Source: Engelhardtia mirabilis
Lineage (GTDB): Bacteria; Planctomycetota; UBA1135; GCA-002686595
Direction of reading: 5' to 3'
Assembly (NCBI GenBank): GCA_007751255.1
Contig: CP036296.1
Span: forward strand, 2,604,001 to 2,668,000
Length of the DNA stretch: 64,000 nucleotides
Shown here: in pieces, positions 1 through 64,000 of the stretch
Position numbering within the stretch: position 1 is the stretch's first letter
Layout of the letters: each line of letters starts with the position of its first letter
Translations under genes and position numbers: made by a program
Notes under the pieces: generated by a model
Told to the model about the DNA's origin: nothing
The model's input: only the letters and a program-made list of their open reading frames with translations
Databases searched by the model: none

Positions 1-131
1 CACCAGGACAGGCCGCGTCCGGCGAGGGAGTAGTCCGCGCGGTCGCGCTCGCCGCGCGAGGCGAGCAGCGAGACCGCCGCCACCAGGGCCAGGAAACCCA
101 CCAGCACCGCCAGGTCGAGGGTCGTCAGCAC
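1..131 (-). CDS. Sodium:solute symporter family protein, N-terminal fragment (runs off left edge)
   Basis: Only the first 43 codons lie in the window, starting at a GTG at 131. They encode one hydrophobic helix (TLDLAVLVGFLALVAAVSL, about residues 3-21), a charged loop and then DYSLAGRGLSW, which resembles the conserved first loop of sodium:solute symporters (family pattern: dYFLAGRsLpWW). The family imports sugars, sialic acid, amino acids or carboxylates with sodium across the inner membrane. It starts 2 bases after the stop of the Gfo/Idh/MocA gene and so is probably the last or a late gene of the operon beginning at 8002; a sugar-like substrate is inferred from that context. The family call rests on a short fragment. 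Confidence 0.6.
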   Translation of the reverse strand, partial: MLTTLDLAVLVGFLALVAAVSLLASRGERDRADYSLAGRGLSW

Positions 132-133
132 GA

Positions 134-1258
134 CTAGAGGAACTCCGGGAGGTCGGGGACGTCGAGCTCGAGATCGGAGAGGGTCAGGCCCTCGGGGAGC
201 TGGAAGTCCTGCGGCAGGGTCTCGTAGATGGCCTGGCGCCAATCGATCATCAGCCGGGCGATCACCGACGACTCGTCGTGGTCGACCAGCGGCCAGGTGG
301 GCCCGAGCCACTGGCCGGATCGGACGAGGTCGCGGAAGGCCAGGGCTTCGAGGGCGAAGCAGTCCAGGGGCGACGGAACCTCGCGGCGCTCCACGTGGCC
401 CTCGCGGTCGATCAGGATCGCGCCGACCAGGCCCCGCCTGCGACCTTCCGGCATGAAGGGGTGCTCGAGGGTCGCCGTGGCCCGGCTGCCCACGACTCGC
501 GCCGAACAGCCGCCGTCGCGGGTGATGGCGGCGCGCAGGTGGGCCTCGATCTCGCCGATGCGGACGGTCGCGCGCGCGTCGCCGATGACCATGGACGGGG
601 TCAGCTCGCCCTCCGCGGCGACCAAGGCGGCCGACTGGAGGATGTCCGACCCGCCGCCGGCCTCGGCTCGCGCGACGCCCAGGGCAAGCGAAAGGGGGTA
701 GCCGCCCACGTCGAGGATCGCCCCGCCGCCGAGGGCGAACTTGAACAGGCGGTGCTGCGGGTCGAAGGGGCAGTCGAAGGCGAACTCCGACTCGACGCGA
801 CGGATGGTGCCGAGCTCCCCCGCGCTGATCAGCTCGAACAGGGCCGCGACCTGCGGGTGGGTCCGGTACATCCAGCCCTCCATCAGCGCCACGCGCGTTC
901 GGCGTGCGTGCCGGATCAGGCCCGAGCACTTGCCCAAGGGCAGCACGAGCGGCTTCTCACACAGAACGTGGATGCCGCACTCCAGGGCCAGGCGCGCCGG
1001 CTGCAAGTGCTCGGTGTGGGGGGTCGCGATGTAGACCGCCTCCATCGGCGCGGCCGGGTCCTCGTCCATGAAGAACGCGAGCCTGTCGTCGAAGGCCCGG
1101 CCACCGAACTCGGCCGTGAAGTCCTCGAGCCGCTCACGACCGCGACCGAGCACCCGGGTGATCCGCGCCGCGCCGCTCTCGATGGCCGCGGCCGCGAAGA
1201 CCCGCGCGACCTGGCCGGGTCCGACGATCCCCAGGTTCAGGGGCGCCATGTCGCTCAC
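134..1258 (-). CDS. Gfo/Idh/MocA family NAD(P)-dependent oxidoreductase
   Basis: 374 residues, the usual length for the family, which oxidises or reduces sugars, inositols and related polyols in the cytoplasm. The N-terminal Rossmann fold has GIVGPGQVA (about residues 10-18), followed by YIATPHTEHL and then CEKPLVL (about 100-106), the EKP motif whose lysine is catalytic in the family. The C-terminal half is the usual alpha/beta substrate domain. The start is a GTG at 1258 in a GTGA overlap with the stop of the upstream gene, which suggests translational coupling; an ATG three codons later (1249) is the alternative. The symporter and XylR-type regulator nearby suggest a sugar-derived substrate, but the substrate cannot be read from the sequence. 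Confidence 0.9.
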   Translation of the reverse strand: MSDMAPLNLGIVGPGQVARVFAAAAIESGAARITRVLGRGRERLEDFTAEFGGRAFDDRLAFFMDEDPAAPMEAVYIATPHTEHLQPARLALECGIHVLCEKPLVLPLGKCSGLIRHARRTRVALMEGWMYRTHPQVAALFELISAGELGTIRRVESEFAFDCPFDPQHRLFKFALGGGAILDVGGYPLSLALGVARAEAGGGSDILQSAALVAAEGELTPSMVIGDARATVRIGEIEAHLRAAITRDGGCSARVVGSRATATLEHPFMPEGRRRGLVGAILIDREGHVERREVPSPLDCFALEALAFRDLVRSGQWLGPTWPLVDHDESSVIARLMIDWRQAIYETLPQDFQLPEGLTLSDLELDVPDLPEFL

Positions 1259-3546
1259 GGGGCGGCCTCCACGACGACGAGGTTGGAGAGTGCGTCGCCG
1301 AACAACTCGTGGTCCTCGAACTCCCAGACCAGCTCGCCCGCGGGGGTCAGCTCGACCGCCTGGGGTTGGCCCGGGCCCGCGTGGCAGTTGCCGACGAGCA
1401 GGTTCCCGCCGGACAGCTCCTGCAGCGCGGTGGTCCAGGCCAGGCGCACGCCGTACACGTCGTCCTGACCCAGGTGCCAGCGCAGGGAGCCGCTCGGCCG
1501 CACGCGCAAGAGGGACGAGCCGTTGCCGGTGGAGATCAGCGTGTCGCCGTCCGCCAGGCGCAGGGCGCAGAAGACCTGGTCGCCGTGGGCCTCGGGTCCG
1601 TGGCCGGGCGCGGGCTCGCGGTCGAAGAGCGGCACGTCGTACTCCCAGACCACCTGGCCGGTGCGGTCGTACTCACGCACGACACCGTCGCGCTCGTGGG
1701 CCACGAGGAAGGTGCCGGTGGGGGTCGGGCGCACCAGGCGCGTATCGCTGTGGACGCTGTGGCCGTCCAGGGTCAGCGGGAACTTGTCGACGATCTCGCC
1801 GGCCGCGTCGACGAACACCACGCGCCCGCGCCCGGACTCGGCCACCATCGTCGTGCCGTCCTCGAGCCGGCGGAAGGCGTGGACCTCCACCGGACCCTCG
1901 CCGCTGGCGGCCGCGTCGTACTGCCACAGCACCTCGTCCGTGGCCGTGTCGACCTCGAGCAGGTGGGTCCAACTGTCCTGGAACAGCACGCGGCCGTGCT
2001 CGCCGGTGGTCGCGCCGAGCCACTGGATGTCGTGCAGGTCGCGGATGGGGTGCTCCCACAGGAGCTCCGCGTGGCCGATGGCGACCTCGCGCAACAGGGC
2101 GATGCGGCCCGTCGACGCGTCGGCGGCCAGGACGCGGCGCACGGGGCGATCGGCCAGGGGAGCGCTCGGCAGACCGCCGTCGAAGCTGACCTGCAGGTCC
2201 TGGCGCTCGGCGGTCAGCTCGGCGACGTCCGCCGGCGTCAGCGCGGTGTCGAACAGCACGAGTTGCTCGAGCCGCTCCAGGCCCTCGATCGCCGGCAGGG
2301 CGAGGGACGTGACCCGCGTGGAATGCAGGTTGAGGTAGCGCAGGCGCGGCGCGCGAGCGGCAAGGGTCGCCACCTCCGCGTCGCCGGCGCTGGAGCGTTC
2401 CAGGTGCGCGCGGTCCAGGGCCGGGAGCTCGCCCAGGCCCGCGAGGCCCTCGCCGGCGAGGTCCAGCCCGGCGAGGCGCAGCTCGACCACGCGCTCGGCG
2501 ATGGGGGCCAGGGCGGCGAGGTTCGCGGCGTCGGGCGTGACGCCGGTGCCTCCCCAGTCGACTTCCAGCCGCCGCTCGGCAGCCGGTGCGCCGAGGTCGA
2601 TCACGAGGGCCGCGATGCGCGCGCCGCTCGCGAGGGCGACGTCCGCGACCGTCGACTCGGCCGCAGCGGCGAGGGCTCGGTTCGTCGAGAGCTCGGCCTC
2701 CACGTCGATCTCGGTCGCGCCGCGTTCGATCCAGCGCGCGAGCGCCGCGATCTCCGCCTCCGCCAGGGGCGCGCCGGTCGGCGGCATGGCGTCCTCGTCG
2801 TCTCGGGGCAGGGTCACGCGCTGGTAGATCGTCGAGCCGAGCGGAGCTCCGGGGCTGACCACCGACAGCAGCCCGTCGAGGAGGTCCAGGCGCAGGTCGC
2901 CCTTGGACTTCGACTCCCCGTGGCACTCGAAGCAGCGTCGCTCGAGGGCCCCGAGCACGAGCGTCGCATCGGCGCGGGCGGCGGTGCTGCCCTCGAACTC
3001 GCCGTCGGACGCCGCCAGCAGGCTGGCCGCGGAGCCGTCCGTGGCCGCAGGCTCGCGCGGCGGCCCGCCGAGCAGCACCGCCAGCACCGGCGGCGCCTTC
3101 TCGCTCAAGAACCTCGCACCGTGGGTCAACTCGCCCCCGTGGTGCCCCGCGATGACGGTCAAGCCTGCGCAGGCCACCAGGGCCACACGCCGCGCGACCG
3201 AGGACCACTCCGAGCGGCCGAACAGGTCGAGCAGCGCGACGAGGGTGGCGACAACGGCCACGGCGATGCCGAGCAGGCGGTGCTCGTCCACCAGCTCGCC
3301 GGCGTAATCGGCTTCGCGCCCGAGCAACCAACCGCTGCTCGCCGCGATCGCGGCCGAGAGGGCCAGGCCGACGATCACCAGCCGTCGCGGGACCGCGGCC
3401 GAGGCGCGGAAGGCGGAGACGGCTTCCAGCAGGAACGCTGCCGCCAAGAGACCGATCGGCAGGTGCAACAGCAGCGGGTGCAGGCGCCCGGCGAACTCCA
3501 GCCACTGCTCGGTCCCGAACACCTGCGCGGTGCCTTCGACGCTCAA
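1255..3546 (-). CDS. Membrane PSCyt1 haem protein with leucine-rich repeats and a C-terminal beta-propeller
   Basis: About 763 residues with an unusual domain order. Residues 20-135 hold about four hydrophobic helices opening with LHPLLLHLPIGLL, as in DUF2231-like membrane domains. A planctomycete cytochrome c-type motif CFECH lies at 205-209, followed by ESKSKGDLRLD (PSCyt1 type, covalent haem expected outside the cytoplasm). Leucine-rich repeat-like segments span about 310-430. From about 460 to the end, repeated blades such as VLWQYD, VVWEYD and LVWEFED resemble arylsulfotransferase or PQQ-like propellers. The start is uncertain: a TTG at 3546 overlaps the DUF1501 stop as TTGA, and a GTG at 3522 is the alternative. 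A link between electron transfer and periplasmic substrate handling is inference. Confidence 0.78.
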   Translation of the reverse strand: MSVEGTAQVFGTEQWLEFAGRLHPLLLHLPIGLLAAAFLLEAVSAFRASAAVPRRLVIVGLALSAAIAASSGWLLGREADYAGELVDEHRLLGIAVAVVATLVALLDLFGRSEWSSVARRVALVACAGLTVIAGHHGGELTHGARFLSEKAPPVLAVLLGGPPREPAATDGSAASLLAASDGEFEGSTAARADATLVLGALERRCFECHGESKSKGDLRLDLLDGLLSVVSPGAPLGSTIYQRVTLPRDDEDAMPPTGAPLAEAEIAALARWIERGATEIDVEAELSTNRALAAAAESTVADVALASGARIAALVIDLGAPAAERRLEVDWGGTGVTPDAANLAALAPIAERVVELRLAGLDLAGEGLAGLGELPALDRAHLERSSAGDAEVATLAARAPRLRYLNLHSTRVTSLALPAIEGLERLEQLVLFDTALTPADVAELTAERQDLQVSFDGGLPSAPLADRPVRRVLAADASTGRIALLREVAIGHAELLWEHPIRDLHDIQWLGATTGEHGRVLFQDSWTHLLEVDTATDEVLWQYDAAASGEGPVEVHAFRRLEDGTTMVAESGRGRVVFVDAAGEIVDKFPLTLDGHSVHSDTRLVRPTPTGTFLVAHERDGVVREYDRTGQVVWEYDVPLFDREPAPGHGPEAHGDQVFCALRLADGDTLISTGNGSSLLRVRPSGSLRWHLGQDDVYGVRLAWTTALQELSGGNLLVGNCHAGPGQPQAVELTPAGELVWEFEDHELFGDALSNLVVVEAAP

Positions 3547-5039
3547 GCCAGCACCTTGTGGATCGGCTCCGCGCCCTCGACGCCGACGAGCTTCTGGTCG
3601 AGCCCGCTGAAGAAGTAGGTCAGCCCGTTCGGGTCCAAGCCCATCAGGTGCAGGATCGTCGCGTGCAGGCGTTTCACGTGATAGCGGTCCTCGACCGCCT
3701 TCGAGCCCAGCTCGTCGGTCGCGCCGACGCTGGTCCCACCCTTCACGCCACCCCCGGCCATCCACATGGTGAAGCCCCACGAGTTGTGGTCGCGCCCGGT
3801 GCCCTCGGCGTACTCGGCCGTGGGTTGGCGCCCGAACTCGCCGCCCCAGACGACCAGGGTCTCGTCGAGCAGCCCGCGCCGCTCGAGGTCGACCAGCAGC
3901 GCCGCGATCGGCCGATCGGTGCGCCCCGCGTGGCGCGTGTGGTTGAACACCAGGTCCCCGTGGGCGTCCCAGTTGTCGTCGTTGTGGCCGCCGCCGGAGT
4001 AGATCTGGATGAAGCGCACGCCGCGCTCCACCAGGCGTCGCGCCAGCAGACACTTCGAACCGAAGTCGTGGGTGACCGGGTCGCCCAGGCCGAAGAGCTC
4101 GCGCGTCGCGGCACTCTCGGCGCTCAAGTCCACGGCTTCGGGCGCCGCAGACTGCATGCGGTAGGCCAGCTCGAACTGCTCCAACCGCGCCGCCAACTCG
4201 GGGTTTCCAGCGCGCGCCTGGGCGTGCAGCCCGTTCTCCTGGGCCAGGTGATCGAGGAGCAACCGCTGGGCGGCTGCGTCCATGCCCTGCGGGCGTTCGA
4301 GGGCCAAGATCGGGGCGCCTTGCGTCCGGATCTGGACCCCCTGCAAGGACGCCGGCATGTAGCCGCTGGTCCAGTTCTTCGCACCGCTGATCGGACCGCC
4401 GCTCTCGTCCAGCATCACCACGTAGCCCGGCAGGTCGCGGTTCAGCGTGCCCAGGCCGTAGTTGACCCAGGAGCCCAGGCTCGGGTGGCCGGAGATGATC
4501 CGGCCCGTGTTCATGTTCAAGAGCGCCGAGCCGTGGATCGGACTCTCGGCGTACATGCCGTGCAGGAAGGCGATCTTGTCGACCTGGGTACCGAGGCAGG
4601 GGAACAGGTCCGAGACCTGCTTGCCGCACTCGCCGTAGGGCCGGAAGCGCCAGCGCGGCGCGACCAGGCGCCCGCCGGGCCGCTTGCCCTGGCGGCCGAA
4701 GGTCGGCACGTCGACCGTGCGACCGTCGAGTCCGTAGAGGTGCGGCTTGTGGTCGAAGGTGTCGATCTGGCTCGGCCCGCCGTACATGAACAGGAAGATC
4801 ACGTGCTTGGCGCGCGCGATGCGCTCCGCGCTCATCGGACGCCCGGCGACGGGGTTCGCGCCCGAGCCGTCGGCCGCGCGGGCCTGGGCGCCGAGGAACT
4901 CCGAGCCGAGCATGCCGGTCAACGCCACGGCGCCGAAACCACCGGCGGTGTCCCAAAGGAACTGACGGCGCGAGGTGACGCAGGCGCGACCGTGGGGCGC
5001 AGCAGCGTCGCGAGAGGGCTGCGGTTCGTCGGCGTGCAT
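3543..5039 (-). CDS. DUF1501 domain protein, Tat-exported, sulfatase/phosphatase-like fold
   Basis: 498 residues. A twin-arginine signal is visible as SRRQFLWDTAGGFGAVAL (about residues 23-40), so the folded protein is probably exported by Tat. The body has the DUF1501 hallmarks YGGPSQIDTFDHKP, a central NDDNWDAHGDLVFNHTRH region and VVWGGEFGRQPTAEYAEGTG then GRDHNSWGFTMW. DUF1501 proteins are related to alkaline-phosphatase-superfamily hydrolases; the real reaction is unknown. The ATG overlaps the DUF1549/DUF1553 stop by one base (TGATG). In planctomycetes DUF1501 and DUF1549/DUF1553 genes are habitual neighbours, suggesting a two-protein periplasmic system, which this arrangement supports. 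Confidence 0.93.
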   Translation of the reverse strand: MHADEPQPSRDAAAPHGRACVTSRRQFLWDTAGGFGAVALTGMLGSEFLGAQARAADGSGANPVAGRPMSAERIARAKHVIFLFMYGGPSQIDTFDHKPHLYGLDGRTVDVPTFGRQGKRPGGRLVAPRWRFRPYGECGKQVSDLFPCLGTQVDKIAFLHGMYAESPIHGSALLNMNTGRIISGHPSLGSWVNYGLGTLNRDLPGYVVMLDESGGPISGAKNWTSGYMPASLQGVQIRTQGAPILALERPQGMDAAAQRLLLDHLAQENGLHAQARAGNPELAARLEQFELAYRMQSAAPEAVDLSAESAATRELFGLGDPVTHDFGSKCLLARRLVERGVRFIQIYSGGGHNDDNWDAHGDLVFNHTRHAGRTDRPIAALLVDLERRGLLDETLVVWGGEFGRQPTAEYAEGTGRDHNSWGFTMWMAGGGVKGGTSVGATDELGSKAVEDRYHVKRLHATILHLMGLDPNGLTYFFSGLDQKLVGVEGAEPIHKVLA

Positions 5040-8002
5040 CAGTCGAGCCAGAGGAACTCGTTGCGATTCATGAGCGCGAGGGCGAACAGCTCGAGGGCGC
5101 GTCGCTCGTCCAGGGCGTAGCCGTCGCGCAGATCGACCAAGAAGGCCTCCGCGCGCTCGACCTCACCGTCCAGGGGCGCGCGGCACAGGGCGCGTTCGAT
5201 GCCGAGGGAAAGGCGGGCGCGCGGATCGTCCGTAGCGGCGATCAGGGCCTCCGCGAGGGCGGCCGCACGCCCGTTCACGAACTCGCCGTTGAGGGTCAGG
5301 AGGGCCTGGGTCGGCACGTTGGTCGGAAAGCGCGCCGGGCAGGGCAGGTCGGGGTCGGGCTGGTCGTGGGCCGCCAGCAGCGGCTCGCGCAGGGAGCGCT
5401 TGACGTGCACGTAGAGGCTGCGCCGTGCGGCCTGGGCCGGGGTCGCCTGGCCCCAGGCCTCCGTGGGCCGCGAGGCGGTCGCCAGCACCTCGGCGGGTAG
5501 AGGCGGGAAGACGCTGGGACCGAAGCGCTCGGGCTCGAGCTCGCCGCTGACCGCGAGGGTCGCGTCGCGGAACTCCTCGGCCGTGAGTCGGCGCGGCTCG
5601 TAGCGCCAATAGAGGTCGTTCCGCGGATCGGCCGCCAGGGACGCGTCCGGACCGACGGTGGCCATGCGGTAGGTGCGGCTCTCCATCAGGTAGCGCTGCA
5701 GCGACTTCCTGGACCAGCCGCGCGCGATCAGCTCGCAGGCCAGGTGGTCGAGGAGCTGCGGGTGGGTCGGCAGGTCGCCCAGGCGGCCGAAGTCGCCGGA
5801 GGTGCGGCACAGGCCGCGGCCGAAGACCGACTGCCACAGGCGGTTGGCCTCCACCCGCGCGGCCAGGTGGGCGCCGCCGTCGAAGAGCCAGCCTGCGAGG
5901 GCGCGGCGGCGACCGCTCGACTCGGCCTCCAAGGAGACCTCGGGGAACGCGAGCGGGCCCGCGCCGGTTCGGGTGCCCACGGACCAGGCCCTCGGCGTCC
6001 CCGGTCCGACCTCGTCGCCGGGGGCGTGGACGCTGCCGCGCAGGTGCACGAATTGCGCCGGGGGCTCGCCGCCGCGCTCGTAGGCGACCTGGGCCGGGAA
6101 GGGCTCGGCCACCGGTGCGGTCAGCAGGGCCGCGCGTTCGTCGAGCGCGAGCTTGCAACGGCGCGCGAGGCCGTCGTCCGCGCGCTGGGGCAACAGGTTC
6201 TCGAGCGCCGCGAGGGTCGCCCCCTCCGCATCCCCGTCCCGCCCGGTGTCGAGGCCCGCGTCCAGGTACTGCCCGCCGGCGGTCTGGGTGCAGTCGAGCG
6301 CCAGCACGTTGCGCCCGACCACCAGGGCGGCGAGGGCGGTGTCGTCCAACTGGAACTCGCCGTAGTCCACGCGATAGCCCTCGCGGTGCAGCACGCGCTG
6401 GCCGTTGAGGAACACCGTCACGTCCTCGTCGTGGTGCAGGGCGAGGCGCAGAGCGGACGGGATCGCGTCCAGGCGGAAGGTCGTGCGCAGTTGGATGCGC
6501 GCGCTGTCCCAGACGGTTCCGACGCGGGCGCCGGGGGTTCCGACCGTGCCGAAACCGCCGGGGCCCTCGCTCCAGGTGCTGTCGTCGAAGGCCGGGTTGG
6601 TCCAGCCCTCGGTCGCTGAGCCGAAGTGGTAGCGCCAAGCGGCGCCGGCCCCCCGTGCGTCCGCGACCAGGACCTGACCGGCGCCGCCACTGGGCAGGCC
6701 GAAGTCGGCTGCGAACTGCTCGAGCTGCGCGTCGAGCTCCGCGACGCGCGCGTCGCGCTCGGCGGCCGTCGGCAGGAGCGCGGCGTCGGGAGCGCGGACG
6801 TCGCGCGTGGCTCCCGGACCCTGGCCCTGGCTGTAGCCACCCCCGCCGTAGCTGACCAGGCCGGCGAAGGTGGCGGTGAGCCCGTAGTACTCGCGCTGGC
6901 TGATCGGATCGGCCTTGTGGTCGTGACAGCGCGCGCAGCCCATGGTCGTGGCCATGAAGACCTGCGACGTGGTGTCGACGATGTCGGCGATCTCGTTCGC
7001 GAAGGCCTGCTCGGGATCGGCGGGCTCGTCGTCCCACACGCCCAGCCGGTAGAAGCCCGTGGCCAAGAGGGCCTCCGCGCGCGCCGCCGGGTCGTCGAGC
7101 TCGGTCGCGATCTCGTCGCCGGCCAACTGCAGCGCGGCGAAGCGGTCGTAGGGCAGGTCCGCATCGAACGCACGCACGACCCAGTCGCGATAGCGCCACA
7201 CGTTGCGCTTGGCCCCGTCGCGCTCGTAGCCGTTGGTCTCGCCGTAACGCACCAGATCCAGCCACTGCCGCGCCTGGTGCTCGCCGTAGTGGGGGCTCTC
7301 GAAGAGCTCGTCCAGGAGTCCGGACCAGGCGCGCTCGAAGCCGTCGGACTCGACCCGCTCGAGGAACCTCGCACGGTCGTCGGAGCTCGGCGGCAGGCCG
7401 GTCAGGTCGAAGGTCGCCCGGCGCAGGAGCGCCTCCGGCCTGGCCTGTTCGGCCGGGCGCAGGCCCCGCTCGTCCAGGCGGTGACCGATGAAGGCGTCGA
7501 TGGAGGACCGCGACCACTCCTGGTCGAGCACCTCGGGCACCACCGGCGGCACCAGCGGGTCGTAGGCCCACCAGGGATCGCTCGGCGCGGGCCCGTGGCG
7601 CTCCATCGGGTGGGCGTCGGGATCGGCCAGCTGGCCGGCCGCACCCTCGGGCCAGGTCGCGCCCGCGAGGACCCAGGCTTCGAGCAGGGCCCGGTCCGCC
7701 TCGGCCAGGGGCCCCGAGGGCGGCATGGCCAGGCTCGGATCGCCGTAGCCGATGACGCGCAGCAGCCGACTCGCGGCTGGGTCGTCGGCCTGCACCTGCG
7801 CTCCGCGAGCTCCGCCGAGGGCGAAGGTCGCCCCGTCCGCGAAGGACAGCCCGCTCTCGCGCTTGGCGCCCCCGTGGCACTCCAGGCAGTTGCGCTCGAT
7901 CACCGCGCGCACCGCGGCGAACCCGTGACCGTCGGCCTGGGCCGCCGAGGCCAGCGAGGGCGAGGCGAGGGCCGCAAGGAGGAGCGAGGGAATGGGCTGC
8001 AT
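5039..8002 (-). CDS. PSCyt1-DUF1549-DUF1553 protein with an inserted beta-sandwich domain
   Basis: 987 residues from the ATG at 8002; a longer open frame upstream lacks any signal and overlaps the divergent gene, so it was not used. A signal peptide (MQPIPSLLLAALASPSLASA) is followed by the haem motif CLECH at 39-43 (PSCyt1). DUF1549 starts near SSIDAFIGHRLDERGLRP (about 150) and ends near a second CxxCH, CARCHDHKADP. A probable galactose-binding-like sandwich (about 470-600, with FGSATEGWTNPAFDDSTW and VTVFLNGQRVL) is inserted before DUF1553, which ends in NRNEFLWLD. First gene of the minus operon and divergent from the XylR-type regulator. Function unknown; the family suggests periplasmic redox chemistry on a polymer or sugar. 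Confidence 0.93.
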   Translation of the reverse strand: MQPIPSLLLAALASPSLASAAQADGHGFAAVRAVIERNCLECHGGAKRESGLSFADGATFALGGARGAQVQADDPAASRLLRVIGYGDPSLAMPPSGPLAEADRALLEAWVLAGATWPEGAAGQLADPDAHPMERHGPAPSDPWWAYDPLVPPVVPEVLDQEWSRSSIDAFIGHRLDERGLRPAEQARPEALLRRATFDLTGLPPSSDDRARFLERVESDGFERAWSGLLDELFESPHYGEHQARQWLDLVRYGETNGYERDGAKRNVWRYRDWVVRAFDADLPYDRFAALQLAGDEIATELDDPAARAEALLATGFYRLGVWDDEPADPEQAFANEIADIVDTTSQVFMATTMGCARCHDHKADPISQREYYGLTATFAGLVSYGGGGYSQGQGPGATRDVRAPDAALLPTAAERDARVAELDAQLEQFAADFGLPSGGAGQVLVADARGAGAAWRYHFGSATEGWTNPAFDDSTWSEGPGGFGTVGTPGARVGTVWDSARIQLRTTFRLDAIPSALRLALHHDEDVTVFLNGQRVLHREGYRVDYGEFQLDDTALAALVVGRNVLALDCTQTAGGQYLDAGLDTGRDGDAEGATLAALENLLPQRADDGLARRCKLALDERAALLTAPVAEPFPAQVAYERGGEPPAQFVHLRGSVHAPGDEVGPGTPRAWSVGTRTGAGPLAFPEVSLEAESSGRRRALAGWLFDGGAHLAARVEANRLWQSVFGRGLCRTSGDFGRLGDLPTHPQLLDHLACELIARGWSRKSLQRYLMESRTYRMATVGPDASLAADPRNDLYWRYEPRRLTAEEFRDATLAVSGELEPERFGPSVFPPLPAEVLATASRPTEAWGQATPAQAARRSLYVHVKRSLREPLLAAHDQPDPDLPCPARFPTNVPTQALLTLNGEFVNGRAAALAEALIAATDDPRARLSLGIERALCRAPLDGEVERAEAFLVDLRDGYALDERRALELFALALMNRNEFLWLD

Positions 8003-8009
8003 GGATGGG

Positions 8010-8024
8010 GGAGAGCCGCTCTCC
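8010..8024. repeat. Perfect inverted repeat in the divergent control region
   Basis: GGAGAG-CCG-CTCTCC: a perfect 6-base inverted repeat with a 3-base centre, 8-22 bases upstream of the ATG at 8002. It could be an operator half for the divergent XylR-type regulator or a small hairpin in the operon leader; the sequence does not decide. Confidence 0.4.
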
Positions 8025-8034
8025 GGCGACCTTG

Positions 8035-8044
8035 ACGGTACTGT
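8035..8044. promoter_or_regulatory. Overlapping divergent -10-like elements between the PSD1 operon and the XylR-type gene
   Basis: The ten bases ACGGTACTGT read TACTGT on the plus strand (8039-8044) and TACCGT on the minus strand (8040-8035). Minus: start would fall near 8027, about 25 bases before the ATG at 8002. Plus: near 8051, about 40 bases before the ATG at 8092. No convincing -35 hexamer is visible, so this is a weak to moderate prediction. Confidence 0.35.
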
Positions 8045-8091
8045 GGGCGCCGCCCGCGCGGAACGTCCCCTTGGCCACTGACCCGGACCCC

Positions 8092-9306
8092 ATGGACAGC
8101 GATCGACCCGACCGGACCGCCTCGGCGGTGGCCTGCGCGGGGTCGGCACCGCCTCGGACCGGACGCTCGGTACTCCTGGCCCTGTCCTGGTACGACCCCC
8201 GGGTGCACCGGGGCGTGGCCCGCTACGCGGCCGAGCGCGGCTGGCGCCTGGATGCCCGCATGGCCAACTCGCGCGAGCCGGTCTGGGGTTGGCAGGGGGA
8301 CGGGGTGCTCTGCAAGCTCGGCTGCACCGCGGTCGACGAGCAGGTGGCCCAGCTCGTGGCCAGCTTGGGCTTGCCCGCCGTGGACCTCTCGGTCTTCGGT
8401 CCGCACCACGGCGTGACGGCGATCGAGTTCGACCCGGACCACATCGGCGCCCTGGCCGCCGACCACCTGCTCGCGCGCGGGATCCGACACCTCGCCTTCT
8501 TCCCCGACCTCGACGCCCCGCCGGTGCGGCTGCGGCGCGAGGGCTTCGCGCGGGCCCTGGCCGAGCGCGGGCTGGGCCTCTTGGACCTGGCGCCGGTGCA
8601 GACCGACCAAGTGGACGGCTGGATCGCGGCCGAGGAGGAGCTCGGTCGCCGCCTGGCCGAGCTGCCGCGCCCCGTCGGCGTGCTGTGCTTCAACGACACC
8701 TGGGGGGCCCAGGTGGTCCATGCGGCCGGGCGCGCGGGGCTGCGGTGTCCCGAGGACGTGGCCGTGCTGGGCGTCGACAACCAGGCCCTGGCCTGCGAGG
8801 CCCTGCCGGTGCCCCTGTCGAGTGTGGCCCTCGATCTGGAAGCCTGGGGCGAGCGGGCGGCCGCGCGGCTCGACGCCCTGATGGGGGCGCGCGAGCGCGG
8901 GGAGCGGCCGACCGAGCCGAGCCTGGAGCGCCTGGCGGTCGGCACCGTGGTCGCGCGGCGCAGCACCGACCTGGTCGCCGTCGCACACCGCGACGTGGCC
9001 GCGGCGGTGGCGTTCATCGCGCAGCACCTGGCCGATCCGGTCCGGGTCGACGCGGTGGTGGCCGCCGGGCGCCTGTCGCGCTCCGGCCTCAAGCAGGCCT
9101 TCGCCCGCCACCTGGGTCGCTCGATCCAGGGCGAGATCGAGCGCGCGCGGCTCGAGCGCATCCGCGGCCTGCTGCTCTCCACGGATTGGTCGCTCGAGAC
9201 CATCGCCGGCGAGGTCGGTCTGTCGAGCGCGCGCAGCGTGCACCGCCTGTTCACCCGCGGCGGCGAGGCCGGCCCCGCCGAGTTCCGCCGACGCTACAAG
9301 GGCTGA
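8092..9306 (+). CDS. XylR-type transcriptional regulator (periplasmic-binding-like sensor plus AraC HTH)
   Basis: 404 residues from the ATG at 8092. Residues about 26-290 form a LacI/periplasmic-binding-like sensor (start SVLLALSWYDPRVHRGVARY; CFNDTWGAQVVHAAG; DVAVLGVDNQALACEALP; PLSSVALD). Residues about 305-404 are an AraC-type double helix-turn-helix (LSRSGLKQAFARHLGRSIQG, then WSLETIAGEVGLSS). This order is that of the xylose-operon regulator XylR, where sugar binding to the sensor turns on transcription. It is divergent from the operon starting at 8002, 89 bases away, and is its most likely regulator. The ligand is not determinable. Its 3' end overlaps the convergent radical SAM gene by 13 bases. 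Confidence 0.9.
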   Translation: MDSDRPDRTASAVACAGSAPPRTGRSVLLALSWYDPRVHRGVARYAAERGWRLDARMANSREPVWGWQGDGVLCKLGCTAVDEQVAQLVASLGLPAVDLSVFGPHHGVTAIEFDPDHIGALAADHLLARGIRHLAFFPDLDAPPVRLRREGFARALAERGLGLLDLAPVQTDQVDGWIAAEEELGRRLAELPRPVGVLCFNDTWGAQVVHAAGRAGLRCPEDVAVLGVDNQALACEALPVPLSSVALDLEAWGERAAARLDALMGARERGERPTEPSLERLAVGTVVARRSTDLVAVAHRDVAAAVAFIAQHLADPVRVDAVVAAGRLSRSGLKQAFARHLGRSIQGEIERARLERIRGLLLSTDWSLETIAGEVGLSSARSVHRLFTRGGEAGPAEFRRRYKG

Positions 9307-10337
9307 GCGGCCGTGGCCGGCGTCATCGTCGGCGACTCGTGCCCGACCTCCGCATCGGCGGGCGGCTGGTTGAGTGCCTCTTCGGGGTGGTGGGCGGCGT
9401 TCTTGTAGAACTCGTTCTCCGACCAGTTGTTCGCGTCCACGCAGGTGCGGCAGGGTGTCAAGTCCTTCCCGCAGCCGGTCCGCGAGCGCAGGTGGTTCGC
9501 GATCGCGCCCCGGTAGGCCCCGTGCAGGGAGTCGCGCATCACGTTGCCGATCGCCAGGTCCATGTTCGTGTCGAGGTTGCAGGGCGAGAGGTCGCCGCGC
9601 CAGTCGATCATCAGGTAGCGCTCGTTCCAGATGTTGCAGGCGTGGGCGCGCACGGCCGGGTCGGCCATCTTGCCGCCGTAGCTGAGCATCTGTTTGAGCA
9701 GCACCACGTCCTCGGGACCCAAGCGCGGACGCCAGCGCTCGACGAACGGCAGGCGTTCGCCGGTGTTGTGGGAGCTCTTGACGAAGACCAGGCGCGTGGG
9801 GCAATGGTCCGCGAGGCCCAGCCAGTAGTCGATCTTCTCGTTGATCGCATCCATGCGATCGGCCTCGTCCACGATGTTGCCGTCCAGGTCGCGGACCTGC
9901 CCGGGCCGGGCGCGGTTGAAGACCTCGGGTGTCACCGCGTCCACCGACAGGCGCGCCAGGTCGAGGCGCACTTCGATCCACTTGGCGAGGGTCTCGCGGG
10001 TGACGAGGGACAGGTTCGTGTTGAGCTCGAGGGCGAAGCTCTCGCGGCGCCCCAGGCGATCGAGGTAGTCGAAGTAGCGCCGGTGCAGGGTCTGTTCGCC
10101 GAAGAAGCCGAGCTCGACCCAACCGGCGACGCGCTCGCACTCCTCGACGGAGCGCTCGAAGACCTCTGGCGACATCATCCCGGTGCGACGGTTGTAGGGC
10201 GCGCCGGCCTCGGTGACCCTGTCGCCCGTGAAAGCCTGGGGGCAGATCGGGCACTTGAAGTTGCAGGCGTTGGTCAACTCGAGGTCGACCCGCAGGCGTT
10301 GTTCTTGGGGGTAGATCGGCGAGACGGGCGCACTCAT
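9294..10337 (-). CDS. Radical SAM protein with SPASM-like C-terminal cysteines
   Basis: 347 residues. The radical SAM motif is CNFKCPIC (C25, C29, C32), which would bind a 4Fe-4S cluster and cleave S-adenosylmethionine. The rest of the partial TIM barrel is recognisable (VELGFFGEQTLHRRYFDYL, LSVDAV). The C-terminal part contains C-x-N-x-W ... MIDWRGDLSPCNLDTN and then CGKDLTPCRTC, a cysteine set like SPASM/twitch auxiliary-cluster domains. The ATG at 10337 lies in an ATGA overlap with the upstream methyltransferase-like gene, so the two proteins are probably made together. No precursor peptide gene is visible beside it, so polysaccharide or small-molecule modification is as likely as peptide maturation. 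Confidence 0.88.
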   Translation of the reverse strand: MSAPVSPIYPQEQRLRVDLELTNACNFKCPICPQAFTGDRVTEAGAPYNRRTGMMSPEVFERSVEECERVAGWVELGFFGEQTLHRRYFDYLDRLGRRESFALELNTNLSLVTRETLAKWIEVRLDLARLSVDAVTPEVFNRARPGQVRDLDGNIVDEADRMDAINEKIDYWLGLADHCPTRLVFVKSSHNTGERLPFVERWRPRLGPEDVVLLKQMLSYGGKMADPAVRAHACNIWNERYLMIDWRGDLSPCNLDTNMDLAIGNVMRDSLHGAYRGAIANHLRSRTGCGKDLTPCRTCVDANNWSENEFYKNAAHHPEEALNQPPADAEVGHESPTMTPATAAQPL

Positions 10338-12145
10338 CGCGCGCCCCCGGGGACGCCGATGGAGCGCAGGCCGCCAGCGTTGGTCGGAGCGGCCACGGCG
10401 ACCTTCTTGGCCACGATCGTGACCCGCGCTCCGTCGGCGTAGTCGTCGGCGTGGTCGACCCCGAGCGCCGAGCCGAAGGGGCAGGGCAGCACCTGGGGCT
10501 CGAAGCCGAGCTCGCGCAGCACCGCCAGCAGCTTGGCGCGGTTGGGGGTCACCTTGCGCCGCGTCTCGCGGATCGCGTTGAACTGCACGTCGCCGGGCTC
10601 GTCCACCAGCACCTCGGGGCCGTCCTGCACACGGGTGTCGACGATCAAGGTGCCGGTCGTCACCGCGGCGGCCCAGCGCAGGATCTCCGCGTAGTTCTCC
10701 ACGTGGTAGAGGATCCCGGCGCAGAGGGTTACATCGAACGGACCGCGGTCGCGGATCGGGGCCCAGTCGGCGGAGTCGGAGATGTTGCCGCGCACGAACT
10801 GCGCCGCCCCGGCGGGCAGGAAGCCGTTGGCCTCCCAGTACAGGCGCGCCTGCTCCACGTGCCGCTCGCGCCCTTCGAGGCCGAAGACCGAGGTCGCGCC
10901 GGCGCGGGCGTAGTAGCTCGACCAGAAGGCGCAGTTGCAGGCCAGGTCGAGCAGGCGAGCGCCGCGCATGTCGATCGCGGCGAGCACGCCCTCGACCAGC
11001 AGCTGGGCGCGGTTCGCGGCGCGCGAGGTCAGGTACTCGGCGCTGCACGGACTGCCGATGCCCGGAAGCACGACATGGTCGCCGAGCTCGACGGGATAGA
11101 ACCAGGGGTGCAGTGCCGCCGCTCGCGCGGCCAGGTCACGGTCGAGGGTCGCACCGGGGCCGACCAGCACGCCGCGTGGAGCACCGCCCGCCGGGGTGCC
11201 GTTGATCAAGTCGGTCAGCTGGCCGGGATCCTCGATGCGCGGTAGCTCCAGGCGCGCGTAGGCCCCGCGCAGGGTGTCGCTCGCCAGGGCGATGCGCACG
11301 CTCGAGCGCGCCTGCACTTCGCGCCAGCCGCTTGTCTCGCGCGGCGCGAGCACCAAGCCCACGGCCAGCGGTGTATCGCTGCCGAGCACGCGGCCATGGG
11401 CGCCCTCGATCGCGGCCAGGACCTCGCCCTCGTCGCCGTCCTGGCGCGGCTCGTAGAGCAGGGCCAGAACCGTGTCGTCGCGGTCGCTGAGCACGCCGGC
11501 GAAGGCGCGGAAGAACGTGTCCAGGACCTGGGGGTCGTCGTAGCGAGGCCAGGCCAGGACGATGGTCGGGTCACCGCCGCTCGTGTCGTCGGCCTGGACC
11601 TCGCGGGCAGCTCGGTCGACCTGGTCGGCCGCCTCGATCGGATGGCTGGCGATCGGGGCGGGGTCGTCGACACTGGCGCGGCGGTTGGTCGTCACCGTCA
11701 GGCCGAAGTCCTCACCGTGGGCGATACGCGGCGGGTCGAACCCCGCGGCGGACAGCTCGGCCGCCAGGCTCTCGCGGGTCCAGGCCCAGCGGCGGCCCGC
11801 TCGGTGCGGCGAGTCGGGATGCCCGAACAACGCCGCCAGACCCTGGTCGACCCCGTCGACCAGTCGCCCGACGAGGGCCGCGGCCACCGCCGCGTCCGGT
11901 GTGCGCAGAGCCAGGCTCCCCCCGGGCGCCAGGACCCTGCGCCACTCGGCGAAGGCGCGCCGGGCGGTGGGCAGGTCCAGGTCGCACAGGGGCGGGCGCA
12001 GCTCCAGGGCCCCGACCGAGCCGTCGGCCACGGCGACCAGCGCGATCGGGTGGGCCACCAGATCGGGCGCGTGCACCGGGTCCTGGTCGACGCGGGTCCA
12101 GCCGTCGCGGCGCTCGGGGCCGCATTCCAAGAGGAGTTTCTGCAC
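10334..12145 (-). CDS. Protein with two methyltransferase-like domains flanking a third domain
   Basis: 603 residues from a GTG at 12145. N-terminal part (about 1-150): LLLECGPERRDGWTRVDQDP then EWRRVLAPGGSLALRTPD, the layout of class I SAM-dependent methyltransferases, but with LECGP in place of the usual LNLGCG, so it may be degenerate. Middle (about 190-300): TIVLAWPRYDDPQVLDTF and following, resembling regions between glycosyltransferase modules; not assigned. C-terminal domain (about 370-560): LLDLACNCAFWS motif I, FGLEGRERHVEQARLYW and LCAGILYHVENYAEIL, a more complete methyltransferase. Coupled to the radical SAM gene by an ATGA overlap. Cell-surface glycan modification is a guess from context. 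Confidence 0.75.
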   Translation of the reverse strand: MQKLLLECGPERRDGWTRVDQDPVHAPDLVAHPIALVAVADGSVGALELRPPLCDLDLPTARRAFAEWRRVLAPGGSLALRTPDAAVAAALVGRLVDGVDQGLAALFGHPDSPHRAGRRWAWTRESLAAELSAAGFDPPRIAHGEDFGLTVTTNRRASVDDPAPIASHPIEAADQVDRAAREVQADDTSGGDPTIVLAWPRYDDPQVLDTFFRAFAGVLSDRDDTVLALLYEPRQDGDEGEVLAAIEGAHGRVLGSDTPLAVGLVLAPRETSGWREVQARSSVRIALASDTLRGAYARLELPRIEDPGQLTDLINGTPAGGAPRGVLVGPGATLDRDLAARAAALHPWFYPVELGDHVVLPGIGSPCSAEYLTSRAANRAQLLVEGVLAAIDMRGARLLDLACNCAFWSSYYARAGATSVFGLEGRERHVEQARLYWEANGFLPAGAAQFVRGNISDSADWAPIRDRGPFDVTLCAGILYHVENYAEILRWAAAVTTGTLIVDTRVQDGPEVLVDEPGDVQFNAIRETRRKVTPNRAKLLAVLRELGFEPQVLPCPFGSALGVDHADDYADGARVTIVAKKVAVAAPTNAGGLRSIGVPGGAR

Positions 12146-12326
12146 GGGGGTCGGTGGGGGTCGTCGGGAGCTGGCCGCGCGCCCCGGGTGGGGCGAGGCG
12201 ACCGAACCTCAGGTCGACCGGTGGCGGCCCGGTCTGGAGCGGTCGCGCGCGCCGGCACCCGCCCCTGGGAACCGCTCGGCCAGCGCTGACCGCGGCCCGC
12301 CGTTGAATGCCCCCCCGCAGGCGGCG

Positions 12327-12332
12327 TAGGGT
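12327..12332 (+). promoter_or_regulatory. Weak -10-like element upstream of lemA
   Basis: TAGGGT, 24 bases before a GTG at 12357 and 54 bases before the chosen ATG at 12387. It is the only TANNNT hexamer well placed in the 241-base region 12146-12386. No clear -35; low certainty. Nothing else was recognised in this region. Confidence 0.25.
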
Positions 12333-12386
12333 CCGGGCTGCGTCCCGCCGGGCGCCGTGCCACCGCAACACCTGCCCGCCCGCTCC

Positions 12387-12983
12387 ATGCTCTACGTCGT
12401 CCTCGGAGTCATCGCTCTGTTCGCCATCGTTCCCTTCTTCTGGGGCGTGGGCATCTACAACAAGCTGGTCGCCCTCCGCAATCGCTTCGAGAACGCGTTC
12501 GCGCAGATCGACGTGCAGCTCAAGCGCCGTTACGACCTGATCCCCAACCTGGTCGAGACCGCCAAGGGCTACATGAAGCACGAGAGCGAAACGCTCGAGG
12601 CGGTGATCGCGGCGCGCAACCAGGCGGTCAGCGCCGAGAAGCACGCGGCCGCCAACCCCTCGGACGGCAAGGCCATGGCCGGCTTGATGGGCGCCGAGGG
12701 CGCGTTGACCGGAGCGATGGGGCGCCTGTTCGCCGTGATGGAGGCCTACCCCGACCTCAAGGCCAACCAGAACATGATGCAGCTCTCCGAAGAGCTGACC
12801 TCGACCGAGAACAAGGTTGCCTTCGCGCGCCAGGCCTACAACGACGCGGTCACCAACTACAACACCAAGCGCGAGTCGTTCCCGGCCGTCGTGCTGGCGG
12901 GCATGTTCAACTTCGACGAGGCCTCGCTGTTCGAGATCGACGATCCGGCCGCACGCCAGGCGCCCAAGGTCTCCTTCAGCTGA
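12387..12983 (+). CDS. lemA: LemA family protein
   Basis: 198 residues from the ATG at 12387; an in-frame GTG at 12357 would add ten residues in front of the membrane helix and is less likely. One N-terminal membrane segment (YVVLGVIALFAIVPFFW) is followed by the LemA core: YNKLVALRNRFENAFAQIDV, QLKRRYDLIPNLVETAKGYM, YPDLKANQNMMQLSEELTST and AYNDAVTNYNTKRESFP. LemA proteins are helical membrane proteins facing out of the cytoplasm. The next gene, 28 bases on, is a membrane M48 peptidase; LemA next to an M48/HtpX-type peptidase is a common pairing. Confidence 0.96.
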   Translation: MLYVVLGVIALFAIVPFFWGVGIYNKLVALRNRFENAFAQIDVQLKRRYDLIPNLVETAKGYMKHESETLEAVIAARNQAVSAEKHAAANPSDGKAMAGLMGAEGALTGAMGRLFAVMEAYPDLKANQNMMQLSEELTSTENKVAFARQAYNDAVTNYNTKRESFPAVVLAGMFNFDEASLFEIDDPAARQAPKVSFS

Positions 12984-13011
12984 CGCGCGCCCGCGCGGAC
13001 AGGCCCGGCGC

Positions 13012-15003
13012 ATGGACTTCTTCGAGCACCAGGAACAGGCGCGCAAGCGCACCGGGCGATTGGTGGTGTTGTTCGCCATCTCCGTCGCGCTGATCGTGGT
13101 CGCGGTCTACGGGGTGGTCAGCGCGGTGCTGGTCAACACCCTGGTGGGCGACGGTCCGCAGGTGACGGTGCCGGCCTTCTTCGACCCCCTGCGCTTCGCG
13201 CTGGTCGCCGCGGGGGTCTGCGCGGTGGTCGCCCTGGGCTCGCTCTACAAGACGGCGCAGTTGGCCTCGGGCGGCCGGGCGGTGGCCGACATGATGGGCG
13301 GGCGCCACCTGGAGGGCGGCAGCGCGGACCCCCTCGAGCGGCGGCTTCTGAACGTGGTAGAGGAGATGGCGATCGCCTCCGGCATGCCCGTCCCACCGGT
13401 CTACGTGATGGACCGCGAGGACGGCATCAACGCCTTCGCGGCCGGCAAGCAGCCCGGCGATGCGGTCATTGGCGTGACCCGCGGCTGCATGGAGAAGCTC
13501 TCCCGCGACGAGCTGCAGGGCGTGGTGGCCCACGAATTCAGCCACGTCTTCAACGGGGACATGCGACTGAACCTGCGCCTGATCGGCGTGCTGCACGGGA
13601 TCCTCGTGCTGGGGCTCGTCGGTCAGTACGTCTTCCGCAGCGCGATCTACGCCCCGCGGCGCAGCAACCGCGAGGGCGGCAGCGCGGTGGTGGTGGCCCT
13701 GGCGGCGGGCGCGGCCCTGGCGGTGCTGGGCGCGATCGGGACCTTCTTCGGCCAGGTGATCCAGGCCGCCGTCTCGCGCCAGCGCGAGTTCCTGGCCGAC
13801 GCGTCGGCGGTGCAGTTCACCCGCAACCCGGGCGGTATCGGCGGCGCGCTCAAGAAGATCGGCGGGTTCCCGAGCCACGCCAAGGTCATGGGCAGCCACG
13901 CGGCCGAGGTCAGCCACATGCTCTTCGGCGAGCCGGGCACGATGAACTTCGGCGGCCTCCTGGCGACGCACCCGCCGCTGTTGGAGCGCATTCGCCGCAT
14001 CGAACCCGCCTTCGACGGCAGGGTCGAGCGCCTGGCGGAGCCCACCGATGCCGAACTCCAGGGCCTGCGCTCGAAGGTCGCCGCCGAGCTGGCCGCGCGC
14101 AACGCGAGCGGCCCCGGCGCGGTGGCCATGGGCTTGGCCGCCGATGGGGCGCTCTTCAACGCCGCCGACCTCGCCGCCGCGCGGGCGCGGGCGGGCGACG
14201 TCGATCAACTGGACAACGAGCGGGCACGGGAGCTCCTGGCGTCGATCCCTCCGCTCTTGCGAAGGTCCGCCGGGGACCCTTTCGCCGCGCGGGCCGTCGT
14301 CCTGGCCCTCGCACTCGAGCCCGAGGACGCGGGTCGCGCGCGGCAGTTCGAAGCCCTCGAAGCGCTCGGCGACCTGCCCCTGGTGCGGGAGTTGCGCCGG
14401 CTGGTGCCGTCCCTCGGCGGCTTGGCTCCCGAGGCGCGCCTGCCCCTTCTGCAGTTGGCCCTGGCTCCCCTGCACCAGCTCGATCCGAAGCAGTACGCGG
14501 CCTTCGTGCGCGCCCTGGATATGGCCATCGAGTCGGACAACCGCGTGGAGCTGTTCGAGATGACCCTGCGCCGCATCGTGCGCCACCACTTGGATCGGGC
14601 CCATGGCCTCGACGCAACCCCCGCCGGCGGGCGGGAGCTGCAGCTGAGCCAGGCGGGCGCGCGGGCGGCGGTGGTGCTGGGGCTATTGGTGCGGGCGGGC
14701 CACGGCAACTCGCGCTCGGCCGAGCTCGCCTTCCGAGCCGCCGGCGCGGCCCTCGGCGTCCAGATCGGCGACCGCGTGCCCGATGCCGGTTCGACCCTGC
14801 GGAGCTTCGACACCGCCCTGGAGGCCCTGGCCCGGCTGCGGCCCGGGGACAAGCGGCGCTTCCTCCAGGCCTGCGAGGCCGCCATCGCCCGCGACGGGCA
14901 AGTGACCCGAGCCGAGGCCGAGCTGTACCGGGCCATCGCCGAGACCCTCGACTGCCCGGTTCCGCCGCTCGTCGCGGGTCAGCCCCTGGCCGTTGCCAGG
15001 TGA
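13012..15003 (+). CDS. Membrane M48 family metallopeptidase with long helical C-terminal extension
   Basis: 663 residues from the ATG at 13012. Two membrane helices (about 18-42 and 62-80) precede the catalytic domain, whose zinc site is HEFSH at 174-178 with the third ligand expected in QREFLADASA. Another hydrophobic pair follows the active site (about 190-205 and 225-250). The peptidase ends near THPPLLERIRRIEP; the remaining ~310 residues are an Ala/Leu/Arg-rich helical extension absent from ordinary HtpX (about 290 residues). HtpX-like peptidases degrade damaged membrane proteins. Linked to lemA upstream; the sigma-factor gene starts 6 bases after its stop and may be co-transcribed. Confidence 0.9.
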   Translation: MDFFEHQEQARKRTGRLVVLFAISVALIVVAVYGVVSAVLVNTLVGDGPQVTVPAFFDPLRFALVAAGVCAVVALGSLYKTAQLASGGRAVADMMGGRHLEGGSADPLERRLLNVVEEMAIASGMPVPPVYVMDREDGINAFAAGKQPGDAVIGVTRGCMEKLSRDELQGVVAHEFSHVFNGDMRLNLRLIGVLHGILVLGLVGQYVFRSAIYAPRRSNREGGSAVVVALAAGAALAVLGAIGTFFGQVIQAAVSRQREFLADASAVQFTRNPGGIGGALKKIGGFPSHAKVMGSHAAEVSHMLFGEPGTMNFGGLLATHPPLLERIRRIEPAFDGRVERLAEPTDAELQGLRSKVAAELAARNASGPGAVAMGLAADGALFNAADLAAARARAGDVDQLDNERARELLASIPPLLRRSAGDPFAARAVVLALALEPEDAGRARQFEALEALGDLPLVRELRRLVPSLGGLAPEARLPLLQLALAPLHQLDPKQYAAFVRALDMAIESDNRVELFEMTLRRIVRHHLDRAHGLDATPAGGRELQLSQAGARAAVVLGLLVRAGHGNSRSAELAFRAAGAALGVQIGDRVPDAGSTLRSFDTALEALARLRPGDKRRFLQACEAAIARDGQVTRAEAELYRAIAETLDCPVPPLVAGQPLAVAR

Positions 15004-15009
15004 TCCCGA

Positions 15010-15723
15010 ATGGTTGCCGGCGGGGCCCTGAAGGGCGACAGTGGGGGCGTCCCGCGCGCCAGCGGGAAGTCAGCCGTGACCACCGCTCCCGATCCAATGT
15101 CCATCCAGGCCCCACAGGTCGACGACCAATTGGCCGCCGCCGCCGACGGTCTCTCGCGCCAGGTGCGTGAACGCCTGTCGCAGCGCGAGCCCGAGGCGCT
15201 GGAGCAGTTCTTCGACGCCTACTTCGACCGGATCTACGCCTACGTGCGCGGGATGGTGCGCTCGGACCACCTGGCGGAGGACCTGACCCAGGACATCTTC
15301 CTGCTGCTCTACCGCGGGCTGCCGACCTACGACCCCTCGCGCGCCCTGCGCCCCTGGGTCTTCACGGTGGCGATCAACCGCGTGCGCGACCACTGGCGCT
15401 CCCGGGCCCACCGCGACTCCCAGCGGGAGGCCTCGATCGACGAGGACGAGGCGGCCGAGATCGAGGGCGAGGGGGGCAGCCCGGACCTGCCCCTGCTCCA
15501 GCTCGAGGACGCCCAGATGGTCCGCGACGCCGTGGACCGCCTGCCCGACGGCATGCGCGAGACGGTGCACCTGCGGGTCTTCGAGGACCTCTCCTTCGCC
15601 GAGATCGGCGAGCTGCTGGGTCGCAACGAGGTCGCCGTCCGCAAGCGCTTCAGCCGGGCCCTCGAGGAGCTGCGCCGGACCCTGGGCGCCGAGCCCCGCA
15701 CGGCCGAGGGCGAGGATCACTGA
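15010..15723 (+). CDS. ECF-type RNA polymerase sigma factor (sigma-70 family)
   Basis: 237 residues. Region 2 is visible as YVRGMVRSDHLAEDLTQDIF through PWVFTVAINRVRDHWRS, and region 4 as LPDGMRETVHLRVFEDLSFA, EIGELLGRNEVAVRKRFSRA. An acidic linker (SIDEDEAAEIEGEGG) lies between. The ATG at 15010 is chosen because AGGTGA (14998-15003) sits 6 bases before it as a Shine-Dalgarno and includes the stop of the peptidase gene; later in-frame starts are GTG 15076 and ATG 15097, and the ~29 added residues are not conserved-looking. The FecR-domain membrane protein that follows is its probable anti-sigma or signal partner. Confidence 0.93.
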   Translation: MVAGGALKGDSGGVPRASGKSAVTTAPDPMSIQAPQVDDQLAAAADGLSRQVRERLSQREPEALEQFFDAYFDRIYAYVRGMVRSDHLAEDLTQDIFLLLYRGLPTYDPSRALRPWVFTVAINRVRDHWRSRAHRDSQREASIDEDEAAEIEGEGGSPDLPLLQLEDAQMVRDAVDRLPDGMRETVHLRVFEDLSFAEIGELLGRNEVAVRKRFSRALEELRRTLGAEPRTAEGEDH

Positions 15724-15790
15724 ACCGAGCGGTCACGGCCGTCCGAAGAGAGTCGTAGCCCCCGCTGGCACGGCGAGCACTCAGAAGCAA

Positions 15791-16864
15791 TTGGAACGAC
15801 GTCTACGGGAGATCCTGGCCCGCGAAGGGGCGCGAGAGGGGTTTGCGAAAGCCCTGCGCGCGAGCTTCGTGTCCGGCCAGTTCGAGGGTGAGGCGGTCCT
15901 GCGCGGAGCCCCCGCGGCCGGGGCCGACCCCGAGTTCCGCGCCGAGCTGCGGGCTGGCTTCGCCGGCGGCTCGCTGGAGTCCGGTGGGGAAGGCGAGCTA
16001 CCGCAGGCCCTGAGTTCCGGTCTGGCGCCGGCGCTCTCGAGCGTGCCGTCCGATGGCGGCTTCCGGGCCCAGCTGAAGGCCCGCTTCGTCCTGGGCGAGC
16101 TCGAGGTGGAGGGAGCGGGCGGTTCTGCGCCGGCGGGTGAGGCTGCACCGATCCACGACCTGGCCGCCGCTCGCGCGGGGACCTCGGTCCGGCGTCGTCC
16201 CACGCGGCATCTGTCGAGCGTTGCCGCCCTGTTGGTCGCGGCGGTGGCGCTGTTCGCATTCGTTCTGCCCACGTTCCTGGGACCCGATTGGCTGGTGCGC
16301 CACGCGCCGATCGAGGCGACCTCGGTTCTGTTCGACCGCACTCCACTGGATCCGAGCGTGCAGCGCCTGGACGTCGAGACCGGTCGGGTGCTGGCCTGCG
16401 GTCCCGAGGCCCTGCGATTGGCACTGGACGACCGCGCACTCGTGGAAGCTGCGCCCAACAGTCAGGTCCGATTCTGCGCCCCCGTGCAGCGGATCTTCGC
16501 GGACGCCCTGGCGCCGGTGCACCTGGACAAGGGTGAGCTGAACGTCCGCACCCTGCCGGGCGGGGCGGTGACCCTGACCATCGACACGCCGAACGCGATG
16601 ATCCGCCTCCGCGACGGCGCCGTGTCGGTGCTCGCGACGGATAAGGGCACCTGCATCTGCGTGCTCGAGGGCCAGGTTGAGGTCAGCCCGGCACAGGGCG
16701 GCGCGCCGCGCGTGGTCCACGCCGACGAACGCATCTTCGTGCCGCTGGGCAAGGGCAGCTGTCAGTTCGAGGTGCACCTCAGCGAGGACCCGCACCTGGC
16801 CGAGGGCGAACGCCTCGAGCGCATGCGCCGGATGCTGGTCGACATCGACGCCGGCGTCTTCTGA
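15791..16864 (+). CDS. Single-pass membrane FecR-domain protein, probable sigma-factor partner
   Basis: 357 residues if it starts at the TTG at 15791; no ATG or GTG exists in frame between the sigma-factor stop and this point, so the start is uncertain. Residues 1-140 are charged and presumably cytoplasmic, with two loosely similar segments around FRAELRAGFAGGSLE and FRAQLKARFVLGELE. One membrane helix follows (about 145-165, VAALLVAAVALFAFVLPTFL). The outer part is a FecR-like beta domain (SVLFDRTPLD ... GELNVRTLPGGAVTLTIDTP ... GQVEVSPAQGG). In other bacteria FecR-type proteins sense outer-membrane signals and control their ECF sigma factor. The gap of 67 bases to the sigma gene supports one operon. 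Confidence 0.75.
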   Translation: MERRLREILAREGAREGFAKALRASFVSGQFEGEAVLRGAPAAGADPEFRAELRAGFAGGSLESGGEGELPQALSSGLAPALSSVPSDGGFRAQLKARFVLGELEVEGAGGSAPAGEAAPIHDLAAARAGTSVRRRPTRHLSSVAALLVAAVALFAFVLPTFLGPDWLVRHAPIEATSVLFDRTPLDPSVQRLDVETGRVLACGPEALRLALDDRALVEAAPNSQVRFCAPVQRIFADALAPVHLDKGELNVRTLPGGAVTLTIDTPNAMIRLRDGAVSVLATDKGTCICVLEGQVEVSPAQGGAPRVVHADERIFVPLGKGSCQFEVHLSEDPHLAEGERLERMRRMLVDIDAGVF

Positions 16865-17123
16865 TCCGCAGGCCACGCGACGCGGGTCGAGATCCCCGGC
16901 TGTCGTCCATCCGCTCCTCCGTGCGCGCCCGCGATCCAGACCCCGCCGGTCGGTCGGCGCTCGGACAGGCTCGTCGATGCTGGGTCAGGCAATCGATCCA
17001 TCGCCGCGGCCGAGGCTTCCGGGGGCGGATCCGGGTCCGGGACAGGCTCCCGCCGACGCTGGGGATTCGACACCGGCCCGTCACTCGCGGCGGTTGAAGC
17101 TTCTATGCGGGCTGCGGAGTCCC

Positions 17124-17129
17124 TATACC
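17124..17129 (+). promoter_or_regulatory. -10-like element 7 bases before the porin start
   Basis: TATACC, followed by 7 bases and the ATG at 17137. The last position differs from TANNNT, but position and context match the other short-leader promoters in the window. The rest of the 272-base gap (16865-17136) holds no gene or repeat that I recognise. Confidence 0.4.
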
Positions 17130-17136
17130 GGCTCCC

Positions 17137-18195
17137 ATGATCTCCCCGCTCGCGGCGATCCTGCTGCCCCTGGCTCCCACGCCGCTGCAGGACACCTATC
17201 CGACGACACCCCCGGCGCTCGAGCTCTCGGCCGCCGCAGTCGTCACGTCCCCCCAGGACGGGGAGCTGTTCCCCTGGCAAGAGCCCGGCAGTCAGTGGGC
17301 TCCGATCGAGATCCACACCCTGATCCGCGCCCGGGCCGAGATCTCCGACGTCAGCTCGGAGATATCGAACGACGGTGGCCGTGTCCGCCTCGACGACGCG
17401 CGCCTGTCGATCAACGGCGGGCTGGTCGATGCCTTCGAGTTCCAGTTCACCCTGGATGGGGGCGACGCGGGCAGCCAACCGGAGGGCGAGCTCGAGTTGC
17501 TCGAGGGCTACGGCGACTTCCCCATCGGCGAGCGGCACTCGATCCGCTTCGGGCAGTTCAAGCAGCCCTTCCTGCGCGGCGCCCTGACGCCCAAGGCCAG
17601 CCTGACCTTCTTCGACCGCTCCGCGGTTGCCCTGGGCGCCAACGGGTACGACCTGGGCGTGCGCGCGGATGGTCACTACGAGCTGCTGGACCTGACCTTC
17701 GCCCTGCAGAACGGAGGCGACGACGGCGGCAACGAGAGCCTCGCCACCGCCCGCGCCGAGCTGCATCCCCTCGGGGGCGGGGTGCCCCTGACCCAATCGA
17801 TGTTCGGCGACACGGGCGAAGCACGCCTGAGCTTCGGCCTGGCCTTCTCCGACGACTCGTCCATCGATCGGGGCTCGTCCTGGGCCCTCGATGCCGCCTG
17901 GCGCGCGAACAACTGGCAGCTCCTGGGCGAGTACGTCTCGAACGACGAAGACGTCGGCGACAACAACCCCTTCGCGTTGACCATGACCCACATGCTCTTC
18001 TCCGAGGAGTGGGAGTTCGGCGCGCGCTTCCAGGACCTCGACGACGTGGGCGGGTCCCAGGTGTACTCACTGGTGCTGCGGCGCTACTTCCTGCGCGGTC
18101 GCGTCTCCGCGCACTTGCAGGCCGACTACGCCGACTCGAACGACGTGGAAGTCGAAGGCACGCGCGGGCTGCTCGGCCTCACGGTCAACCTCTGA
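17137..18195 (+). CDS. OprP/OprO-like outer-membrane porin family protein
   Basis: 352 residues with a short signal peptide (MISPLAAILLPLAPTPLQ). The mature part is rich in alternating strand-like segments and contains RVRLDDARLSINGGLVDAFE, FEFQFTLDGGD, RHSIRFGQFKQPF and LTFFDRS, which are characteristic of phosphate-selective-porin O/P family proteins, and it ends in a hydrophobic strand GLLGLTVNL, compatible with outer-membrane assembly. The family forms 16-stranded channels for phosphate or other anions; selectivity cannot be told here. Slightly shorter than typical OprP (about 400). A single gene followed by a convergent hydrolase. Confidence 0.8.
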   Translation: MISPLAAILLPLAPTPLQDTYPTTPPALELSAAAVVTSPQDGELFPWQEPGSQWAPIEIHTLIRARAEISDVSSEISNDGGRVRLDDARLSINGGLVDAFEFQFTLDGGDAGSQPEGELELLEGYGDFPIGERHSIRFGQFKQPFLRGALTPKASLTFFDRSAVALGANGYDLGVRADGHYELLDLTFALQNGGDDGGNESLATARAELHPLGGGVPLTQSMFGDTGEARLSFGLAFSDDSSIDRGSSWALDAAWRANNWQLLGEYVSNDEDVGDNNPFALTMTHMLFSEEWEFGARFQDLDDVGGSQVYSLVLRRYFLRGRVSAHLQADYADSNDVEVEGTRGLLGLTVNL

Positions 18196-18216
18196 GGCTC
18201 GGCTCTGAGGCTCGGC
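18191..18216. repeat. 13-base tandem duplication across the porin stop codon
   Basis: TCTGAGGCTCGGC occurs twice in direct succession (18191-18203 and 18204-18216). The first copy contains the TGA stop of the porin gene. It looks like a recent slippage duplication just outside coding pressure. Confidence 0.85.
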
Positions 18217-18223
18217 TCCGGCG

Positions 18224-18239
18224 CGGCGATCACTCGCCG
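18224..18239. terminator. Hairpin between convergent genes
   Basis: CGGCGA-TCAC-TCGCCG: a perfect 6-base stem with a 4-base loop between the porin (plus) and hydrolase (minus) genes. The loop contains the minus-strand stop of the hydrolase. No T-run follows on either side, so terminator function is inferred from position. Confidence 0.45.
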
Positions 18240-19264
18240 ACGAGCAGGAACTCGACCACGGCGTTCTTGACCGCTTCCGCGTCGCAGTCCCAGCACAGGA
18301 TGTGCTCGGACGACTCGGCGATGAAACTGGCCGGCTCCACGGAGTTGGTACGTGCCAGGGCGTCGAGCGAGCGCTCCGCCCCCGCCACCGGGTCGTCCGG
18401 CGCGGCGATCACGAGCAGCGGTTCCGTGACCCGCGCCAGGAGCTCGTCCCGGTCGACGGCGCGACCGATGGCGTCCGCTTGAACCACCGCGGCCAGGGGC
18501 AGGGCGCGGTACTTGAGGAACTCGTCCTCGTGCTCGCGGCAGCGCAGGGTCCTGACCCCCGGTCCGCTGTCCACGTAGGGCAGGATCCGCTGAAGCCCCG
18601 CCGCCAGGCCTCCGACCGTCCAGCCGAAGGGGCGCGGGTAGGGCAGGCCGAAGAAGGGTGCCAAGACGGCTACGCGGCCGAACTCGCGCTCCGCGGCCAG
18701 CTCCACCAGGAGCGCGCCACCCATGGAGAAGCCCACCCCGTCGACCCGGGGGAAGCGCGCCGCCAGATCGTCGAACTCCGCTCGCACGGCTCCGCGCCAA
18801 TCCTCGGCCGTCTGGGCGCCGAAGTCCTCGGGACTCGTGCCGTGGCCGGGCAGGCGCATTACGCGCACGTGGAAGCCCCGGGCCTGAAGGCGCTCGGGAA
18901 GATCCGAGAAGTCGGTGGGGCCGCTGCACCAGCCGTGGACCATCAGGACCGCGGTCGTGGCGCCGGGAGCCTCGAGGGTGCGCGCAGCCATGCCGGGCCG
19001 CACGCCGCTGGCGCTGTCGAGGGGGAAGGCCGCCAGCTCGTCCTGGAGTACCTGCAGGCCGCGCAGACGGGCCAGGAAGATCCCGACGACGATCAGCGCC
19101 AGGCCGAGCCCGATGGCGGCCAGGGCCGCCAACACCAGCCGCCGCCGGCGCGACTGGGCCTTGGCGATCAACGGCCCCAGTCCCTGGAGCTGGCGTGTGC
19201 CTTCCGGCTCCGCCGCGAGTGGGTTGATGGGGCCGGGGCCAGCGGTCGGATCGGTCGGGTCCAT
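18230..19264 (-). CDS. Membrane-anchored alpha/beta hydrolase (carboxylesterase/monoacylglycerol-lipase-like)
   Basis: 344 residues. A basic N-terminal stretch (AKAQSRRRRL) precedes one membrane helix (about 44-64), then an alpha/beta-hydrolase fold: VLMVHGWCSGPTDFSDLPE (oxyanion HG), VMRLPGHGTSPEDFGAQTAE, nucleophile elbow GFSMGG (serine), DDPVAGAE carrying the probable acid, and SSEHILCWD carrying the histidine. This matches esterases of the EstD/monoacylglycerol-lipase group. It probably hydrolyses an ester at the membrane; topology by positive-inside suggests the catalytic domain lies outside the cytoplasm. Divergent from the small membrane protein at 19313, with 48 bases between. Confidence 0.88.
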   Translation of the reverse strand: MDPTDPTAGPGPINPLAAEPEGTRQLQGLGPLIAKAQSRRRRLVLAALAAIGLGLALIVVGIFLARLRGLQVLQDELAAFPLDSASGVRPGMAARTLEAPGATTAVLMVHGWCSGPTDFSDLPERLQARGFHVRVMRLPGHGTSPEDFGAQTAEDWRGAVRAEFDDLAARFPRVDGVGFSMGGALLVELAAEREFGRVAVLAPFFGLPYPRPFGWTVGGLAAGLQRILPYVDSGPGVRTLRCREHEDEFLKYRALPLAAVVQADAIGRAVDRDELLARVTEPLLVIAAPDDPVAGAERSLDALARTNSVEPASFIAESSEHILCWDCDAEAVKNAVVEFLLVGE

Positions 19265-19298
19265 CGACCCAGTCTGCCCGCCGCGCCATCCACGGCGC

Positions 19299-19304
19299 TA
19301 TCCT
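19299..19304 (+). promoter_or_regulatory. -10-like element, predicted leaderless start
   Basis: TATCCT, then 8 bases, then the ATG at 19313. A start site 6-7 bases after a -10 element would fall on or next to the ATG. No Shine-Dalgarno is present. Confidence 0.6.
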
Positions 19305-19312
19305 GCCGCGCC

Positions 19313-19828
19313 ATGACTGCGCTCCAAGCCCTCGAATCCGCCACTGGTCTGCTGCTCCTGGCGGCGATCGTCCACTCACTGCGGTTGCGGGCGCGGGCGC
19401 AACGGTTGCTCGGTGAGCAGCTCGGAGCCGAGTGGGGACGGGTCTGGAGCCGCTTTGCCGTGGCCGTTCCGGCGGCGACGGCCGCGATCTGGATCGCGCT
19501 ATCCGTCGGCTTGGCGTCCGCGGCCCCGGAGCTCGCGCTCTTGGTCGGTGCGGTGGTGCTGGTGATCGTGCGACCCTCCTTCGACGATCGCGTCTGCGGT
19601 TCGCTCGGCCTGCGCGCCGGGTGGCACGTACTCGCCCACGACGAGCTGGAGGAGTGGCGCCTGATCGGCGAGCACCTGCGCTTCCGGCTCTTCGGCGAAT
19701 GGGTCGCCGTGCCGCTTCCGGTCGAGCACCAGGTCGCCGTCCGCGAACGCCTGGTAGCACTGGTGCCCGAGCGCGAGAGCGCCTTCGGCCCGGGCACTGG
19801 CCGACCGGCCTACGACCCGGTTCCCTGA
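19313..19828 (+). CDS. Small membrane protein of unknown function (DUF5673-like C-terminus)
   Basis: 171 residues from the ATG at 19313. A first hydrophobic segment (about 8-22) is followed by a basic stretch and two more (about 48-66 and 70-85). The C-terminal soluble part SFDDRVCGSLGLRAGWHVLA then HDELEEWRLIGEHLRFRLFG resembles DUF5673-type domains found after membrane helices in unrelated bacteria; I am not certain of this. Located 71 bases upstream of the helicase gene, which has its own predicted promoter. Function unknown. Confidence 0.65.
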   Translation: MTALQALESATGLLLLAAIVHSLRLRARAQRLLGEQLGAEWGRVWSRFAVAVPAATAAIWIALSVGLASAAPELALLVGAVVLVIVRPSFDDRVCGSLGLRAGWHVLAHDELEEWRLIGEHLRFRLFGEWVAVPLPVEHQVAVRERLVALVPERESAFGPGTGRPAYDPVP

Positions 19829-19883
19829 AACCGCGCACGGAACGCGAGCACGATCCGTGCGAGTTTCGCGGCCTTCCGCTCGC

Positions 19884-19889
19884 TAGAAT
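19884..19889 (+). promoter_or_regulatory. -10-like element before the UvrD/PcrA gene
   Basis: TAGAAT, one of the best -10 hexamers in the window, ends 10 bases before the ATG at 19900. The predicted leader would be 0-4 bases, and no Shine-Dalgarno lies in the space. Confidence 0.6.
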
Positions 19890-19899
19890 CGCAGCCGCG

Positions 19900-22140
19900 A
19901 TGTCGGGACTGAGCTGGATGGACGTGGCCGGATCGAACGATGCGGCCCAGGACCCGAACGGTTGGCCCGCGGAAGAGCAATTGCTCGAGGGGCTCAACCC
20001 GGCTCAACGCAAGGCCGTGGTCCACGGTGGCGGTCCGCTGCTGATCCTGGCCGGCGCCGGATCGGGCAAGACGCGCGTGATCACGCGCCGCATCGCCTGG
20101 CTCGCGGCCCGCGGCGGCGTCGGGTTGGACGGCATCTGCGCGATCACCTTCACCAACAAGGCCGCGCGCGAGATGCGCGAGCGGGTCGAGACCCTGCTGC
20201 CCACCCGGGGCTCGTGGATCAGCACGTTCCACGCCATGTGCGCGCGCATCCTGCGGCGTGACGTGGAGACCCTCGGCTTCGAGGACGGCACGCGCTACAC
20301 GCGCGACTTCTCGATCTACGACACCGCCGATCGCAACTCGCTGATCAAGCGCATCGTCAAGGACCTGGGCTACGACACGACCCGCTTCCGCCCGGCCCAG
20401 GTAGGCGCCTGGATCAGCGAGCAGAAGAACCTGGCGCGCCGCGGCGAGGGCGAGGACAGCCTTGTGGAAGGCATCGAGCACGAGGTCCTGCGCCGCGTGG
20501 GGGAGCGCTACCAAGAGACCCTGCGCGCGGCCAACGCGGTCGACTTCGACGACCTCCTGCTGCTGGTGCTCGAGCTCTTCGACCGCCATCCGGGAGTGCG
20601 CGACAGCTACGCCACGCGCTTTCGGCACGTGCTGGTGGACGAGTACCAGGACACCAACCACGTGCAGTACCTGCTGACGCGGCACCTGGCCAGTGCCCAC
20701 GGCAACCTGGCGGTGTGCGGCGATCCGGACCAGTCGATCTATGCCTGGCGCGGCGCCGACATCCGCAACATCCTCGACTTCGAGCGCGACTTCCCCGGGG
20801 CCGAAGTGGTGCGCCTGGAGCAGAACTACCGCTCCACCCAGGCGATCCTCGACGCGGCCCAGGCCGTGATCCGCCACAACTCCCAGCGCAAGGAGAAGGA
20901 GCTCTACACCGAGGGCGAGGCCGGCGAGCCGCTGGGGCTCTTGGAGTGCGGTGACGAGAACGAGGAGGCCGACCAGATCGCCCTGCGGATCGCCAAGCTG
21001 CGCAGCGAGGGCTTCGGCTACGGCGACCTGGCGATCTTCTACCGGGTTAACTTCATGCAGCGCGCCCTGGAGCGCGGCCTGCGCCTGGCGGGCATTCCCT
21101 ACCGCATCGCCGGGGGCGTGGAGTTCTACCAGCGCAAGGAGATCAAGGACCTGGTCAGCTACCTGAAGCTGATCGTCAACCCCGACGACGACGTGGCCTT
21201 CCTGCGGGTGGTCAACGTGCCGGCGCGGGGCATCGGCGACCGCTCCCTGGAGCTGCTCTCCGGTTGGGCTGCCGATCGGCGCGTGTCGCTCCTGCGCGCG
21301 GCCGCCTCGAGCGAGGCGCGCTCGCAGATCCGCGGGCGGGCCAAGAAGGGTCTCGAGGCCTTCGCGGGGCTGATGGAGAACCTGCGCGACTTCGCCGGCC
21401 GCAGCGCGTCCGAGGCCCTCGAGGCGCTGCTCGAGGAGACCGACTACCTGACCTGGGTGGTGCAGTCCTCGGAGGAGAACGCGGAGACGCGCGAAGAGAA
21501 CATCGAGGAGTTCCGGGCCAACGCGGAGACCTTCGACAGCGACGACCCCGAAGGCGGGCTGCGGGCCTTCCTCGAGGACATCGCCCTGGTCAGCGAGGTC
21601 GACTCCCTGGGGGAGGGCGAGGATGCGGAGGGGCGTGTGACCCTGATGACGGTCCACGCCGCCAAGGGCCTCGAGTTCCCGGTGGTGTTCCTGCCCGGGC
21701 TCGAAGAGGAGCTGTTCCCGCACTTCCGCGCCGTGATGGACGAGGCCGGCGTCGGCCTCGAGGAGGAGCGGCGCTTGATGTACGTGGGTCTGACCCGCGC
21801 CATGAAGCGGCTGTTCCTGTCCTGGGCCCGCACGCGGACGCACTTCGGGCAGAGCTCCTGGCGCGAGCCCTCGCGCTTCCTGCGCGAGCTGCCCCAGGAC
21901 CTGGCCGCGGAGTCCGAGCCGGACGAGGTCGATCTGCTCGGGGCGTACGACGACAGGGAAGCCGGCGCCGGTCTGGGCGAGGGTGACTGGGTCATGCACG
22001 AGCACTTCGGCCGTGGCCAGGTCGAGCGCCTGCGCGGCAGCGGCGTCAACGCGCGCGCGACCGTGCGCTTCCCCAGTGCCGGCACAAAGACCCTCTTGTT
22101 GCAGTACGCCAAGCTGACCAAGCTCGGGGCGGGCTCGTGA
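19900..22140 (+). CDS. UvrD/PcrA family superfamily 1 DNA helicase
   Basis: 746 residues from the ATG at 19900. All main SF1A motifs are visible: Q motif LNPAQRKAV, Walker A AGAGSGKT (about 52-59), TFTNKAAREMRERV (Ia), VDEYQDTNHVQYLL (II), GDPDQSIYAWRGADI (III), LEQNYRSTQ (IV), LMTVHAAKGLEF (V) and ERRLMYVGLTRAM (VI). The C-terminal tail GDWVMHEHFGRGQVERLRGS is the PcrA/UvrD Tudor-like region that contacts RNA polymerase. Acts in nucleotide excision repair, mismatch repair and replication restart, unwinding 3'-to-5' with ATP. Its stop overlaps the next start (GTGA). Confidence 0.97.
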   Translation: MSGLSWMDVAGSNDAAQDPNGWPAEEQLLEGLNPAQRKAVVHGGGPLLILAGAGSGKTRVITRRIAWLAARGGVGLDGICAITFTNKAAREMRERVETLLPTRGSWISTFHAMCARILRRDVETLGFEDGTRYTRDFSIYDTADRNSLIKRIVKDLGYDTTRFRPAQVGAWISEQKNLARRGEGEDSLVEGIEHEVLRRVGERYQETLRAANAVDFDDLLLLVLELFDRHPGVRDSYATRFRHVLVDEYQDTNHVQYLLTRHLASAHGNLAVCGDPDQSIYAWRGADIRNILDFERDFPGAEVVRLEQNYRSTQAILDAAQAVIRHNSQRKEKELYTEGEAGEPLGLLECGDENEEADQIALRIAKLRSEGFGYGDLAIFYRVNFMQRALERGLRLAGIPYRIAGGVEFYQRKEIKDLVSYLKLIVNPDDDVAFLRVVNVPARGIGDRSLELLSGWAADRRVSLLRAAASSEARSQIRGRAKKGLEAFAGLMENLRDFAGRSASEALEALLEETDYLTWVVQSSEENAETREENIEEFRANAETFDSDDPEGGLRAFLEDIALVSEVDSLGEGEDAEGRVTLMTVHAAKGLEFPVVFLPGLEEELFPHFRAVMDEAGVGLEEERRLMYVGLTRAMKRLFLSWARTRTHFGQSSWREPSRFLRELPQDLAAESEPDEVDLLGAYDDREAGAGLGEGDWVMHEHFGRGQVERLRGSGVNARATVRFPSAGTKTLLLQYAKLTKLGAGS

Positions 22141-23066
22141 GCCGGGGCGAAGGCGACGTGGGAGACCTCGAGCGGCGCGCGCGGGCCCTCGCGGCGGATG
22201 CCGTCGCGGCCGGCCGGGGCGACGAGCTGCGCGCCTGGATCGACGAATCTCTCGCGGAGGGCGCGAGCGGTCCGAGCGAGCCGGTCAAGGTCAAGCAGCC
22301 GATCCCCGGCCGTTTCGGGATGGTCGGCGACAGCCCGCCGATGCACGCGGTGTTCGACCTGATCGAACGCGTGGCGCCGAGCGACGTGCCCGTGCTCGTG
22401 CACGGCGAGACGGGCACCGGCAAGGAGCTGGTGGCCAAGGCGATCCACGACAACTCGAAGCGGGCCAAGAAGCCCTTCGTCGCCGTCAACTGCGCCGCCG
22501 TGCCTCCGAACCTGCTCGAGAGCGAGCTGTTCGGACACGTGCGCGGCTCCTTCACCGGCGCCGTTGCCGATCGCCCCGGGCACTTCGTGAGCGCCGACGG
22601 CGGCACCCTGTTCCTGGACGAGATCGGCGACATGCCGCTCGACATGCAGGCCAAGCTCCTGCGCACGCTGCAGGAGGGCGAGGTGCGCGCGGTCGGCGCC
22701 AGCAGGACGCGCAAGGTCGACGTCCGCATCGTGGCCGCGTCCCACCGCGACCTGGCCGCCATGTGCGCCGAGGGGACCTTCCGCGAGGACCTCTACTTCC
22801 GCCTGCACGTGATCCGCATCGAGCTGCCGCCCCTGCGCGACCGCGGGGGCGACGTGGCCCTGATCGTGCGCGCCCTGTTCGCCGGACTGGCGCGGGAGAT
22901 GGGCAAGCCGGAGCCCGTCCTGTCCCCCGAGGCCATGGACGCCCTGTCCGCCTGGTCCTGGCCGGGCAACGTGCGCGAGCTCGAGAACGAGCTGCGCCGC
23001 GCCATCGCCCTCAGCGGCGATCGGGTGGGTCTCGAGGACCTGACCCCGGCCCTGGCCCGCGGCTGA
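22137..23066 (+). CDS. Sigma-54-interaction-type AAA+ protein lacking receiver and DNA-binding domains
   Basis: 309 residues from a GTG in a GTGA overlap with the helicase gene. The AAA+ core is intact: Walker A GETGTGKE (90-97), Walker B GGTLFLDE (155-162), sensor regions [20 protein letters not shown] and [18 protein letters not shown]. The sigma-54 contact loop reads GSFTGA (137-142) instead of GAFTGA. The N-terminus is only about 55 unconserved residues, with no receiver, GAF or PAS domain, and the protein ends right after the AAA+ lid, so the Fis-type helix-turn-helix is missing. It could activate sigma-54 promoters from solution or have a non-transcriptional role. Co-translation with a helicase is unusual. 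Confidence 0.88.
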
Positions 23067-23224
23067 ACCAGGGCTGAACGGGCCGGCGGGTCGCGCTCGG
23101 TCCCTCGGGTCGTGGGGCGTCAGCCCGGGCCAGATCGCTCGCGCGGAGTGGGGGAACCCGGCCCGATCGGGGCGCCGCGCCCCTCCGCCGGGCCTGGGGC
23201 GTCCCCATCGGCGAGGTCAGCAAG

Positions 23225-23230
23225 TAAGCT
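23225..23230 (+). promoter_or_regulatory. -10-like element before the FHA-like gene
   Basis: TAAGCT, 38 bases before the ATG at 23269, giving a predicted leader of about 32 bases. No clear -35. The remainder of the 202-base gap 23067-23268 shows nothing recognisable. Confidence 0.35.
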
Positions 23231-23268
23231 CTGCGCCCCGCTCCCCTCTGACCCAGAGCACAACGACC

Positions 23269-24753
23269 ATGCCCCGACTGATCGTCGACGACGCAGGCCA
23301 GAAGAAGGCCTTCCGCGTCTCCAAGGGTCGCCTGAGCATCGGCTCGGCTGACTCCGCCAAGCTGAAGCTGACCGCAGGTGGCGTCGAGCCCGAGCACGCG
23401 ATCCTGGTGGTGCGCCCCGAGGGCGTCCAGGTCCAGGTCCACAAGCCCGTCAAGATCGGCGGCCAGTCGGTGGATTCCGGCGAGGTCGACCTGCCCTTCG
23501 GCGCGCCCCTGGCCGTCGGCGGGGCGACGATCACCGTCGAGGCCGACGAGGCCCCGGCGAAATCGGTGCCAGCCAAGGCGGTCCCCGCCCGGGCGATGCC
23601 GGCCAAGCAGGCGGGCCCGGCGGCAGCTGCGCCCAAGGCCGGCGCTGCCCGGGCTGGCGCGCCGAGCGCCGGAGCGGCCAAGCGCGGCGCGGCTCCGTCC
23701 AAGGCCGGCGCTGCCCGCGGCGGCGCGCGCGCTGGCGCCGCCGGAGGCGGACGTCAACGGGGCGGCGATCGCGGTGCGAAGAAGCAGGGTCTGCCGGCCT
23801 GGGTGCCCATGGTGGGCGTCGTCGCGGCGCTGGCCCTGGCGGTCTGGGTATTCTCCGGCTTCGGCTCCAGCAGCAAGGCGGACAACGCCATGACCGCCGC
23901 CACGAGCCAGTTGGACGACGGCAACCTCAAGACCGCGCGCGCCAGCCTGAGCTCGATCAATCCGGCCAAGCTCAAGCCCGAGCAGAAGACGAAGTACGAG
24001 GCCTTGATGGCCGAGCTCGAAGGTCGCGAGGCCTTCAAGGACGGATCCGAGGCGCGGCTGCGCGCCATGCGCGAGGTCGACGAGCAGCTCAAGGGGTTGG
24101 TCGATCGGCAGTTCAAGACCGATCCGGCCGAGCCGGAGAAGGTCCGCCTGCTCTGGGACCGCATCGCCGCCTGGCGCGAGGACTGGCCGATGTATAAGGA
24201 TCCGATCTGGCTCGAGGATCCGAACTGGGCCGCCGACATGGCCTGGATCGCCGAGCAGGAGCAGAAGTTCGACTCGGTCATCGCCAAGGACGCGCCGTAC
24301 AACCTGGCCGACGCCGAGTTCCGCGCGTACTACTTCCTCGACTCCGGGATCAAGCGCTACAACCTCGTGATGCCGGTCATCGCCGCCGCGGCCAGCAACA
24401 CGACTGATTCCACCGAGCGCGAAGCTCTCGAGGCGCTCAACACACTGCTGAACGAGGAGCAGGTGGCCTACGCGCAGGAGCGCTTCGACAAGGCCCGTCA
24501 GTACTTCGAAGAGGGGCAGGAGGTCCAATCCGCGGCCATCCTGGTGGCGGACATCCGCACCCTGACCCAGCCCCAGTTGGTCGACCGGGCGGCGACCCTG
24601 TTGCTGGGCTTCCCCAAGATTCGGCCCATTCTCGAGGGCTACGAGCGCACCAAGCCGGAGACCTTCTCCGAGCTGATGCTGAACGGGAAGATCGCGGCCT
24701 TCGTGCGCGCGAACCTCAGCGACGCCGGCGAAGAGGCGCAGCCCGAGGGCTGA
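23269..24753 (+). CDS. FHA-like membrane protein with Ala/Lys/Pro linker and helical C-terminal domain
   Basis: 494 residues. Residues 1-92 resemble a forkhead-associated beta-sandwich (RLIVDDAGQKKAFRVSKGRL, SIGSADSAKLKL, VEPEHAILVV), a phosphothreonine-binding fold, though the canonical S..H pair is incomplete. Residues about 93-170 are a low-complexity linker of PAKAVPAR and KAGAARAGA units. One membrane helix follows (about 176-193), then an alpha-helical, charged domain to the end with WDRIAAWREDWPMYKDPIWL. The topology places the FHA part in the cytoplasm. A role in protein-phosphorylation-dependent signalling is inferred from the fold only. The 3' end overlaps the convergent kinase gene by 38 bases. 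Confidence 0.75.
   Translation: MPRLIVDDAGQKKAFRVSKGRLSIGSADSAKLKLTAGGVEPEHAILVVRPEGVQVQVHKPVKIGGQSVDSGEVDLPFGAPLAVGGATITVEADEAPAKSVPAKAVPARAMPAKQAGPAAAAPKAGAARAGAPSAGAAKRGAAPSKAGAARGGARAGAAGGGRQRGGDRGAKKQGLPAWVPMVGVVAALALAVWVFSGFGSSSKADNAMTAATSQLDDGNLKTARASLSSINPAKLKPEQKTKYEALMAELEGREAFKDGSEARLRAMREVDEQLKGLVDRQFKTDPAEPEKVRLLWDRIAAWREDWPMYKDPIWLEDPNWAADMAWIAEQEQKFDSVIAKDAPYNLADAEFRAYYFLDSGIKRYNLVMPVIAAAASNTTDSTEREALEALNTLLNEEQVAYAQERFDKARQYFEEGQEVQSAAILVADIRTLTQPQLVDRAATLLLGFPKIRPILEGYERTKPETFSELMLNGKIAAFVRANLSDAGEEAQPEG
23633..23717. repeat. Two 19-base direct repeats in the linker-coding region
   Basis: An identical 19-base block (beginning CCAAGGCCGG) occurs at 23633-23651 and 23699-23717, in the same reading frame. 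It encodes the repeated KAGAAR segment of the FHA-like protein's linker. Confidence 0.7.
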
Positions 24754-25951
24754 TCGGCACCGACGACTCGGGATCGCGATCGCGCGGCCCGGTGAACGCG
24801 ATGGGCGCAGCCTGTGCCCGCGCGGACACCGGGCCGCTCGCGTCCAGGCCGCGATCGGCGCTGCAGTCCGAGGGCGGCCAGCGATCGGGGGGCCGGGGTC
24901 CGTGCTCCAACACGGCCCAAGCGGGCGGACCTGGGGCGTGGCACAGCGGGGATGGGCCCCGCAGACGGTGTTCGGCATGGCGCGCCGCGCGGTTCCAGAT
25001 CCGCGCGACTTCGTCCCGCTGGCCTGTGACGAGCGTGCAAGCGGGGCCGTGCCCGGTGGGCAGGGGGCGGGTGACGAACTCGCTCGGCCTGCCGACGGCC
25101 ATGCGCGCCGCGCGAACGATGGCCGCAATCCGCTCGGGGCTCGCGCCTCGGGCCACCAGGACCCGCTCCCCGTCGACCGTCATCGACGCCACTCGCCCGC
25201 TGGAGCGCGACCAGCGATCCAAGTGGCGCTCGACGCGCGCGCACCGCGCCGCGCGACTCTCCCGCGCCAGCTGCTCGACCAGAGCGCGGCGCCCAGCGGG
25301 GTCATCCACGCCGGCGGCGCGCGCGAGATCCGCCGGCAGGGCGCGAGCCCAGGCCAGGGCCGCGGTGGCGAGCAGGGCCGCGGGGACGCGCTCGCGGGCC
25401 TCGCCACCCAGTGAAGCCAACTCCGCCCGGGCCCGGCGGTGTTCGAAGGCGACGATCCGCGCCTGGTGGAAGTCGATCGCGAAGAAGCGCCCGCGGCGGT
25501 CGAGCATCAGGTTGCCCAGGTGCCAGTCCGGTTGCCGCAGGCCGGCCGCGTGGAGCGCCGCCAGGGCCTCGCCGCAGCGCCGAGCGAGCAGGCGCGGCGC
25601 GTCCGGGAGCGCGGGCCACGGCGCGAGCCAACGCTCCAGTGTCCTTGCGCCCGGCAGCCAGGCAATGCGCGCGCAGGCGGCGCCCGCGCGGCGCTCGAGG
25701 CCCAGGGGCTCGGGCGTCGGCGCGCCCGCCGCTCGCAGGGCAGCCAGCACGGCGACCTCCCGCGCCGCCCGAGATCGATCGCGCAGCCGCGCCAAGGGGC
25801 CTGGTCGCCGGAAGGCCTTGACGAGCACGCGCTCGCGCCCGCGACCCTCACACCAAACGGCACGCCCCGGCAGTCGGCGCAACAGCCGCGCGCCGGCGGG
25901 AACGGCCGGGGAATCGCCGACCTCCCCGCCTCTTCTGCCGAGGATCCCCAC
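24716..25951 (-). CDS. Lipopolysaccharide kinase (Kdo/WaaP) family protein with extra C-terminal domain
   Basis: 411 residues from a GTG at 25951. The kinase-like fold shows VLVKAFRRPG (ATP-binding lysine), REVAVLAALRAAGAPTPEPL, WLPGARTLERWL, ALHAAGLRQPDWHLGNLMLD (catalytic aspartate in DWHLGN) and FFAIDFHQARI (metal-binding aspartate). This is the pattern of WaaP/KdkA/InaA kinases, which phosphorylate Kdo or heptose in the LPS core at the inner membrane. The last ~150 residues (from MTVDGERVLVARGASPERIA) do not belong to that fold and I cannot assign them. The neighbouring LptF/LptG and GT9 genes fit an LPS role. The start codon lies only 24 bases from the divergent lptF-like start. Confidence 0.82.
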   Translation of the reverse strand: MGILGRRGGEVGDSPAVPAGARLLRRLPGRAVWCEGRGRERVLVKAFRRPGPLARLRDRSRAAREVAVLAALRAAGAPTPEPLGLERRAGAACARIAWLPGARTLERWLAPWPALPDAPRLLARRCGEALAALHAAGLRQPDWHLGNLMLDRRGRFFAIDFHQARIVAFEHRRARAELASLGGEARERVPAALLATAALAWARALPADLARAAGVDDPAGRRALVEQLARESRAARCARVERHLDRWSRSSGRVASMTVDGERVLVARGASPERIAAIVRAARMAVGRPSEFVTRPLPTGHGPACTLVTGQRDEVARIWNRAARHAEHRLRGPSPLCHAPGPPAWAVLEHGPRPPDRWPPSDCSADRGLDASGPVSARAQAAPIAFTGPRDRDPESSVPISPRAAPLRRRR

Positions 25952-25958
25952 GCCGCGC

Positions 25959-25968
25959 AAGTTACCCT
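25959..25968. promoter_or_regulatory. Overlapping divergent -10 elements serving the kinase and the lptF-like gene
   Basis: In the 24 bases between the two start codons, TAACTT reads on the minus strand (25964-25959), 7 bases before the GTG at 25951, and TACCCT reads on the plus strand (25963-25968), 7 bases before the GTG at 25976. Both transcripts would be leaderless. The two polymerases could not bind together, so expression would be mutually exclusive at any instant. Confidence 0.55.
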
Positions 25969-25975
25969 CCGCGCC

Positions 25976-27040
25976 GTGACGCTGCTGCTCTACATCCTGC
26001 GTCAGCTGACCGTTTCGACGGCATTCGCGGTGGGGGCCCTGGCGTTCGTGGTCTTCCCCGGGATCGCGGTCTCGGCGGTCCAGCGCCTCGGAGGCGTCTC
26101 GCTCCAGGCGGTGCTGACCTACATCCCCCTGGTGGGGGTCGAGCTCGCGCCCTACCTGGTGTCCCTGGGCTTCCTGCTGGGCATCGTGAGCACCTTCGGC
26201 CGGCTGGCCGCCGACCGCGAGTGGGTGGCGATCTCCATGTCGGGGATCCACCCCTTCCGGACCCTGATCCCCGGGGCGATCCTGGCGGTGATCCTGGGCT
26301 TCGGGACCCACGCGCTGCTCGCGGACGTGTCGCCGGTGTGGAAGCTGGAGCAGGGCAACTTCCGCGGGAACGCACTCCTGGAGGCCTTCCGCAACCTCGC
26401 ACCGGGCCGCTCGGAGTTGGACCTGGGGCCCTTCTACCTGGGCGCCGTCAGTCGCGACGGCGACGCCTTCGTCGACGTGCAGATCCACGTTCCGCGCGAC
26501 GACGGCAAGGAGAACCTGGTGCTGGTGGCGGAGCGCGCGGAGCTGTCGATCTCCGAGGACGAGCTGTTCGTCCAACTGATCCAAGCGCGCACGGTCAAGC
26601 GCGACGAGATGCTGAGCAACGCGGCCCCCGCGGTGCAGATCAAGCTCTCGGACCTGATCACCCCGCGCCTCAAGGACCCGACCCGGGCCAAGCACCAGAC
26701 AAGTTCCGCGATGCGCGCGGCCCTCGCCGAGGGCGAACTGGATCCCGAGCGTGAGCTCGAGTACCGCTTCGAGATCCAGCGGCGGATGGCGGTGGGCGCC
26801 ACCTACCTGGTGTTCCTGCTGGTCGGCATCCCGACCGGTCTGTGGCTGCGCAGTGGCAATCAACTGGTCGGCATGGGGGCCGCGGCGATCTATGCCTTCA
26901 CCTACTACATCCTGAGCTTGCGGCTGGGCAGCTCCCTGGCCCTGGCGGGCACCGTCCCGCCTGCGCTCGCGGCCTGGACCACCAACATCCTCGGGGCCGC
27001 GATCGGCCTGGTGCTGACCTGGAAGTTGGTGCGGCGATGA
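25976..27040 (+). CDS. lptF: LptF/LptG family LPS export permease (first copy)
   Basis: 354 residues from the GTG at 25976. Hydrophobic segments at about 5-28, 45-75 and 85-100 form the first helices, a soluble beta-jellyroll-like region spans about 115-250 (GPFYLGAVSRDGDAFVDVQI, VAERAELSISEDELFVQLI), and three helices return at about 265-350. This is the YjgP/YjgQ layout. LptF and LptG with the LptB ATPase extract LPS from the inner membrane and pass it to the periplasmic bridge. The downstream gene is the second permease, in an ATGA overlap; assigning F to the first is by convention. No LptB is in the window. Confidence 0.88.
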   Translation: MTLLLYILRQLTVSTAFAVGALAFVVFPGIAVSAVQRLGGVSLQAVLTYIPLVGVELAPYLVSLGFLLGIVSTFGRLAADREWVAISMSGIHPFRTLIPGAILAVILGFGTHALLADVSPVWKLEQGNFRGNALLEAFRNLAPGRSELDLGPFYLGAVSRDGDAFVDVQIHVPRDDGKENLVLVAERAELSISEDELFVQLIQARTVKRDEMLSNAAPAVQIKLSDLITPRLKDPTRAKHQTSSAMRAALAEGELDPERELEYRFEIQRRMAVGATYLVFLLVGIPTGLWLRSGNQLVGMGAAAIYAFTYYILSLRLGSSLALAGTVPPALAAWTTNILGAAIGLVLTWKLVRR

Positions 27041-28179
27041 AGATGCCGCGCCGCAGACTGGCCCTGTTCGGGATCCTCGACCGCTACGTGGCCAAGCTGT
27101 TCCTCTCGGCCTACCTCGTGGCCCTGATGATGATCGTCGGCCTGTACCTGGTCGTCGACCTGGCCAGCAACCTGGACGACTACCTGCGCCCCAACGACCA
27201 GGGCACCTCGCCGGGGATCCTGGCGGTGGCGCGCTACTACACGCTCCACGTACCGTTCCTCTACCTGTCGGTCGCGCCCTTCGTGACCCTCATGGCCGCG
27301 CTGTTCACCGTCGCCAAGCTGCAGAAGGCGCGCGAGGTGATCGCGGCCCTGAGCGCCGGCATGAGCGTGCGTCGCCTGCTCCTGCCGCTGTTCGTGTCCG
27401 CCGCGTTGATCGCGGTCTTCATGGCCGGCCTGCGCGAGGTGGCCACGGAGTCCATCGGCTTCGAGCGCGACGCCCTGCGCTACTCCCTCGACAAGCACCT
27501 GGCCGAGGTCGAGATCGAGACCATGCGGGTCAAGGACGTGCAGGGCGAGATGATCCAGCTGGGGTCCTTCCGACCCGGGATCGGGGTCGACCCGCGGGGC
27601 GTGGAGCCGTCGGTCTTCCACGACCTGGACGCGATCCGCTTCATCGACGGCAACTGGTTCCACTTCGTCGCCGAGCGCGGGCGCTGGATCGGCGACCACC
27701 GGGTGGGGCACTGGGAACTCGAGGGTGGCTACCAGGAGCGCGTCAGCGACGAGGACCGTATCCGCACCCCCCTGGTGCAGCTCGACGGCCAGCTCGAGTT
27801 CAGCCCGCGCGACGTGTGGAGCGCCTGGAAGGGGCGCGGGAACGCCCTCGAGCTTTCGCTCCGGGAGGCCCGGAGCCTGTCCCGCCGGGATCCCGACAAC
27901 GTCCAGTACCAGACCCTGATGAACTACCTGGTCACCTTCCCCCTGGCCAACCTGGTGCTGCTACTGGTGGGGCTGCCCTTCCTGATGCAGTTCGAGCGGG
28001 GGCGGGGGACCGAGGGCCTGGTGGCCGGCTTCCTGCTCTGCGTCGTCTACTTCGCCGCGGACTTCGTGACCTTGAACCTGGGCCTGCAGGGTCACCTCGA
28101 CCCGCTCCTGGCCAGTGCCCTGCCGCCCCTGTTCTTCGGCAGTCTGGGCCTGGTTCTGTTCGGCTCGATCCGGACCTGA
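27037..28179 (+). CDS. lptG: LptF/LptG family LPS export permease (second copy)
   Basis: 380 residues, ATG in an ATGA overlap with the first permease. ILDRYVAKLFLSAYLVALMM starts the first helix and is typical of the family, followed by FLYLSVAPFVTLMAALFTVA, KLQKAREVIAALSAGMSVRR (coupling region for the ATPase), a periplasmic jellyroll (about 145-270) and three C-terminal helices (NYLVTFPLANLVLLLVGLPF onward). Together with the preceding gene it would form the membrane part of the LptB2FG exporter. The order F then G in one operon is the usual one. Confidence 0.9.
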   Translation: MKMPRRRLALFGILDRYVAKLFLSAYLVALMMIVGLYLVVDLASNLDDYLRPNDQGTSPGILAVARYYTLHVPFLYLSVAPFVTLMAALFTVAKLQKAREVIAALSAGMSVRRLLLPLFVSAALIAVFMAGLREVATESIGFERDALRYSLDKHLAEVEIETMRVKDVQGEMIQLGSFRPGIGVDPRGVEPSVFHDLDAIRFIDGNWFHFVAERGRWIGDHRVGHWELEGGYQERVSDEDRIRTPLVQLDGQLEFSPRDVWSAWKGRGNALELSLREARSLSRRDPDNVQYQTLMNYLVTFPLANLVLLLVGLPFLMQFERGRGTEGLVAGFLLCVVYFAADFVTLNLGLQGHLDPLLASALPPLFFGSLGLVLFGSIRT

Positions 28180-28257
28180 GCGGCCCGTCGGGAGGCTCCC
28201 GGGCCCCGTCGGCCCAGACCCTCCACGGGAGGGGGGAAGAAGGGGCCACTGTCGTCG

Positions 28258-28263
28258 TACCAT
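28258..28263 (+). promoter_or_regulatory. Possible -10 element before the TPR lipoprotein gene
   Basis: TACCAT, 58 bases before the GTG at 28322. It suggests a separate transcript of the lipoprotein gene with a leader of about 52 bases; no clear -35. Confidence 0.25.
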
Positions 28264-28321
28264 TCCCCCGTCGGCCCCACGGCCGGCCTTCACACCGCCG
28301 AATCGGCCCGAGAGACCTCCC

Positions 28322-29584
28322 GTGACCCGACGCTCGATCTCCCGTCCCGCCTTGCTCCTCCGTTCCACCGGTCTGGCCACCGGCCTGGCCGCCCTGGCCC
28401 TGGCGACCGCCTGCGCCAGCCAGCCGAGGAAGGAGGTCACGGTCTCCTACCTGATCAACCAGGCGGACTACAACGGAGCCCTGGCCCTGGCCCAGGAGCG
28501 CGCTGCGGACGCTCCGGACGACCAGGCGACCCAGGCCGACCTGACCCGGGCGCAGGTGGCGATCCTGCTCGACCGGGCCCGCCGGGCGAACTTCGAGGGG
28601 CGCTACGCCGACTCGATCGAGCTGCTCGAGCAGGCCGAGGCCCTGTGGCCGGGGCAGAGCGAGATTGCCCTGTGGCGCACCAAGAGCGTGGCCCAGCAGG
28701 CGGAGTATCTGCGCGAGCACGCGCGCGACGCCGAGGCCACCGGCGACTTCGAGTCGGCCTACGCCGACTTCGCCGAGGCGGACCGCATCGACCCCGACTC
28801 GCCTTCGGCCCGCATCGGCACCGAGCGGGTGCTGCTGCGAGCGAACCACCGCGAGGGGCTGGGTGACGCGTACTACCGCAAGGGTGTGCGGGCCCTGCGC
28901 GAGTACCGCGCCGCCGAGGCCGTCCAGAACCTCGACGCGGCCCTCAAGTACAGCGACGACCCGCGCCACGTGGACCGTCGCAGCGAGGCCGCGAGCCTCT
29001 TGGCCGAGGAGCGCATGCGGATCGCGGAGGAGTTCGAGCGTCAGCTCCTGTTCCGCGCCGCGCGCAACGAGTACCGACTGGCCAAGCTGATCGTCGACGA
29101 CCTGCCCGACGCCGACGGGGGACTCGAGCGAACCACGGTCGAGATCCAAGTGCTCGACTTCCTCGACGAGGCCGACCGCGCGCTGATCCTCGACAAGTTC
29201 GACCTGGCCCTGGTGCGGGTCGAGCGCGCCGCGGCGATCACCACCGTGCAGGCCGACGCGGTGGAGGCCAAGCGCAAGGAGGTCGTCGAGGCCAAGCTGC
29301 GTCACCTCTACCAGGAAGCCCGGGAGTTGGAGAGCGACTACGCGGTCCTGCCGGCCATCGCCGCCTACGACGAACTGCTCGAAGAGGCCGAAGGCTTCTA
29401 CGACGACGCGATCGCCCGTCGCGACTCGCTGCAGCAGAACGTCGAACTCGCGGGTCGTCTGTACCAGCTGGCCAACGAGGCCGAGAGCACCGAAGACCAG
29501 CTCGACTACCTGCGACGCATCAACCTCTTCTGGCCGACGTACCGCGACGTGGCGACCAGGCTGAAGGCGCTGGGAGACAACTGA
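28322..29584 (+). CDS. TPR-repeat lipoprotein
   Basis: 420 residues from a GTG at 28322. N-terminus MTRRSISRPALLLR is followed by a hydrophobic stretch and a lipobox-like ALATAC (cysteine near 31), so the protein is probably a lipoprotein. The rest is entirely helical with tetratricopeptide-like units: YNGALALAQERAADAPDDQA, GRYADSIELLEQAEALWPGQ, GDFESAYADFAEADRIDPDS and YRAAEAVQNLDAALKYSDDP. TPR proteins are scaffolds. Placed 142 bases after lptG and before the convergent GT9 gene, so a part in envelope assembly is possible but not shown. Confidence 0.85.
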   Translation: MTRRSISRPALLLRSTGLATGLAALALATACASQPRKEVTVSYLINQADYNGALALAQERAADAPDDQATQADLTRAQVAILLDRARRANFEGRYADSIELLEQAEALWPGQSEIALWRTKSVAQQAEYLREHARDAEATGDFESAYADFAEADRIDPDSPSARIGTERVLLRANHREGLGDAYYRKGVRALREYRAAEAVQNLDAALKYSDDPRHVDRRSEAASLLAEERMRIAEEFERQLLFRAARNEYRLAKLIVDDLPDADGGLERTTVEIQVLDFLDEADRALILDKFDLALVRVERAAAITTVQADAVEAKRKEVVEAKLRHLYQEARELESDYAVLPAIAAYDELLEEAEGFYDDAIARRDSLQQNVELAGRLYQLANEAESTEDQLDYLRRINLFWPTYRDVATRLKALGDN

Positions 29585-29605
29585 TCCAGATCGACACGCG
29601 CCGCC

Positions 29606-29624
29606 GGTGGGGTTCATCCCCGCC
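29606..29624. terminator. Hairpin between convergent genes
   Basis: GGTGGGG-TTCAT-CCCCGCC: a 7-base stem with one T-G wobble and a 5-base loop, between the TPR lipoprotein (plus) and GT9 (minus). The loop contains the minus-strand stop codon of the GT9 gene. No T-run, so function is inferred from position. Confidence 0.45.
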
Positions 29625-30714
29625 TGCGCGAGAGGGCCTCGATCACCTGCTCGGCACGAATGCCAGCGGTGCATACGGGGCCCTCTTCGTGTTCGCAGCG
29701 GCGTTTGATGCAGGGGCGGCAGGGGGGCGCGGGGTGCGACAGCACGACCCGGTGGTGGCCGCCGCTGGGCGGGTAGGGACCCGTGCGCGCCGGGTCCTGG
29801 GGGCCGGCGATGAGCGTCACCGGAAGGCCGACGGCAGCGGCCAGGTGGCTCGGGCCGGAGTCGGTGCCCACGAAGTCTCCGCCCCGCTCGGCGACGGCGG
29901 CGAGCAACGCCGCGGTCTCGCGCCCGCCGCCGCGTTCCAGCACGGTGGCGAATCGACCGGCGCGGGTCTCACCCGTCCCTGAGAGGGCTGCGGAGAGGAC
30001 CGCCAGGGCCTCGCCTTCCACGGGTCCGGCCAGGACCAGCACCGCTCGCCCCGCGGCGCTCAACAGCCCGGCGCACTCGGCGTAGCCGCGCAGCGTCCAG
30101 CTGCGCGGGTCCCCCGGGGCGCCGAGCTGGATCGCCACCGGGGCCGGTTCGTCGCCCAGCAGTCCCCGCAGGCGCTCGCGACCCGCGTGCCGCTCCGGCG
30201 CGGACAGCTCCGGATCGAAGCGCGGTGGCGCCTCTCGCCCCGTGAGCCAGCGCGACAGCGCCAGGCCGCGGTCGACCACGTGGGGACCCGCAGCCCGCGG
30301 GGCGTGGTGGGTCAGCGAGCGGCTGCCCATGGATTCGCGCCAGTCGTCGGGGTGCAGGCCCACTCGCAGGGGCGCGCGGCTCGAGAGGGTCGTCGCGGCG
30401 CTCTTGAGGTTGCCCTGGACGTCGACCGTAAGGTCCGGCGCGAAGTCCCGCAGCTGCCGCGCGAGGCGCCTCCAGGCCCCAATCCCGCCGCGACGCTCGA
30501 AGCTGCACACGCGCGCGATCCCGGCCAGACCCGCGACCAGGGGTGCGTGCTCGGTCTGCACCGCCCAGGCCAGCTCGGCCTCGGGCCAGCGGGCGCGCAA
30601 GCCGTGGTAGAGCGGCAGGGCGCAGACCACGTCCCCCAGAGCCGAAAGGCGCACGATCAGGATCCGGCGCGGCGGGCCGCAGTCGGCGAGGGGATGGGGT
30701 TCGGAAGCGGGCAC
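29614..30714 (-). CDS. Glycosyltransferase family 9 protein (heptosyltransferase-like)
   Basis: 366 residues from a GTG at 30714; a longer open frame upstream runs antisense over the kinase gene and was not used. RILIVRLSALGDVVCALPLY near the N-terminus is the GT9 signature, followed by DLTVDVQGNLKSAATTLSSR, PVAIQLGAPGDPRSW and DFVGTDSGPSHLAAAVGLPV (donor-sugar site). The C-terminus has a cysteine pair region, PPCRPCIKRRCEHEEGPVC. ADP-heptose:LPS heptosyltransferases add heptose to the LPS core in the cytoplasm. Close to the LPS kinase and LptF/LptG genes, which supports an LPS role; the precise sugar is unknown. Confidence 0.9.
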   Translation of the reverse strand: MPASEPHPLADCGPPRRILIVRLSALGDVVCALPLYHGLRARWPEAELAWAVQTEHAPLVAGLAGIARVCSFERRGGIGAWRRLARQLRDFAPDLTVDVQGNLKSAATTLSSRAPLRVGLHPDDWRESMGSRSLTHHAPRAAGPHVVDRGLALSRWLTGREAPPRFDPELSAPERHAGRERLRGLLGDEPAPVAIQLGAPGDPRSWTLRGYAECAGLLSAAGRAVLVLAGPVEGEALAVLSAALSGTGETRAGRFATVLERGGGRETAALLAAVAERGGDFVGTDSGPSHLAAAVGLPVTLIAGPQDPARTGPYPPSGGHHRVVLSHPAPPCRPCIKRRCEHEEGPVCTAGIRAEQVIEALSRRRG

Positions 30715-30755
30715 GGCGTCGGGGATCGGTGCGCGATCGACGACGCCCGGTGGCG

Positions 30756-30761
30756 TAGGAT
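30756..30761 (+). promoter_or_regulatory. -10-like element, predicted leaderless start of the histidine kinase
   Basis: TAGGAT, then 7 bases, then the GTG at 30769. The start site would coincide with the GTG; no Shine-Dalgarno is present. Confidence 0.55.
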
Positions 30762-30768
30762 CGGGCCC

Positions 30769-32796
30769 GTGTTCGGCAGCATATCGACCAAGCTGCTGGT
30801 GGCGGTGCTCGCCACGGTGGCCCTGCCCTTCGCCGGGTTCGCCTTCTTCATCGAGCATCGCGTGGCCGACACGCTGATGCTCGAGCTGGTGCGCCAGACC
30901 CTCAAGGGCCTGGCCGCGGACCTGGCCGACCAGGTGGATGCCGAGCTGGAGGATCGCCAGCAGGACGTGCGGCTGTGGGCCGCCGAACCGATCGCAGCCT
31001 GGGCCGTGAAGGAGCACACCGATGGGCGCGACGCGCTCCAGTCGGGCACCACCGGCCTGCTCGACGGTTGGGGGCCGGAGGCCACCCTGGAGTTCGCGCG
31101 CACCGACGGGGATTTCTTCACCTACAGCCTGTTCCGGTCGGCCCAGGTCCGCAGCTTCGACAACTACGTGCGCGAGCGGGAGCACTACGCCCTGCTGCTG
31201 TTGGTCGACTCCCAGGGGGAGCTGGTCGTCTGCAACTCGCGCGACCACGAGGGCCGCCCCTTGGAGCGGGCGCTGCTCTCGAGGTTGTTCGACCACGACT
31301 GGTCCGCGGAGGGCTGGTTCGACGAGGCCCTGCAGCGGGGCACGGCCCAGGTCGACCAGCACGTCTCCCCCTGGCTCTTTCCCGACGGCGCAGCCGGCGG
31401 AGCGCCCGAGGCCGAGGGCTACCACATCGGACTCGCGAGCTCGGTGGGCGACTACCTGCAGGACGACGTGCGGCTCGGCGTCCTCGTCGCGTTGGTGGAC
31501 TGGAGCGCCTTCCAGGACCTGGTCTCGACGCCGGTGATCCAGGAGACCTTCCGCGGACTGGTCGCCTCGAGCCAGGTGCCCTCGCCCTACGGCTGGATCT
31601 GGGCCTCGGACGGCGACACGATCCTGGCCCACAAGGAGCGCGACCTCTACGGCGTGAAGGTCTCCTCCATGGGCCTTGGTCAGATGCGCGACGACGCCCT
31701 GTCCGCCGACTCGGGCCTGTACCGCGAGTACACCTTCGAGGGGGTCGAGAAGAACGCGGCCTTCTGCCACACCGACGGCCCGGAAGCGGGCGGCTTCGGC
31801 TGGATCGTGGGCGTCGGCATCGACAATGCCGACATCTATGCCGCCACGAGCAGCCTGCGCGACGAGCTGTTTCGCGGCACGGTGTTCCTGCTGCTCGCTG
31901 CGGTCCTGCTCGTGATGTTCGTCGCGCGGCGCATGACGGCGCCAATCCTGGCCCTCGAGGCCCACACCCGCCGCGTGGCTGGCGGCGACCTGGACGCGCG
32001 CATCGACATCGCCAGCGCCGACGAGGTCGGGCGCCTCGCGGCGGCCTTCAACCGCATGACCGGGCAGCTCGCCGAGCAGCGGCGCAAGCTGGTCAAGGCC
32101 GAGAAGGACGCGGCCTGGCGCGAGATGGCGCGGCAGATCGCCCACGACATCAAGAACCCCTTGACGCCGATCCAGCTTTCCCTCGATCTACTCGAGCGGG
32201 CGCGCGCCGAGAACTCGCCCCAAGCGGACGAGATCCTCGAGCGCACCATGGCGATGATGCGGCGCCAAGTGGCTGAGCTGCGCGAGATCGCCACCGACTT
32301 CTACGAGTTCACCGGCGGCCGCCGCGCGCGGCCCGAGACGGTCGAGCTGCGCGTTCTGGTCGACGAGGTCCTCGCCCTGCACCGCGCTTGGGCCGAGGAG
32401 CACCGCGTCGCGGTCGCTGTCGAGGGCCGGGGGCTGGTCCACGCCGATCCGGGCAAGCTGCGCCGGGTGCTGACGAACCTCGTCTCCAACGCACTCTTCG
32501 CCATGGGCGAGGGAGGCGACCTGGAGGCCACGATCACCCACGAGGGCAGCGGCGTGGTGCTCGAGCTGCGCGACACCGGCGTGGGCCTCGACCCGGCGGT
32601 TCTCGAGCACCTGTTCGAGCCCTACTTCACGACCCGCAGCGAGGGCACCGGCCTGGGCCTGGCCATCTCCAAGCGCGCAGTCGAAGAAGCCGGCGGGACG
32701 ATCGACCTGCACGCGGCTGCGGACGATGGCCGCGGCGGGACGGTCGCGCGCGTGTGGCTCCCGGGTCCACCGACAGGGGCAACGGCGCCCCGATGA
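30769..32796 (+). CDS. NtrY-like sensor histidine kinase
   Basis: 675 residues from the GTG at 30769. Two membrane helices (about 7-28 and 368-387) enclose a ~340-residue extracytoplasmic sensor with Cache-like features (YALLLLVDSQGELVVCNSRD; GWIWASDGDTILAHKERDLY). HAMP follows (about 388-440, RRMTAPILALEAHTRRVAGG), then HisKA with the phospho-accepting H459 in IAHDIKNPLTPIQLSLDLLE, a sequence typical of NtrY, and a HATPase domain with NLVSNALFAM, ELRDTGVGL and GTGLGLAISKR. NtrY works with the sigma-54 regulator NtrX; no response regulator is adjacent here. The stop overlaps the epimerase start (ATGA). Confidence 0.92.
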   Translation: MFGSISTKLLVAVLATVALPFAGFAFFIEHRVADTLMLELVRQTLKGLAADLADQVDAELEDRQQDVRLWAAEPIAAWAVKEHTDGRDALQSGTTGLLDGWGPEATLEFARTDGDFFTYSLFRSAQVRSFDNYVREREHYALLLLVDSQGELVVCNSRDHEGRPLERALLSRLFDHDWSAEGWFDEALQRGTAQVDQHVSPWLFPDGAAGGAPEAEGYHIGLASSVGDYLQDDVRLGVLVALVDWSAFQDLVSTPVIQETFRGLVASSQVPSPYGWIWASDGDTILAHKERDLYGVKVSSMGLGQMRDDALSADSGLYREYTFEGVEKNAAFCHTDGPEAGGFGWIVGVGIDNADIYAATSSLRDELFRGTVFLLLAAVLLVMFVARRMTAPILALEAHTRRVAGGDLDARIDIASADEVGRLAAAFNRMTGQLAEQRRKLVKAEKDAAWREMARQIAHDIKNPLTPIQLSLDLLERARAENSPQADEILERTMAMMRRQVAELREIATDFYEFTGGRRARPETVELRVLVDEVLALHRAWAEEHRVAVAVEGRGLVHADPGKLRRVLTNLVSNALFAMGEGGDLEATITHEGSGVVLELRDTGVGLDPAVLEHLFEPYFTTRSEGTGLGLAISKRAVEEAGGTIDLHAAADDGRGGTVARVWLPGPPTGATAPR

Positions 32797-33788
32797 GAGT
32801 CGCCTTCGTCACCGGCGCCACCGGCTTCGTCGGCGGGCAGCTCGTACCGCGCCTGCACCGCGCCGGCTTCGCTGTGCACGCCCTGGCCCGTGCCAGCTCC
32901 GAGCGCGCGCACCTGGCCCAGTACGGCGTCACCTGGCATCTGGGTGACCTGTCGGATCCCGCCTCGATTCGCGCGGCCGTGGTCGCGTCCGCGGCGGCGG
33001 GGCGGGCGGCCCTGTGCGTCCACGCGGGCGCCGTGATCAGCTACCGCCGCGGCGACGGTGCCCTGCAGGAGCGGGTCAACGTCGAAGGCACCCGCGCGCT
33101 GCTGGCCGCCGCCGCCGAGGCCGCCTTCGAGCGCGTCGTGCACGTGGGCTCGGTGGTCGCGGTGGGCGTGTCCTCCGACGGGCGCGCGCTGCTGGACGAA
33201 GAGGCAACCTGGGACCCGGCCCTCGAGGTCGTCGACTACGTGCGGACCAAGCGCCGCGCCGACGAGTTGGCATGCGCGGCCCGTGCCGTGGTCGTCGATC
33301 CGGGCGCGATCTTCGGTCCCGGTTCGATCGACTCGAACACCACGCGCTTCCTGGACCAGGTCCGGCGCCGCGGCGCGCCGCCCCTGGTGCCGCCCGGGGG
33401 GCTGTCGGTCGTCGGCGTGGCCGACGTGGCCGACGGCATCCTGGCGGCGGCCCAGAACGGTCGGCCCGGGCACCGCTACCTACTCTGCGAGAGCAACTGG
33501 AGCCTGCGTCGGCTCTTCGGCGAGGGCGCCGCGCGGGTCGGCAAGCGCGGGCCCTCGGGGACGCTCCCCTCCGCCCTGTGGTCGGCCGTCGTGAGTGCGG
33601 CCACCGTCATCGACCGCCTGCATCCCCTCGACCTCTTGGCGCCCCAGGGGCTGCGCCTGTTGGGTCAGCACTACCGCTTCGACGCGTCGCGTGCCCGGTC
33701 CGAGCTGGGCTGGTCGCCGCGACCCTTCGACCGAGTTCTGGACGAGACCCTGGCCTGGCTCGAATCACGGACCTCGACCCGCGCATGA
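32793..33788 (+). CDS. NAD-dependent epimerase/dehydratase (extended SDR)
   Basis: 331 residues, ATG in an ATGA overlap with the kinase gene. VTGATGFVGGQLVPRLHRAG carries the GxxGxxG NAD site, followed by LGDLSDPASI, VNVEGTRALLAAAA, VGSVVAVGVSSDG and the catalytic pair in DYVRTKRRADELA (YxxxK). These are extended short-chain dehydrogenases acting on nucleotide sugars, sterols or similar substrates. The active-site serine/threonine region (VHVGSVVAVG) is present. The substrate is unknown; translation coupled to a sensor kinase is an odd pairing. Confidence 0.9.
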   Translation: MRVAFVTGATGFVGGQLVPRLHRAGFAVHALARASSERAHLAQYGVTWHLGDLSDPASIRAAVVASAAAGRAALCVHAGAVISYRRGDGALQERVNVEGTRALLAAAAEAAFERVVHVGSVVAVGVSSDGRALLDEEATWDPALEVVDYVRTKRRADELACAARAVVVDPGAIFGPGSIDSNTTRFLDQVRRRGAPPLVPPGGLSVVGVADVADGILAAAQNGRPGHRYLLCESNWSLRRLFGEGAARVGKRGPSGTLPSALWSAVVSAATVIDRLHPLDLLAPQGLRLLGQHYRFDASRARSELGWSPRPFDRVLDETLAWLESRTSTRA

Positions 33789-33816
33789 ACCCCGGTCCGG
33801 GTCCAATAGCTCCCCC

Positions 33817-36800
33817 GTGCGAAGTCCCCTGCCCAACTCCCCCCGCTCCCGACCGACACCTTTCCGCGCCGGGCGTACCGCGGGCGGTCTGGCCATCGCT
33901 TCCGTCGCCCTGCTCGCGGTGTTGATCGCCCTCTACCTGTGGCTGCGGCCGACGGCGGGCTCGGAAGCGGCGACCGACCTCGGTCCGGCCCTGCCCCAGG
34001 TGGGCTCGAGCACGGCCTTGGGGTCCCTGCAAGGCGGCCCCGACTCCGGGCTGGGCACTTCGCCGATCGAGTCCGCGAGCCTGCGGGTGGGGGCCTCGCC
34101 CGGTGTGCGCCTGGCCGGGGACGGCGTGCTCGAAGGGCGCGTGGTCGACGTGGACACAGGTCAGGGCATTGGCGGCGTCACCGTTGACCTCCTGGCCCTG
34201 CCGCCCCTGGTGGGTGTCGAAGTCTCGCGCTTCCTGCAGTTGGGCTCCTTCCGCGGCGACATCCAACGCCGCACTGCGCCCATCGCGACCACGGTCTCGT
34301 CGTCGGACGGCGGCTTCGCCTTCGCCGGTGTGCGCCGCGGACGCTACTTCCTGAACGCCCACGGGGACTTCCACGTGCCCCTGGCGCCGGTGACGGCGCG
34401 GGTGGTGCCCTCCGGCGCCGGTGGGCCGGTCGAGGTCCCCGTGCGCGCGGGCGGCGCGGTGGCCGGCGTGGTGCTCGATGGCGACGGGCGACCCGTGCCC
34501 GGCGCGGAGGTGGCCATCTACCAGGGCATCACTTCCATCGTCGACGCGCTGCGCCGCGGCGATGCGACCCTGGTGCAAGGGCGCACGGATCGCTCGGGTC
34601 GTTTCCAGTTGGTCGGCGTGCCGCCGGGTGCGGGTTACGACCTGTCCGGTTGGGGCGCGCAGATGGCCCTTTCGCACACGCTCGACATCAGCGTGCGCGC
34701 GGGGGAGACCACCGAGGTCGAGCTGCGCGCGCGCGAGGGCGGCAAGGTTCGTGGCGTCGTCGTCGGCGAATCGGAGGAGGGCAGCGAGCTGGCCCTGCCC
34801 ATCGCCGGCGCCCTGGTCGGCGCGGTGCCGCGGGGCCTGCGCGATCTGACCTTCGTCGCGTCCGTGCTCGAGCGTACGGCGTCCAAGACCGGCGCCGACG
34901 GCAGCTTCACCCTCGGCGGCGTGCCGCCCGGCGAGGTCGACGTCGTCGCCTGGGCGCCTGGACACTTGCCCCTGCACCGTGCGGGCGTCGCCGTGGCCCC
35001 CGGCGGCAGCGCCGACGTGGGCGAGTTGCGCCTCGGAACGGGCCCGATCCTGCGCGGTCGGGTGGTCGACACCGCGGGCCAACCGATCCCGGACGTCCGC
35101 CTGCGCTGGGACATGGTCGATTGGCGCAGCCTGGACCTGGACTTCAGCTTCGCGCCCTTCCTCTACCAGGCGCTGGACGAGTTCCTGTTCCCGACCACCG
35201 ACGCGGACGGGCGCTTCGAGGCCGGTCCATTCGCGGGCCGACCTGCCTACGAGCTGTGGTTGCTCGCGACCGGCTTCGGCTGGGAGCGCTACCGCTGGGA
35301 TCCCGCACGCGAGGCGGGCGAGGTCGAGATCGTGCTGACCCGCGGCGGCGCGGTCGAGGGCATCGTGATCGACTCCGAGCGCGCGAAGCCGGTGACCAGC
35401 TTCACGATCGAGTCCAGCCTGCGGGTGGAAGAGGCCTTCGACGCGCCGAGTCCCTTGAACCCATTCAGCGGCGGCGCCGAGGTCGAGCACCCCGAGGGGC
35501 GCTTCCGTCTCGACGGCCTGCTCCCGGGTCCGCGCTCGATCGTGGTCAGCGCGGAGGGCTACCGCGCCGAGCGCATCAGCGACCTGGCCATCGTCGAGGG
35601 CGAGACCCTCAAGGGCGTGATCGTCAAGTTGAAGCCGGGCCTGTCCCTGACCGGCACGGTCGTCGACGCCCAGGGCCAGCCGGTGGGGGGCGCCGTGGTG
35701 GTGCCCTTCGACGATCGAGGTCGCGCCTTGAGCGGTCCGCGCCGCGAGGCACTCGAGGACACGCCGCTCGAGTTCCTCGACGAGCTGCGGCGCCGAGCGC
35801 CGGTGGACATTGCGACGGGCTTGGGTGTCTTCGCGAGCGGGTCCGACCTGACCGACGCGGCCGGGCGCTTCGAGCTCACGGGCCTGGCGCCGGGCACGGT
35901 CGAGGTGACGGCCGTGCACCGCGACCACGCCCCGTCCTCCGCGGAGCTGGTGGTGTTGGTCGAGGGCGAGGAGGCCCCGGACCTCACGCTCGAGTTGCGG
36001 CTGGGTAGCACGATCGAAGGCCGCGTCACCGACCTGCGCGGCGGCCCGGTGCCCGGCGCCGTAGTGCTCGCCGCGCGCGCCCCCAATCGCGGCAGTGGCG
36101 GGCGCACCGGCGTGTACCAGAGCACCACCGACGCTGGTGGCGACTACCGCATGGACAACGTCGTGGCCGGGTCCTACTTCGTGGCCCTGACCCGTGGCGA
36201 CGAGGCCCTCGACCCCATGAGCTTCCTGAGCTCCCTCGGCTTCGACCTGGTCACCGTGCCGACCGAGGGAACCGTGCGGCTCGACCTGGTCGATCGTTCC
36301 GCCGCCGCGACGCGGGTCTACGGGGTCGTGCGTGGCGGCGGTCAAGCGGTCAGCGGTGGGGGGCTCTTGGCCTTCGACTTCGACGGCGACAACCTGCTCG
36401 GGCTCGACGTCAAGATCACCCGCGTCGGCGCCGACGGCGCCTACGAGTTCCCGGGGCTCGCGCCGGGGACCTACCGCTTCCTCTATCAATCCGGGCGCAA
36501 CGAGTCCGCGCTCGAGGTCGAGGTGCCGGAGCTGCCCGAGGTGCGCCTCGACGTGGACCTGCCCTCGGGCCGCATCGAGGGCAAGGTGGTCGACGCCCGC
36601 ACGGGCGATCCGCTCGAGCGCTTCGAAGTCACCGCGCGTCGCGAGCGCTCGAGCCAAGGGCAGGGCCTCTTGGGCGGACTCCTCGCGCGCCAGTCCAGTG
36701 ACGAGAACGACTACACCGACGCGGAGGGGGCCTTCGCCTTCGACGACCTGGAGCCGGGCACCTGGACCCTGGTCGCACGGCCGTCGCGATGGACCCGCCC

Positions 36801-37443
36801 CAGCGGCAGCTTTGCTCCGAGCGAGCCGCTCGTCGTCGAGCTCGGTGACGGCCGGACCGAGAGCGGCCTGCGGATCGAGCTGGACGCGGGCGCGAGCCTC
36901 GAGGGCTGGGTCGTCGACGAGTACGGCGCGCCGGTGCCGGGCGCGGACGTGACCGTGGTGCCGCGCGGCGACGGCAGCTTCGACCTGCGCGTGACCGAGA
37001 CCGACGCCCAGGGGCGGTTCACCCTCTCGGGTCTCGCGGCGGGCCTGGTCGACCTGGTGGCCGAGGTCGCCGACCTCGCGCCGGCGCGCCTCGAGAACGT
37101 CACGGTCGGGCCCGAGCCCACGGGCCGGATCGAGATCGTGGTGACCCGCGGGACCGAGCTGCGCGTGCGGGCCCTGGTGGACGGCGCACCGGCGCCCGGT
37201 GCCGTGGGCCGGGTGGAGCGGGTCGGCTCCAACCCCGCCGAGCGCCAGCGCGTGGCCGAGAGCCTGTTCCGCGGCGTGGTCGACGGCCGCGGCGTGGCTG
37301 GGACCGACGGGGTCCTGGACTTCGGTCGCGTGGCCCCCGGACGCTACCGTGTCGAGGTCTCGCGCGGCTCGCTGCGGGCCGTGCTGGAGGAGTTCGAAGT
37401 GGACGGTCCCCAGCCCCTGCTGCTGCGCGTCGACCTTCGATGA
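33817..37443 (+). CDS. Large membrane-anchored protein of repeated carboxypeptidase-regulatory-like domains
   Basis: 1208 residues from the GTG at 33817, 28 bases after the epimerase stop. A basic N-terminus and one membrane helix (about 21-42, GGLAIASVALLAVLIALYLW) anchor a long extracytoplasmic part of about ten beta-sandwich units. Each opens with a G-x-V-x-D-x-x-G-x-P-x-x-G-A-x-V strand pair and closes with an aromatic-G-L-x-x-G segment, for example VVLDGDGRPVPGAEVAIYQG, GTVVDAQGQPVGGAVVVPF, RVTDLRGGPVPGAVVLAARA, WVVDEYGAPVPGADVTVVP. Such CarboxypepD_reg/Cna-B-like modules serve as surface stalks or adhesins. No catalytic domain is visible. Confidence 0.85.
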   Translation: MRSPLPNSPRSRPTPFRAGRTAGGLAIASVALLAVLIALYLWLRPTAGSEAATDLGPALPQVGSSTALGSLQGGPDSGLGTSPIESASLRVGASPGVRLAGDGVLEGRVVDVDTGQGIGGVTVDLLALPPLVGVEVSRFLQLGSFRGDIQRRTAPIATTVSSSDGGFAFAGVRRGRYFLNAHGDFHVPLAPVTARVVPSGAGGPVEVPVRAGGAVAGVVLDGDGRPVPGAEVAIYQGITSIVDALRRGDATLVQGRTDRSGRFQLVGVPPGAGYDLSGWGAQMALSHTLDISVRAGETTEVELRAREGGKVRGVVVGESEEGSELALPIAGALVGAVPRGLRDLTFVASVLERTASKTGADGSFTLGGVPPGEVDVVAWAPGHLPLHRAGVAVAPGGSADVGELRLGTGPILRGRVVDTAGQPIPDVRLRWDMVDWRSLDLDFSFAPFLYQALDEFLFPTTDADGRFEAGPFAGRPAYELWLLATGFGWERYRWDPAREAGEVEIVLTRGGAVEGIVIDSERAKPVTSFTIESSLRVEEAFDAPSPLNPFSGGAEVEHPEGRFRLDGLLPGPRSIVVSAEGYRAERISDLAIVEGETLKGVIVKLKPGLSLTGTVVDAQGQPVGGAVVVPFDDRGRALSGPRREALEDTPLEFLDELRRRAPVDIATGLGVFASGSDLTDAAGRFELTGLAPGTVEVTAVHRDHAPSSAELVVLVEGEEAPDLTLELRLGSTIEGRVTDLRGGPVPGAVVLAARAPNRGSGGRTGVYQSTTDAGGDYRMDNVVAGSYFVALTRGDEALDPMSFLSSLGFDLVTVPTEGTVRLDLVDRSAAATRVYGVVRGGGQAVSGGGLLAFDFDGDNLLGLDVKITRVGADGAYEFPGLAPGTYRFLYQSGRNESALEVEVPELPEVRLDVDLPSGRIEGKVVDARTGDPLERFEVTARRERSSQGQGLLGGLLARQSSDENDYTDAEGAFAFDDLEPGTWTLVARPSRWTRPSGSFAPSEPLVVELGDGRTESGLRIELDAGASLEGWVVDEYGAPVPGADVTVVPRGDGSFDLRVTETDAQGRFTLSGLAAGLVDLVAEVADLAPARLENVTVGPEPTGRIEIVVTRGTELRVRALVDGAPAPGAVGRVERVGSNPAERQRVAESLFRGVVDGRGVAGTDGVLDFGRVAPGRYRVEVSRGSLRAVLEEFEVDGPQPLLLRVDLR

Positions 37444-37483
37444 CCGTCTCCTGACGGGCCCAACCCCCGGCCCGCATCGCCCG

Positions 37484-37489
37484 TAGCCT
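37484..37489 (+). promoter_or_regulatory. -10-like element before the parvulin gene
   Basis: TAGCCT, 27 bases before the ATG at 37517; predicted leader about 21 bases. No Shine-Dalgarno is evident. Confidence 0.4.
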
Positions 37490-37516
37490 GCCCCGCGGAC
37501 GACGCTTCCGACTCCC

Positions 37517-38695
37517 ATGCTCACCTCCGCACAGCTCCTCATCGCCGCCCTGGTCCAACTGGCCGGCGGCGCCGCCTTGCCGCACGCGCCCTCCGGGATG
37601 GCCCCGCAGTCTTCGACGGCCGGCGTTTCCCAGGAATCCCAGCGTCCGTCGCCCGGTGCCCGGCCGGGGACCTTCGACCCCTCGGAGTCGCTGCTGGTCG
37701 ACCCGATCATCCAGACCGACGAGCCGCCCGAAGCCCTGTCCCTGCGACACCTGCAGCTCGTCTACAAGGGCAGCCTCGGCGCGCCGGCCAGTGTCCGCAG
37801 GAGCCTCGAGGAGACCCTCGAGCTGGCCGGCCAACTGCGTGAGCAGCTGATCGGCGGGGCGGACTTCGCGCAGCTCGCGCTGCAGTACTCCGCGGCACCC
37901 AACGCCGGCCGCGGCGGGGTCATGGGCACCTTCCCCAAGGGCGTGCTCGACCCGCGCATCGACGAGTTCCTGTTCAGCGCGGAGCTCGGCGAGATCAGCC
38001 AGCCGCTGCAGACGCCGACAGGAATCCACGTGGTCCAACGCGTGGAGCGCTGGGCCGCCGCACGGGGCATCCTGATTCGCGGCAACGGTCCCGATGCGCG
38101 CGCAGCCATGGCGCGGGTTCAAGAGCGGGTCGAGGCCGGAGAGGACTTCGCCGAGTTGGCAACCGAGGTCTCGCAGGACCCGATCACCGCCGCGCGCGGC
38201 GGCGCCCTCGGGATCTTCGAGCGCGGTCCGGTGGACCGGCTGCTCAAGTTGGCGACCTTCGAGGCCGAGGTCGGCGAGGTCGTAGGCCCGATCGAATCGC
38301 CCCTGGGCCTGCACCTGATCAAACGGGTACCCACCCAGGAGCTGAACGAGAGCCTGCGCGAGCGCAACTGGGCGCGGGTGCGTGCGATCGTGCTGATCCA
38401 ATCGGACACGCCGCTCGCGATCCCGACCGGGAACCGAGACTCGACCGCGACCCTGCAGTTGGCCGAGGCCCTGGCCGCTCGTATCGAGGCGGGCGAGGAC
38501 TTCGCGGCGCTCGCGAGCGAGTACAACGACGACTTCGCTGACGGCCGCGGTCGGGCCGGGGACCTGGGTTGGATCTACCGCCGCCAACCCAGCATGAGCC
38601 CGGCGCTGTCGGGCATCTTCGACGTCGAGCCGGGGGTCGTGATCGGTCCCACGCCGACGACCTTCGGCTGGATGCTCGTCAAGCGCGAGCAGTAG
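37517..38695 (+). CDS. Exported protein with three parvulin-type peptidyl-prolyl isomerase domains
   Basis: 392 residues with a signal-peptide-like N-terminus (MLTSAQLLIAALVQLAGGAA). After a Ser/Pro-rich linker come three related parvulin-like modules: about 73-170 (LRHLQLVYKG, DFAQLALQYSAAPNAGRGGV, TPTGIHVVQRVE), 172-270 (DFAELATEVSQDPITAARGG, SPLGLHLIKRV) and 275-392 (DFAALASEYNDDFADGRGRA, TTFGWMLVKRE). Each contains the segment equivalent to the SurA/PpiC core (x-D-F-A-x-L-A, G-G-x-L-G, G-x-H-x-x-K). Probably a periplasmic folding factor for outer-membrane or exported proteins. The first module departs most from the consensus. Confidence 0.85.
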   Translation: MLTSAQLLIAALVQLAGGAALPHAPSGMAPQSSTAGVSQESQRPSPGARPGTFDPSESLLVDPIIQTDEPPEALSLRHLQLVYKGSLGAPASVRRSLEETLELAGQLREQLIGGADFAQLALQYSAAPNAGRGGVMGTFPKGVLDPRIDEFLFSAELGEISQPLQTPTGIHVVQRVERWAAARGILIRGNGPDARAAMARVQERVEAGEDFAELATEVSQDPITAARGGALGIFERGPVDRLLKLATFEAEVGEVVGPIESPLGLHLIKRVPTQELNESLRERNWARVRAIVLIQSDTPLAIPTGNRDSTATLQLAEALAARIEAGEDFAALASEYNDDFADGRGRAGDLGWIYRRQPSMSPALSGIFDVEPGVVIGPTPTTFGWMLVKREQ

Positions 38696-38720
38696 CGCGG
38701 CAAGTCACCGCAAGCGACGC

Positions 38721-39929
38721 TCAGGTGTCCGCGATCTCGAAGATCGGCGCGTAGGGCCAGCAGGGCTCCGCCGGCGCGAACAGGGCGCGCACCCGAGCCC
38801 AGCCCCGATGGTCGAGCTCGGAGCGGGCCAGGACCTCGGGGTTGTCGGCGAGGTCGCGTTCGCTGCGGTGACCCGTGACGAGGGAGCCGCCCCAACCGTT
38901 GGGGACGTGCAGGTGGCTTCCCGGTTCGCGTCCGGTGCTGACCTCCAGGCCCTCGGCCCCGATCGCGACGCGCAGCTCCTGGCCGTCGACCGCGATCGAG
39001 AGGGGGCCCCCGTCCGCGCTGCGCAGACCGCTCGACCAGGAGTCGGCCGTGTCTCGCACCAGGCCCGCCCAGTCGAAGACGCCCAACTGGGCCTCGTCGC
39101 CGAAGGCGCTCGAGCAGGCGAGGGCGCCGCGGTGGAACAGGGCGCGGGCGACCGGGTGGGGCGGCGGGACATGCACGTCGAGCCCGCCTGCGTTGTGCGC
39201 CTCGGCCTGGAACCGCAGGTAGCGCAGCAGGGATTCGACCGCGTCGGCGTCGGCCGCGGCGCATTCGCGCACGTTGAACGACCCGTCGGTCCGAAAGCGC
39301 AGTTGGGCCACCGGCAAGCCGTCGCGCTCGAGGACGTGGCAGTGGCCGGTGGGGATCGCGCTCTCCCAGTCGAGGGCCGCGGGGGCGCGGCGCTCGTAGC
39401 CGGGTGCGCCGCGGTAGCTGCGCTCGAGCAGGCCCGGGAGCCAGTTCAGGTCCTGGGCGGCCAGGGAGCGCCAGCCTTCGGCGCTGGGCGCGGGCAGGTC
39501 CTCGGTCCGCACCTGCACGGCGTGCAAGCGAAAGGCCGGCGCGTAGCCCTGGCGGCCGAAGAACGCGCGCCCGCCCAACACCACCGCGCCGCGCACGCCA
39601 CGGGCCAGGCACAGCTCGCGGCCGCGCTCGAGCAGGGCGCGGCCCACGCCGCTGCCGCGCGCCTCGGCTCGCACCACGAAGGGGGAGGACACGGCCATCG
39701 TCACCCAGCTGCCGCGCAGCCGCAGTTGGCGCGGCAGGAACAGGGCCCAACCCAGCGGTCGACCGCCGTCGAGAGCCAGCAGGGCCAGCTCCGGGTCGAA
39801 GGCCGGGTGCTCCGCCTCGAGCCGGGCCACCAGGCGCGACTCCTGGTCGGCGCGCTCGAAGGCGTGGTCGAGCAGCTCGCGCACGCGCGGGTCGCGACCG
39901 GGTGATGCGGGGACGATCTCGATGGTCAT
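38721..39929 (-). CDS. GNAT family N-acetyltransferase with Eis-like extended architecture
   Basis: 402 residues, ATG at 39929. The first ~150 residues are a GNAT domain: IEIVPASPGRDPRVRELLDH, LALLALDGGRPLGWALFL, MAVSSPFVVRAEARGSGVGR (acetyl-CoA pyrophosphate loop EARGSGVGRAL) and GAVVLGGRAFFGRQGYAPAF. A second acetyltransferase-like half (about 170-290) and a C-terminal domain (about 290-402) with LSIAVDGQELRVAIG give an order like Eis proteins (two GNAT halves plus an SCP2-like domain), though I am unsure of the last part. Cytoplasmic acetylation of an amine; substrate unknown. Divergent from the GT2 gene with 46 bases between. Confidence 0.85.
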   Translation of the reverse strand: MTIEIVPASPGRDPRVRELLDHAFERADQESRLVARLEAEHPAFDPELALLALDGGRPLGWALFLPRQLRLRGSWVTMAVSSPFVVRAEARGSGVGRALLERGRELCLARGVRGAVVLGGRAFFGRQGYAPAFRLHAVQVRTEDLPAPSAEGWRSLAAQDLNWLPGLLERSYRGAPGYERRAPAALDWESAIPTGHCHVLERDGLPVAQLRFRTDGSFNVRECAAADADAVESLLRYLRFQAEAHNAGGLDVHVPPPHPVARALFHRGALACSSAFGDEAQLGVFDWAGLVRDTADSWSSGLRSADGGPLSIAVDGQELRVAIGAEGLEVSTGREPGSHLHVPNGWGGSLVTGHRSERDLADNPEVLARSELDHRGWARVRALFAPAEPCWPYAPIFEIADT

Positions 39930-39961
39930 GTGAGGCCCCCCTGGGGGCCAGCAGATGGCGG

Positions 39962-39969
39962 ACTATACT
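39962..39969. promoter_or_regulatory. Symmetrical bidirectional -10 element between GNAT and GT2 genes
   Basis: ACTATACT reads TATACT on the plus strand (39964-39969), 6 bases before the ATG at 39976, and TATAGT on the minus strand (39967-39962), 32 bases before the ATG at 39929. Both are 5/6 matches to TATAAT. The plus transcript would be leaderless; the minus one would have a leader of about 26 bases. Confidence 0.6.
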
Positions 39970-39975
39970 CGGCGA

Positions 39976-40818
39976 ATGACGAGCGGGCGCAGACGGCGTG
40001 TGGGCTTGGTGATTCCCGCGCTCGACGAGGAACAGGCTCTACCGCTGGTTCTGGCCGAGTTGCCTCGGGATCTGCTCGATCGGGTGGTCGTGGTCGACAA
40101 CGGCTCCACCGATCGCACGGCGCAGGTGGCGAGGGAAGGTGGAGCCGAGGTGGTCTCCGAGCCGCGCAAGGGCTATGGCCAGGCTTGTCAGGCGGGCTTG
40201 GCGAGACTGCTCGAGGTTGACGAGCTCGCCACCGCGGAGGATTCGACCGACGGCGGGTCGGTGCCGGGTGACGCCTTCGAGGGCGTAGCTCGATTCACGC
40301 CCCTCGGAGCGGACGACGTGATCGTCTTCTGCGACGCGGACCACTCGGACTTCCCCGCCGACCTGGCGGTGGTGCTCGCGCCCGTGCTCTCCGGCCGGGC
40401 CGACTTCGCGATCGGCTCGCGCGTGCTCGGCGGCGCGGACATGGCGGCGCTCCTGCCCCAGGCCTGGTTCGGCAACCGCCTGGCCTGCGGTCTGATGCGC
40501 CTTTTCTTCGGCGCGCGCTACACGGACCTCGGCCCCATGCGAGCGATCCGCGTCGATGCCCTCCGACACCTCTCGATGACCGACCGGGACTTCGGTTGGA
40601 CCGTGGAGATGCAGCTCAAGGCGCACACGGCCAAGCTCACGGTGCTCGAGGTGCCGGTGCGCTACCGGCCGCGCACTGGTCGCAGCAAGATCACCGGGAC
40701 GATCACGGGCACCATCGGTGCAGGCGTGAAGATCCTGGGCTGGATCTTCACCTGGCGGCTGCGCCTGATTCGTCCGTCGGGACGAATCCCCAGGTTCCCG
40801 TCACGCGCGCGTACCTGA
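39976..40818 (+). CDS. Glycosyltransferase family 2 protein (dolichyl-phosphate-mannose-synthase-like)
   Basis: 280 residues, ATG at 39976. VGLVIPALDEEQALPLVLAE opens the GT-A fold, then VVVVDNGSTDRTAQVA, EVVSEPRKGYGQACQAGL, VIVFCDADHSDFPADLAVVL (metal-binding DAD) and FAIGSRVLGGADM. RYTDLGPMRAIRVDAL and DFGWTVEMQLKA complete the catalytic region. It transfers a sugar from a nucleotide donor, often to a polyprenyl phosphate. A stretch of about 30 residues (LEVDELATAEDSTDGG and on to about 115) is inserted between the second and third motifs and is unusual. There are no C-terminal membrane helices. The 3' end overlaps the convergent lipoprotein gene by 71 bases. Confidence 0.9.
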   Translation: MTSGRRRRVGLVIPALDEEQALPLVLAELPRDLLDRVVVVDNGSTDRTAQVAREGGAEVVSEPRKGYGQACQAGLARLLEVDELATAEDSTDGGSVPGDAFEGVARFTPLGADDVIVFCDADHSDFPADLAVVLAPVLSGRADFAIGSRVLGGADMAALLPQAWFGNRLACGLMRLFFGARYTDLGPMRAIRVDALRHLSMTDRDFGWTVEMQLKAHTAKLTVLEVPVRYRPRTGRSKITGTITGTIGAGVKILGWIFTWRLRLIRPSGRIPRFPSRART

Positions 40819-41098
40819 TCCCGATCAGGTCCAGAAGCCAATCGACCGGACCGAGATTGGGGAAGACCCACTCGCTCTCGATGATCATGTTGGGCTGGCG
40901 CGAGTCGCTCGCGTTCTCGCGGGCGATGTCGATGGCGCGCTTCGGGAAGTCGTAGGCGAAGAGCGTCAAGGCCGTCCCGCTGGAAGTGAAGCTGCCCGAC
41001 GTCTGGGTGTCACGGGTGAACGAGACGCTGGCGCAGGAGCCCAGGGTCGCGCAAGCGGCGAGCAACAGGGCCGCGGTCCCGAATCGGCGAAGACGCAT
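40748..41098 (-). CDS. Small lipoprotein of unknown function
   Basis: 116 residues, ATG at 41098. The signal MRLRRFGTAALLLAACATLG ends in a clear lipobox LGSC (cysteine at 22), so the protein is a lipoprotein. The mature part has a conserved-looking core: SSGTALTLFAYDFPKRAIDI, ARENASDSRQPNMIIESEWV, FPNLGPVDWLLDLIGIRYAR. I recognise the general look of small TRL-like or Ig-like lipoproteins but cannot name a family. Its last third overlaps the end of the GT2 gene on the other strand. It has its own well-placed -10 element. Confidence 0.8.
   Translation of the reverse strand: MRLRRFGTAALLLAACATLGSCASVSFTRDTQTSGSFTSSGTALTLFAYDFPKRAIDIARENASDSRQPNMIIESEWVFPNLGPVDWLLDLIGIRYARVTGTWGFVPTDESGAAAR
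40813..40830. terminator. Hairpin at the overlap of GT2 and lipoprotein genes
   Basis: ACCTGAT-CCCG-ATCAGGT: a perfect 7-base stem with a 4-base loop. The TGA stop of the GT2 gene lies in the stem. On the minus strand it sits inside the last codons of the lipoprotein gene, so it could end only the plus transcript cleanly. Confidence 0.45.
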
Positions 41099-41104
41099 GT
41101 GGGC

Positions 41105-41110
41105 ACGATA
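41105..41110 (-). promoter_or_regulatory. -10-like element, predicted leaderless start of the lipoprotein gene
   Basis: TATCGT on the minus strand, then 6 bases, then the ATG at 41098. No Shine-Dalgarno is present. Confidence 0.55.
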
Positions 41111-41214
41111 GCCCCGGGACGGGAGCGAGGCCAGGGCACGCTGTCACCAGGGAGTAACCCCGGCGTCGGAGCCGACCGCGGTGATCGGGGCGGCGTGGCG
41201 ACCGAACCGGGGGC

Positions 41215-41220
41215 TAGACT
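41215..41220 (+). promoter_or_regulatory. -10-like element before the galactokinase gene
   Basis: TAGACT, then 12 bases (a C-run), then the ATG at 41233. The predicted leader is about 5 bases, with no Shine-Dalgarno. Confidence 0.55.
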
Positions 41221-41232
41221 AGGCCCCCCCCG

Positions 41233-42426
41233 ATGACTCTGAGCTTCCCCCGACCCCCGATCGACAGCGAGCGGTCCGAGGCGCTGCGAATCGCCTTCGC
41301 CGAGCGCTTCGGTCCGGGTGCTCCGCGGGCCCATTTCGCCCCGGGACGCGCCAACCTGATGGGGGCGCACTTGGACTACAACGGCGGCCCGGTGATGCCG
41401 ATGGCCGTCGATCGCGGCACGTGGGTCGCCGTGCGCCGGCGGACCGATCGACGCGTCCGGATGGCCTCTACGGTGGAGGAGGGGGAGGTGGAGTGGTCCT
41501 TGGACGCCCTGCCCGACGCGCCCAGCGGGCGTTGGTTCGACTACCCGCTGGGCGTGTTGCGAGCGGTGCTCACACGGCCCGGGGAGCTGCCGGGCTTGGA
41601 CGTGCTGTTCGGCGGCGACCTGCCCATCGGCGCGGGCCTGTCCTCGTCGGCCTCGATCTGCGTGGGAACCGCCCACGCCTTGACCGCAGCGGCTGGGGGC
41701 GAGCTGGAGCCGGACGAAGGTGTCGAGCTCGCCCTGGCGGCCGAGCGCGGTTTCGTCGGCGTGCAGTGCGGGATCATGGATCCCTACGCCGTCGCCCACA
41801 GCCGCCCGGGACACCTCCTGTGGCTCGACTGCAAGGATCGCTCGGTGGATCACGTGCCCCTGGACGCCACGCAGGTCACGGTCGCGGTGGCCGATTCGTT
41901 GGTGCGCCGAGAACTGGCCCAGGGGGCCTTCAACGAGCGCGTGGCCCAGTGCGCCGAGGCGTTCGAGCTCCTGCGCCTCCATGTACCTGCCGCCACCTGC
42001 CTGCGGGACGTGCCCCTGGGCGTGGTGCGAGCGCACCTGTCCGAGCTCGAGCCTGCGGTCGGGCGCCGTGCGCTGCACGTGGCCGGCGAGGTGGCGCGGA
42101 CATTCGAGGCGCGCGACGCCCTGGTGCGCGGGGACGTGGCGGCCTTCGGCTCCGCGATGCTCGCCAGCCACGAGTCCCTGCGCGAGCAGTATGAGGTCTC
42201 TACCGACGAGCTCGATTGCCTGGTGGACGCCGCGGCTTCGGTCGACGGCGTGCTGGGCTCGCGACTGACCGGCGCGGGCTTCGGCGGCTGCACGGTGGTG
42301 TTGCTGCGGGCCGGGGCCGAGGACGACCTGCGCGCCGCCCTCGAGCAGCGCTACGCGGCGCGCTTCGGCCGCACGCCGACGGTCGCCTTCTACCGCGGCG
42401 ACCCGGGCCCGCGCGAGCTGGACTGA
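41233..42426 (+). CDS. galK: Galactokinase (GHMP kinase family)
   Basis: 397 residues. The galactokinase signature appears as APGRANLMGAHLDYNGGPVM (family: GRVNLIGEHTDYNGG), with E replaced by A in the usual GEHTDY. The ATP-binding GHMP motif is DLPIGAGLSSSASI, followed by GVQCGIMDPYAVAHSRPGHL (catalytic aspartate region) and GSRLTGAGFGGCTVVLLRAG. The protein phosphorylates a sugar at C1; galactose is the default, but the E-to-A change beside the substrate site leaves room for another sugar such as galacturonate or glucuronate. Single gene divergent from the lipoprotein; no other Leloir gene is adjacent, though an SDR epimerase lies at 32793. Confidence 0.88.
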   Translation: MTLSFPRPPIDSERSEALRIAFAERFGPGAPRAHFAPGRANLMGAHLDYNGGPVMPMAVDRGTWVAVRRRTDRRVRMASTVEEGEVEWSLDALPDAPSGRWFDYPLGVLRAVLTRPGELPGLDVLFGGDLPIGAGLSSSASICVGTAHALTAAAGGELEPDEGVELALAAERGFVGVQCGIMDPYAVAHSRPGHLLWLDCKDRSVDHVPLDATQVTVAVADSLVRRELAQGAFNERVAQCAEAFELLRLHVPAATCLRDVPLGVVRAHLSELEPAVGRRALHVAGEVARTFEARDALVRGDVAAFGSAMLASHESLREQYEVSTDELDCLVDAAASVDGVLGSRLTGAGFGGCTVVLLRAGAEDDLRAALEQRYAARFGRTPTVAFYRGDPGPRELD

Positions 42427-42481
42427 CCCGAACGGGCGACGGCCCGCCCCCGCGGAGGGAGCGAGCCGTCGGCTTCGGGTC
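42425..42481. terminator. Two-part bidirectional hairpin between galK and the next convergent gene
   Basis: Outer arms GACCCGAA (42425-42432) and TTCGGGTC (42474-42481) pair perfectly, and inner arms CGACGGC (42437-42443) and GCCGTCG (42465-42471) add a second 7-base stem. The structure fills the 65 bases between two convergent genes. It lacks a T-run, like the other hairpins here. Confidence 0.6.
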
Positions 42482-42491
42482 GCAGCGCCGC

Positions 42492-44762
42492 TCAGGCGCC
42501 CGCGTGCAGGCCCGCGGACTCCGCCTGCAGCTCGGCGTCGGACAGTGGGCGGTTCCAGATCTTCACGTCGTAGATCACCCCCGCGAAGGCGCGGTTCTCG
42601 GTGGACTCGTTGCCGATCTGGAACATGCGGTCGGTCCAGACCGAGAGGTCGCCGCCCACGTTCCACGAGGCGATCTTGACCCCGTCGACGGACGCGCGCA
42701 GCACGCCTTCGCCGTCGTAGCACATGGCCAAGACGATCAGGTCGCCGAGTTTGAAGCTGTTCGACAGGCCGATCTTCGGGTGGTGCACCCCGCTCGAGCT
42801 GACCAGTCGGTACTCGGTGTCCATGCTGGGGCTGCCGTTGGGGAAGGCGTGCAACGAGAAGTTGCGGTCCGCGAGGGCCGTGCCCGACGAGAAGCTGACC
42901 AGGCGCGCGTAGCTGTGGGCCTGACCGTCGAGCTGGAAGGCGACCTGCACCGTGAACTCACCACTGCTCTGGATCGCCTCGCGCATCCAAGTGGCGTCGC
43001 CGGTCGAGCTGGTGCGAATGCAGGCGTCGCCGCTCGCGTCCTGGTCGAACTCGATGCCGCGGCCGTGGCCGTCGACGACCCAGTTCAGGTGCTCGTGACC
43101 CTCGTCCAGCCACAGGTTCATGTTCCCGGCGCGGTCCACGACCTTGTCGCCGGCCTGGTCCTCGAAGTCCCAGTGTGAGATCGGATCGAGGGAGTTGGGG
43201 ACCTGGGTCGGGCAGGAGACGATGTCGACGTTGAAGTCGCCGTTCTTGTCGGAGATGTGCGGCCCGTTGCAGGGCTGCTCGAGCACCGTCATGTCGAACC
43301 AACCCGAGAGGCCATAGTTGGCGTTCTTGACGTTGGCGCCGACCCCGATCTGGAACGAGGGGCCCTTGCGCTCGATCGCCACCACGGCGCAGTCGAAGTC
43401 GCCCTTGCCGATCAGGACGCCGGTGGTCTCGGTGTAGTAGTGGAACGTGCTCGGGTCGACCGGGCCGCCGTGGCTCGCGTAGAGGTTGTCGCACAGGCCC
43501 AGCTTGGGGCTACCCGCCGGGGGGTAGTTGGCGTCGCCCGGCTCGACCAGGCCGCTCAGGAACACGTCGACGCAGAAGCGCTGGTTCGGCGACTGGGTGT
43601 TGTAGATCTCGCCCGAGAGGGTCGCGGTGCCGTCGGGCGCCTCGAACAGGTCGCCGGTGCCGCCGACGAAGCGCCAGTAGGCACCGAGCTCTGCGAACCA
43701 CACGGCGTGGTCGCCGCTGGTGCAGTACTGACCGCCCGCCTCGGCGTAGGTCACGCAGATCGGGCCGTCGTCGCCCATGGGGCAGGTGCCCACGTCGATG
43801 GCGATGTCACCCATGCCTTCGGCGCCCAGGGTGGTGCCCGTCGTCGGCTGGGTGTCGACGCGCCAGGCGAGGTCCGCCGACAGGCCGTAGCCGCCGTTCA
43901 GGCCGTTCGCGCCCTGCCCGACCTGGGCCGGGGTTGCGCCGGGGAAGAAGTCGAGGCGCGCGCCCAAGCAATCGCCGCCCAGACCCTCGGCGGTGCCGCG
44001 GGTGACGATGTAGTAGTGCCACAGGTCGGTGTCGATCGGACCGCCGTTCTGCTCGTAGGCACCGGGGAACAGGTCCTGGACCGGGCTGCCCGCCGGGGGG
44101 TAGGAGGCGTCGAGGGGGTTGACGCGCAGCTCGAGGTCGAGGTCGAGGTACAGCTTGCAGTCGGCGTCGTCGACGGCGACGAGGATGCCCGTCACGCTCG
44201 CGCTGCCGTCGCCGAATTCGGCGAACTCACCGCCGCCGGCGAAGCGGAAGTTCTCCAGGGCGCCGAGGCCCGCCAGACGCAGACCGAAGTCGCGGTCGGA
44301 GGCCGTCAGGGCCGCGTCCGGCTGGGGGTCCGCGGGGCACAGGCCGCAGTCGGACGCCGCGCCGGAGAGCACGACCACTTCGGTGACGCAGAGGCCGGCG
44401 TCAGCGGGGTCGATGGTCACCACCTGCAGGAAGCAGGGCGCCTCGAGCAGGGGGCTGCCGCAACTGAGGTCGCAGGTCGCCGTCAGCACGCCCGAGGCGG
44501 GGATGTAGCCGAGGTTCAGGATCTGCAGACCCGCACCGAGGTCGACGCCGAGGGTCGCAAGGCCGGGCAGGACCACCGTGGCCGCGCCGTTGGAGGCCAA
44601 CAGGTGCGCCACGTCACCGGGCTCGCCGGTCAGGGTCAGCAGGATCTCCTGGTCGGGCTCGTACTGGGCGAAGTCGAGGGAGAGGGTCGCACCATCGGCC
44701 AGGGCCGTGGAGCCGAGGACCAGGCTGGCTGCGAGGGAGAGGAGGGCGTTCTTCGAGCGCAT
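42492..44762 (-). CDS. Exported protein with two related modules and a C-terminal LamG-like domain
   Basis: 756 residues from the ATG at 44762. Signal peptide MRSKNALLSLAASLVLGSTA. A first domain (about 24-125) resembles a secreted-protein beta domain with cysteines (ATCDLSCGSPLLEAPCFLQV). Two homologous modules follow (about 150-340 and 345-540); each contains F-x-G-G-x-G/T, a VDPLDASYPPAGSP-like segment (NPLDASYPPAGSPVQDLF; GDANYPPAGSPKLGLC) and a WHYY/FHYY strand, then an NGGYGLS/NANYGLS segment. The C-terminal ~200 residues (ISHWDFEDQAGDKVVDRAGN, FSLHAFPNGSPS, DVKIWNRPLSDAELQAES) are a LamG/concanavalin-like domain. Probably extracellular and glycan- or surface-binding. The upstream gap 44763-45007 has no gene. 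Confidence 0.85.
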   Translation of the reverse strand: MRSKNALLSLAASLVLGSTALADGATLSLDFAQYEPDQEILLTLTGEPGDVAHLLASNGAATVVLPGLATLGVDLGAGLQILNLGYIPASGVLTATCDLSCGSPLLEAPCFLQVVTIDPADAGLCVTEVVVLSGAASDCGLCPADPQPDAALTASDRDFGLRLAGLGALENFRFAGGGEFAEFGDGSASVTGILVAVDDADCKLYLDLDLELRVNPLDASYPPAGSPVQDLFPGAYEQNGGPIDTDLWHYYIVTRGTAEGLGGDCLGARLDFFPGATPAQVGQGANGLNGGYGLSADLAWRVDTQPTTGTTLGAEGMGDIAIDVGTCPMGDDGPICVTYAEAGGQYCTSGDHAVWFAELGAYWRFVGGTGDLFEAPDGTATLSGEIYNTQSPNQRFCVDVFLSGLVEPGDANYPPAGSPKLGLCDNLYASHGGPVDPSTFHYYTETTGVLIGKGDFDCAVVAIERKGPSFQIGVGANVKNANYGLSGWFDMTVLEQPCNGPHISDKNGDFNVDIVSCPTQVPNSLDPISHWDFEDQAGDKVVDRAGNMNLWLDEGHEHLNWVVDGHGRGIEFDQDASGDACIRTSSTGDATWMREAIQSSGEFTVQVAFQLDGQAHSYARLVSFSSGTALADRNFSLHAFPNGSPSMDTEYRLVSSSGVHHPKIGLSNSFKLGDLIVLAMCYDGEGVLRASVDGVKIASWNVGGDLSVWTDRMFQIGNESTENRAFAGVIYDVKIWNRPLSDAELQAESAGLHAGA

Positions 44763-45007
44763 GGGGGAGGGACGGGCGGAGGGGACGGCGCCGCGTGGAC
44801 GCGGTCCGGGCCTCGCCAGGGGGCCAGGTTGAAGGGTTTTCCCGCTTGCGGGACGACCCCACATGGCAGCACCTGTCCAGGACTTCCACAAGGCGGCCCG
44901 GCCGAAATCCCCCGCCCATCAAAAGAAAACTCCTGCGCCATGGGCCGTCTGGAGGCGCCTGCGGTGCCTTCGCCGAGCTTGGCGAGGCGCTTGGCGCAGG
45001 TCGGCAC

Positions 45008-46963
45008 CTACTCGCCCGAGCTCGCCGCGTCCGACTCGGCCCTCGGCGGCCTCACTCCGGCGCCGCCGACCAGGACCCCATGGGCGCCGCGCCCGCTCGC
45101 GTCGGCGATCCAGGGCCCGAACTGCCGATCGGCGTGGAGCAGCAAGAGGGCTCGGTCGTCAACCGCGTGCCGCCGCTCGGGCGCAAAGGTGTCCACCCCG
45201 TAGCGCGCGCCGAGGGACAGGCGCACCTCGTCGACTTGTCCGGCGAGCAGGGAGGTTCCGTTGCCATTGCGATCGACGTCGCCACCGACGACCAGGGGCA
45301 GGTCGTTGGGGGTGCGCGACCCGCTCGCCGCTGCCTGGGCGACGAGCTTCCCGTCCACGTAGAGCCGCACCTCTCGACCGTCGAAGACGCCTGCCAGGTG
45401 CTGCCAGCGGTCCGTGGCGAGCACGACGTCGTCGGCCGTGGCATCGGTGTAGCTGCCCCCCAGGTGGACCGTGAAGGACGGGGTGCCGCCGCTGGCGAAG
45501 ATCCCGTACTCGCTGTTCTCGGTCTTGGTGACGATGCCCTGGCGAGCCGCGAAGCGCTCCCCACGGACCCAACACTCGAGCGTGAAGGGCCCATCCGGCA
45601 GGTCCAGGTCCTCGGCCGGCACCCGTGCGTAGCCGCCGTCCAATGTCAGCGCGCCAGCGGCGTCGTCCGCACTGATCGCCGGCAGCTCGCCGTCCAGCGG
45701 CACCACCGTGCGGCGCTCGGGCAGGGGCAGCCGGGCGGACTCGGCCAGGTAGTCGCTCCGCAGCACCAGCTCGGGCAACTCCAGGTTGCGGCCGAAGCCG
45801 GTCGCGTAGCGCGACGCGCCCAATCGGAAGCTGCGCGTCTCGCCGGCGCCGAGCGTGGCGTGCTCGTGGTCCGGCACGAAGACCCAGTCCCGATCGCCCG
45901 ACTCCAGCGTCAGCTCGAGCTCGATCGGACGCGTACCCGGGTTGGAGAGGGCGACCTCGACGACTCCGGCCGCACCCCCGTCGGCGCCGATCGCGGGCAG
46001 GTCCGCGAAGCGCGGCACCAGGCCCGCTTCGAGGGCGTAGATGTCGGCGTTGACGTCACCGGTGATCGCGCGCGGATCCAGGGCGTCGCCGACAGCATAG
46101 GCGGTCACGTCGATGCCCGACGAGCGCACCGTCACCACGTGGTACTGGTGCAGGAAGCCCGCGCGCGGCGCCAGGCCCGGCTGGTGCCCGCCGACCGTGG
46201 CCAGGGCGAAGTACTCGATCCCGTCCAGGGGGTCGTAACGCATCTCGTGAATGTGCCCGCCGAACACCGCGCTGACGTTGCCCGCCGCGACCAGGCGCTC
46301 GTGGACCCGCCGCCAGTCGTCGCCGTAGTTGCGGCCGATCCAGCGCGGGTGGTGCAGGAAGACGAAGACGTGCTCGGCGCCGGTCGCGCGCTCGAGGGTG
46401 GCCTCGAGCCAATCGAGCTGCTCGGGGCTGATCCGTTGGCACTCGGCCTTGTTGAAATTGCGCTCGCCGGTCTCGGGGTTCGCCTCGTCGCTGTAGAGCA
46501 CCACGAACCAAGAGCCCTTGTGCTCGAAGGCGTACCACAGGGGTCCGAAGTGCAGCTCGTAGTCGCCCTCGTGCTCCTGGGCGGGGCGATCGTCGCCGCG
46601 GAAGTAGATGTCGTGGTTGCCGGCCACCGGGAACCAGGGCATCGCGAGCCCGTCCATGATCCCGCGGAACTCGCGCATCTGCGTCATCCAGGGCTCCACG
46701 TCGTTGTAGCCCTCGACCAGGTCGCCGACGGTCATCACCAGGTCGGGCCCCAGCAGGTTGGTGTCGCGCACCGCATCGGCCAGCACCTCGACACCCTCGG
46801 CCGGGCCACCGGTGCGGTCGCCGAAGACGACGAAGCTGAAGGCGTCGTCCTGGGAGGGCAGGGACAGATCGCGCGGGTCGGGGCGGTTGGTGTGGATCTG
46901 GCGCTCGTCGTCGCCGGGGGCCACACAGGTGAGGATCGCAGCGATGAAGGCGGTGGGGCGCAT
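45008..46963 (-). CDS. Exported metallophosphoesterase with C-terminal LamG-like domain
   Basis: 651 residues. A short signal-like N-terminus (MRPTAFIAAILTCVAPG) precedes a calcineurin-like phosphoesterase domain (about 40-290) with the metal motifs FVVFGDRTGG, MTVGDLVEGY, VAGNHDIYF, LHHPRWIGRNY and FGGHIHEM. In the first motif the usual GDxH histidine is replaced (GDRT), as happens in some family members. After a beta linker domain (about 320-430), residues about 440-640 are a LamG-like domain (GPFTLECWVRGERFA, WQHLAGVFDGREVRLYVDGK). Likely acts outside the cytoplasm on a phosphate ester. The neighbouring gene also ends in a LamG-type domain. Confidence 0.88.
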   Translation of the reverse strand: MRPTAFIAAILTCVAPGDDERQIHTNRPDPRDLSLPSQDDAFSFVVFGDRTGGPAEGVEVLADAVRDTNLLGPDLVMTVGDLVEGYNDVEPWMTQMREFRGIMDGLAMPWFPVAGNHDIYFRGDDRPAQEHEGDYELHFGPLWYAFEHKGSWFVVLYSDEANPETGERNFNKAECQRISPEQLDWLEATLERATGAEHVFVFLHHPRWIGRNYGDDWRRVHERLVAAGNVSAVFGGHIHEMRYDPLDGIEYFALATVGGHQPGLAPRAGFLHQYHVVTVRSSGIDVTAYAVGDALDPRAITGDVNADIYALEAGLVPRFADLPAIGADGGAAGVVEVALSNPGTRPIELELTLESGDRDWVFVPDHEHATLGAGETRSFRLGASRYATGFGRNLELPELVLRSDYLAESARLPLPERRTVVPLDGELPAISADDAAGALTLDGGYARVPAEDLDLPDGPFTLECWVRGERFAARQGIVTKTENSEYGIFASGGTPSFTVHLGGSYTDATADDVVLATDRWQHLAGVFDGREVRLYVDGKLVAQAAASGSRTPNDLPLVVGGDVDRNGNGTSLLAGQVDEVRLSLGARYGVDTFAPERRHAVDDRALLLLHADRQFGPWIADASGRGAHGVLVGGAGVRPPRAESDAASSGE

Positions 46964-47041
46964 GGCGACACTTTGCCCGCTGATCCCGGGCAGGTCATCA
47001 ACCCACGGTGAAGAGCCCGTGCGGAGCGCGGCCCCGAGCGC

Positions 47042-49555
47042 TCAGGGCTTCGAATCCCGCAGCTCGATCTCGCCGAAGCCGACCCCGGCGTAGTCCGGGT
47101 GATCGGGGTGCACGCCGGTCACCTCGCGCACGCGGATCTCGATCTCCTTGATGCGCCGGCGGCGCCCGAGGTCGACCTGGGTCTTGGTCCAGTCGTCGTC
47201 GATCAGTTCGACTTCGAAGGTCGTGTCGCCGTTGAGCGTGATCGTCACCGCGGCGACGCGGCCCGTGCGCCAGGGTGCAGCCGACCAGGGCTCGTGGGCA
47301 CGGCTCAAGAGCAGGGTGTCCGCCCGCACGGGCTCCTCGAGCTCGATCTTGATCGAGGGCCGCGAGTCGTCGTCGGCGCTGATCCAGCCCTTGGCCTGGA
47401 GCCCGTCGGTGGCCTTGCTCGCGTTCCATTGGCCGCCCAGCTCGCTGGAGACCTGGGTCCTTCGCTCGGCGCGGGCCAAGAGGTTGTCGCCCGAGTCGCG
47501 CGCGTAGTCGAGCAGCTCGGGTCGGTCGACGAAGTCCGTGTGCAGCGTCACAGGCTTCGAGCGCAGCGCCACCCGCTCGCCGTCGGCGAGCAAGGCCTCG
47601 ACGGTCACACGCACGCGGTGATCCCCGCGGTCGCGGAAGCGCAGCTCGACCGGGAAGCGCACCAAGAGGGCGTCGCGATCGGCCACGCCGTCCACCCGTT
47701 CGAGCACCTCGAGCACCTGCCCGGCGCTGTCGACGAGTTCCCAGCGCACCTCGGCCACGCGCAGTCCGCCGCCGTCGGGCCACTGGACCTCGTCCAGTGC
47801 GTCCTCGGAGTAGCCCTGGATCCAGATACGCCAGGGGGCGTCGCCTGCGGCGCGCACCTGCACGTCGTCGTCGGGGCCGCCCGAGCTCGCGGTGGGGCGC
47901 CGGCCGCCCGAGCTCTCGCCGGTGGTGGCTCCGGTCGCGCGGCTCAGGAACAGCAGCGCGAAGCACGAGTCGCTGACTTCCTGGCCGTCGTCGCCGTAGG
48001 CGCGCGGGGTCCAGACGCCGTACTCGTTCTGATGGTCCAGCAGCATCCGCGCGCCCTGGGCGTACCAATCGTGGGGACCGATGTGGTCCAGGTGCAAAAG
48101 GCCCGCGACGCGCTCGAGTCCGTAGAGGTAGTAGCCCCACCAGCGGTCCTGGTCGTCGTAGGCGGCGCCCGGGGCGCGGGCGGGCTTGGGGTTGCGGGTC
48201 ACCGAGAACTCGCGCGCGAGCCACAGCACGCCCTCCTCGACGGCACGCTCCCACTCCTCGGTGTTCTTGCCCACCTGCTCGGCGGCGATGGCCAGGATCG
48301 TGATGCCCGCGGCCGTCATGGCCCCGGTGGGATCATGCCCGACGCGATAGCCGAAGCCCGTGGCGGGGTCCGAGCCCTTGCTGCGCTCGCGGTGCTTCAG
48401 CGTCGCCTTGGCGGCGTTCTTCCAGACCTTGGACGGGATCTCGACGCCGAGGTCCGCCGCCGTGCGCAGGGCGAGCAGGGCGTACTGGGTGTTCGACAGG
48501 TCCACCTCGGCGCTCGGCGTGACCGGATAGGCCCAGCCGCGCACCTCGGTCTCGACCAGGTACTCGGCCAGCTCGTCGATCCGGCCCAGGTTGCCCACGG
48601 GATCGAACAGGGCCAGGGCCATGATCTGGATCGAGGCCACGTACACGTTGTCGCCGGGATGGGCGAGCACGTACTCGATCCCGCGCACGACGCTCGGATG
48701 GTCGCGACCCACGCCGCACTTGATCAGGGTGTACACCGCCAGGGCCGTGCTGCCGGTGCGGTTGGAGTCCTCGAGGTAACGCCACGACCCGTCGAGCTGT
48801 TGCCCGCGCAGCAGGGACCCGACGCCACGTCGGATGGCCTGGTCGACCGCCGCCGCCAGCTCGGCGTCGACCTCGTCGCCCATGGCGCCCAGGCGCACGC
48901 CTGCCTGGGGATCGCGGGTGACGGAGATGCGAAAGCGCCCCAGGCAGCGGTTGTCGGCGTGGTTCTGGTCGAGCTCCACCCGCAGGATCCCTCGACCCTT
49001 GTCGGCCAAGGGTGCGCCCAGGAAGAAGACCCCCTCGAGGTCGCGCTCGACGGTCCTGCTGGGCCCCCAGGCCGTGGCGACGTTGGAGTCGGCCGCGTGG
49101 CGGGCGGGGCCTGCGAGGTCGTCCGGCGTGCCCACGGCGGCGATGATCGGGACGGGTTGGGTCGTGCGGCTACGGGTGCTGCTCGAGACCCCGACGCGCA
49201 CCTCGGCCAGCTTGAACAGGCCCCCGTCGCCCAGTCCCGGCCCGCCGGCCGGCAGGCGTTCGTCGCGCAGGGCCTCGACTCGCACGGCGCTGATGCCGGG
49301 CAGCTCGAGCTCGAAGTCGACCACCACCGTGTCGCGGGCGGCGAACTCGCCGACGGCCAGGATCGAGCGATCCTCGAGCAGTTCGTGCTCGACACCGTTG
49401 ACCGAGGTGACGCGCGTCGGCTGGAGCACCTCCCAGACCACGGCGGTCTGATCCACCGCACCCTGGGTAGGGGCGGCAGGGCTGGGCCAGGCCGCGGAAG
49501 CGGCGGTCGAGAGCAGGGCGAGGACGAGAGCGGCGGGGGGGAAACGCTGCAGCAT
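47042..49555 (-). CDS. Exported prenyltransferase/squalene-cyclase-repeat protein
   Basis: 837 residues from the ATG at 49555. Signal peptide MLQRFPPAALVLALLSTAAS. A discoidin-like region (about 50-230, with FVDFELELPGISAVRVEAL-type strands and DSNVATAWGPSRTVERD) precedes an alpha/alpha toroid (about 240-510) built of squalene-cyclase/prenyltransferase repeats (RGVGSLLRGQQLDGSWRYLE, VRGIEYVLAHPGDNVYVASI, NEYGVWTPRAYGD). A second discoidin-like domain ends the protein (NASKATDGLQAKGWISADDD; RIKEIEIRVREVTG). The DxDD cyclase motif is not evident, so this is probably a binding protein, not a cyclase. Such exported toroid proteins are abundant in planctomycetes and unassigned. Confidence 0.85.
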   Translation of the reverse strand: MLQRFPPAALVLALLSTAASAAWPSPAAPTQGAVDQTAVVWEVLQPTRVTSVNGVEHELLEDRSILAVGEFAARDTVVVDFELELPGISAVRVEALRDERLPAGGPGLGDGGLFKLAEVRVGVSSSTRSRTTQPVPIIAAVGTPDDLAGPARHAADSNVATAWGPSRTVERDLEGVFFLGAPLADKGRGILRVELDQNHADNRCLGRFRISVTRDPQAGVRLGAMGDEVDAELAAAVDQAIRRGVGSLLRGQQLDGSWRYLEDSNRTGSTALAVYTLIKCGVGRDHPSVVRGIEYVLAHPGDNVYVASIQIMALALFDPVGNLGRIDELAEYLVETEVRGWAYPVTPSAEVDLSNTQYALLALRTAADLGVEIPSKVWKNAAKATLKHRERSKGSDPATGFGYRVGHDPTGAMTAAGITILAIAAEQVGKNTEEWERAVEEGVLWLAREFSVTRNPKPARAPGAAYDDQDRWWGYYLYGLERVAGLLHLDHIGPHDWYAQGARMLLDHQNEYGVWTPRAYGDDGQEVSDSCFALLFLSRATGATTGESSGGRRPTASSGGPDDDVQVRAAGDAPWRIWIQGYSEDALDEVQWPDGGGLRVAEVRWELVDSAGQVLEVLERVDGVADRDALLVRFPVELRFRDRGDHRVRVTVEALLADGERVALRSKPVTLHTDFVDRPELLDYARDSGDNLLARAERRTQVSSELGGQWNASKATDGLQAKGWISADDDSRPSIKIELEEPVRADTLLLSRAHEPWSAAPWRTGRVAAVTITLNGDTTFEVELIDDDWTKTQVDLGRRRRIKEIEIRVREVTGVHPDHPDYAGVGFGEIELRDSKP

Positions 49556-49563
49556 CGCGGCCC

Positions 49564-49569
49564 ATCCTA
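49564..49569 (-). promoter_or_regulatory. -10-like element, predicted leaderless start
   Basis: TAGGAT on the minus strand, then 8 bases, then the ATG at 49555. The same hexamer serves the histidine kinase gene. No Shine-Dalgarno is present. Confidence 0.55.
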
Positions 49570-49635
49570 CCCCGGGCGCCTGGGGCCGCCGACGCCCGGG
49601 CCGTCGACGGCCCGACGACGCCGGCCGGCGCCGGC

Positions 49636-51402
49636 TCAGCGGGCGTCCAGCTCCAGCATCACCTGCAACCGGATGAAGTCCACGTCGACGACCTTGACCG
49701 CGACCGCATGGCCCTCGGTGAACGAGAGCACGCGCCGCCCGCGGTTGATCGTGATCGTCGGGCCCTCCAGCCTGACCCGGTCGCCGATGGCCTTGGACGG
49801 CAGGAAGCCGCGCACGTTGAAGTCCGTGAGCAGCACGTCCATCCCGGGCCGCGAGACCCGCAGCACCTTGGCCTCGACCTTCTCGCCGATGTGCGGCTCC
49901 ATGTACTGGCAGACCTTGAGGTCGTCCATGGCCGTCTCGCACATGTCGGCCACGTCCGCCTGCATCGAGGCGTGTCCGGCCATGGCGTTCAGGTCCTCCA
50001 CGAAGGCCTCGGCCTTGAGCTCCTCCTCGGCCTCCGCGCCCCGGCTCTCGATGGCCCACAGCCAGCGGTGCACGATCAGGTCGGGGTAGCGGCGAATGGG
50101 GGAGGTGAAGTGCAGGTACGCCTTGCGCGCCAGACCCCAGTGCTCGGCCACGTCCTCGTGGTCGCGCACCTCGTAGTAGGCGCGCTCGACCAGGCCCATG
50201 ATGCGGCCGATCAACGCCTCGGCGTTGGGCTTGCGGCGCGCGGCGCGGATCAACCGCCCGATGTCGCGTCCGGTCAGGCGGTCCTTCTTCGGCACGCGGA
50301 TGCCGAAGTCGTCCAGCATCTTGGTCACCGCGTCGATCTCGTCCTGGTCCTTCTCCGGGTGCACGCGGTAGATCGTCGGCAGGCCGCGCTCGCGGAACAG
50401 GTCGCCGACAGCCTGGTTGGCGGCCAGGGCGGTCTCCTCGATCAACGCCATCGAGAAGTAGCGAGGCGCGTCGACGATCGCCTTCACGTTGTGCTCGTCG
50501 TCGAAGACGAACTTCTTCTCGGTCGACTGGATCCGCAGCGAGCCCTTGGCGTCGCGGATGCGCTGCTGCTCCTTGGTCCAGCTCTGCAAGAGCTCGAGGG
50601 TGGGGCGCAGGAACTCGATCTCCGCGGTCTCCGCGCTCTGCACCCCGTCCAGGAGCTCCTGGACGATGCGGTAGGTGTTGCGGTGGGCCGAGCGGATCAC
50701 ACTCTTGTGCACGCGCTTGGCGACGCGGGCGCCGTCCTTGTCGAACTCCATGTAAACGGAGTAAGCGAAGCGGTCGCGCTTGGGCACCAGGGAGCACAGG
50801 CCGTTGGAGAGCTGCTCGGGCAGCATCGGCACCACCTGGTCCGGCAGGTAGACCGACGTGCCGCGCGCCAGGGCCTCGTCGTCGAGGGCCGTGCCCGGGC
50901 GCACGTAGTGGGCCACATCGGCGATGTGCACGCCCAACTCCAGGTTGCCGTTGGCCAGGCGCACCATCTCGATCGCGTCGTCGTAGTCCTTCGCGTCGTC
51001 GCCGTCGATGGTGAAGATCGTGCGCTCGCGCAGGTCGACCCGGCCCGCGTACTCGGACGGGGGCGGGTCGGCGGGCAGGGCGGCGACCTCGGCGGTCACG
51101 TCGGGCAAGAAGATCGTGCGCACGCGGAAGGAGTGCAGCAGCTGCATCTCCTCGGAGTCCGGATCGGCGTAGACCGCGGGCCCGTGCTCCATCGGTCCGA
51201 AGGCGCTGGGCCGCGCCGAGATGCGATCCCGGGCGTCGGAGTCCGGCGCCGGACCCTCGGTCAACTTGGACGGGTCGACCTCCGCGCCCTGCTCCTCCAA
51301 GTGCCAGCCGCGATCGTCGGCGTGCTCACCCTCGGTCTCGGCGTCGCCGCCGCGCGAGCGCAGCAGATCCTTGAAGCTCTTGAATCCGTCCTTGTCGGTC
51401 AT
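49636..51402 (-). CDS. RNase II/R family 3'-5' exoribonuclease (short form)
   Basis: 588 residues from the ATG at 51402. The RNB catalytic domain is complete: TIDGDDAKDYDDAIEMV (metal-binding aspartates), VHIADVAHYVRPGTALDDEA, RGTSVYLPDQVVPMLPEQLS, LCSLVPKRDRFAYSVYMEFD, AHRNTYRIVQELLDG, TIYRVHPEKDQDEID and HFTSPIRRYPDLIVHRWLWA. An S1-like domain closes the protein (GEKVEAKVLRVSRPGMDVLL). E. coli RNase R has about 813 residues with two N-terminal cold-shock domains; here the ~110 residues before RNB are acidic with little domain content. It degrades mRNA and structured RNA. A TATGCT element and GAGGGA before the start fit a leadered mRNA. Confidence 0.92.
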   Translation of the reverse strand: MTDKDGFKSFKDLLRSRGGDAETEGEHADDRGWHLEEQGAEVDPSKLTEGPAPDSDARDRISARPSAFGPMEHGPAVYADPDSEEMQLLHSFRVRTIFLPDVTAEVAALPADPPPSEYAGRVDLRERTIFTIDGDDAKDYDDAIEMVRLANGNLELGVHIADVAHYVRPGTALDDEALARGTSVYLPDQVVPMLPEQLSNGLCSLVPKRDRFAYSVYMEFDKDGARVAKRVHKSVIRSAHRNTYRIVQELLDGVQSAETAEIEFLRPTLELLQSWTKEQQRIRDAKGSLRIQSTEKKFVFDDEHNVKAIVDAPRYFSMALIEETALAANQAVGDLFRERGLPTIYRVHPEKDQDEIDAVTKMLDDFGIRVPKKDRLTGRDIGRLIRAARRKPNAEALIGRIMGLVERAYYEVRDHEDVAEHWGLARKAYLHFTSPIRRYPDLIVHRWLWAIESRGAEAEEELKAEAFVEDLNAMAGHASMQADVADMCETAMDDLKVCQYMEPHIGEKVEAKVLRVSRPGMDVLLTDFNVRGFLPSKAIGDRVRLEGPTITINRGRRVLSFTEGHAVAVKVVDVDFIRLQVMLELDAR

Positions 51403-51429
51403 GGTCGCGGTCCCTCGGGAACCCGGGCG

Positions 51430-51435
51430 AGCATA
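51430..51435 (-). promoter_or_regulatory. -10-like element before the RNase R gene
   Basis: TATGCT on the minus strand, 27 bases before the ATG at 51402. The predicted leader (about 20 bases) contains GAGGGA 7 bases before the ATG, a plausible Shine-Dalgarno. Confidence 0.45.
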
Positions 51436-51547
51436 TCGCCCCACGCGCCCGGACCCACGTCGCAGTTGCGAGGGGCTTCGCGAACGCCGGCGGGGCCGCC
51501 CCCGTCGGAGGCAGCCCCGCCACTTCGGCCTCGAGCCGTCGTCCGGC

Positions 51548-53878
51548 TCAGCCGCCGTACTGCAGCGTCTGCGAGCGGGCCAGGATCACCCCCGCGGCCT
51601 GGTCCTGGGCCAGACCGACCGCCAGCGCGTTGTCGAGCAGGTCCACGGCGGAGGCCGGAGCACCGGAGAAGAGCAGGTTGGCGGCCAGCACCAGGCGAGC
51701 CTCGTCGTCGGCGGGGTGGTCTTCCAGGTACAGCTCGAGCACCGCCAACTGGCGGTCGAACTCGAGCGGATCGCTGTAGAAGTTGCGCTTGTCGACCTCG
51801 CTCTCGATCAGCTCGGGTTCGAGCTCGAGGGCCTTGCGGATCGAGAAGGCGGCGTAGCCGTAGTCGCCCGTGGCGAAGAGGGCGTCGGAGAGCACAAGGT
51901 AGAAGACCGCGACATCGGGCTCGAGCTCGGTGGCCTTGGCGTAGAAGTGCACCGCGTCGGCGAAGCGCCCTTCGCGGAAGGCCCGGTCACCGAGGGTCAG
52001 GTAGCTGTCCGCCGCGGTCGAGACCGAGAGCGGCACGCTGCCGCGACCGATGGGGCCGCCGTCGGGTGCGGGAGCCGCCGCCGGGGCCGCCGCCGCGGGC
52101 TGCTCGATGATCACGATCGTGGGGGCGACCTCAGCCGGCTGCTCGACGATCACCACAGGCTGGGACTGGTAGCCGCCGTAGTAGCCCCCGTAGTAGCCGC
52201 CGCTGTAGTACGCGCCGCCGTAGTAGGAGTTGTGGTACAGAGCCGACGAGTAGTAGATCGACGGGCACCACGAGTAGCCGTAAGGATGGCCGTAGTAGCC
52301 AAAGCCCCAGTTGCAGTAGGGGTTGTACCAGTAGGGGTGGCAGAAGCTGTAGCCGTAGGGGCTGGCGTAGCCGCCATAGCCCAGGTAGGCGTAGGGCCCA
52401 TAGCCGTTCGGCCCCCAGTAGAAGGACAGCCCCAGGTCGAAGTACCAACAGTCGTCCCAGTAGTAGTCGGGATAGCTGCTGTAGCCGGGGGGCTCGCTGC
52501 CAGCTGCCGCTTGATCGACCGCGGCGCCGGCGACGGCACCCGCCACCGAGCCGGCGGCCAGGGAGAGGGAGGCGCGGGTCGCGCGGGCGATCGCCAGGCC
52601 GGAGGCGGCCAACTCGCGGGCCGCGGCCGGGTTGTCGTCGGCCAGGGCCGTCATGCCCGCCAGAGCGCGGCGCGACGGTGCCTCGCGGTCGACCATGCGC
52701 GAGGTGTCCTCGCCACGCTGCTCGGCGAAGCGGCGCAGGGGGTCCGCTTCCCGAGCGAGCAGCGGCGATTGCCCGGGAATCGCGCGAGCCTGATCCCGGC
52801 GAATGGCCTGGGACTCGGCGAGGCTAGCCTCCTCGCGGGCGTTCTGCACGCGGGCCGTCTTGCTGCGCGCGGCCTGCACTCGCGCCGTCTTCTCGCGTGC
52901 ATCCTGGATCCTCGCCGCCTGCTCGCGGGAGGCTTCAGCTGCCGCGCGCGCGGGCGGCTCGGCATCGGGCCGCTCGAGGCGATCGATGGGGCCGCGGTCG
53001 TAGGCGTAGCGGTAGGCCCGGGCCGAATAGCGATCGTCGAGGCCGGAGCCGCCGCGCACGCTGGATTCGGAGGCCGCGGGCACCCGCGAGTAGCGCTCCA
53101 TCAGTCGGTCGAGATTGCGCGCGGTCGTCAGCCGCAGCGGGGAACCACCGTCGAGCTTGCTCCGCAGTCGCGCCCACTCGCCGGTCTCGACCGCATCGCG
53201 GTAGCGGTCCACGGCCCGCTGGGCCTCGGGGCGCGAAACGTCCACCGGCGACGAACCGCGGTAGGGGGCCGGCACCGGCACGTGCACGGGTCGCTGCGAG
53301 GGCTCGATCACGATCATGCCCTCGCTCGAAGTCGACGACGTCCGGGGGAAGCTCGCGGCGCCGCGCTCGGCGGAGACGGCCGCGGGTGCCGACGATCCAG
53401 AGCTGGAAGCTGAGCTACGCAGATCGACGGCCGAGGGAGCCTCGTCGACGCGCGACGAAGCCGGAGCCGGGGCGCGCTCGGCCGAGGGCGAGACCAGGTA
53501 GCCCGCGTCGCTGGCCTCCGAGGGGCTGAGCCGGATCACGCGCGGGGTCGAGGCGTCGCGCGAGCTCGACGAGCTGCCGTAGCTGGACGACGAGGTGACC
53601 GGCGCCGGGCTCGAGGAACGGCTGGACGAGCTGCCGTAGTTGGTGCGCGAGGTCGAACCCGTCGGCGCGGGTGTCGGGCGACTGGGCGCCGGCCGACTCT
53701 GCGGAGCGGGCGCCGGCGCGGGCCGACTCTGTGGCGCCGGGCTCGGCGCCGGCCGACTCGGCGCCGGACCTCCCTGCGACGGGCGCGACCCGCGCTGGGC
53801 TGCGTCGGCGCCGGGGCCGAAGCCACCGACGGTCAGGAGGGTCAACAGGAACCAGACACTTGCTTGGAGTCGTCGCAT
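51548..53878 (-). CDS. Exported Tyr/Gly-rich protein with Pro/Ser-rich linker, coiled-coil and C-terminal TPR
   Basis: 776 residues from the ATG at 53878, chosen because AGAGGA lies 7 bases before it; a GTG at 53899 would add seven residues and destroy that spacing. Signal peptide MRRLQASVWFLLTLLTVGGF. Residues about 30-125 are Pro/Ala/Ser/Arg-rich with PAPQSRPAPAP and SSYGSSSSS units. A helical stretch (about 320-370) repeats KTARVQAARS/KTARVQNARE about every ten residues. Residues about 455-580 are dominated by Tyr, Gly, Trp and Ser (SYYGGAYYSGGYYGGYYGGY), strikingly like structural or adhesive surface proteins. The last ~170 residues are TPR (DRAFREGRFADAVHFYAKAT). A surface structural role is inference. 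Confidence 0.82.
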   Translation of the reverse strand: MRRLQASVWFLLTLLTVGGFGPGADAAQRGSRPSQGGPAPSRPAPSPAPQSRPAPAPAPQSRPAPSRPTPAPTGSTSRTNYGSSSSRSSSPAPVTSSSSYGSSSSSRDASTPRVIRLSPSEASDAGYLVSPSAERAPAPASSRVDEAPSAVDLRSSASSSGSSAPAAVSAERGAASFPRTSSTSSEGMIVIEPSQRPVHVPVPAPYRGSSPVDVSRPEAQRAVDRYRDAVETGEWARLRSKLDGGSPLRLTTARNLDRLMERYSRVPAASESSVRGGSGLDDRYSARAYRYAYDRGPIDRLERPDAEPPARAAAEASREQAARIQDAREKTARVQAARSKTARVQNAREEASLAESQAIRRDQARAIPGQSPLLAREADPLRRFAEQRGEDTSRMVDREAPSRRALAGMTALADDNPAAARELAASGLAIARATRASLSLAAGSVAGAVAGAAVDQAAAGSEPPGYSSYPDYYWDDCWYFDLGLSFYWGPNGYGPYAYLGYGGYASPYGYSFCHPYWYNPYCNWGFGYYGHPYGYSWCPSIYYSSALYHNSYYGGAYYSGGYYGGYYGGYQSQPVVIVEQPAEVAPTIVIIEQPAAAAPAAAPAPDGGPIGRGSVPLSVSTAADSYLTLGDRAFREGRFADAVHFYAKATELEPDVAVFYLVLSDALFATGDYGYAAFSIRKALELEPELIESEVDKRNFYSDPLEFDRQLAVLELYLEDHPADDEARLVLAANLLFSGAPASAVDLLDNALAVGLAQDQAAGVILARSQTLQYGG

Positions 53879-53886
53879 GGGGTTTT

Positions 53887-53925
53887 CCTCTGGGGTCACC
53901 CTGTTGTCACAAACAGCGTGCCAAG
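53887..53925 (-). promoter_or_regulatory. Sigma-54-like -24/-12 promoter with inverted repeat and Shine-Dalgarno
   Basis: On the minus strand TTGGCAC (53924-53918) is followed after five bases by TTGT (53912-53909), against the sigma-54 pattern TGGCAC-N5-TTGC: the -24 part is perfect and the -12 part has one mismatch. CTGTT-GTCACA-AACAG (53901-53916) is an inverted repeat overlapping it. Predicted start near 53897, then AGAGGA (53891-53886) and the ATG at 53878. No TANNNT hexamer is well placed. Prediction only. Confidence 0.4.
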
Positions 53926-54025
53926 CCGGGGGGGCAACCTGGTGCCCGTCGAGAGGGGTCGCCGCCGCCGTCGTCCCCTCGAGAGGACACCCGCCGGGAC
54001 TCCCCTGGAGGACGCCAGTACCCCT

Positions 54026-55285
54026 TCATTGGACCCCGTTCAGCGGCTGCACCAGGGTCGAAGGGCCGCCCTCGGCGCCGATCCGAACGTAGGGCGGCGG
54101 AGGGTCGCCTCCCGCAGGGACCTGAGCCGCCAGGCGTGCGACGTCGGGCGCGCCGATGCGATCGAGTCGCTCGAACCACAGGCGGGCCGCTCTCCCAGCT
54201 GGTCGGGCCTCCCAGCCCGTCGGCAGTGGACCGGCGGGGAACTCTTCCAGCGCCAAGAGCACCGCCGTCGGCCGACCCTGCCCGTCGACCTGCATCAGCC
54301 GCGTGGGGCGCAGGATCCGGCCGCTACCCGCCAACTCGGCGGCAACCTCGCCGCGCAACCGCGCCTCGTCCTCGAGGGCGGCAGACCATTCGCGCCGCTC
54401 GCGCGCGAGGGGGATGGCGCGGACCACCAGCGCGGTGATCTCGCCCACCCGCACTTCGCCACCGACCCCGTCGCCCGCGATCCGGTCCACCGGCAGGAAG
54501 TAGTCGTCCCGGAAGTTCACGTTGAGCGCGACCTCGGCGACGCGCTCGGTCCACACCGCTTGGCCGGCCATCTCGAGGCGCAGCTCCGTGGGGTGTTCGC
54601 GGCCGTCGGTGGAAGCCCAAGCGCCCACGGTCAGGGTCGCGTTCACCGAGCCGTCGGCGCTTCGGACCGACATGCTGCGCGGCCAGCCGTCGTCGTCGAG
54701 GGTCGCGACGAGGGACCCGATCGGATCCCCCGCGGGCTCGAGGAACAGGTCACAGCGCCGCAACGCGCCCTCGGCCACCCAGTCGAAACCCTGGGGCCAC
54801 AGGAACAGGGCGCGTCGCAGCTCGAACATACCGAGGGTGCTGGCGCGCGACTCGCCCTCGAGCTCGACCGACTCCGAGTTCGCGTCAGCCTGGGCGAACA
54901 GGCGCGGACCCAGGTGGAACTCGTTGGATCGATCGGCCGGCCGTCCGCCGACCAACGCCAGCTCGAAGCGAGCACGGTCGGGGAACATCCAAGTGGCCGT
55001 GAGTCGATGGGGCCATTGGGGCGCGGAGTCGAAGGTCAGGTCCGAGACCACGCTCATTCCGCGCAGTCCGGCGATCGGTGCCAGGGACTGGGGGGCGAGG
55101 GGGTCGGCGCTCTGTGTCGCGACGGCCGGCGCCACCGCGTTCGGCGTGACTGTCGGTGCCGCGTGGGGATTGCCGCGCGGAGCCGCCGGCTGCGGCTCCT
55201 TGTTCCCGCAGGCCGAACCGGCAATGGCGAGGAATGACGCCGCTACCGACAGCGCTCCGCGACCGTGGGACCTTCGACCCCTCAT
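54026..55285 (-). CDS. Lipoprotein of unknown function
   Basis: 419 residues, ATG in an ATGA overlap with the aminotransferase stop. The signal GALSVAASFLAIAGSAC ends in a lipobox AGSAC (cysteine near 26). A Pro/Ala-rich spacer (about 30-60) leads to a domain of alternating strands that looks like an outer-membrane-lipoprotein (LolA/LolB or DUF-type) beta barrel half: LTATWMFPDRARFELALVGG, SRASTLGMFELRRALFLWPQ, GDPIGSLVATLDDDGWPRSM, RVAEVALNVNFRDDYFLPVD. The C-terminus is unassigned. Despite the coupling, a functional tie with the aminotransferase is not obvious. Confidence 0.75.
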   Translation of the reverse strand: MRGRRSHGRGALSVAASFLAIAGSACGNKEPQPAAPRGNPHAAPTVTPNAVAPAVATQSADPLAPQSLAPIAGLRGMSVVSDLTFDSAPQWPHRLTATWMFPDRARFELALVGGRPADRSNEFHLGPRLFAQADANSESVELEGESRASTLGMFELRRALFLWPQGFDWVAEGALRRCDLFLEPAGDPIGSLVATLDDDGWPRSMSVRSADGSVNATLTVGAWASTDGREHPTELRLEMAGQAVWTERVAEVALNVNFRDDYFLPVDRIAGDGVGGEVRVGEITALVVRAIPLARERREWSAALEDEARLRGEVAAELAGSGRILRPTRLMQVDGQGRPTAVLLALEEFPAGPLPTGWEARPAGRAARLWFERLDRIGAPDVARLAAQVPAGGDPPPPYVRIGAEGGPSTLVQPLNGVQ

Positions 55286-56442
55286 CCCAGACGCTCGCGC
55301 AGGATCGTCGCCGCGCTCTCGAGGGTTTCACTGCGCTTGGCGAAGCAGAAGCGGATCAGGTGCCGACCGTCGCGCGGGTCGGCGAAGAAGCTCGAGCCGG
55401 GCACCGTCGCCACGCCGCCGCCCCGCACGAGCTCCATCGCGAAGGCCACGTCGTCCAGCTCCGTGTGGCGGCGGATGTCGACCATCGCGTAGTAGGCACC
55501 GCCCGGCGCGAAGACTTCGAAGCCCACCTCCTCGAGCACGCTCACCAGCGCGTCCCGGCGCGCCGTGTAGTCGACCGCGAGCCGCGCAAAGTACTCGTCC
55601 CCGAAGCCCAGGGCGTCCGCGGCCGCCTCTTGCAGCGGCGCGGCGGCCCCCACGGTCAGGAAGTCGTGCACCTTGCGGATCGGCGCCGTCAGCTCCGGCT
55701 GGGCCACGCACCAGCCGATGCGCCAACCGGTGGCGCTCCAGGTCTTGGAGAGGCCGCTGATCGTGACCGTGCGCTCGGCCATGCCCGGCAGGGTCGCGAG
55801 CGAGACGTGCTCGCGGCCGTCGTAGAGGATGTACTCGTAGATCTCGTCGGTGATCGCCAGCACGTCGTGCTCGACGCACAGCCCCGCGATCAGCTCCAGC
55901 TCGGCACGGCTCAGGACCTTGCCGGTGGGGTTGTGGGGCGTGTTGACGATGATCGCGCGGGTGCGCGGACCGAAGGCCGCCGCCAGCTCCGCGGGATCGA
56001 AGCTCCAGTCCGGCGCGCGCAGGGACACGAAGCGCGGCGCCGCCCCGGCCAGCACGCAGTCGGGCCCGTAGTTCTCGTAGAAGGGCTCGAAGACGATCAC
56101 CTCGTCACCCGGGTCGACGGTGGCGAGCAGCGCGGCGATCATGGCCTCGGTCGCGCCGCAGCAGACCGTGACGTCGGTCTCCGCGTCGGTCGGGATCCCG
56201 TTGTAGGCCGCCGTGCGCCGCGCGATCGCCTCCCGCAGGCGCGGCGCGCCCCAGGTTACCGCGTACTGGTTGATGTCGGCCTCGATCGCGCGGCTGGCCG
56301 CCGCCTTCATGGGCGCAGGCGCCGCGAAGTCCGGAAAGCCCTGGGCCAGGTTGACCCCGCCCTCCGCGCGGCAGACCCGCGACATCTCGCGGATCACGGA
56401 CTCGGTGAAGCGAGAGGCCTTCTGGGAGCTGAGCGGTCGCAC
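55282..56442 (-). CDS. Class I/II PLP-dependent aminotransferase
   Basis: 386 residues from a GTG at 56442. N-terminal INLAQGFPDF-type substrate loop (VNLAQGFPDFAAP), YAVTWGAPRLREAIARR, CCGATEAMIAALLA (cofactor phosphate), YENYGPDCVLAGA, NTPHNPTGKVLS, ITDEIYEYILYDG (pyridine-contacting aspartate) and SGLSKTWSATGWRIGW with the PLP lysine. The C-terminus has RFCFAKRSETLESA with the substrate-carboxylate arginine. This set is closest to kynurenine-oxoglutarate/cysteine-S-conjugate beta-lyase or methionine aminotransferases (KAT/YbdL subgroup). Cytoplasmic amino-acid transamination; substrate uncertain. Confidence 0.93.
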   Translation of the reverse strand: MRPLSSQKASRFTESVIREMSRVCRAEGGVNLAQGFPDFAAPAPMKAAASRAIEADINQYAVTWGAPRLREAIARRTAAYNGIPTDAETDVTVCCGATEAMIAALLATVDPGDEVIVFEPFYENYGPDCVLAGAAPRFVSLRAPDWSFDPAELAAAFGPRTRAIIVNTPHNPTGKVLSRAELELIAGLCVEHDVLAITDEIYEYILYDGREHVSLATLPGMAERTVTISGLSKTWSATGWRIGWCVAQPELTAPIRKVHDFLTVGAAAPLQEAAADALGFGDEYFARLAVDYTARRDALVSVLEEVGFEVFAPGGAYYAMVDIRRHTELDDVAFAMELVRGGGVATVPGSSFFADPRDGRHLIRFCFAKRSETLESAATILRERLG

Positions 56443-56448
56443 GCCCCG

Positions 56449-56454
56449 ATGCTA
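56449..56454 (-). promoter_or_regulatory. -10 element with possible -35, predicted leaderless aminotransferase start
   Basis: TAGCAT on the minus strand, then 6 bases, then the GTG at 56442. GTCACA (56477-56472) lies 17 bases upstream of it, a 4/6 match to TTGACA. This is the best -35/-10 pair I found. Confidence 0.55.
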
Positions 56455-56500
56455 TCCGCCCCGGCGCCGGATGTGACGCGCGTCGGTCCGCGACGGGTCG

Positions 56501-57544
56501 CTACGGCAATCCGAACGCCCAGCGGCGCCAGTACTTCATGTCGCCGCCGTAGTCGTTTCGCGCGAGCTTGGCGGCTTCGCGGCGCAGGAACTCGCGGCGG
56601 GTGGTGGGGGCCTCGTCGAGGGCGGTGACCAGCTCGCGGGCGACCGGGCCCTCGAGCGAGATGTCGCCCACGGCCAGGGCCGAGAGGGCGTCGAGGGCCG
56701 ACAAGAAGACCATGTCGACGGGATCGCTGAGCAGGCCGCCGAGGTCGTCCACGGCATCGCTGTCCACGATCACGCCCAGGGTGCGCGCGGCCTGGACCCG
56801 CACCGGGGCTTCGGAGTCGAGCAGCGCCCGGCGCAGAGCCGGCCCCACGTCGGCGTCGCGCCCGCCGGCCCGCGCCACGCGATAGATCGCGTAGGCGGCG
56901 TTGACCCGCACGTAGCCCTCGAACGCCGAGCGCAGCTCCTCGAGCAGCGGGTCGAGGGGGGTGTCGGCGTCGGCGCGGATGCCCAGTCCGAACAGGGCCT
57001 GGCCGACAACGTCGCGGTTGGAGTCGCCGAGGGCCGCCAGGAGCGGACCCAGCACCTCCTCGTCCCGGGCGAAGCCCAGCCCGGCGGCGGCGATCCAGCG
57101 GTTGCGCAGGGGCCCGGACTCGAGTTCGAAGACCAGCTCGTCCGCGCGCACGGAGACGAAGCGTTGGATCTCGGCCTCCAGGCTCTCGCGGCGCCGGTCG
57201 TCCTTGGCCTTGCCGCTGGCCTTGAGGGTCATCCACAACTGGATCCGCACGTCGATCGCCGCCAGAAACTGCCCGATGGGCTGGTCGCTGGAGATGATCA
57301 CCTCAGCGTTCGGAATCCGGCCCAGGTCGCTGTTGGCCAGGTCGCGTTCGTGCTCGCTGTACTGGTCGCCGGTGGAAGAGCAGCCGACCACGGCCGTCGC
57401 CAGGACCGTCGGCATCAGCAATCCTCGGCCCAACCTCGCGGCAAGGACTGCCAGCGGTCGAGCGGCGGAGTCGCGCGGACCGGCGTTGCCACTGCTGGTG
57501 GAGTCGGCGCGGGGGACGTCGGAGTGGTCGGAGGATCGCAGCAT
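56501..57544 (-). CDS. HEAT-repeat lipoprotein
   Basis: 347 residues from the ATG at 57544. The lipobox VVGC falls at about residue 55, after an unusually long 30-40-residue polar N-terminus; a later ATG at 57415 would leave only twelve residues before the cysteine, too short for a signal, so an intermediate start is also possible. The mature protein is helical with HEAT-like repeats: NRWIAAAGLGFARDEEVLGP, LLAALGDSNRDVVGQALFGL, RVNAAYAIYRVARAGGRDAD, VRVQAARTLGVIVDSDAVDD, VFLSALDALSALAVGDISLE. HEAT proteins bind partners; the role is unknown. Divergent from the leucine-dehydrogenase-like gene. Confidence 0.85.
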   Translation of the reverse strand: MLRSSDHSDVPRADSTSSGNAGPRDSAARPLAVLAARLGRGLLMPTVLATAVVGCSSTGDQYSEHERDLANSDLGRIPNAEVIISSDQPIGQFLAAIDVRIQLWMTLKASGKAKDDRRRESLEAEIQRFVSVRADELVFELESGPLRNRWIAAAGLGFARDEEVLGPLLAALGDSNRDVVGQALFGLGIRADADTPLDPLLEELRSAFEGYVRVNAAYAIYRVARAGGRDADVGPALRRALLDSEAPVRVQAARTLGVIVDSDAVDDLGGLLSDPVDMVFLSALDALSALAVGDISLEGPVARELVTALDEAPTTRREFLRREAAKLARNDYGGDMKYWRRWAFGLP

Positions 57545-57643
57545 CGGCGGAAGGGGGCGGAGAGGGCGGCGGGCAGATTGGCCCTGGGACGACGCTCGAG
57601 CGCGGATCTTCCCAACCGGCGCCGCTGGGGAGCCAGGGTCGCG

Positions 57644-57653
57644 AGGCTATGCT
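57644..57653. promoter_or_regulatory. Overlapping divergent -10 elements between HEAT lipoprotein and dehydrogenase genes
   Basis: AGGCTATGCT reads TATGCT on the plus strand (57648-57653), 13 bases before the ATG at 57667, and TAGCCT on the minus strand (57649-57644), 99 bases before the ATG at 57544. The plus transcript would have a leader of about 6 bases. An in-frame ATG at 57649 is part of this element and is not used as a start. Confidence 0.45.
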
Positions 57654-57666
57654 CGCGGGCTGCCCC

Positions 57667-58815
57667 ATGTCCATCCGACTGCTAGATGCCATGGCCCGCG
57701 AGGACTTCGAAGAGGTCGTCGCGGTCCAGGACCGGCGCTCCGGCCTGCGGGCCGTGGTGGCCCTGCACGACACCTCCGCGGGCCCGGCCTTCGGCGGCAT
57801 CCGGCGTTGGAACTACGCCAGCGAGGCCTCGGCCGCCTTGGACTGCCTGCGCCTGGCGCGCGCCATGACCTGGAAGTGCGTCCTGGCCGGGCTGCCCGCC
57901 GGCGGCGCCAAGACGGTGGTGCTCGACCACGGCGGCCTGGACCCCGAGTCGGCCTACCGCCACCTGGGGCGGGTGATCGAGCGCATGGGCGGCCGCTACT
58001 ACACCGGTCCGGACGTGAACACCGGCGAGCGCGAGCTGGCCTGGCTGGCCGCCGAGACCCGCTACGCCACCGACCCGGGCCCCGAGGGGCCCCAGGAGCT
58101 GGCCGAGTCCACCGCCGCCGGGGTCTTCGCCGGCATCGCCGCCGGCCTGCGGCACTTGGACGGCGAGGAGGACTGGTCCCGACGCTCCGTCGTGATCCAG
58201 GGCCTGGGGTCGGTCGGTCTGCGCCTGGCCCGGCGCCTGGTCGAGCAGGGCGCCAGGGTCGTCGGCGCCGACATCGACGAGCGCACCGCCCAGGTCGCGG
58301 TCACCGAGCTGGGCATCGAGACCGTGGCCCCCGGCGACGAGCTGGACGTGCCCTGCGACGTCTTCAGTCCCAACGCCCTCGGCGGCCTCGTACACGACCT
58401 GACTTTGGTGCGTCTGCGGGCGCGGGTGGTCTGCGGCGGGGCGAACAACGTGCTCGCCAGCGCGGCCCACGGCGATCGCCTGCACGCTCGGGGGATCCTG
58501 TTCGTGCCCGATTTCATGGTCAACGCCGGCGCACTGATCCGCGGCGCCCTGTTCCACCTCGAGGGGCGGCGGGAGCCGGTGGTCGAGATCCAGGCCCGCG
58601 TCGACGCGGTGGCCACCGAGCTCCTGGCCCTGGCGCGCGAACTCGGGCGTCCGCCCTCGCGGGTAGCCGTGGCCGAAGCCAGCCGTCGCCTGGCCGCACG
58701 GCGTAATCGGCTGCGCGGCTGCGACGACGCGGCGGCCCTCTCGGACAAGGGGCGGGTCAGCGGGAACCACACCACGAGCCCCGCCGACACCGATCGGAAA
58801 GACTCGGACGCGTAG
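57667..58815 (+). CDS. Glu/Leu/Phe/Val dehydrogenase, leucine-dehydrogenase-like
   Basis: 382 residues from the ATG at 57667. N-terminal dimerisation domain with LRAVVALHDTSAGPAFGGIR, MTWKCVLAGLPAGGAKTVVL (substrate lysine and catalytic lysine in LPAGGAK), YYTGPDVNTGERELAW (catalytic aspartate in GPDVNT). NAD domain: SVVIQGLGSVGLRLARRLVE (GxGxxG), VVGADIDERTAQVA, FSPNALGGLVHDLTL, VVCGGANNVLAS and FVPDFMVNAGALI. The order and GPAFGGIR segment are those of leucine/valine dehydrogenases, which interconvert branched-chain amino acids and their 2-oxo acids with NAD in the cytoplasm. The last ~35 residues are a polar tail. An aminotransferase lies 1.2 kb away on the other strand. Confidence 0.93.
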   Translation: MSIRLLDAMAREDFEEVVAVQDRRSGLRAVVALHDTSAGPAFGGIRRWNYASEASAALDCLRLARAMTWKCVLAGLPAGGAKTVVLDHGGLDPESAYRHLGRVIERMGGRYYTGPDVNTGERELAWLAAETRYATDPGPEGPQELAESTAAGVFAGIAAGLRHLDGEEDWSRRSVVIQGLGSVGLRLARRLVEQGARVVGADIDERTAQVAVTELGIETVAPGDELDVPCDVFSPNALGGLVHDLTLVRLRARVVCGGANNVLASAAHGDRLHARGILFVPDFMVNAGALIRGALFHLEGRREPVVEIQARVDAVATELLALARELGRPPSRVAVAEASRRLAARRNRLRGCDDAAALSDKGRVSGNHTTSPADTDRKDSDA

Positions 58816-58832
58816 CTCGAAGGTCGAAACAG

Positions 58833-59876
58833 ATGAAGATGCAACGCACCACTGCCAGCGCCGTGCAATCCCTGAACCCGCTCGAGGCGGCGCTGCTGTT
58901 CGGCGCTCTGCTGTTCGGGGTCCCGGCCAGCGCTCTCGGCGACGACCAAGCCACCGCCGACGGCTTCGTCATTGATCGCGGGGCGGAGTCTGCGCCGCTG
59001 TCGATCCCCCGCAACGAAGTACTGCACTACGACGTGCGGGTCGAGACCGCCTTGATCAACATCAACGCGGGCACGGTCGAGCTGTCGTCGGGTGTCGAGC
59101 TCAAGCGCCCGTCGCTGCTCGGCAATCGCAGCGCGGGCGGGGCCGAGGTGGGTTGGGTCAAGGCCCACGCCTACGGCGACTACTCCCTGTACGTGATGGA
59201 CGCGACGATCCATACGCGCTTCCAGCACGACGCGTGGCCGCGCATGATCCACAGCTACCGTCACGAGGGGACGGAGAAGCGCCGGCGCGAGATCCTGACC
59301 GGGGTCAAGGGTGACGCCTGGATGGCCAGCTACCGCTCGGACACCAAGACCGGCGCGCCCCAGGGCACGCGCATCTGGCGTCCGGCGGACGAGTTCTCGG
59401 TGCCGGCCGATGCGGTCGACACCTTGGGTGCCGTGTACCTGGTGCGCCATGCCTTGGCCCGCGGCGAGCGCAACCTGATCTTCCACATGCTCGACAACCA
59501 GCGCATCTGGAACGTCGAGGCGCGCTTCGGTGAGCTCGAGGTCGTCGAGACCGGCGCCGGTCGCTTCGAGGCCCGGCGTGTGGACCTGATCACCCACGAG
59601 GTCGCGAAGGAAGACATGGGCCTGCCGCCTATCTCGGAGGCCGATCGTGAGGCGGCGTCCACCGACGACGAGGAATCCAGCGGCTCCGGCAAGTTCGAAG
59701 GGCCCTTCGGCCTGCGCGGCGAGATCGTCCTGTGGATGGAGAATCGGACCGGCATTCCGCTCGTGATCCACGGCTCGATGCCGATGCTGTTGGGCGAGAT
59801 CGAGGTTGACATTCGACTCTCCAGCACCGAAGGGGCACCGGCGCAGTTCGTGCCCCTCGCGAGTGACGAGGACTGA
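58833..59876 (+). CDS. Exported DUF3108-like protein
   Basis: 347 residues, ATG at 58833, 17 bases after the dehydrogenase stop. A signal-type hydrophobic segment (about 17-36, LEAALLFGALLFGVPASALG) precedes a beta-rich domain resembling DUF3108: LHYDVRVETALININAGTVE, HAYGDYSLYVMDATIHTRFQ, MIHSYRHEGTEKRRREIL, TLGAVYLVRHALARGERNLI, RFEARRVDLITHEVAKEDMG and EIVLWMENRTGIPLVIHGSM. DUF3108 proteins are periplasmic with no assigned reaction. Its last 14 bases overlap the HrpB gene. Confidence 0.82.
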   Translation: MKMQRTTASAVQSLNPLEAALLFGALLFGVPASALGDDQATADGFVIDRGAESAPLSIPRNEVLHYDVRVETALININAGTVELSSGVELKRPSLLGNRSAGGAEVGWVKAHAYGDYSLYVMDATIHTRFQHDAWPRMIHSYRHEGTEKRRREILTGVKGDAWMASYRSDTKTGAPQGTRIWRPADEFSVPADAVDTLGAVYLVRHALARGERNLIFHMLDNQRIWNVEARFGELEVVETGAGRFEARRVDLITHEVAKEDMGLPPISEADREAASTDDEESSGSGKFEGPFGLRGEIVLWMENRTGIPLVIHGSMPMLLGEIEVDIRLSSTEGAPAQFVPLASDED

Positions 59877-62406
59877 GCCGCTCCCGGTCGACGCGGTCCT
59901 GGCCGAGCTGGTCGAGGTGCTGCGTGGCGGGCGCGCGGCCGTGCTGCGCGCCCCGACCGGTTCCGGCAAGACCACGCGGGTTCCGCCGGCCCTGCTCGAC
60001 GCGGGGCTCGGTCCGGTGTGGTTGGTGGTGCCGCGGCGCATCGCTGCTCGCGCCGCGGCCCGGCGCATCGCGGACGAGCGCGGCGGGCGCGTGGGTGAGG
60101 AGGTCGGCTACGAGGTGCGCTTCGACCGCCAGGTCGGTCCGCGCACGCGATTGATCGCCATGACCGACGGGGTCCTGCTCCGCAAGCTGCGCGAGGATCC
60201 GTTCCTCGAGGGCGTCGGCGCGGTGGTCTTCGACGAGTTCCACGAACGGCGCCTGGCGACCGATCTGGGGCTGGCCCTGGCCCGGCGTGTGCGCGCGGAG
60301 GTGCGGCCGGAGCTGGCCCTGGTGGTGACCTCGGCGACCCTCGATCCCGTGCCCCTGCGCGAGTTCCTGCGCGGCGCCGACGGCCATCCGGCGGCCCTGG
60401 TCGAGAGCGAGGGGCGCAGCTTCGAGGTGCGCGTCAGCCATCGCCCGGTGCGTCCCGACGAGTGGCTCGAGGAGCGCGTGTTCGGGGCGCTGGAACAGGT
60501 CGGCCCCGCGCCGGACGGCGGCGCGACCCTCGTGTTCCTGCCCGGTCGCGGCGAGATCGCCGCCTGCGCGCGGCGCCTCGAGGGCACGCCGATCGGGCGC
60601 GCGCACACCGTGCTCGAGCTGCACGGCGACCTCGCGGCCGGTGCCCAGGACGCCGTGTTCGAGCGCAGCGAGCGGCCCAAGCTGATCCTGGCCACGAACG
60701 TGGCCGAGAGCTCGATCACGATCCCCGACGTGCGCCGCGTGGTCGACACCGGCCTGTCGCGCACCATGCGGCACGATGCGGGCGTGGGCGTCGATCGCCT
60801 GGAGCTGGGCCGCATCTCCCGCGCGAGTGCCGAGCAGCGCGCGGGCCGCGCCGGGCGCACGGGCCCCGGCGAGGCCCTGCGCCTGTGGAGTCCCGCCGAG
60901 GAGCGCTCGATGGCCGAGTTCGAGGCGCCCGAAGTCGCGCGCTTGGACCTGTCGGCGACGGTGTTGCAGCTGATCGAACAGGGCGAGCAGGACCCCGCCG
61001 CCTTCGGCTGGTTCGAGGCGCCCGCGCCCCTGGCCCTCGAGCGCGCCCTCGAGCTGCTGGCGCGCCTGGGCGCGACCCGAGCGGGCGGCCTGACCGACCT
61101 GGGACGCGCCCTCGCGAGCCTGCCCCTGGCCCCGCGTTTGGGCGCACTCTTGATCGAGGCCGACCGCCGCGGCCTGCGCCGCCACGGCGCGGTGGCGGTG
61201 GCCCTGCTCGCCGAGCGCGATCCCTTCCGGCGCCTGGGCCGCGAGGAGCGCGGCCGCGTGCGCGACGCGGTCGACTCCGACCTGCTCGAGGACGTGCGCG
61301 CGCTCGAGGGGACGACGCGGCCCGATCGCCACCTCGATCGCGGCGGGGCGCGGCAGGTGCTGCGCGCCGCGGCGCAGCTCGAGCGCCTGCGTTGGCCGAA
61401 GGTCGGCGGCAAGCTGTCGCGAGGCGACGACCCCGACGAGGGCTTCCTGCGCGCCGTGGCCGCCGCCTACCCCGATCGCCTGGCCCGCCGTCGCCGCGCG
61501 GGCGAGCCCCGCGCGCTGATGGCCGGCGGCATCGGCGTGGAGCTCGGCGCCGAGAGCCGCGTGACCGACTCGCCCTTCTTCGTGTGCGTCGAGCTCTTGC
61601 AGACCCGCGCCGGGCCCGGGCGCGAGCCCCTGGTCGCTCGCGCCAGCGCCTTCGACCCCGAGTGGCTCGACGAGGACCGCATCGAGCGCCGCGTGAGCGT
61701 GGCCTACGACCCCGCCCGCGACCGGGTGGTGGCCACCGTCGAGCGGGTCTTCGGCGACTTCGTGCTCGGCGCCGACGAGCGGCCGGTGGAGGACATCGCG
61801 GCCCTCGAAGCGGCGCTGGTCACCGCCGCCGCCCTCGACGTGCCGCGCGCCCTGGACCTGGCCGACGAGGAACTGACGAGCTTCGCCGCGCGGGTCGCCT
61901 GCCTGGCCCTGTGGCGACCGGAGCTGGAGCTGCCGCTGATCGACGAGGACTTCTGGCGGGGGCTCTTGCCGGACCTCGTGCCTGGCCGCCGCAGCTTCGC
62001 CGACCTGCGCCGCTCGCCGCGCCTGGCCCTGGCGAGCGCGCGCCTCACCGGCCAACAACTCGCCGCCCTCGATCGCGACGCCCCTGAACGCATCGCCGTG
62101 CCCAGCGGCAGCCGCCTGAAGGTCAACTACGAGCCCGGCCGTGCGCCCCAACTCGCCGCGCGCATCCAGGAGCTATTCGGCCTGCGCGCGACCCCGCGCG
62201 TGGGCGGCGGGCGCGTGCCCGTGGTCATGCAGTTGCTCGCGCCCAACGGACGGCCCCAACAGGTCACCGACGACCTGGAGTCCTTCTGGGCCAAGACCTA
62301 CTTCGACGTGCGCCGCGAGCTGAAGCGCCGCTATCCGAAGCATTCCTGGCCCGAGGATCCACTCAACGCCGAGGCCGAACGCAGACCGGGCCGACGCCGC
62401 AAGTGA
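59863..62406 (+). CDS. hrpB: ATP-dependent RNA helicase HrpB
   Basis: 847 residues from a GTG at 59863 that overlaps the preceding gene by 14 bases; the frame is open upstream but only in-gene of the DUF3108 protein. DEAH/RHA motifs: APTGSGKTTRVPPALLD (Walker A, K36), VVPRRIAARAAARRIADERG, MTDGVLLRKLREDPFLEGVG, FDEFHERRLATDLGLALARR (DEFH, the HrpB variant of DEAH), TSATLDPVPL, NVAESSITIPDVRRVVDTGL and SRASAEQRAGRAGRTGPGEA. The C-terminal HrpB domain ends SWPEDPLNAEAERRPGRRRK, matching the family's WPEDP-x-x-A tail. Unwinds RNA with ATP in the cytoplasm; the physiological target is unknown. Confidence 0.95.
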   Translation: MTRTEPLPVDAVLAELVEVLRGGRAAVLRAPTGSGKTTRVPPALLDAGLGPVWLVVPRRIAARAAARRIADERGGRVGEEVGYEVRFDRQVGPRTRLIAMTDGVLLRKLREDPFLEGVGAVVFDEFHERRLATDLGLALARRVRAEVRPELALVVTSATLDPVPLREFLRGADGHPAALVESEGRSFEVRVSHRPVRPDEWLEERVFGALEQVGPAPDGGATLVFLPGRGEIAACARRLEGTPIGRAHTVLELHGDLAAGAQDAVFERSERPKLILATNVAESSITIPDVRRVVDTGLSRTMRHDAGVGVDRLELGRISRASAEQRAGRAGRTGPGEALRLWSPAEERSMAEFEAPEVARLDLSATVLQLIEQGEQDPAAFGWFEAPAPLALERALELLARLGATRAGGLTDLGRALASLPLAPRLGALLIEADRRGLRRHGAVAVALLAERDPFRRLGREERGRVRDAVDSDLLEDVRALEGTTRPDRHLDRGGARQVLRAAAQLERLRWPKVGGKLSRGDDPDEGFLRAVAAAYPDRLARRRRAGEPRALMAGGIGVELGAESRVTDSPFFVCVELLQTRAGPGREPLVARASAFDPEWLDEDRIERRVSVAYDPARDRVVATVERVFGDFVLGADERPVEDIAALEAALVTAAALDVPRALDLADEELTSFAARVACLALWRPELELPLIDEDFWRGLLPDLVPGRRSFADLRRSPRLALASARLTGQQLAALDRDAPERIAVPSGSRLKVNYEPGRAPQLAARIQELFGLRATPRVGGGRVPVVMQLLAPNGRPQQVTDDLESFWAKTYFDVRRELKRRYPKHSWPEDPLNAEAERRPGRRRK

Positions 62407-62426
62407 CGGCGCCTGCCCGGGACTGC

Positions 62427-62440
62427 CTCGGCGGACCGAG
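62427..62440. terminator. Small hairpin between convergent hrpB and propeller genes
   Basis: CTCGG-CGGA-CCGAG: a perfect 5-base stem with a 4-base loop, within the 40-base gap between two convergent genes. Weak on its own; position and the absence of other structure make a terminator role possible. Confidence 0.3.
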
Positions 62441-62446
62441 CGCGCG

Positions 62447-64000
62447 CTACGGAACCAAGGTCACCGACACCGCCTCGCTGGTGAAGACCGGCGCGAAGCC
62501 CGAGTCCAGCTCGACGAAGGCGTGGTGTAACACCAGGCCCGCGAGGCTCGGGTCGAGCCCCGTCGGAACGTCGATCCGGGCCCAGGCGTCGCCCTCGGCA
62601 TCCAGGAGGCCGAGAGTGCCGACGAAGGGCGCCTGGTTCGGACCCGTCAGCATCGCGAGCAGGTAGGCGTCGACCTCGAGCGGCAAGACCAGCCCGCCGA
62701 GCGCGATGCCCGGACTCGTGCCCGTGGCGCTGCCCAGCACCAGGTACGGCGCAGCGGCCGAGCTCTGCGGCCTGTCGAGCCCCAACACAACGTTCGAGGG
62801 CGACGCGAGGGAGACCTCCGCGGGTCCGCCGACCAGGTCGTCGGGATCGAGGCGCACGACCGTCGCCGTTCCGCTCGGCACGATCTTCGTCGCGTCGAGC
62901 AGGGCCAGGACCTCGCCACCGTGGACGGCGAGGTTGCGGGCGCGGTCGCCCTCGGAGCCGCCGTCGAGCAGCGCGGTCCAGAGGGTCACGCCGCTCGCGG
63001 TGTCGAGGGCCTGGACCTCGGCCTGGCCGTCAGTGCGCTGGAGACTCAAGTAGAGGATCGCTCCGCCGGCGCCGGGGGTCGTGTCGAGCAGGGCCCGGGG
63101 GTCGGCCGCGTCGCCCAGTACTCGCTGCCAGGTCGCGGTGCCGGTCGCGAGGTCGAAGCCCGAGGCCAGGACGCGCGGCGCCGCTTGGCTCTGCGGCGCC
63201 TCGACCACCGCCGCGAGGGTGCCGCGGCCCTCGTCGAGCACCAGCTCACCGAAGTTGTAGAAGCCCGTGGGGAAGGGATCGATGGCCACGCCCCAGGCCG
63301 GCGCGCCGGTCACGCTGTCGATGCGCGCGAGCACCACGTGGGCGGGCGTCTGGGTGGTCCCCAGGTACTTGCCCAGGACGTAGGTGTCCGCGCCGTCGCC
63401 GCCGAGGGTCAGGTCCATGGGGATCGGATTGCCCAGCTCGACCCCGGGGGCGAAGTCCGAGTCCGTGAGCAGATGGGCTGCGATCAGGGCGCCGCTGGAG
63501 AGGTCGCGGACCACCACGCGGAACTCGTCGATCGGGATCTGCGCGCTGACCAACGTCGACACGCGCCCCCCCGGCCTGTCGACGGCGAGGGCCGAGGCGA
63601 ACCAGGTGTCGAAGCTGCCGACGGGCCAGCCCTCCGTCCAAAGGATGTTCCCCCCGAAGTCGGTGGCCACGATCGCCGTGTCGGTGGCGGACGGATTCTG
63701 GTCGAAGAGGCCGACGGTCATCGGCGTCAGGCCTGGCTCCTCGACGACGGCCAGGTCGCGGGGCTGACCCATGCCGGGCAGATCGATGGTCCACAGGGAC
63801 TGACCGGTGGCGCCGTCGAGGGCCGCGAGCTGGCTGGGTACGAAGGTCGACTGACCGTCGCGCACCAGGAAGACCGTCGAGCCGTCGTCGGTGGCGGCGA
63901 GGGGCGTGCCCGCGCCGAAGTTCACGAAGTCAAAAGGGTTGAAGCCCAACGGGACCTGCCACGCGAGGACCCCGCTGGCGAGGTCGATGGCGGCCACGGT
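62447..64000 (-). CDS. Exported PQQ-like beta-propeller protein, 5' part beyond right edge
   Basis: At least 517 codons; the frame is open to the window edge, so the N-terminus and any signal peptide are missing (a GTG at 63997 is in frame but mid-domain). Successive blades are visible: AAIDLASGVLAWQVPLGF, LAALDGATGQSLWTIDLPGM, ATDFGGNILWTEGWPVGSFD, ARIDSVTGAPAWGVAIDPF, SGFDLATGTATWQRVLGDA and QALDTASGVTLWTALLDGG. Each has the D-x-x-[ST]-G-x-x-x-W pattern of PQQ-enzyme-repeat propellers. No PQQ ligand set or catalytic motif can be identified, so this is probably a structural or binding propeller. The last ~120 residues leave the propeller pattern and end in FTSEAVSVTLVP, a beta-rich tail. Confidence 0.8.
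   Translation of the reverse strand, partial: TVAAIDLASGVLAWQVPLGFNPFDFVNFGAGTPLAATDDGSTVFLVRDGQSTFVPSQLAALDGATGQSLWTIDLPGMGQPRDLAVVEEPGLTPMTVGLFDQNPSATDTAIVATDFGGNILWTEGWPVGSFDTWFASALAVDRPGGRVSTLVSAQIPIDEFRVVVRDLSSGALIAAHLLTDSDFAPGVELGNPIPMDLTLGGDGADTYVLGKYLGTTQTPAHVVLARIDSVTGAPAWGVAIDPFPTGFYNFGELVLDEGRGTLAAVVEAPQSQAAPRVLASGFDLATGTATWQRVLGDAADPRALLDTTPGAGGAILYLSLQRTDGQAEVQALDTASGVTLWTALLDGGSEGDRARNLAVHGGEVLALLDATKIVPSGTATVVRLDPDDLVGGPAEVSLASPSNVVLGLDRPQSSAAAPYLVLGSATGTSPGIALGGLVLPLEVDAYLLAMLTGPNQAPFVGTLGLLDAEGDAWARIDVPTGLDPSLAGLVLHHAFVELDSGFAPVFTSEAVSVTLVP

Follow-up and report, generated by a model that had tools for sequence, protein, structure and literature searches.

A TANNNT box adjoining start codons points to probable leaderless expression in a high-GC planctomycete

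First genes of transcription units in the planctomycete genome studied here often carry the hexamer TANNNT a few bases ahead of the start codon, and these boxes are very probably -10-only promoters that yield leaderless or near-leaderless mRNAs. The wider proposal, to which we give an even chance, is that leaderless expression from such promoters is a major, patchy mode in high-GC Planctomycetota, and that it takes its most compact form where two divergent genes start from one TA step with their start codons 22-24 bp apart. The host genome, a member of the Planctomycetota, comprises 6.95 Mb at ~70% GC, and the window is the whole stretch of 64,000 nucleotides that was analysed.

A sequence-only reading of the window had proposed TANNNT elements 6-13 bases ahead of start codons that lack Shine-Dalgarno sequences and belong to first genes of units. 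The box is present at 11 of the 11 main starts. At 17137, which had been put forward as a weaker case, the hexamer is TATACC at spacing 7; its last base is C and it is hence not TANNNT. The elements are as follows (spacer lengths in bases).

17124..17129, + strand: weak -10-like TATACC, spacer 7; gene 17137-18195, weak Porin_O_P match (Pfam)
19299..19304, + strand: -10 TATCCT, spacer 8; gene 19313-19828, no Pfam match
19884..19889, + strand: -10 TAGAAT, spacer 10; gene 19900-22140, UvrD/PcrA helicase (Pfam)
25959..25964, - strand: -10 TAACTT, spacer 7; gene 24716-25951, Kdo/WaaP-like kinase; TA step in common with the box at 25963..25968
25963..25968, + strand: -10 TACCCT, spacer 7; gene 25976-27040, LptF/LptG permease, divergent to gene 24716-25951
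30756..30761, + strand: -10 TAGGAT, spacer 7; gene 30769-32796, HAMP histidine kinase; AGGA inside the hexamer
39964..39969, + strand: -10 TATACT, spacer 6; proposed start 39976, family-2 glycosyltransferase ending at 40818
41105..41110, - strand: -10 TATCGT, spacer 6; gene 40748-41098, 116-aa lipoprotein-like protein, no Pfam match
41215..41220, + strand: -10 TAGACT, spacer 12; gene 41233-42426, galactokinase/GHMP kinase (Pfam)
49564..49569, - strand: -10 TAGGAT, spacer 8; gene 47042-49555, weak Pfam matches only; AGGA inside the hexamer
56449..56454, - strand: -10 TAGCAT, spacer 6; gene 55282-56442, class I/II aminotransferase (Pfam)
57648..57653, + strand: -10 TATGCT, spacer 13; gene 57667-58815, Glu/Leu/Phe/Val dehydrogenase (Pfam)

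The genes of all 11 main starts are first genes of units, as proposed: each is divergent from its neighbour or lies 58 bases or more from it on the same strand. The absence of a Shine-Dalgarno sequence was borne out at nine of the 11 main starts and failed at 30769 and 49555, where the sole core is the AGGA within TAGGAT itself. TANNNT occurs at 0.69 per kb on both strands, and because the window holds about 44 copies in all, the 11 start-adjacent boxes make up a quarter of them. Among called genes in the window that are first-like (divergent, or with a gap of at least 50), 9/28 have a box at 6-13, as against 0.7% in control windows taken from these genes. Spacings of 10-13 (19900, 41233 and 57667) may leave leaders of a few or several bases.

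The positional peak that had been named beforehand as the genome-wide check was found both in a 1.264 Mb sample of the host genome and in whole-genome counts. TANNNT lies at spacing 6-12 in 80 of the 560 first genes of the sample (14.3%), versus 1.7% in control windows, and 200 dinucleotide shuffles of these genes gave a mean of 7.5 (sd 2.8, maximum 18). Spacings 6, 7, 8 and 9 account for 17, 20, 18 and 11 genes, or 66 observed versus 6.8 expected, and spacings 0 to 5 for 1, 0, 0, 1, 0 and 0, which sets a lower limit at 6. Across the whole genome, TANNNT-N6-8-ATG was counted 433 times, versus 155 with N15-17. Strict TANNNT is present in 58/280 divergent genes, and an EM motif fit seeded with TANNNT assigns 93.5 of the 280; the use of EM was limited to this divergent class because the fits for the same-strand and overlap classes drifted to codon-like motifs.

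Genes with the box are poor in the other usual initiation signals. A Shine-Dalgarno core was found in 9/80 host TANNNT first genes, and in 6 of the 80 a core lies inside the hexamer; for the TANNNT first genes of six genomes, a core lies between box and start in 6/148, and TAGGAT, which includes AGGA, constitutes 10/148 hexamers. Among the 22 host TANNNT genes whose same-strand gap is 80 or more, 18% have a core, versus 9% after shuffling. Overlapping operon genes without the box (n=130) have a core in 55%, versus 15% shuffled, and an A follows the start codon in 77%. TTGAC was not found 18-30 bases upstream of the box in any of the 148 genes of the six genomes. TTGA occurs there in 5/148 and in none at 31-43 or 44-56, so a partial -35 element may be present in a few promoters. 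A classical -10/-35 promoter was rejected on these counts, as was an extended -10, since there is only a weak G two bases ahead of the box. Because nearly all box promoters are devoid of a -35 consensus, RNA polymerase would recognise them mainly via the -10 box; region 4.2 of RpoD appears normal by eye when compared with the E. coli sequence. TTG starts occur in 0/152 TANNNT first genes from seven genomes and in 41/909 others (p 0.0025). On the other side, TTG, generally regarded as a poor start on leaderless mRNAs, is the first box-marked start at two box-bearing loci of UvrD and two of LptF.

It is highly improbable that the hexamer is instead a weak AT island which holds the start region unfolded or binds ribosomal protein S1, the gene having an ordinary leader and a promoter further upstream. 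Passages of PMC5397173 do offer leaderless mRNA and/or S1 as explanations for AT-rich signals upstream of non-Shine-Dalgarno genes, and divergent genes without TANNNT are likewise poor in Shine-Dalgarno cores (13%, versus 7% shuffled). However, strong enrichment is confined to TANNNT and does not extend to other AT-bearing patterns: among 64 XYNNNZ patterns the next is enriched 2.2-fold, and the reversed ANNNTA occupies the same place, 6-12, in 34/999 first genes of the six genomes versus 148/999 for TANNNT. The lower limit of spacing also argues against an AT island, as does the rarity of the box in same-strand genes with a gap under 25 (6/228, 2.6%), where it perhaps marks internal promoters.

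The position of the box is clearly kept in orthologs of UvrD, the Kdo-like kinase and the aminotransferase, but not in those of LptF or in distant dehydrogenases. At loci of at least 55% identity, the box was found in 20/23 for UvrD (19900; 19/22 without the window locus), 11/14 for the aminotransferase (56442; 10/13 without it) and 3/4 for the dehydrogenase (57667; 2/3 without it), for which 1/26 more distant loci has it. Usable loci for the Kdo-like kinase (25951) have it in 8/9 (7/8 without the window locus) and those for LptF (25976) in 9/22 (8/21). Internal codons of the same ortholog genes, which served as the control, have it in 17/1969. Loci were dropped when identity was below 30%, when the alignment started beyond residue 40 or when there was too little upstream DNA, which removed 8/30 loci for LptF and 21/30 for the Kdo-like kinase; two of the dropped LptF loci (L290 and L291) both carry the box. 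Orthologs of the galactokinase (41233) were also found. Homologs of the 116-aa protein (41098) occur in 26/41 genomes searched, its own counted, and its likeness to a protein of genome G036 was rejected as signal-peptide similarity.

Fainter still is the chance that start codons were miscalled, such that a normal -10 promoter is followed by a short leader and a true start further downstream. The start at 39976 has alternatives nearby, since the open reading frame ending at 40818 begins at 39955 and the caller shifts the start to 40000, and in several orthologs of UvrD another in-frame start codon follows 9-18 bases further downstream. Against this, the caller weighed only coding potential and the type of start codon, with upstream sequence ignored; spacings peak at 6-9; and where UvrD orthologs have N-termini of unequal length, the box shifts together with a start codon. 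The caller recovered 9/11 main window starts, plus 17137; the open reading frame at 41098 scored 29.4, above the threshold, and was dropped by the overlap rule (71 of 351 bases overlap its neighbour). That the enrichment is an artefact of composition or of the reader's selection is next to impossible, for although the first examples were picked by eye, the result was reproduced by the genome sample, the 64-pattern comparison, the orthologs and the shuffles, the last of which already contradict an artefact.

The signal is widespread and uneven among relatives. The box precedes 18/110 first genes in Pla163 and 11/105 in Poly30, both of them isolates with complete genomes, as well as 13/84 in G004 and 19/73 in G036, with controls of 1.5-3.0%. 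A modest excess was observed in G011 (7/67, versus 4.0% in the control) and none in G031, at 57% GC (4/62, versus 5.0%). Whole-genome counts gave z above 5 in 64/147 Planctomycetota genomes and a detectable signal in 27/67 sampled families, although this measure is weak in AT-richer genomes, z above 5 being reached in 0/33 whose control count is 2000 or more. By whole-genome counting the signal was undetected in families f30, f21 and f45, and because their ratios are 0.95-1.10, the counting method itself makes no excess. The presence within one phylum of families with and without the signal would allow gain or loss of leaderless initiation to be compared within it.

Overlapping -10 elements on opposite strands with one TA step in common were found in 3/267 divergent pairs. 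One of these is the window pair 25951/25976, whose start codons are 24 bp apart. In all three the start codons lie 22-24 bp apart around a single TA step, so the whole intergenic region may act as a promoter in both directions and leave neither gene an untranslated leader.

From the peak and the orthologs together, we strongly infer that box-bearing genes are leaderless. TANNNT would serve a housekeeping-type promoter as its -10 element, with transcription starting at the start codon or a few bases before it; because the promoter box abuts the start codon, the mRNAs probably begin at the protein start, without a leader or ribosome-binding site. Such an mRNA would start with AUG or GUG and be translated in leaderless or near-leaderless fashion with no Shine-Dalgarno contact, presumably by the 70S/initiator-tRNA route, and downstream genes that overlap their predecessors would use Shine-Dalgarno sequences. 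If starts in Planctomycetota are placed by Shine-Dalgarno models, reliance on the -10 box would in many cases serve better.

Several known systems invite comparison. In D. radiodurans, TANNNT lies about 6-7 bp before the open reading frame in nearly a third of genes, and passages of the same study report that the Deinococcus-Thermus motif is kept in homologs and that reporter mutation identified it as a promoter, not a ribosome-binding site (PMC12340547). The planctomycete box is like that motif, as described there, in adjoining the open reading frame and being kept in homologs, and unlike it in belonging to another phylum, in its spacing spread of 6-12, in its frequency (the strict form in 58/280 divergent genes) and in being known from sequence. 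An earlier survey describes leaderless genes in which TANNNT precedes the start by around 12 bp, the middle three bases of the hexamer carrying little information in high-GC groups; Planctomycetes are not named among the groups it lists for its 207/953 positive genomes, of which one genome is unclassified (Zheng 2011, PMC3160421). For one planctomycete genome, leaderless mRNA and/or S1 has been put forward as the source of a nucleotide bias, in passages that, unlike the present analysis, concern a single genome and give no motif, spacing or gene-level evidence (PMC5397173). Bidirectional promoters with reciprocally overlapping -10 elements are described in PMC10268837 as having divergent start sites 7-25 bp apart, usually 18 bp; here, it is the start codons that are 22-24 bp apart, the boxes have only one TA step in common, and transcription would begin at each start codon or close to it. 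On our best reading, the box-bearing genes of this planctomycete are probably leaderless or nearly so in the manner of Deinococcus-Thermus and Actinobacteria, a mode of expression familiar from other bacterial groups that has hardly been described in Planctomycetes.

A hexamer of the form TANNNT, resembling a -10 element and here termed the box, precedes all 11 of the main start codons named in the sequence-only reading, with 6-13 bases between hexamer and start codon; at 17137, put forward there as a weaker case, the hexamer is only TATACC. TANNNT is scarce in the window (~44 copies in 64 kb, two strands together). A purpose-written gene caller, whose inputs were codon statistics and start-codon type only, called 897 genes across 1.264 Mb, a stretch that takes in the window, and recovered 9 of the 11 main starts; it favours 40000 over 39976, and its overlap rule left out 41098. 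The gene at 40748-41098 is very likely real, because homologs are present in 26 of the 41 genomes searched, including 23 of the 25 of its family (own genome counted). By coordinates compared by eye, a galactokinase match adjoins the homolog on the opposite strand in 22 of 23 family genomes, and both genes of this divergent pair carry a box in the relative G004. The gene (minus strand) encodes a conserved 116-aa lipoprotein-like protein without a Pfam match.

The genome comprises 6.95 Mb in two contigs, with a GC content of ~70% in the 1.264 Mb sampled. RpoC comparison places it in the Planctomycetota; the 80 best of 142 relatives include Pla163 (84% identity) and Poly30 (82%). The sigma-70 region 2 family has 91 matches in the whole genome and 120 in Poly30.

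Among 893 genes with a usable neighbor, 560 were first-like, being divergent or separated from a same-strand neighbor by at least 80 bases. TANNNT occurs at spacing 6-12 in 80 of these 560 (control windows, 1.7%), while dinucleotide shuffling of positions -40 to -1 (200 rounds) gave a mean of 7.5 and a maximum of 18; the recurrence first noticed in the window has a positional peak in this sample. First-gene counts at spacings 0 through 12 were 1, 0, 0, 1, 0, 0, 17, 20, 18, 11, 4, 5, and 5. The box was found in 58/280 divergent genes, and in 22/280, 12/105, and 6/228 genes with same-strand gaps of at least 80, 25-79, and under 25, respectively. When all 64 XYNNNZ patterns were compared at spacing 6-9, TANNNT was observed 66 times against 6.8 expected, the runner-up being CCNNNA (80 against 36.2). 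An EM fit to the divergent genes yielded (T/G)A, then a weak G, with T as the last base, and placed 93.5 of 280 genes at spacing 5-13; therefore, strict TANNNT may undercount.

Hexamer preferences were weak (G at position 3, C at position 5). Across 148 genes from six genomes, the most frequent hexamers were TAGACT (15), TATCCT (11), and TAGGAT (10). At 18-30 bases upstream of the box, TTGAC was found in none of the 148 and TTG 0-3 times per position, versus 0.9 per position further up; a -35 element is mostly absent. Because TTGA occurs at 18-30 bases in 5/148 and at neither 31-43 nor 44-56, a partial -35 element may be present in a small number of promoters. Region 4.2 of the primary sigma factor (locus L059, 2609-4339) nevertheless looks normal, judged by eye against the E. 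coli sequence. The spacer is rich in C and poor in A: in 108 genes with spacing of at least 7, purines make up 17% at -2 and A 5-12% at -6 to -1, compared with 30% and 8-21%, respectively, in the 909 remaining first genes. This composition would be consistent with transcripts that begin on the start codon's purine. TTG starts were found in 0 of 152 first genes with TANNNT versus 41 of the 909 others (p 0.0025).

The anti-Shine-Dalgarno sequence CACCTCCTT is intact at the 16S rRNA 3' end. A core (GGAG, GAGG, or AGGA at -17 to -5) precedes 55% of overlapping genes (shuffled, 15%), 9% and 13% of divergent genes with and without TANNNT (shuffled, 7% for both), and 18% and 19% of genes with same-strand gaps of at least 80, with and without TANNNT (shuffled, 9% and 8%). 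The proposed lack of a Shine-Dalgarno sequence in box genes holds in the main: a core is present in 9 of the 80 first genes with TANNNT, 6 of the 80 carrying one inside the hexamer, and in 78 of the other 480 first genes. Shine-Dalgarno sequences are little used in first genes, although some do have them. Among 221 divergent genes without TANNNT, 44% have CC before the start codon, and cores are few there too.

In 200 kb from each of several relatives, the box was found in 18/110 first genes of Pla163 (control windows, 1.5%), 11/105 of Poly30 (2.1%), 13/84 of G004 (3.0%), 7/67 of G011 (4.0%), and 19/73 of G036 (2.4%); G031 (57% GC) had no excess (4/62; control, 5.0%). For 147 genomes of the phylum, whole-genome counts of TANNNT-N6-8-ATG were compared with TANNNT-N15-17-ATG, which has the same reading phases (ATG starts only). 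This spacing control was preferred to the pattern read in reverse, whose base composition is not the same and whose counts are in some genomes higher than the forward ones. The window's genome has 433 versus 155 copies. The z score exceeds 5 in 64 genomes and 3 in 81, lies between -2 and 2 in 53, and is below -3 in none; of 72 genomes with control counts under 700, 58 exceed 5 and 10 fall under 3. At least one genome exceeds 5 in 27 of 67 families. No excess was seen in families f30 (7 genomes; ratios 0.99-1.09), f21 (5; 1.01-1.10), or f45 (7; 0.95-1.03; every background high), nor in f17, some of whose genomes have low background, or f37. Because some f30 and f21 genomes have low background, low power alone is not the reason for absence in those two.

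Ortholog loci were scored for TANNNT at spacing 6-13 from any possible start codon in the vicinity of the aligned N-terminus, the window's own locus being counted. The box precedes UvrD (19900) in 22/30 loci (20/23 at ≥55% identity, 2/7 below), the Kdo-like kinase (25951) in 8/9 usable loci, the aminotransferase (56442) in 16/30 (11/14 at ≥55%, 5/16 below), LptF (25976) in 9/22 usable loci, and the dehydrogenase (57667) in 4/30 (3/4 close, 1/26 in a distant set spanning the phylum). With the own locus removed, the close sets give 19/22, 7/8, 10/13, 8/21, and 2/3, respectively. Of the ATG, GTG, and TTG codons that lie in frame within these genes, 17/1969 have a box; because loci average 1.7-1.9 candidate starts, chance per locus is roughly twice that rate. 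The box-marked UvrD start shifts by up to ~100 bases relative to the alignment.

In a set of 267 divergent pairs drawn from the window's genome and five relatives, one or both genes carry a box in 96, and both do in 12. In three pairs, the overlap of the two boxes is the TA step and nothing more (ANNNTANNNT), with start codons 22, 23, and 24 bp apart:

Divergent pairs sharing a TA step
Window 25951/25976, divergent: Kdo-like kinase and LptF, start codons separated by 24 bp
Window's genome 2591648/2591672, divergent: FGE-sulfatase-domain protein and DUF6624 protein
G036 contig C3 250698/250721, divergent: CstA and sodium:dicarboxylate symporter

Gaps of 20-29 occur in 4/267 pairs, the fourth (G011) without boxes, and gaps of 3-19 in none. 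The 24-bp Kdo/LptF arrangement was not found in relatives; the seven that have a Kdo-side box show gaps of 3, 94, 102, 109, 112, 177, and 206. In locus L283 of G002, the divergent Kdo-like and LptF starts lie ~3 bp apart, the Kdo-side box being inside the LptF coding start. Three cases are few, and the compact pairs are a lead (on bidirectional promoters, PMC10268837; further literature, PMC12825309).

Among the matches listed from the open-licence PMC literature, none was a study that maps transcription starts or describes leaderless transcripts in Planctomycetes. Planctomycetes are not among the groups with leaderless genes enumerated in Zheng 2011 (PMC3160421), whose text does not contain 'planctomyc', and excerpts of PMC10783764 contained nothing on leaderless planctomycetes; for one planctomycete, signals of leaderless mRNA and/or S1 have been deduced (PMC5397173). 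Experimental precedent comes from Deinococcus (PMC12340547). The gene organization seen here, in which predicted promoters would lead to leaderless translation, is of a known kind and well supported at the level of sequence; for this lineage, descriptions of it are scarce.
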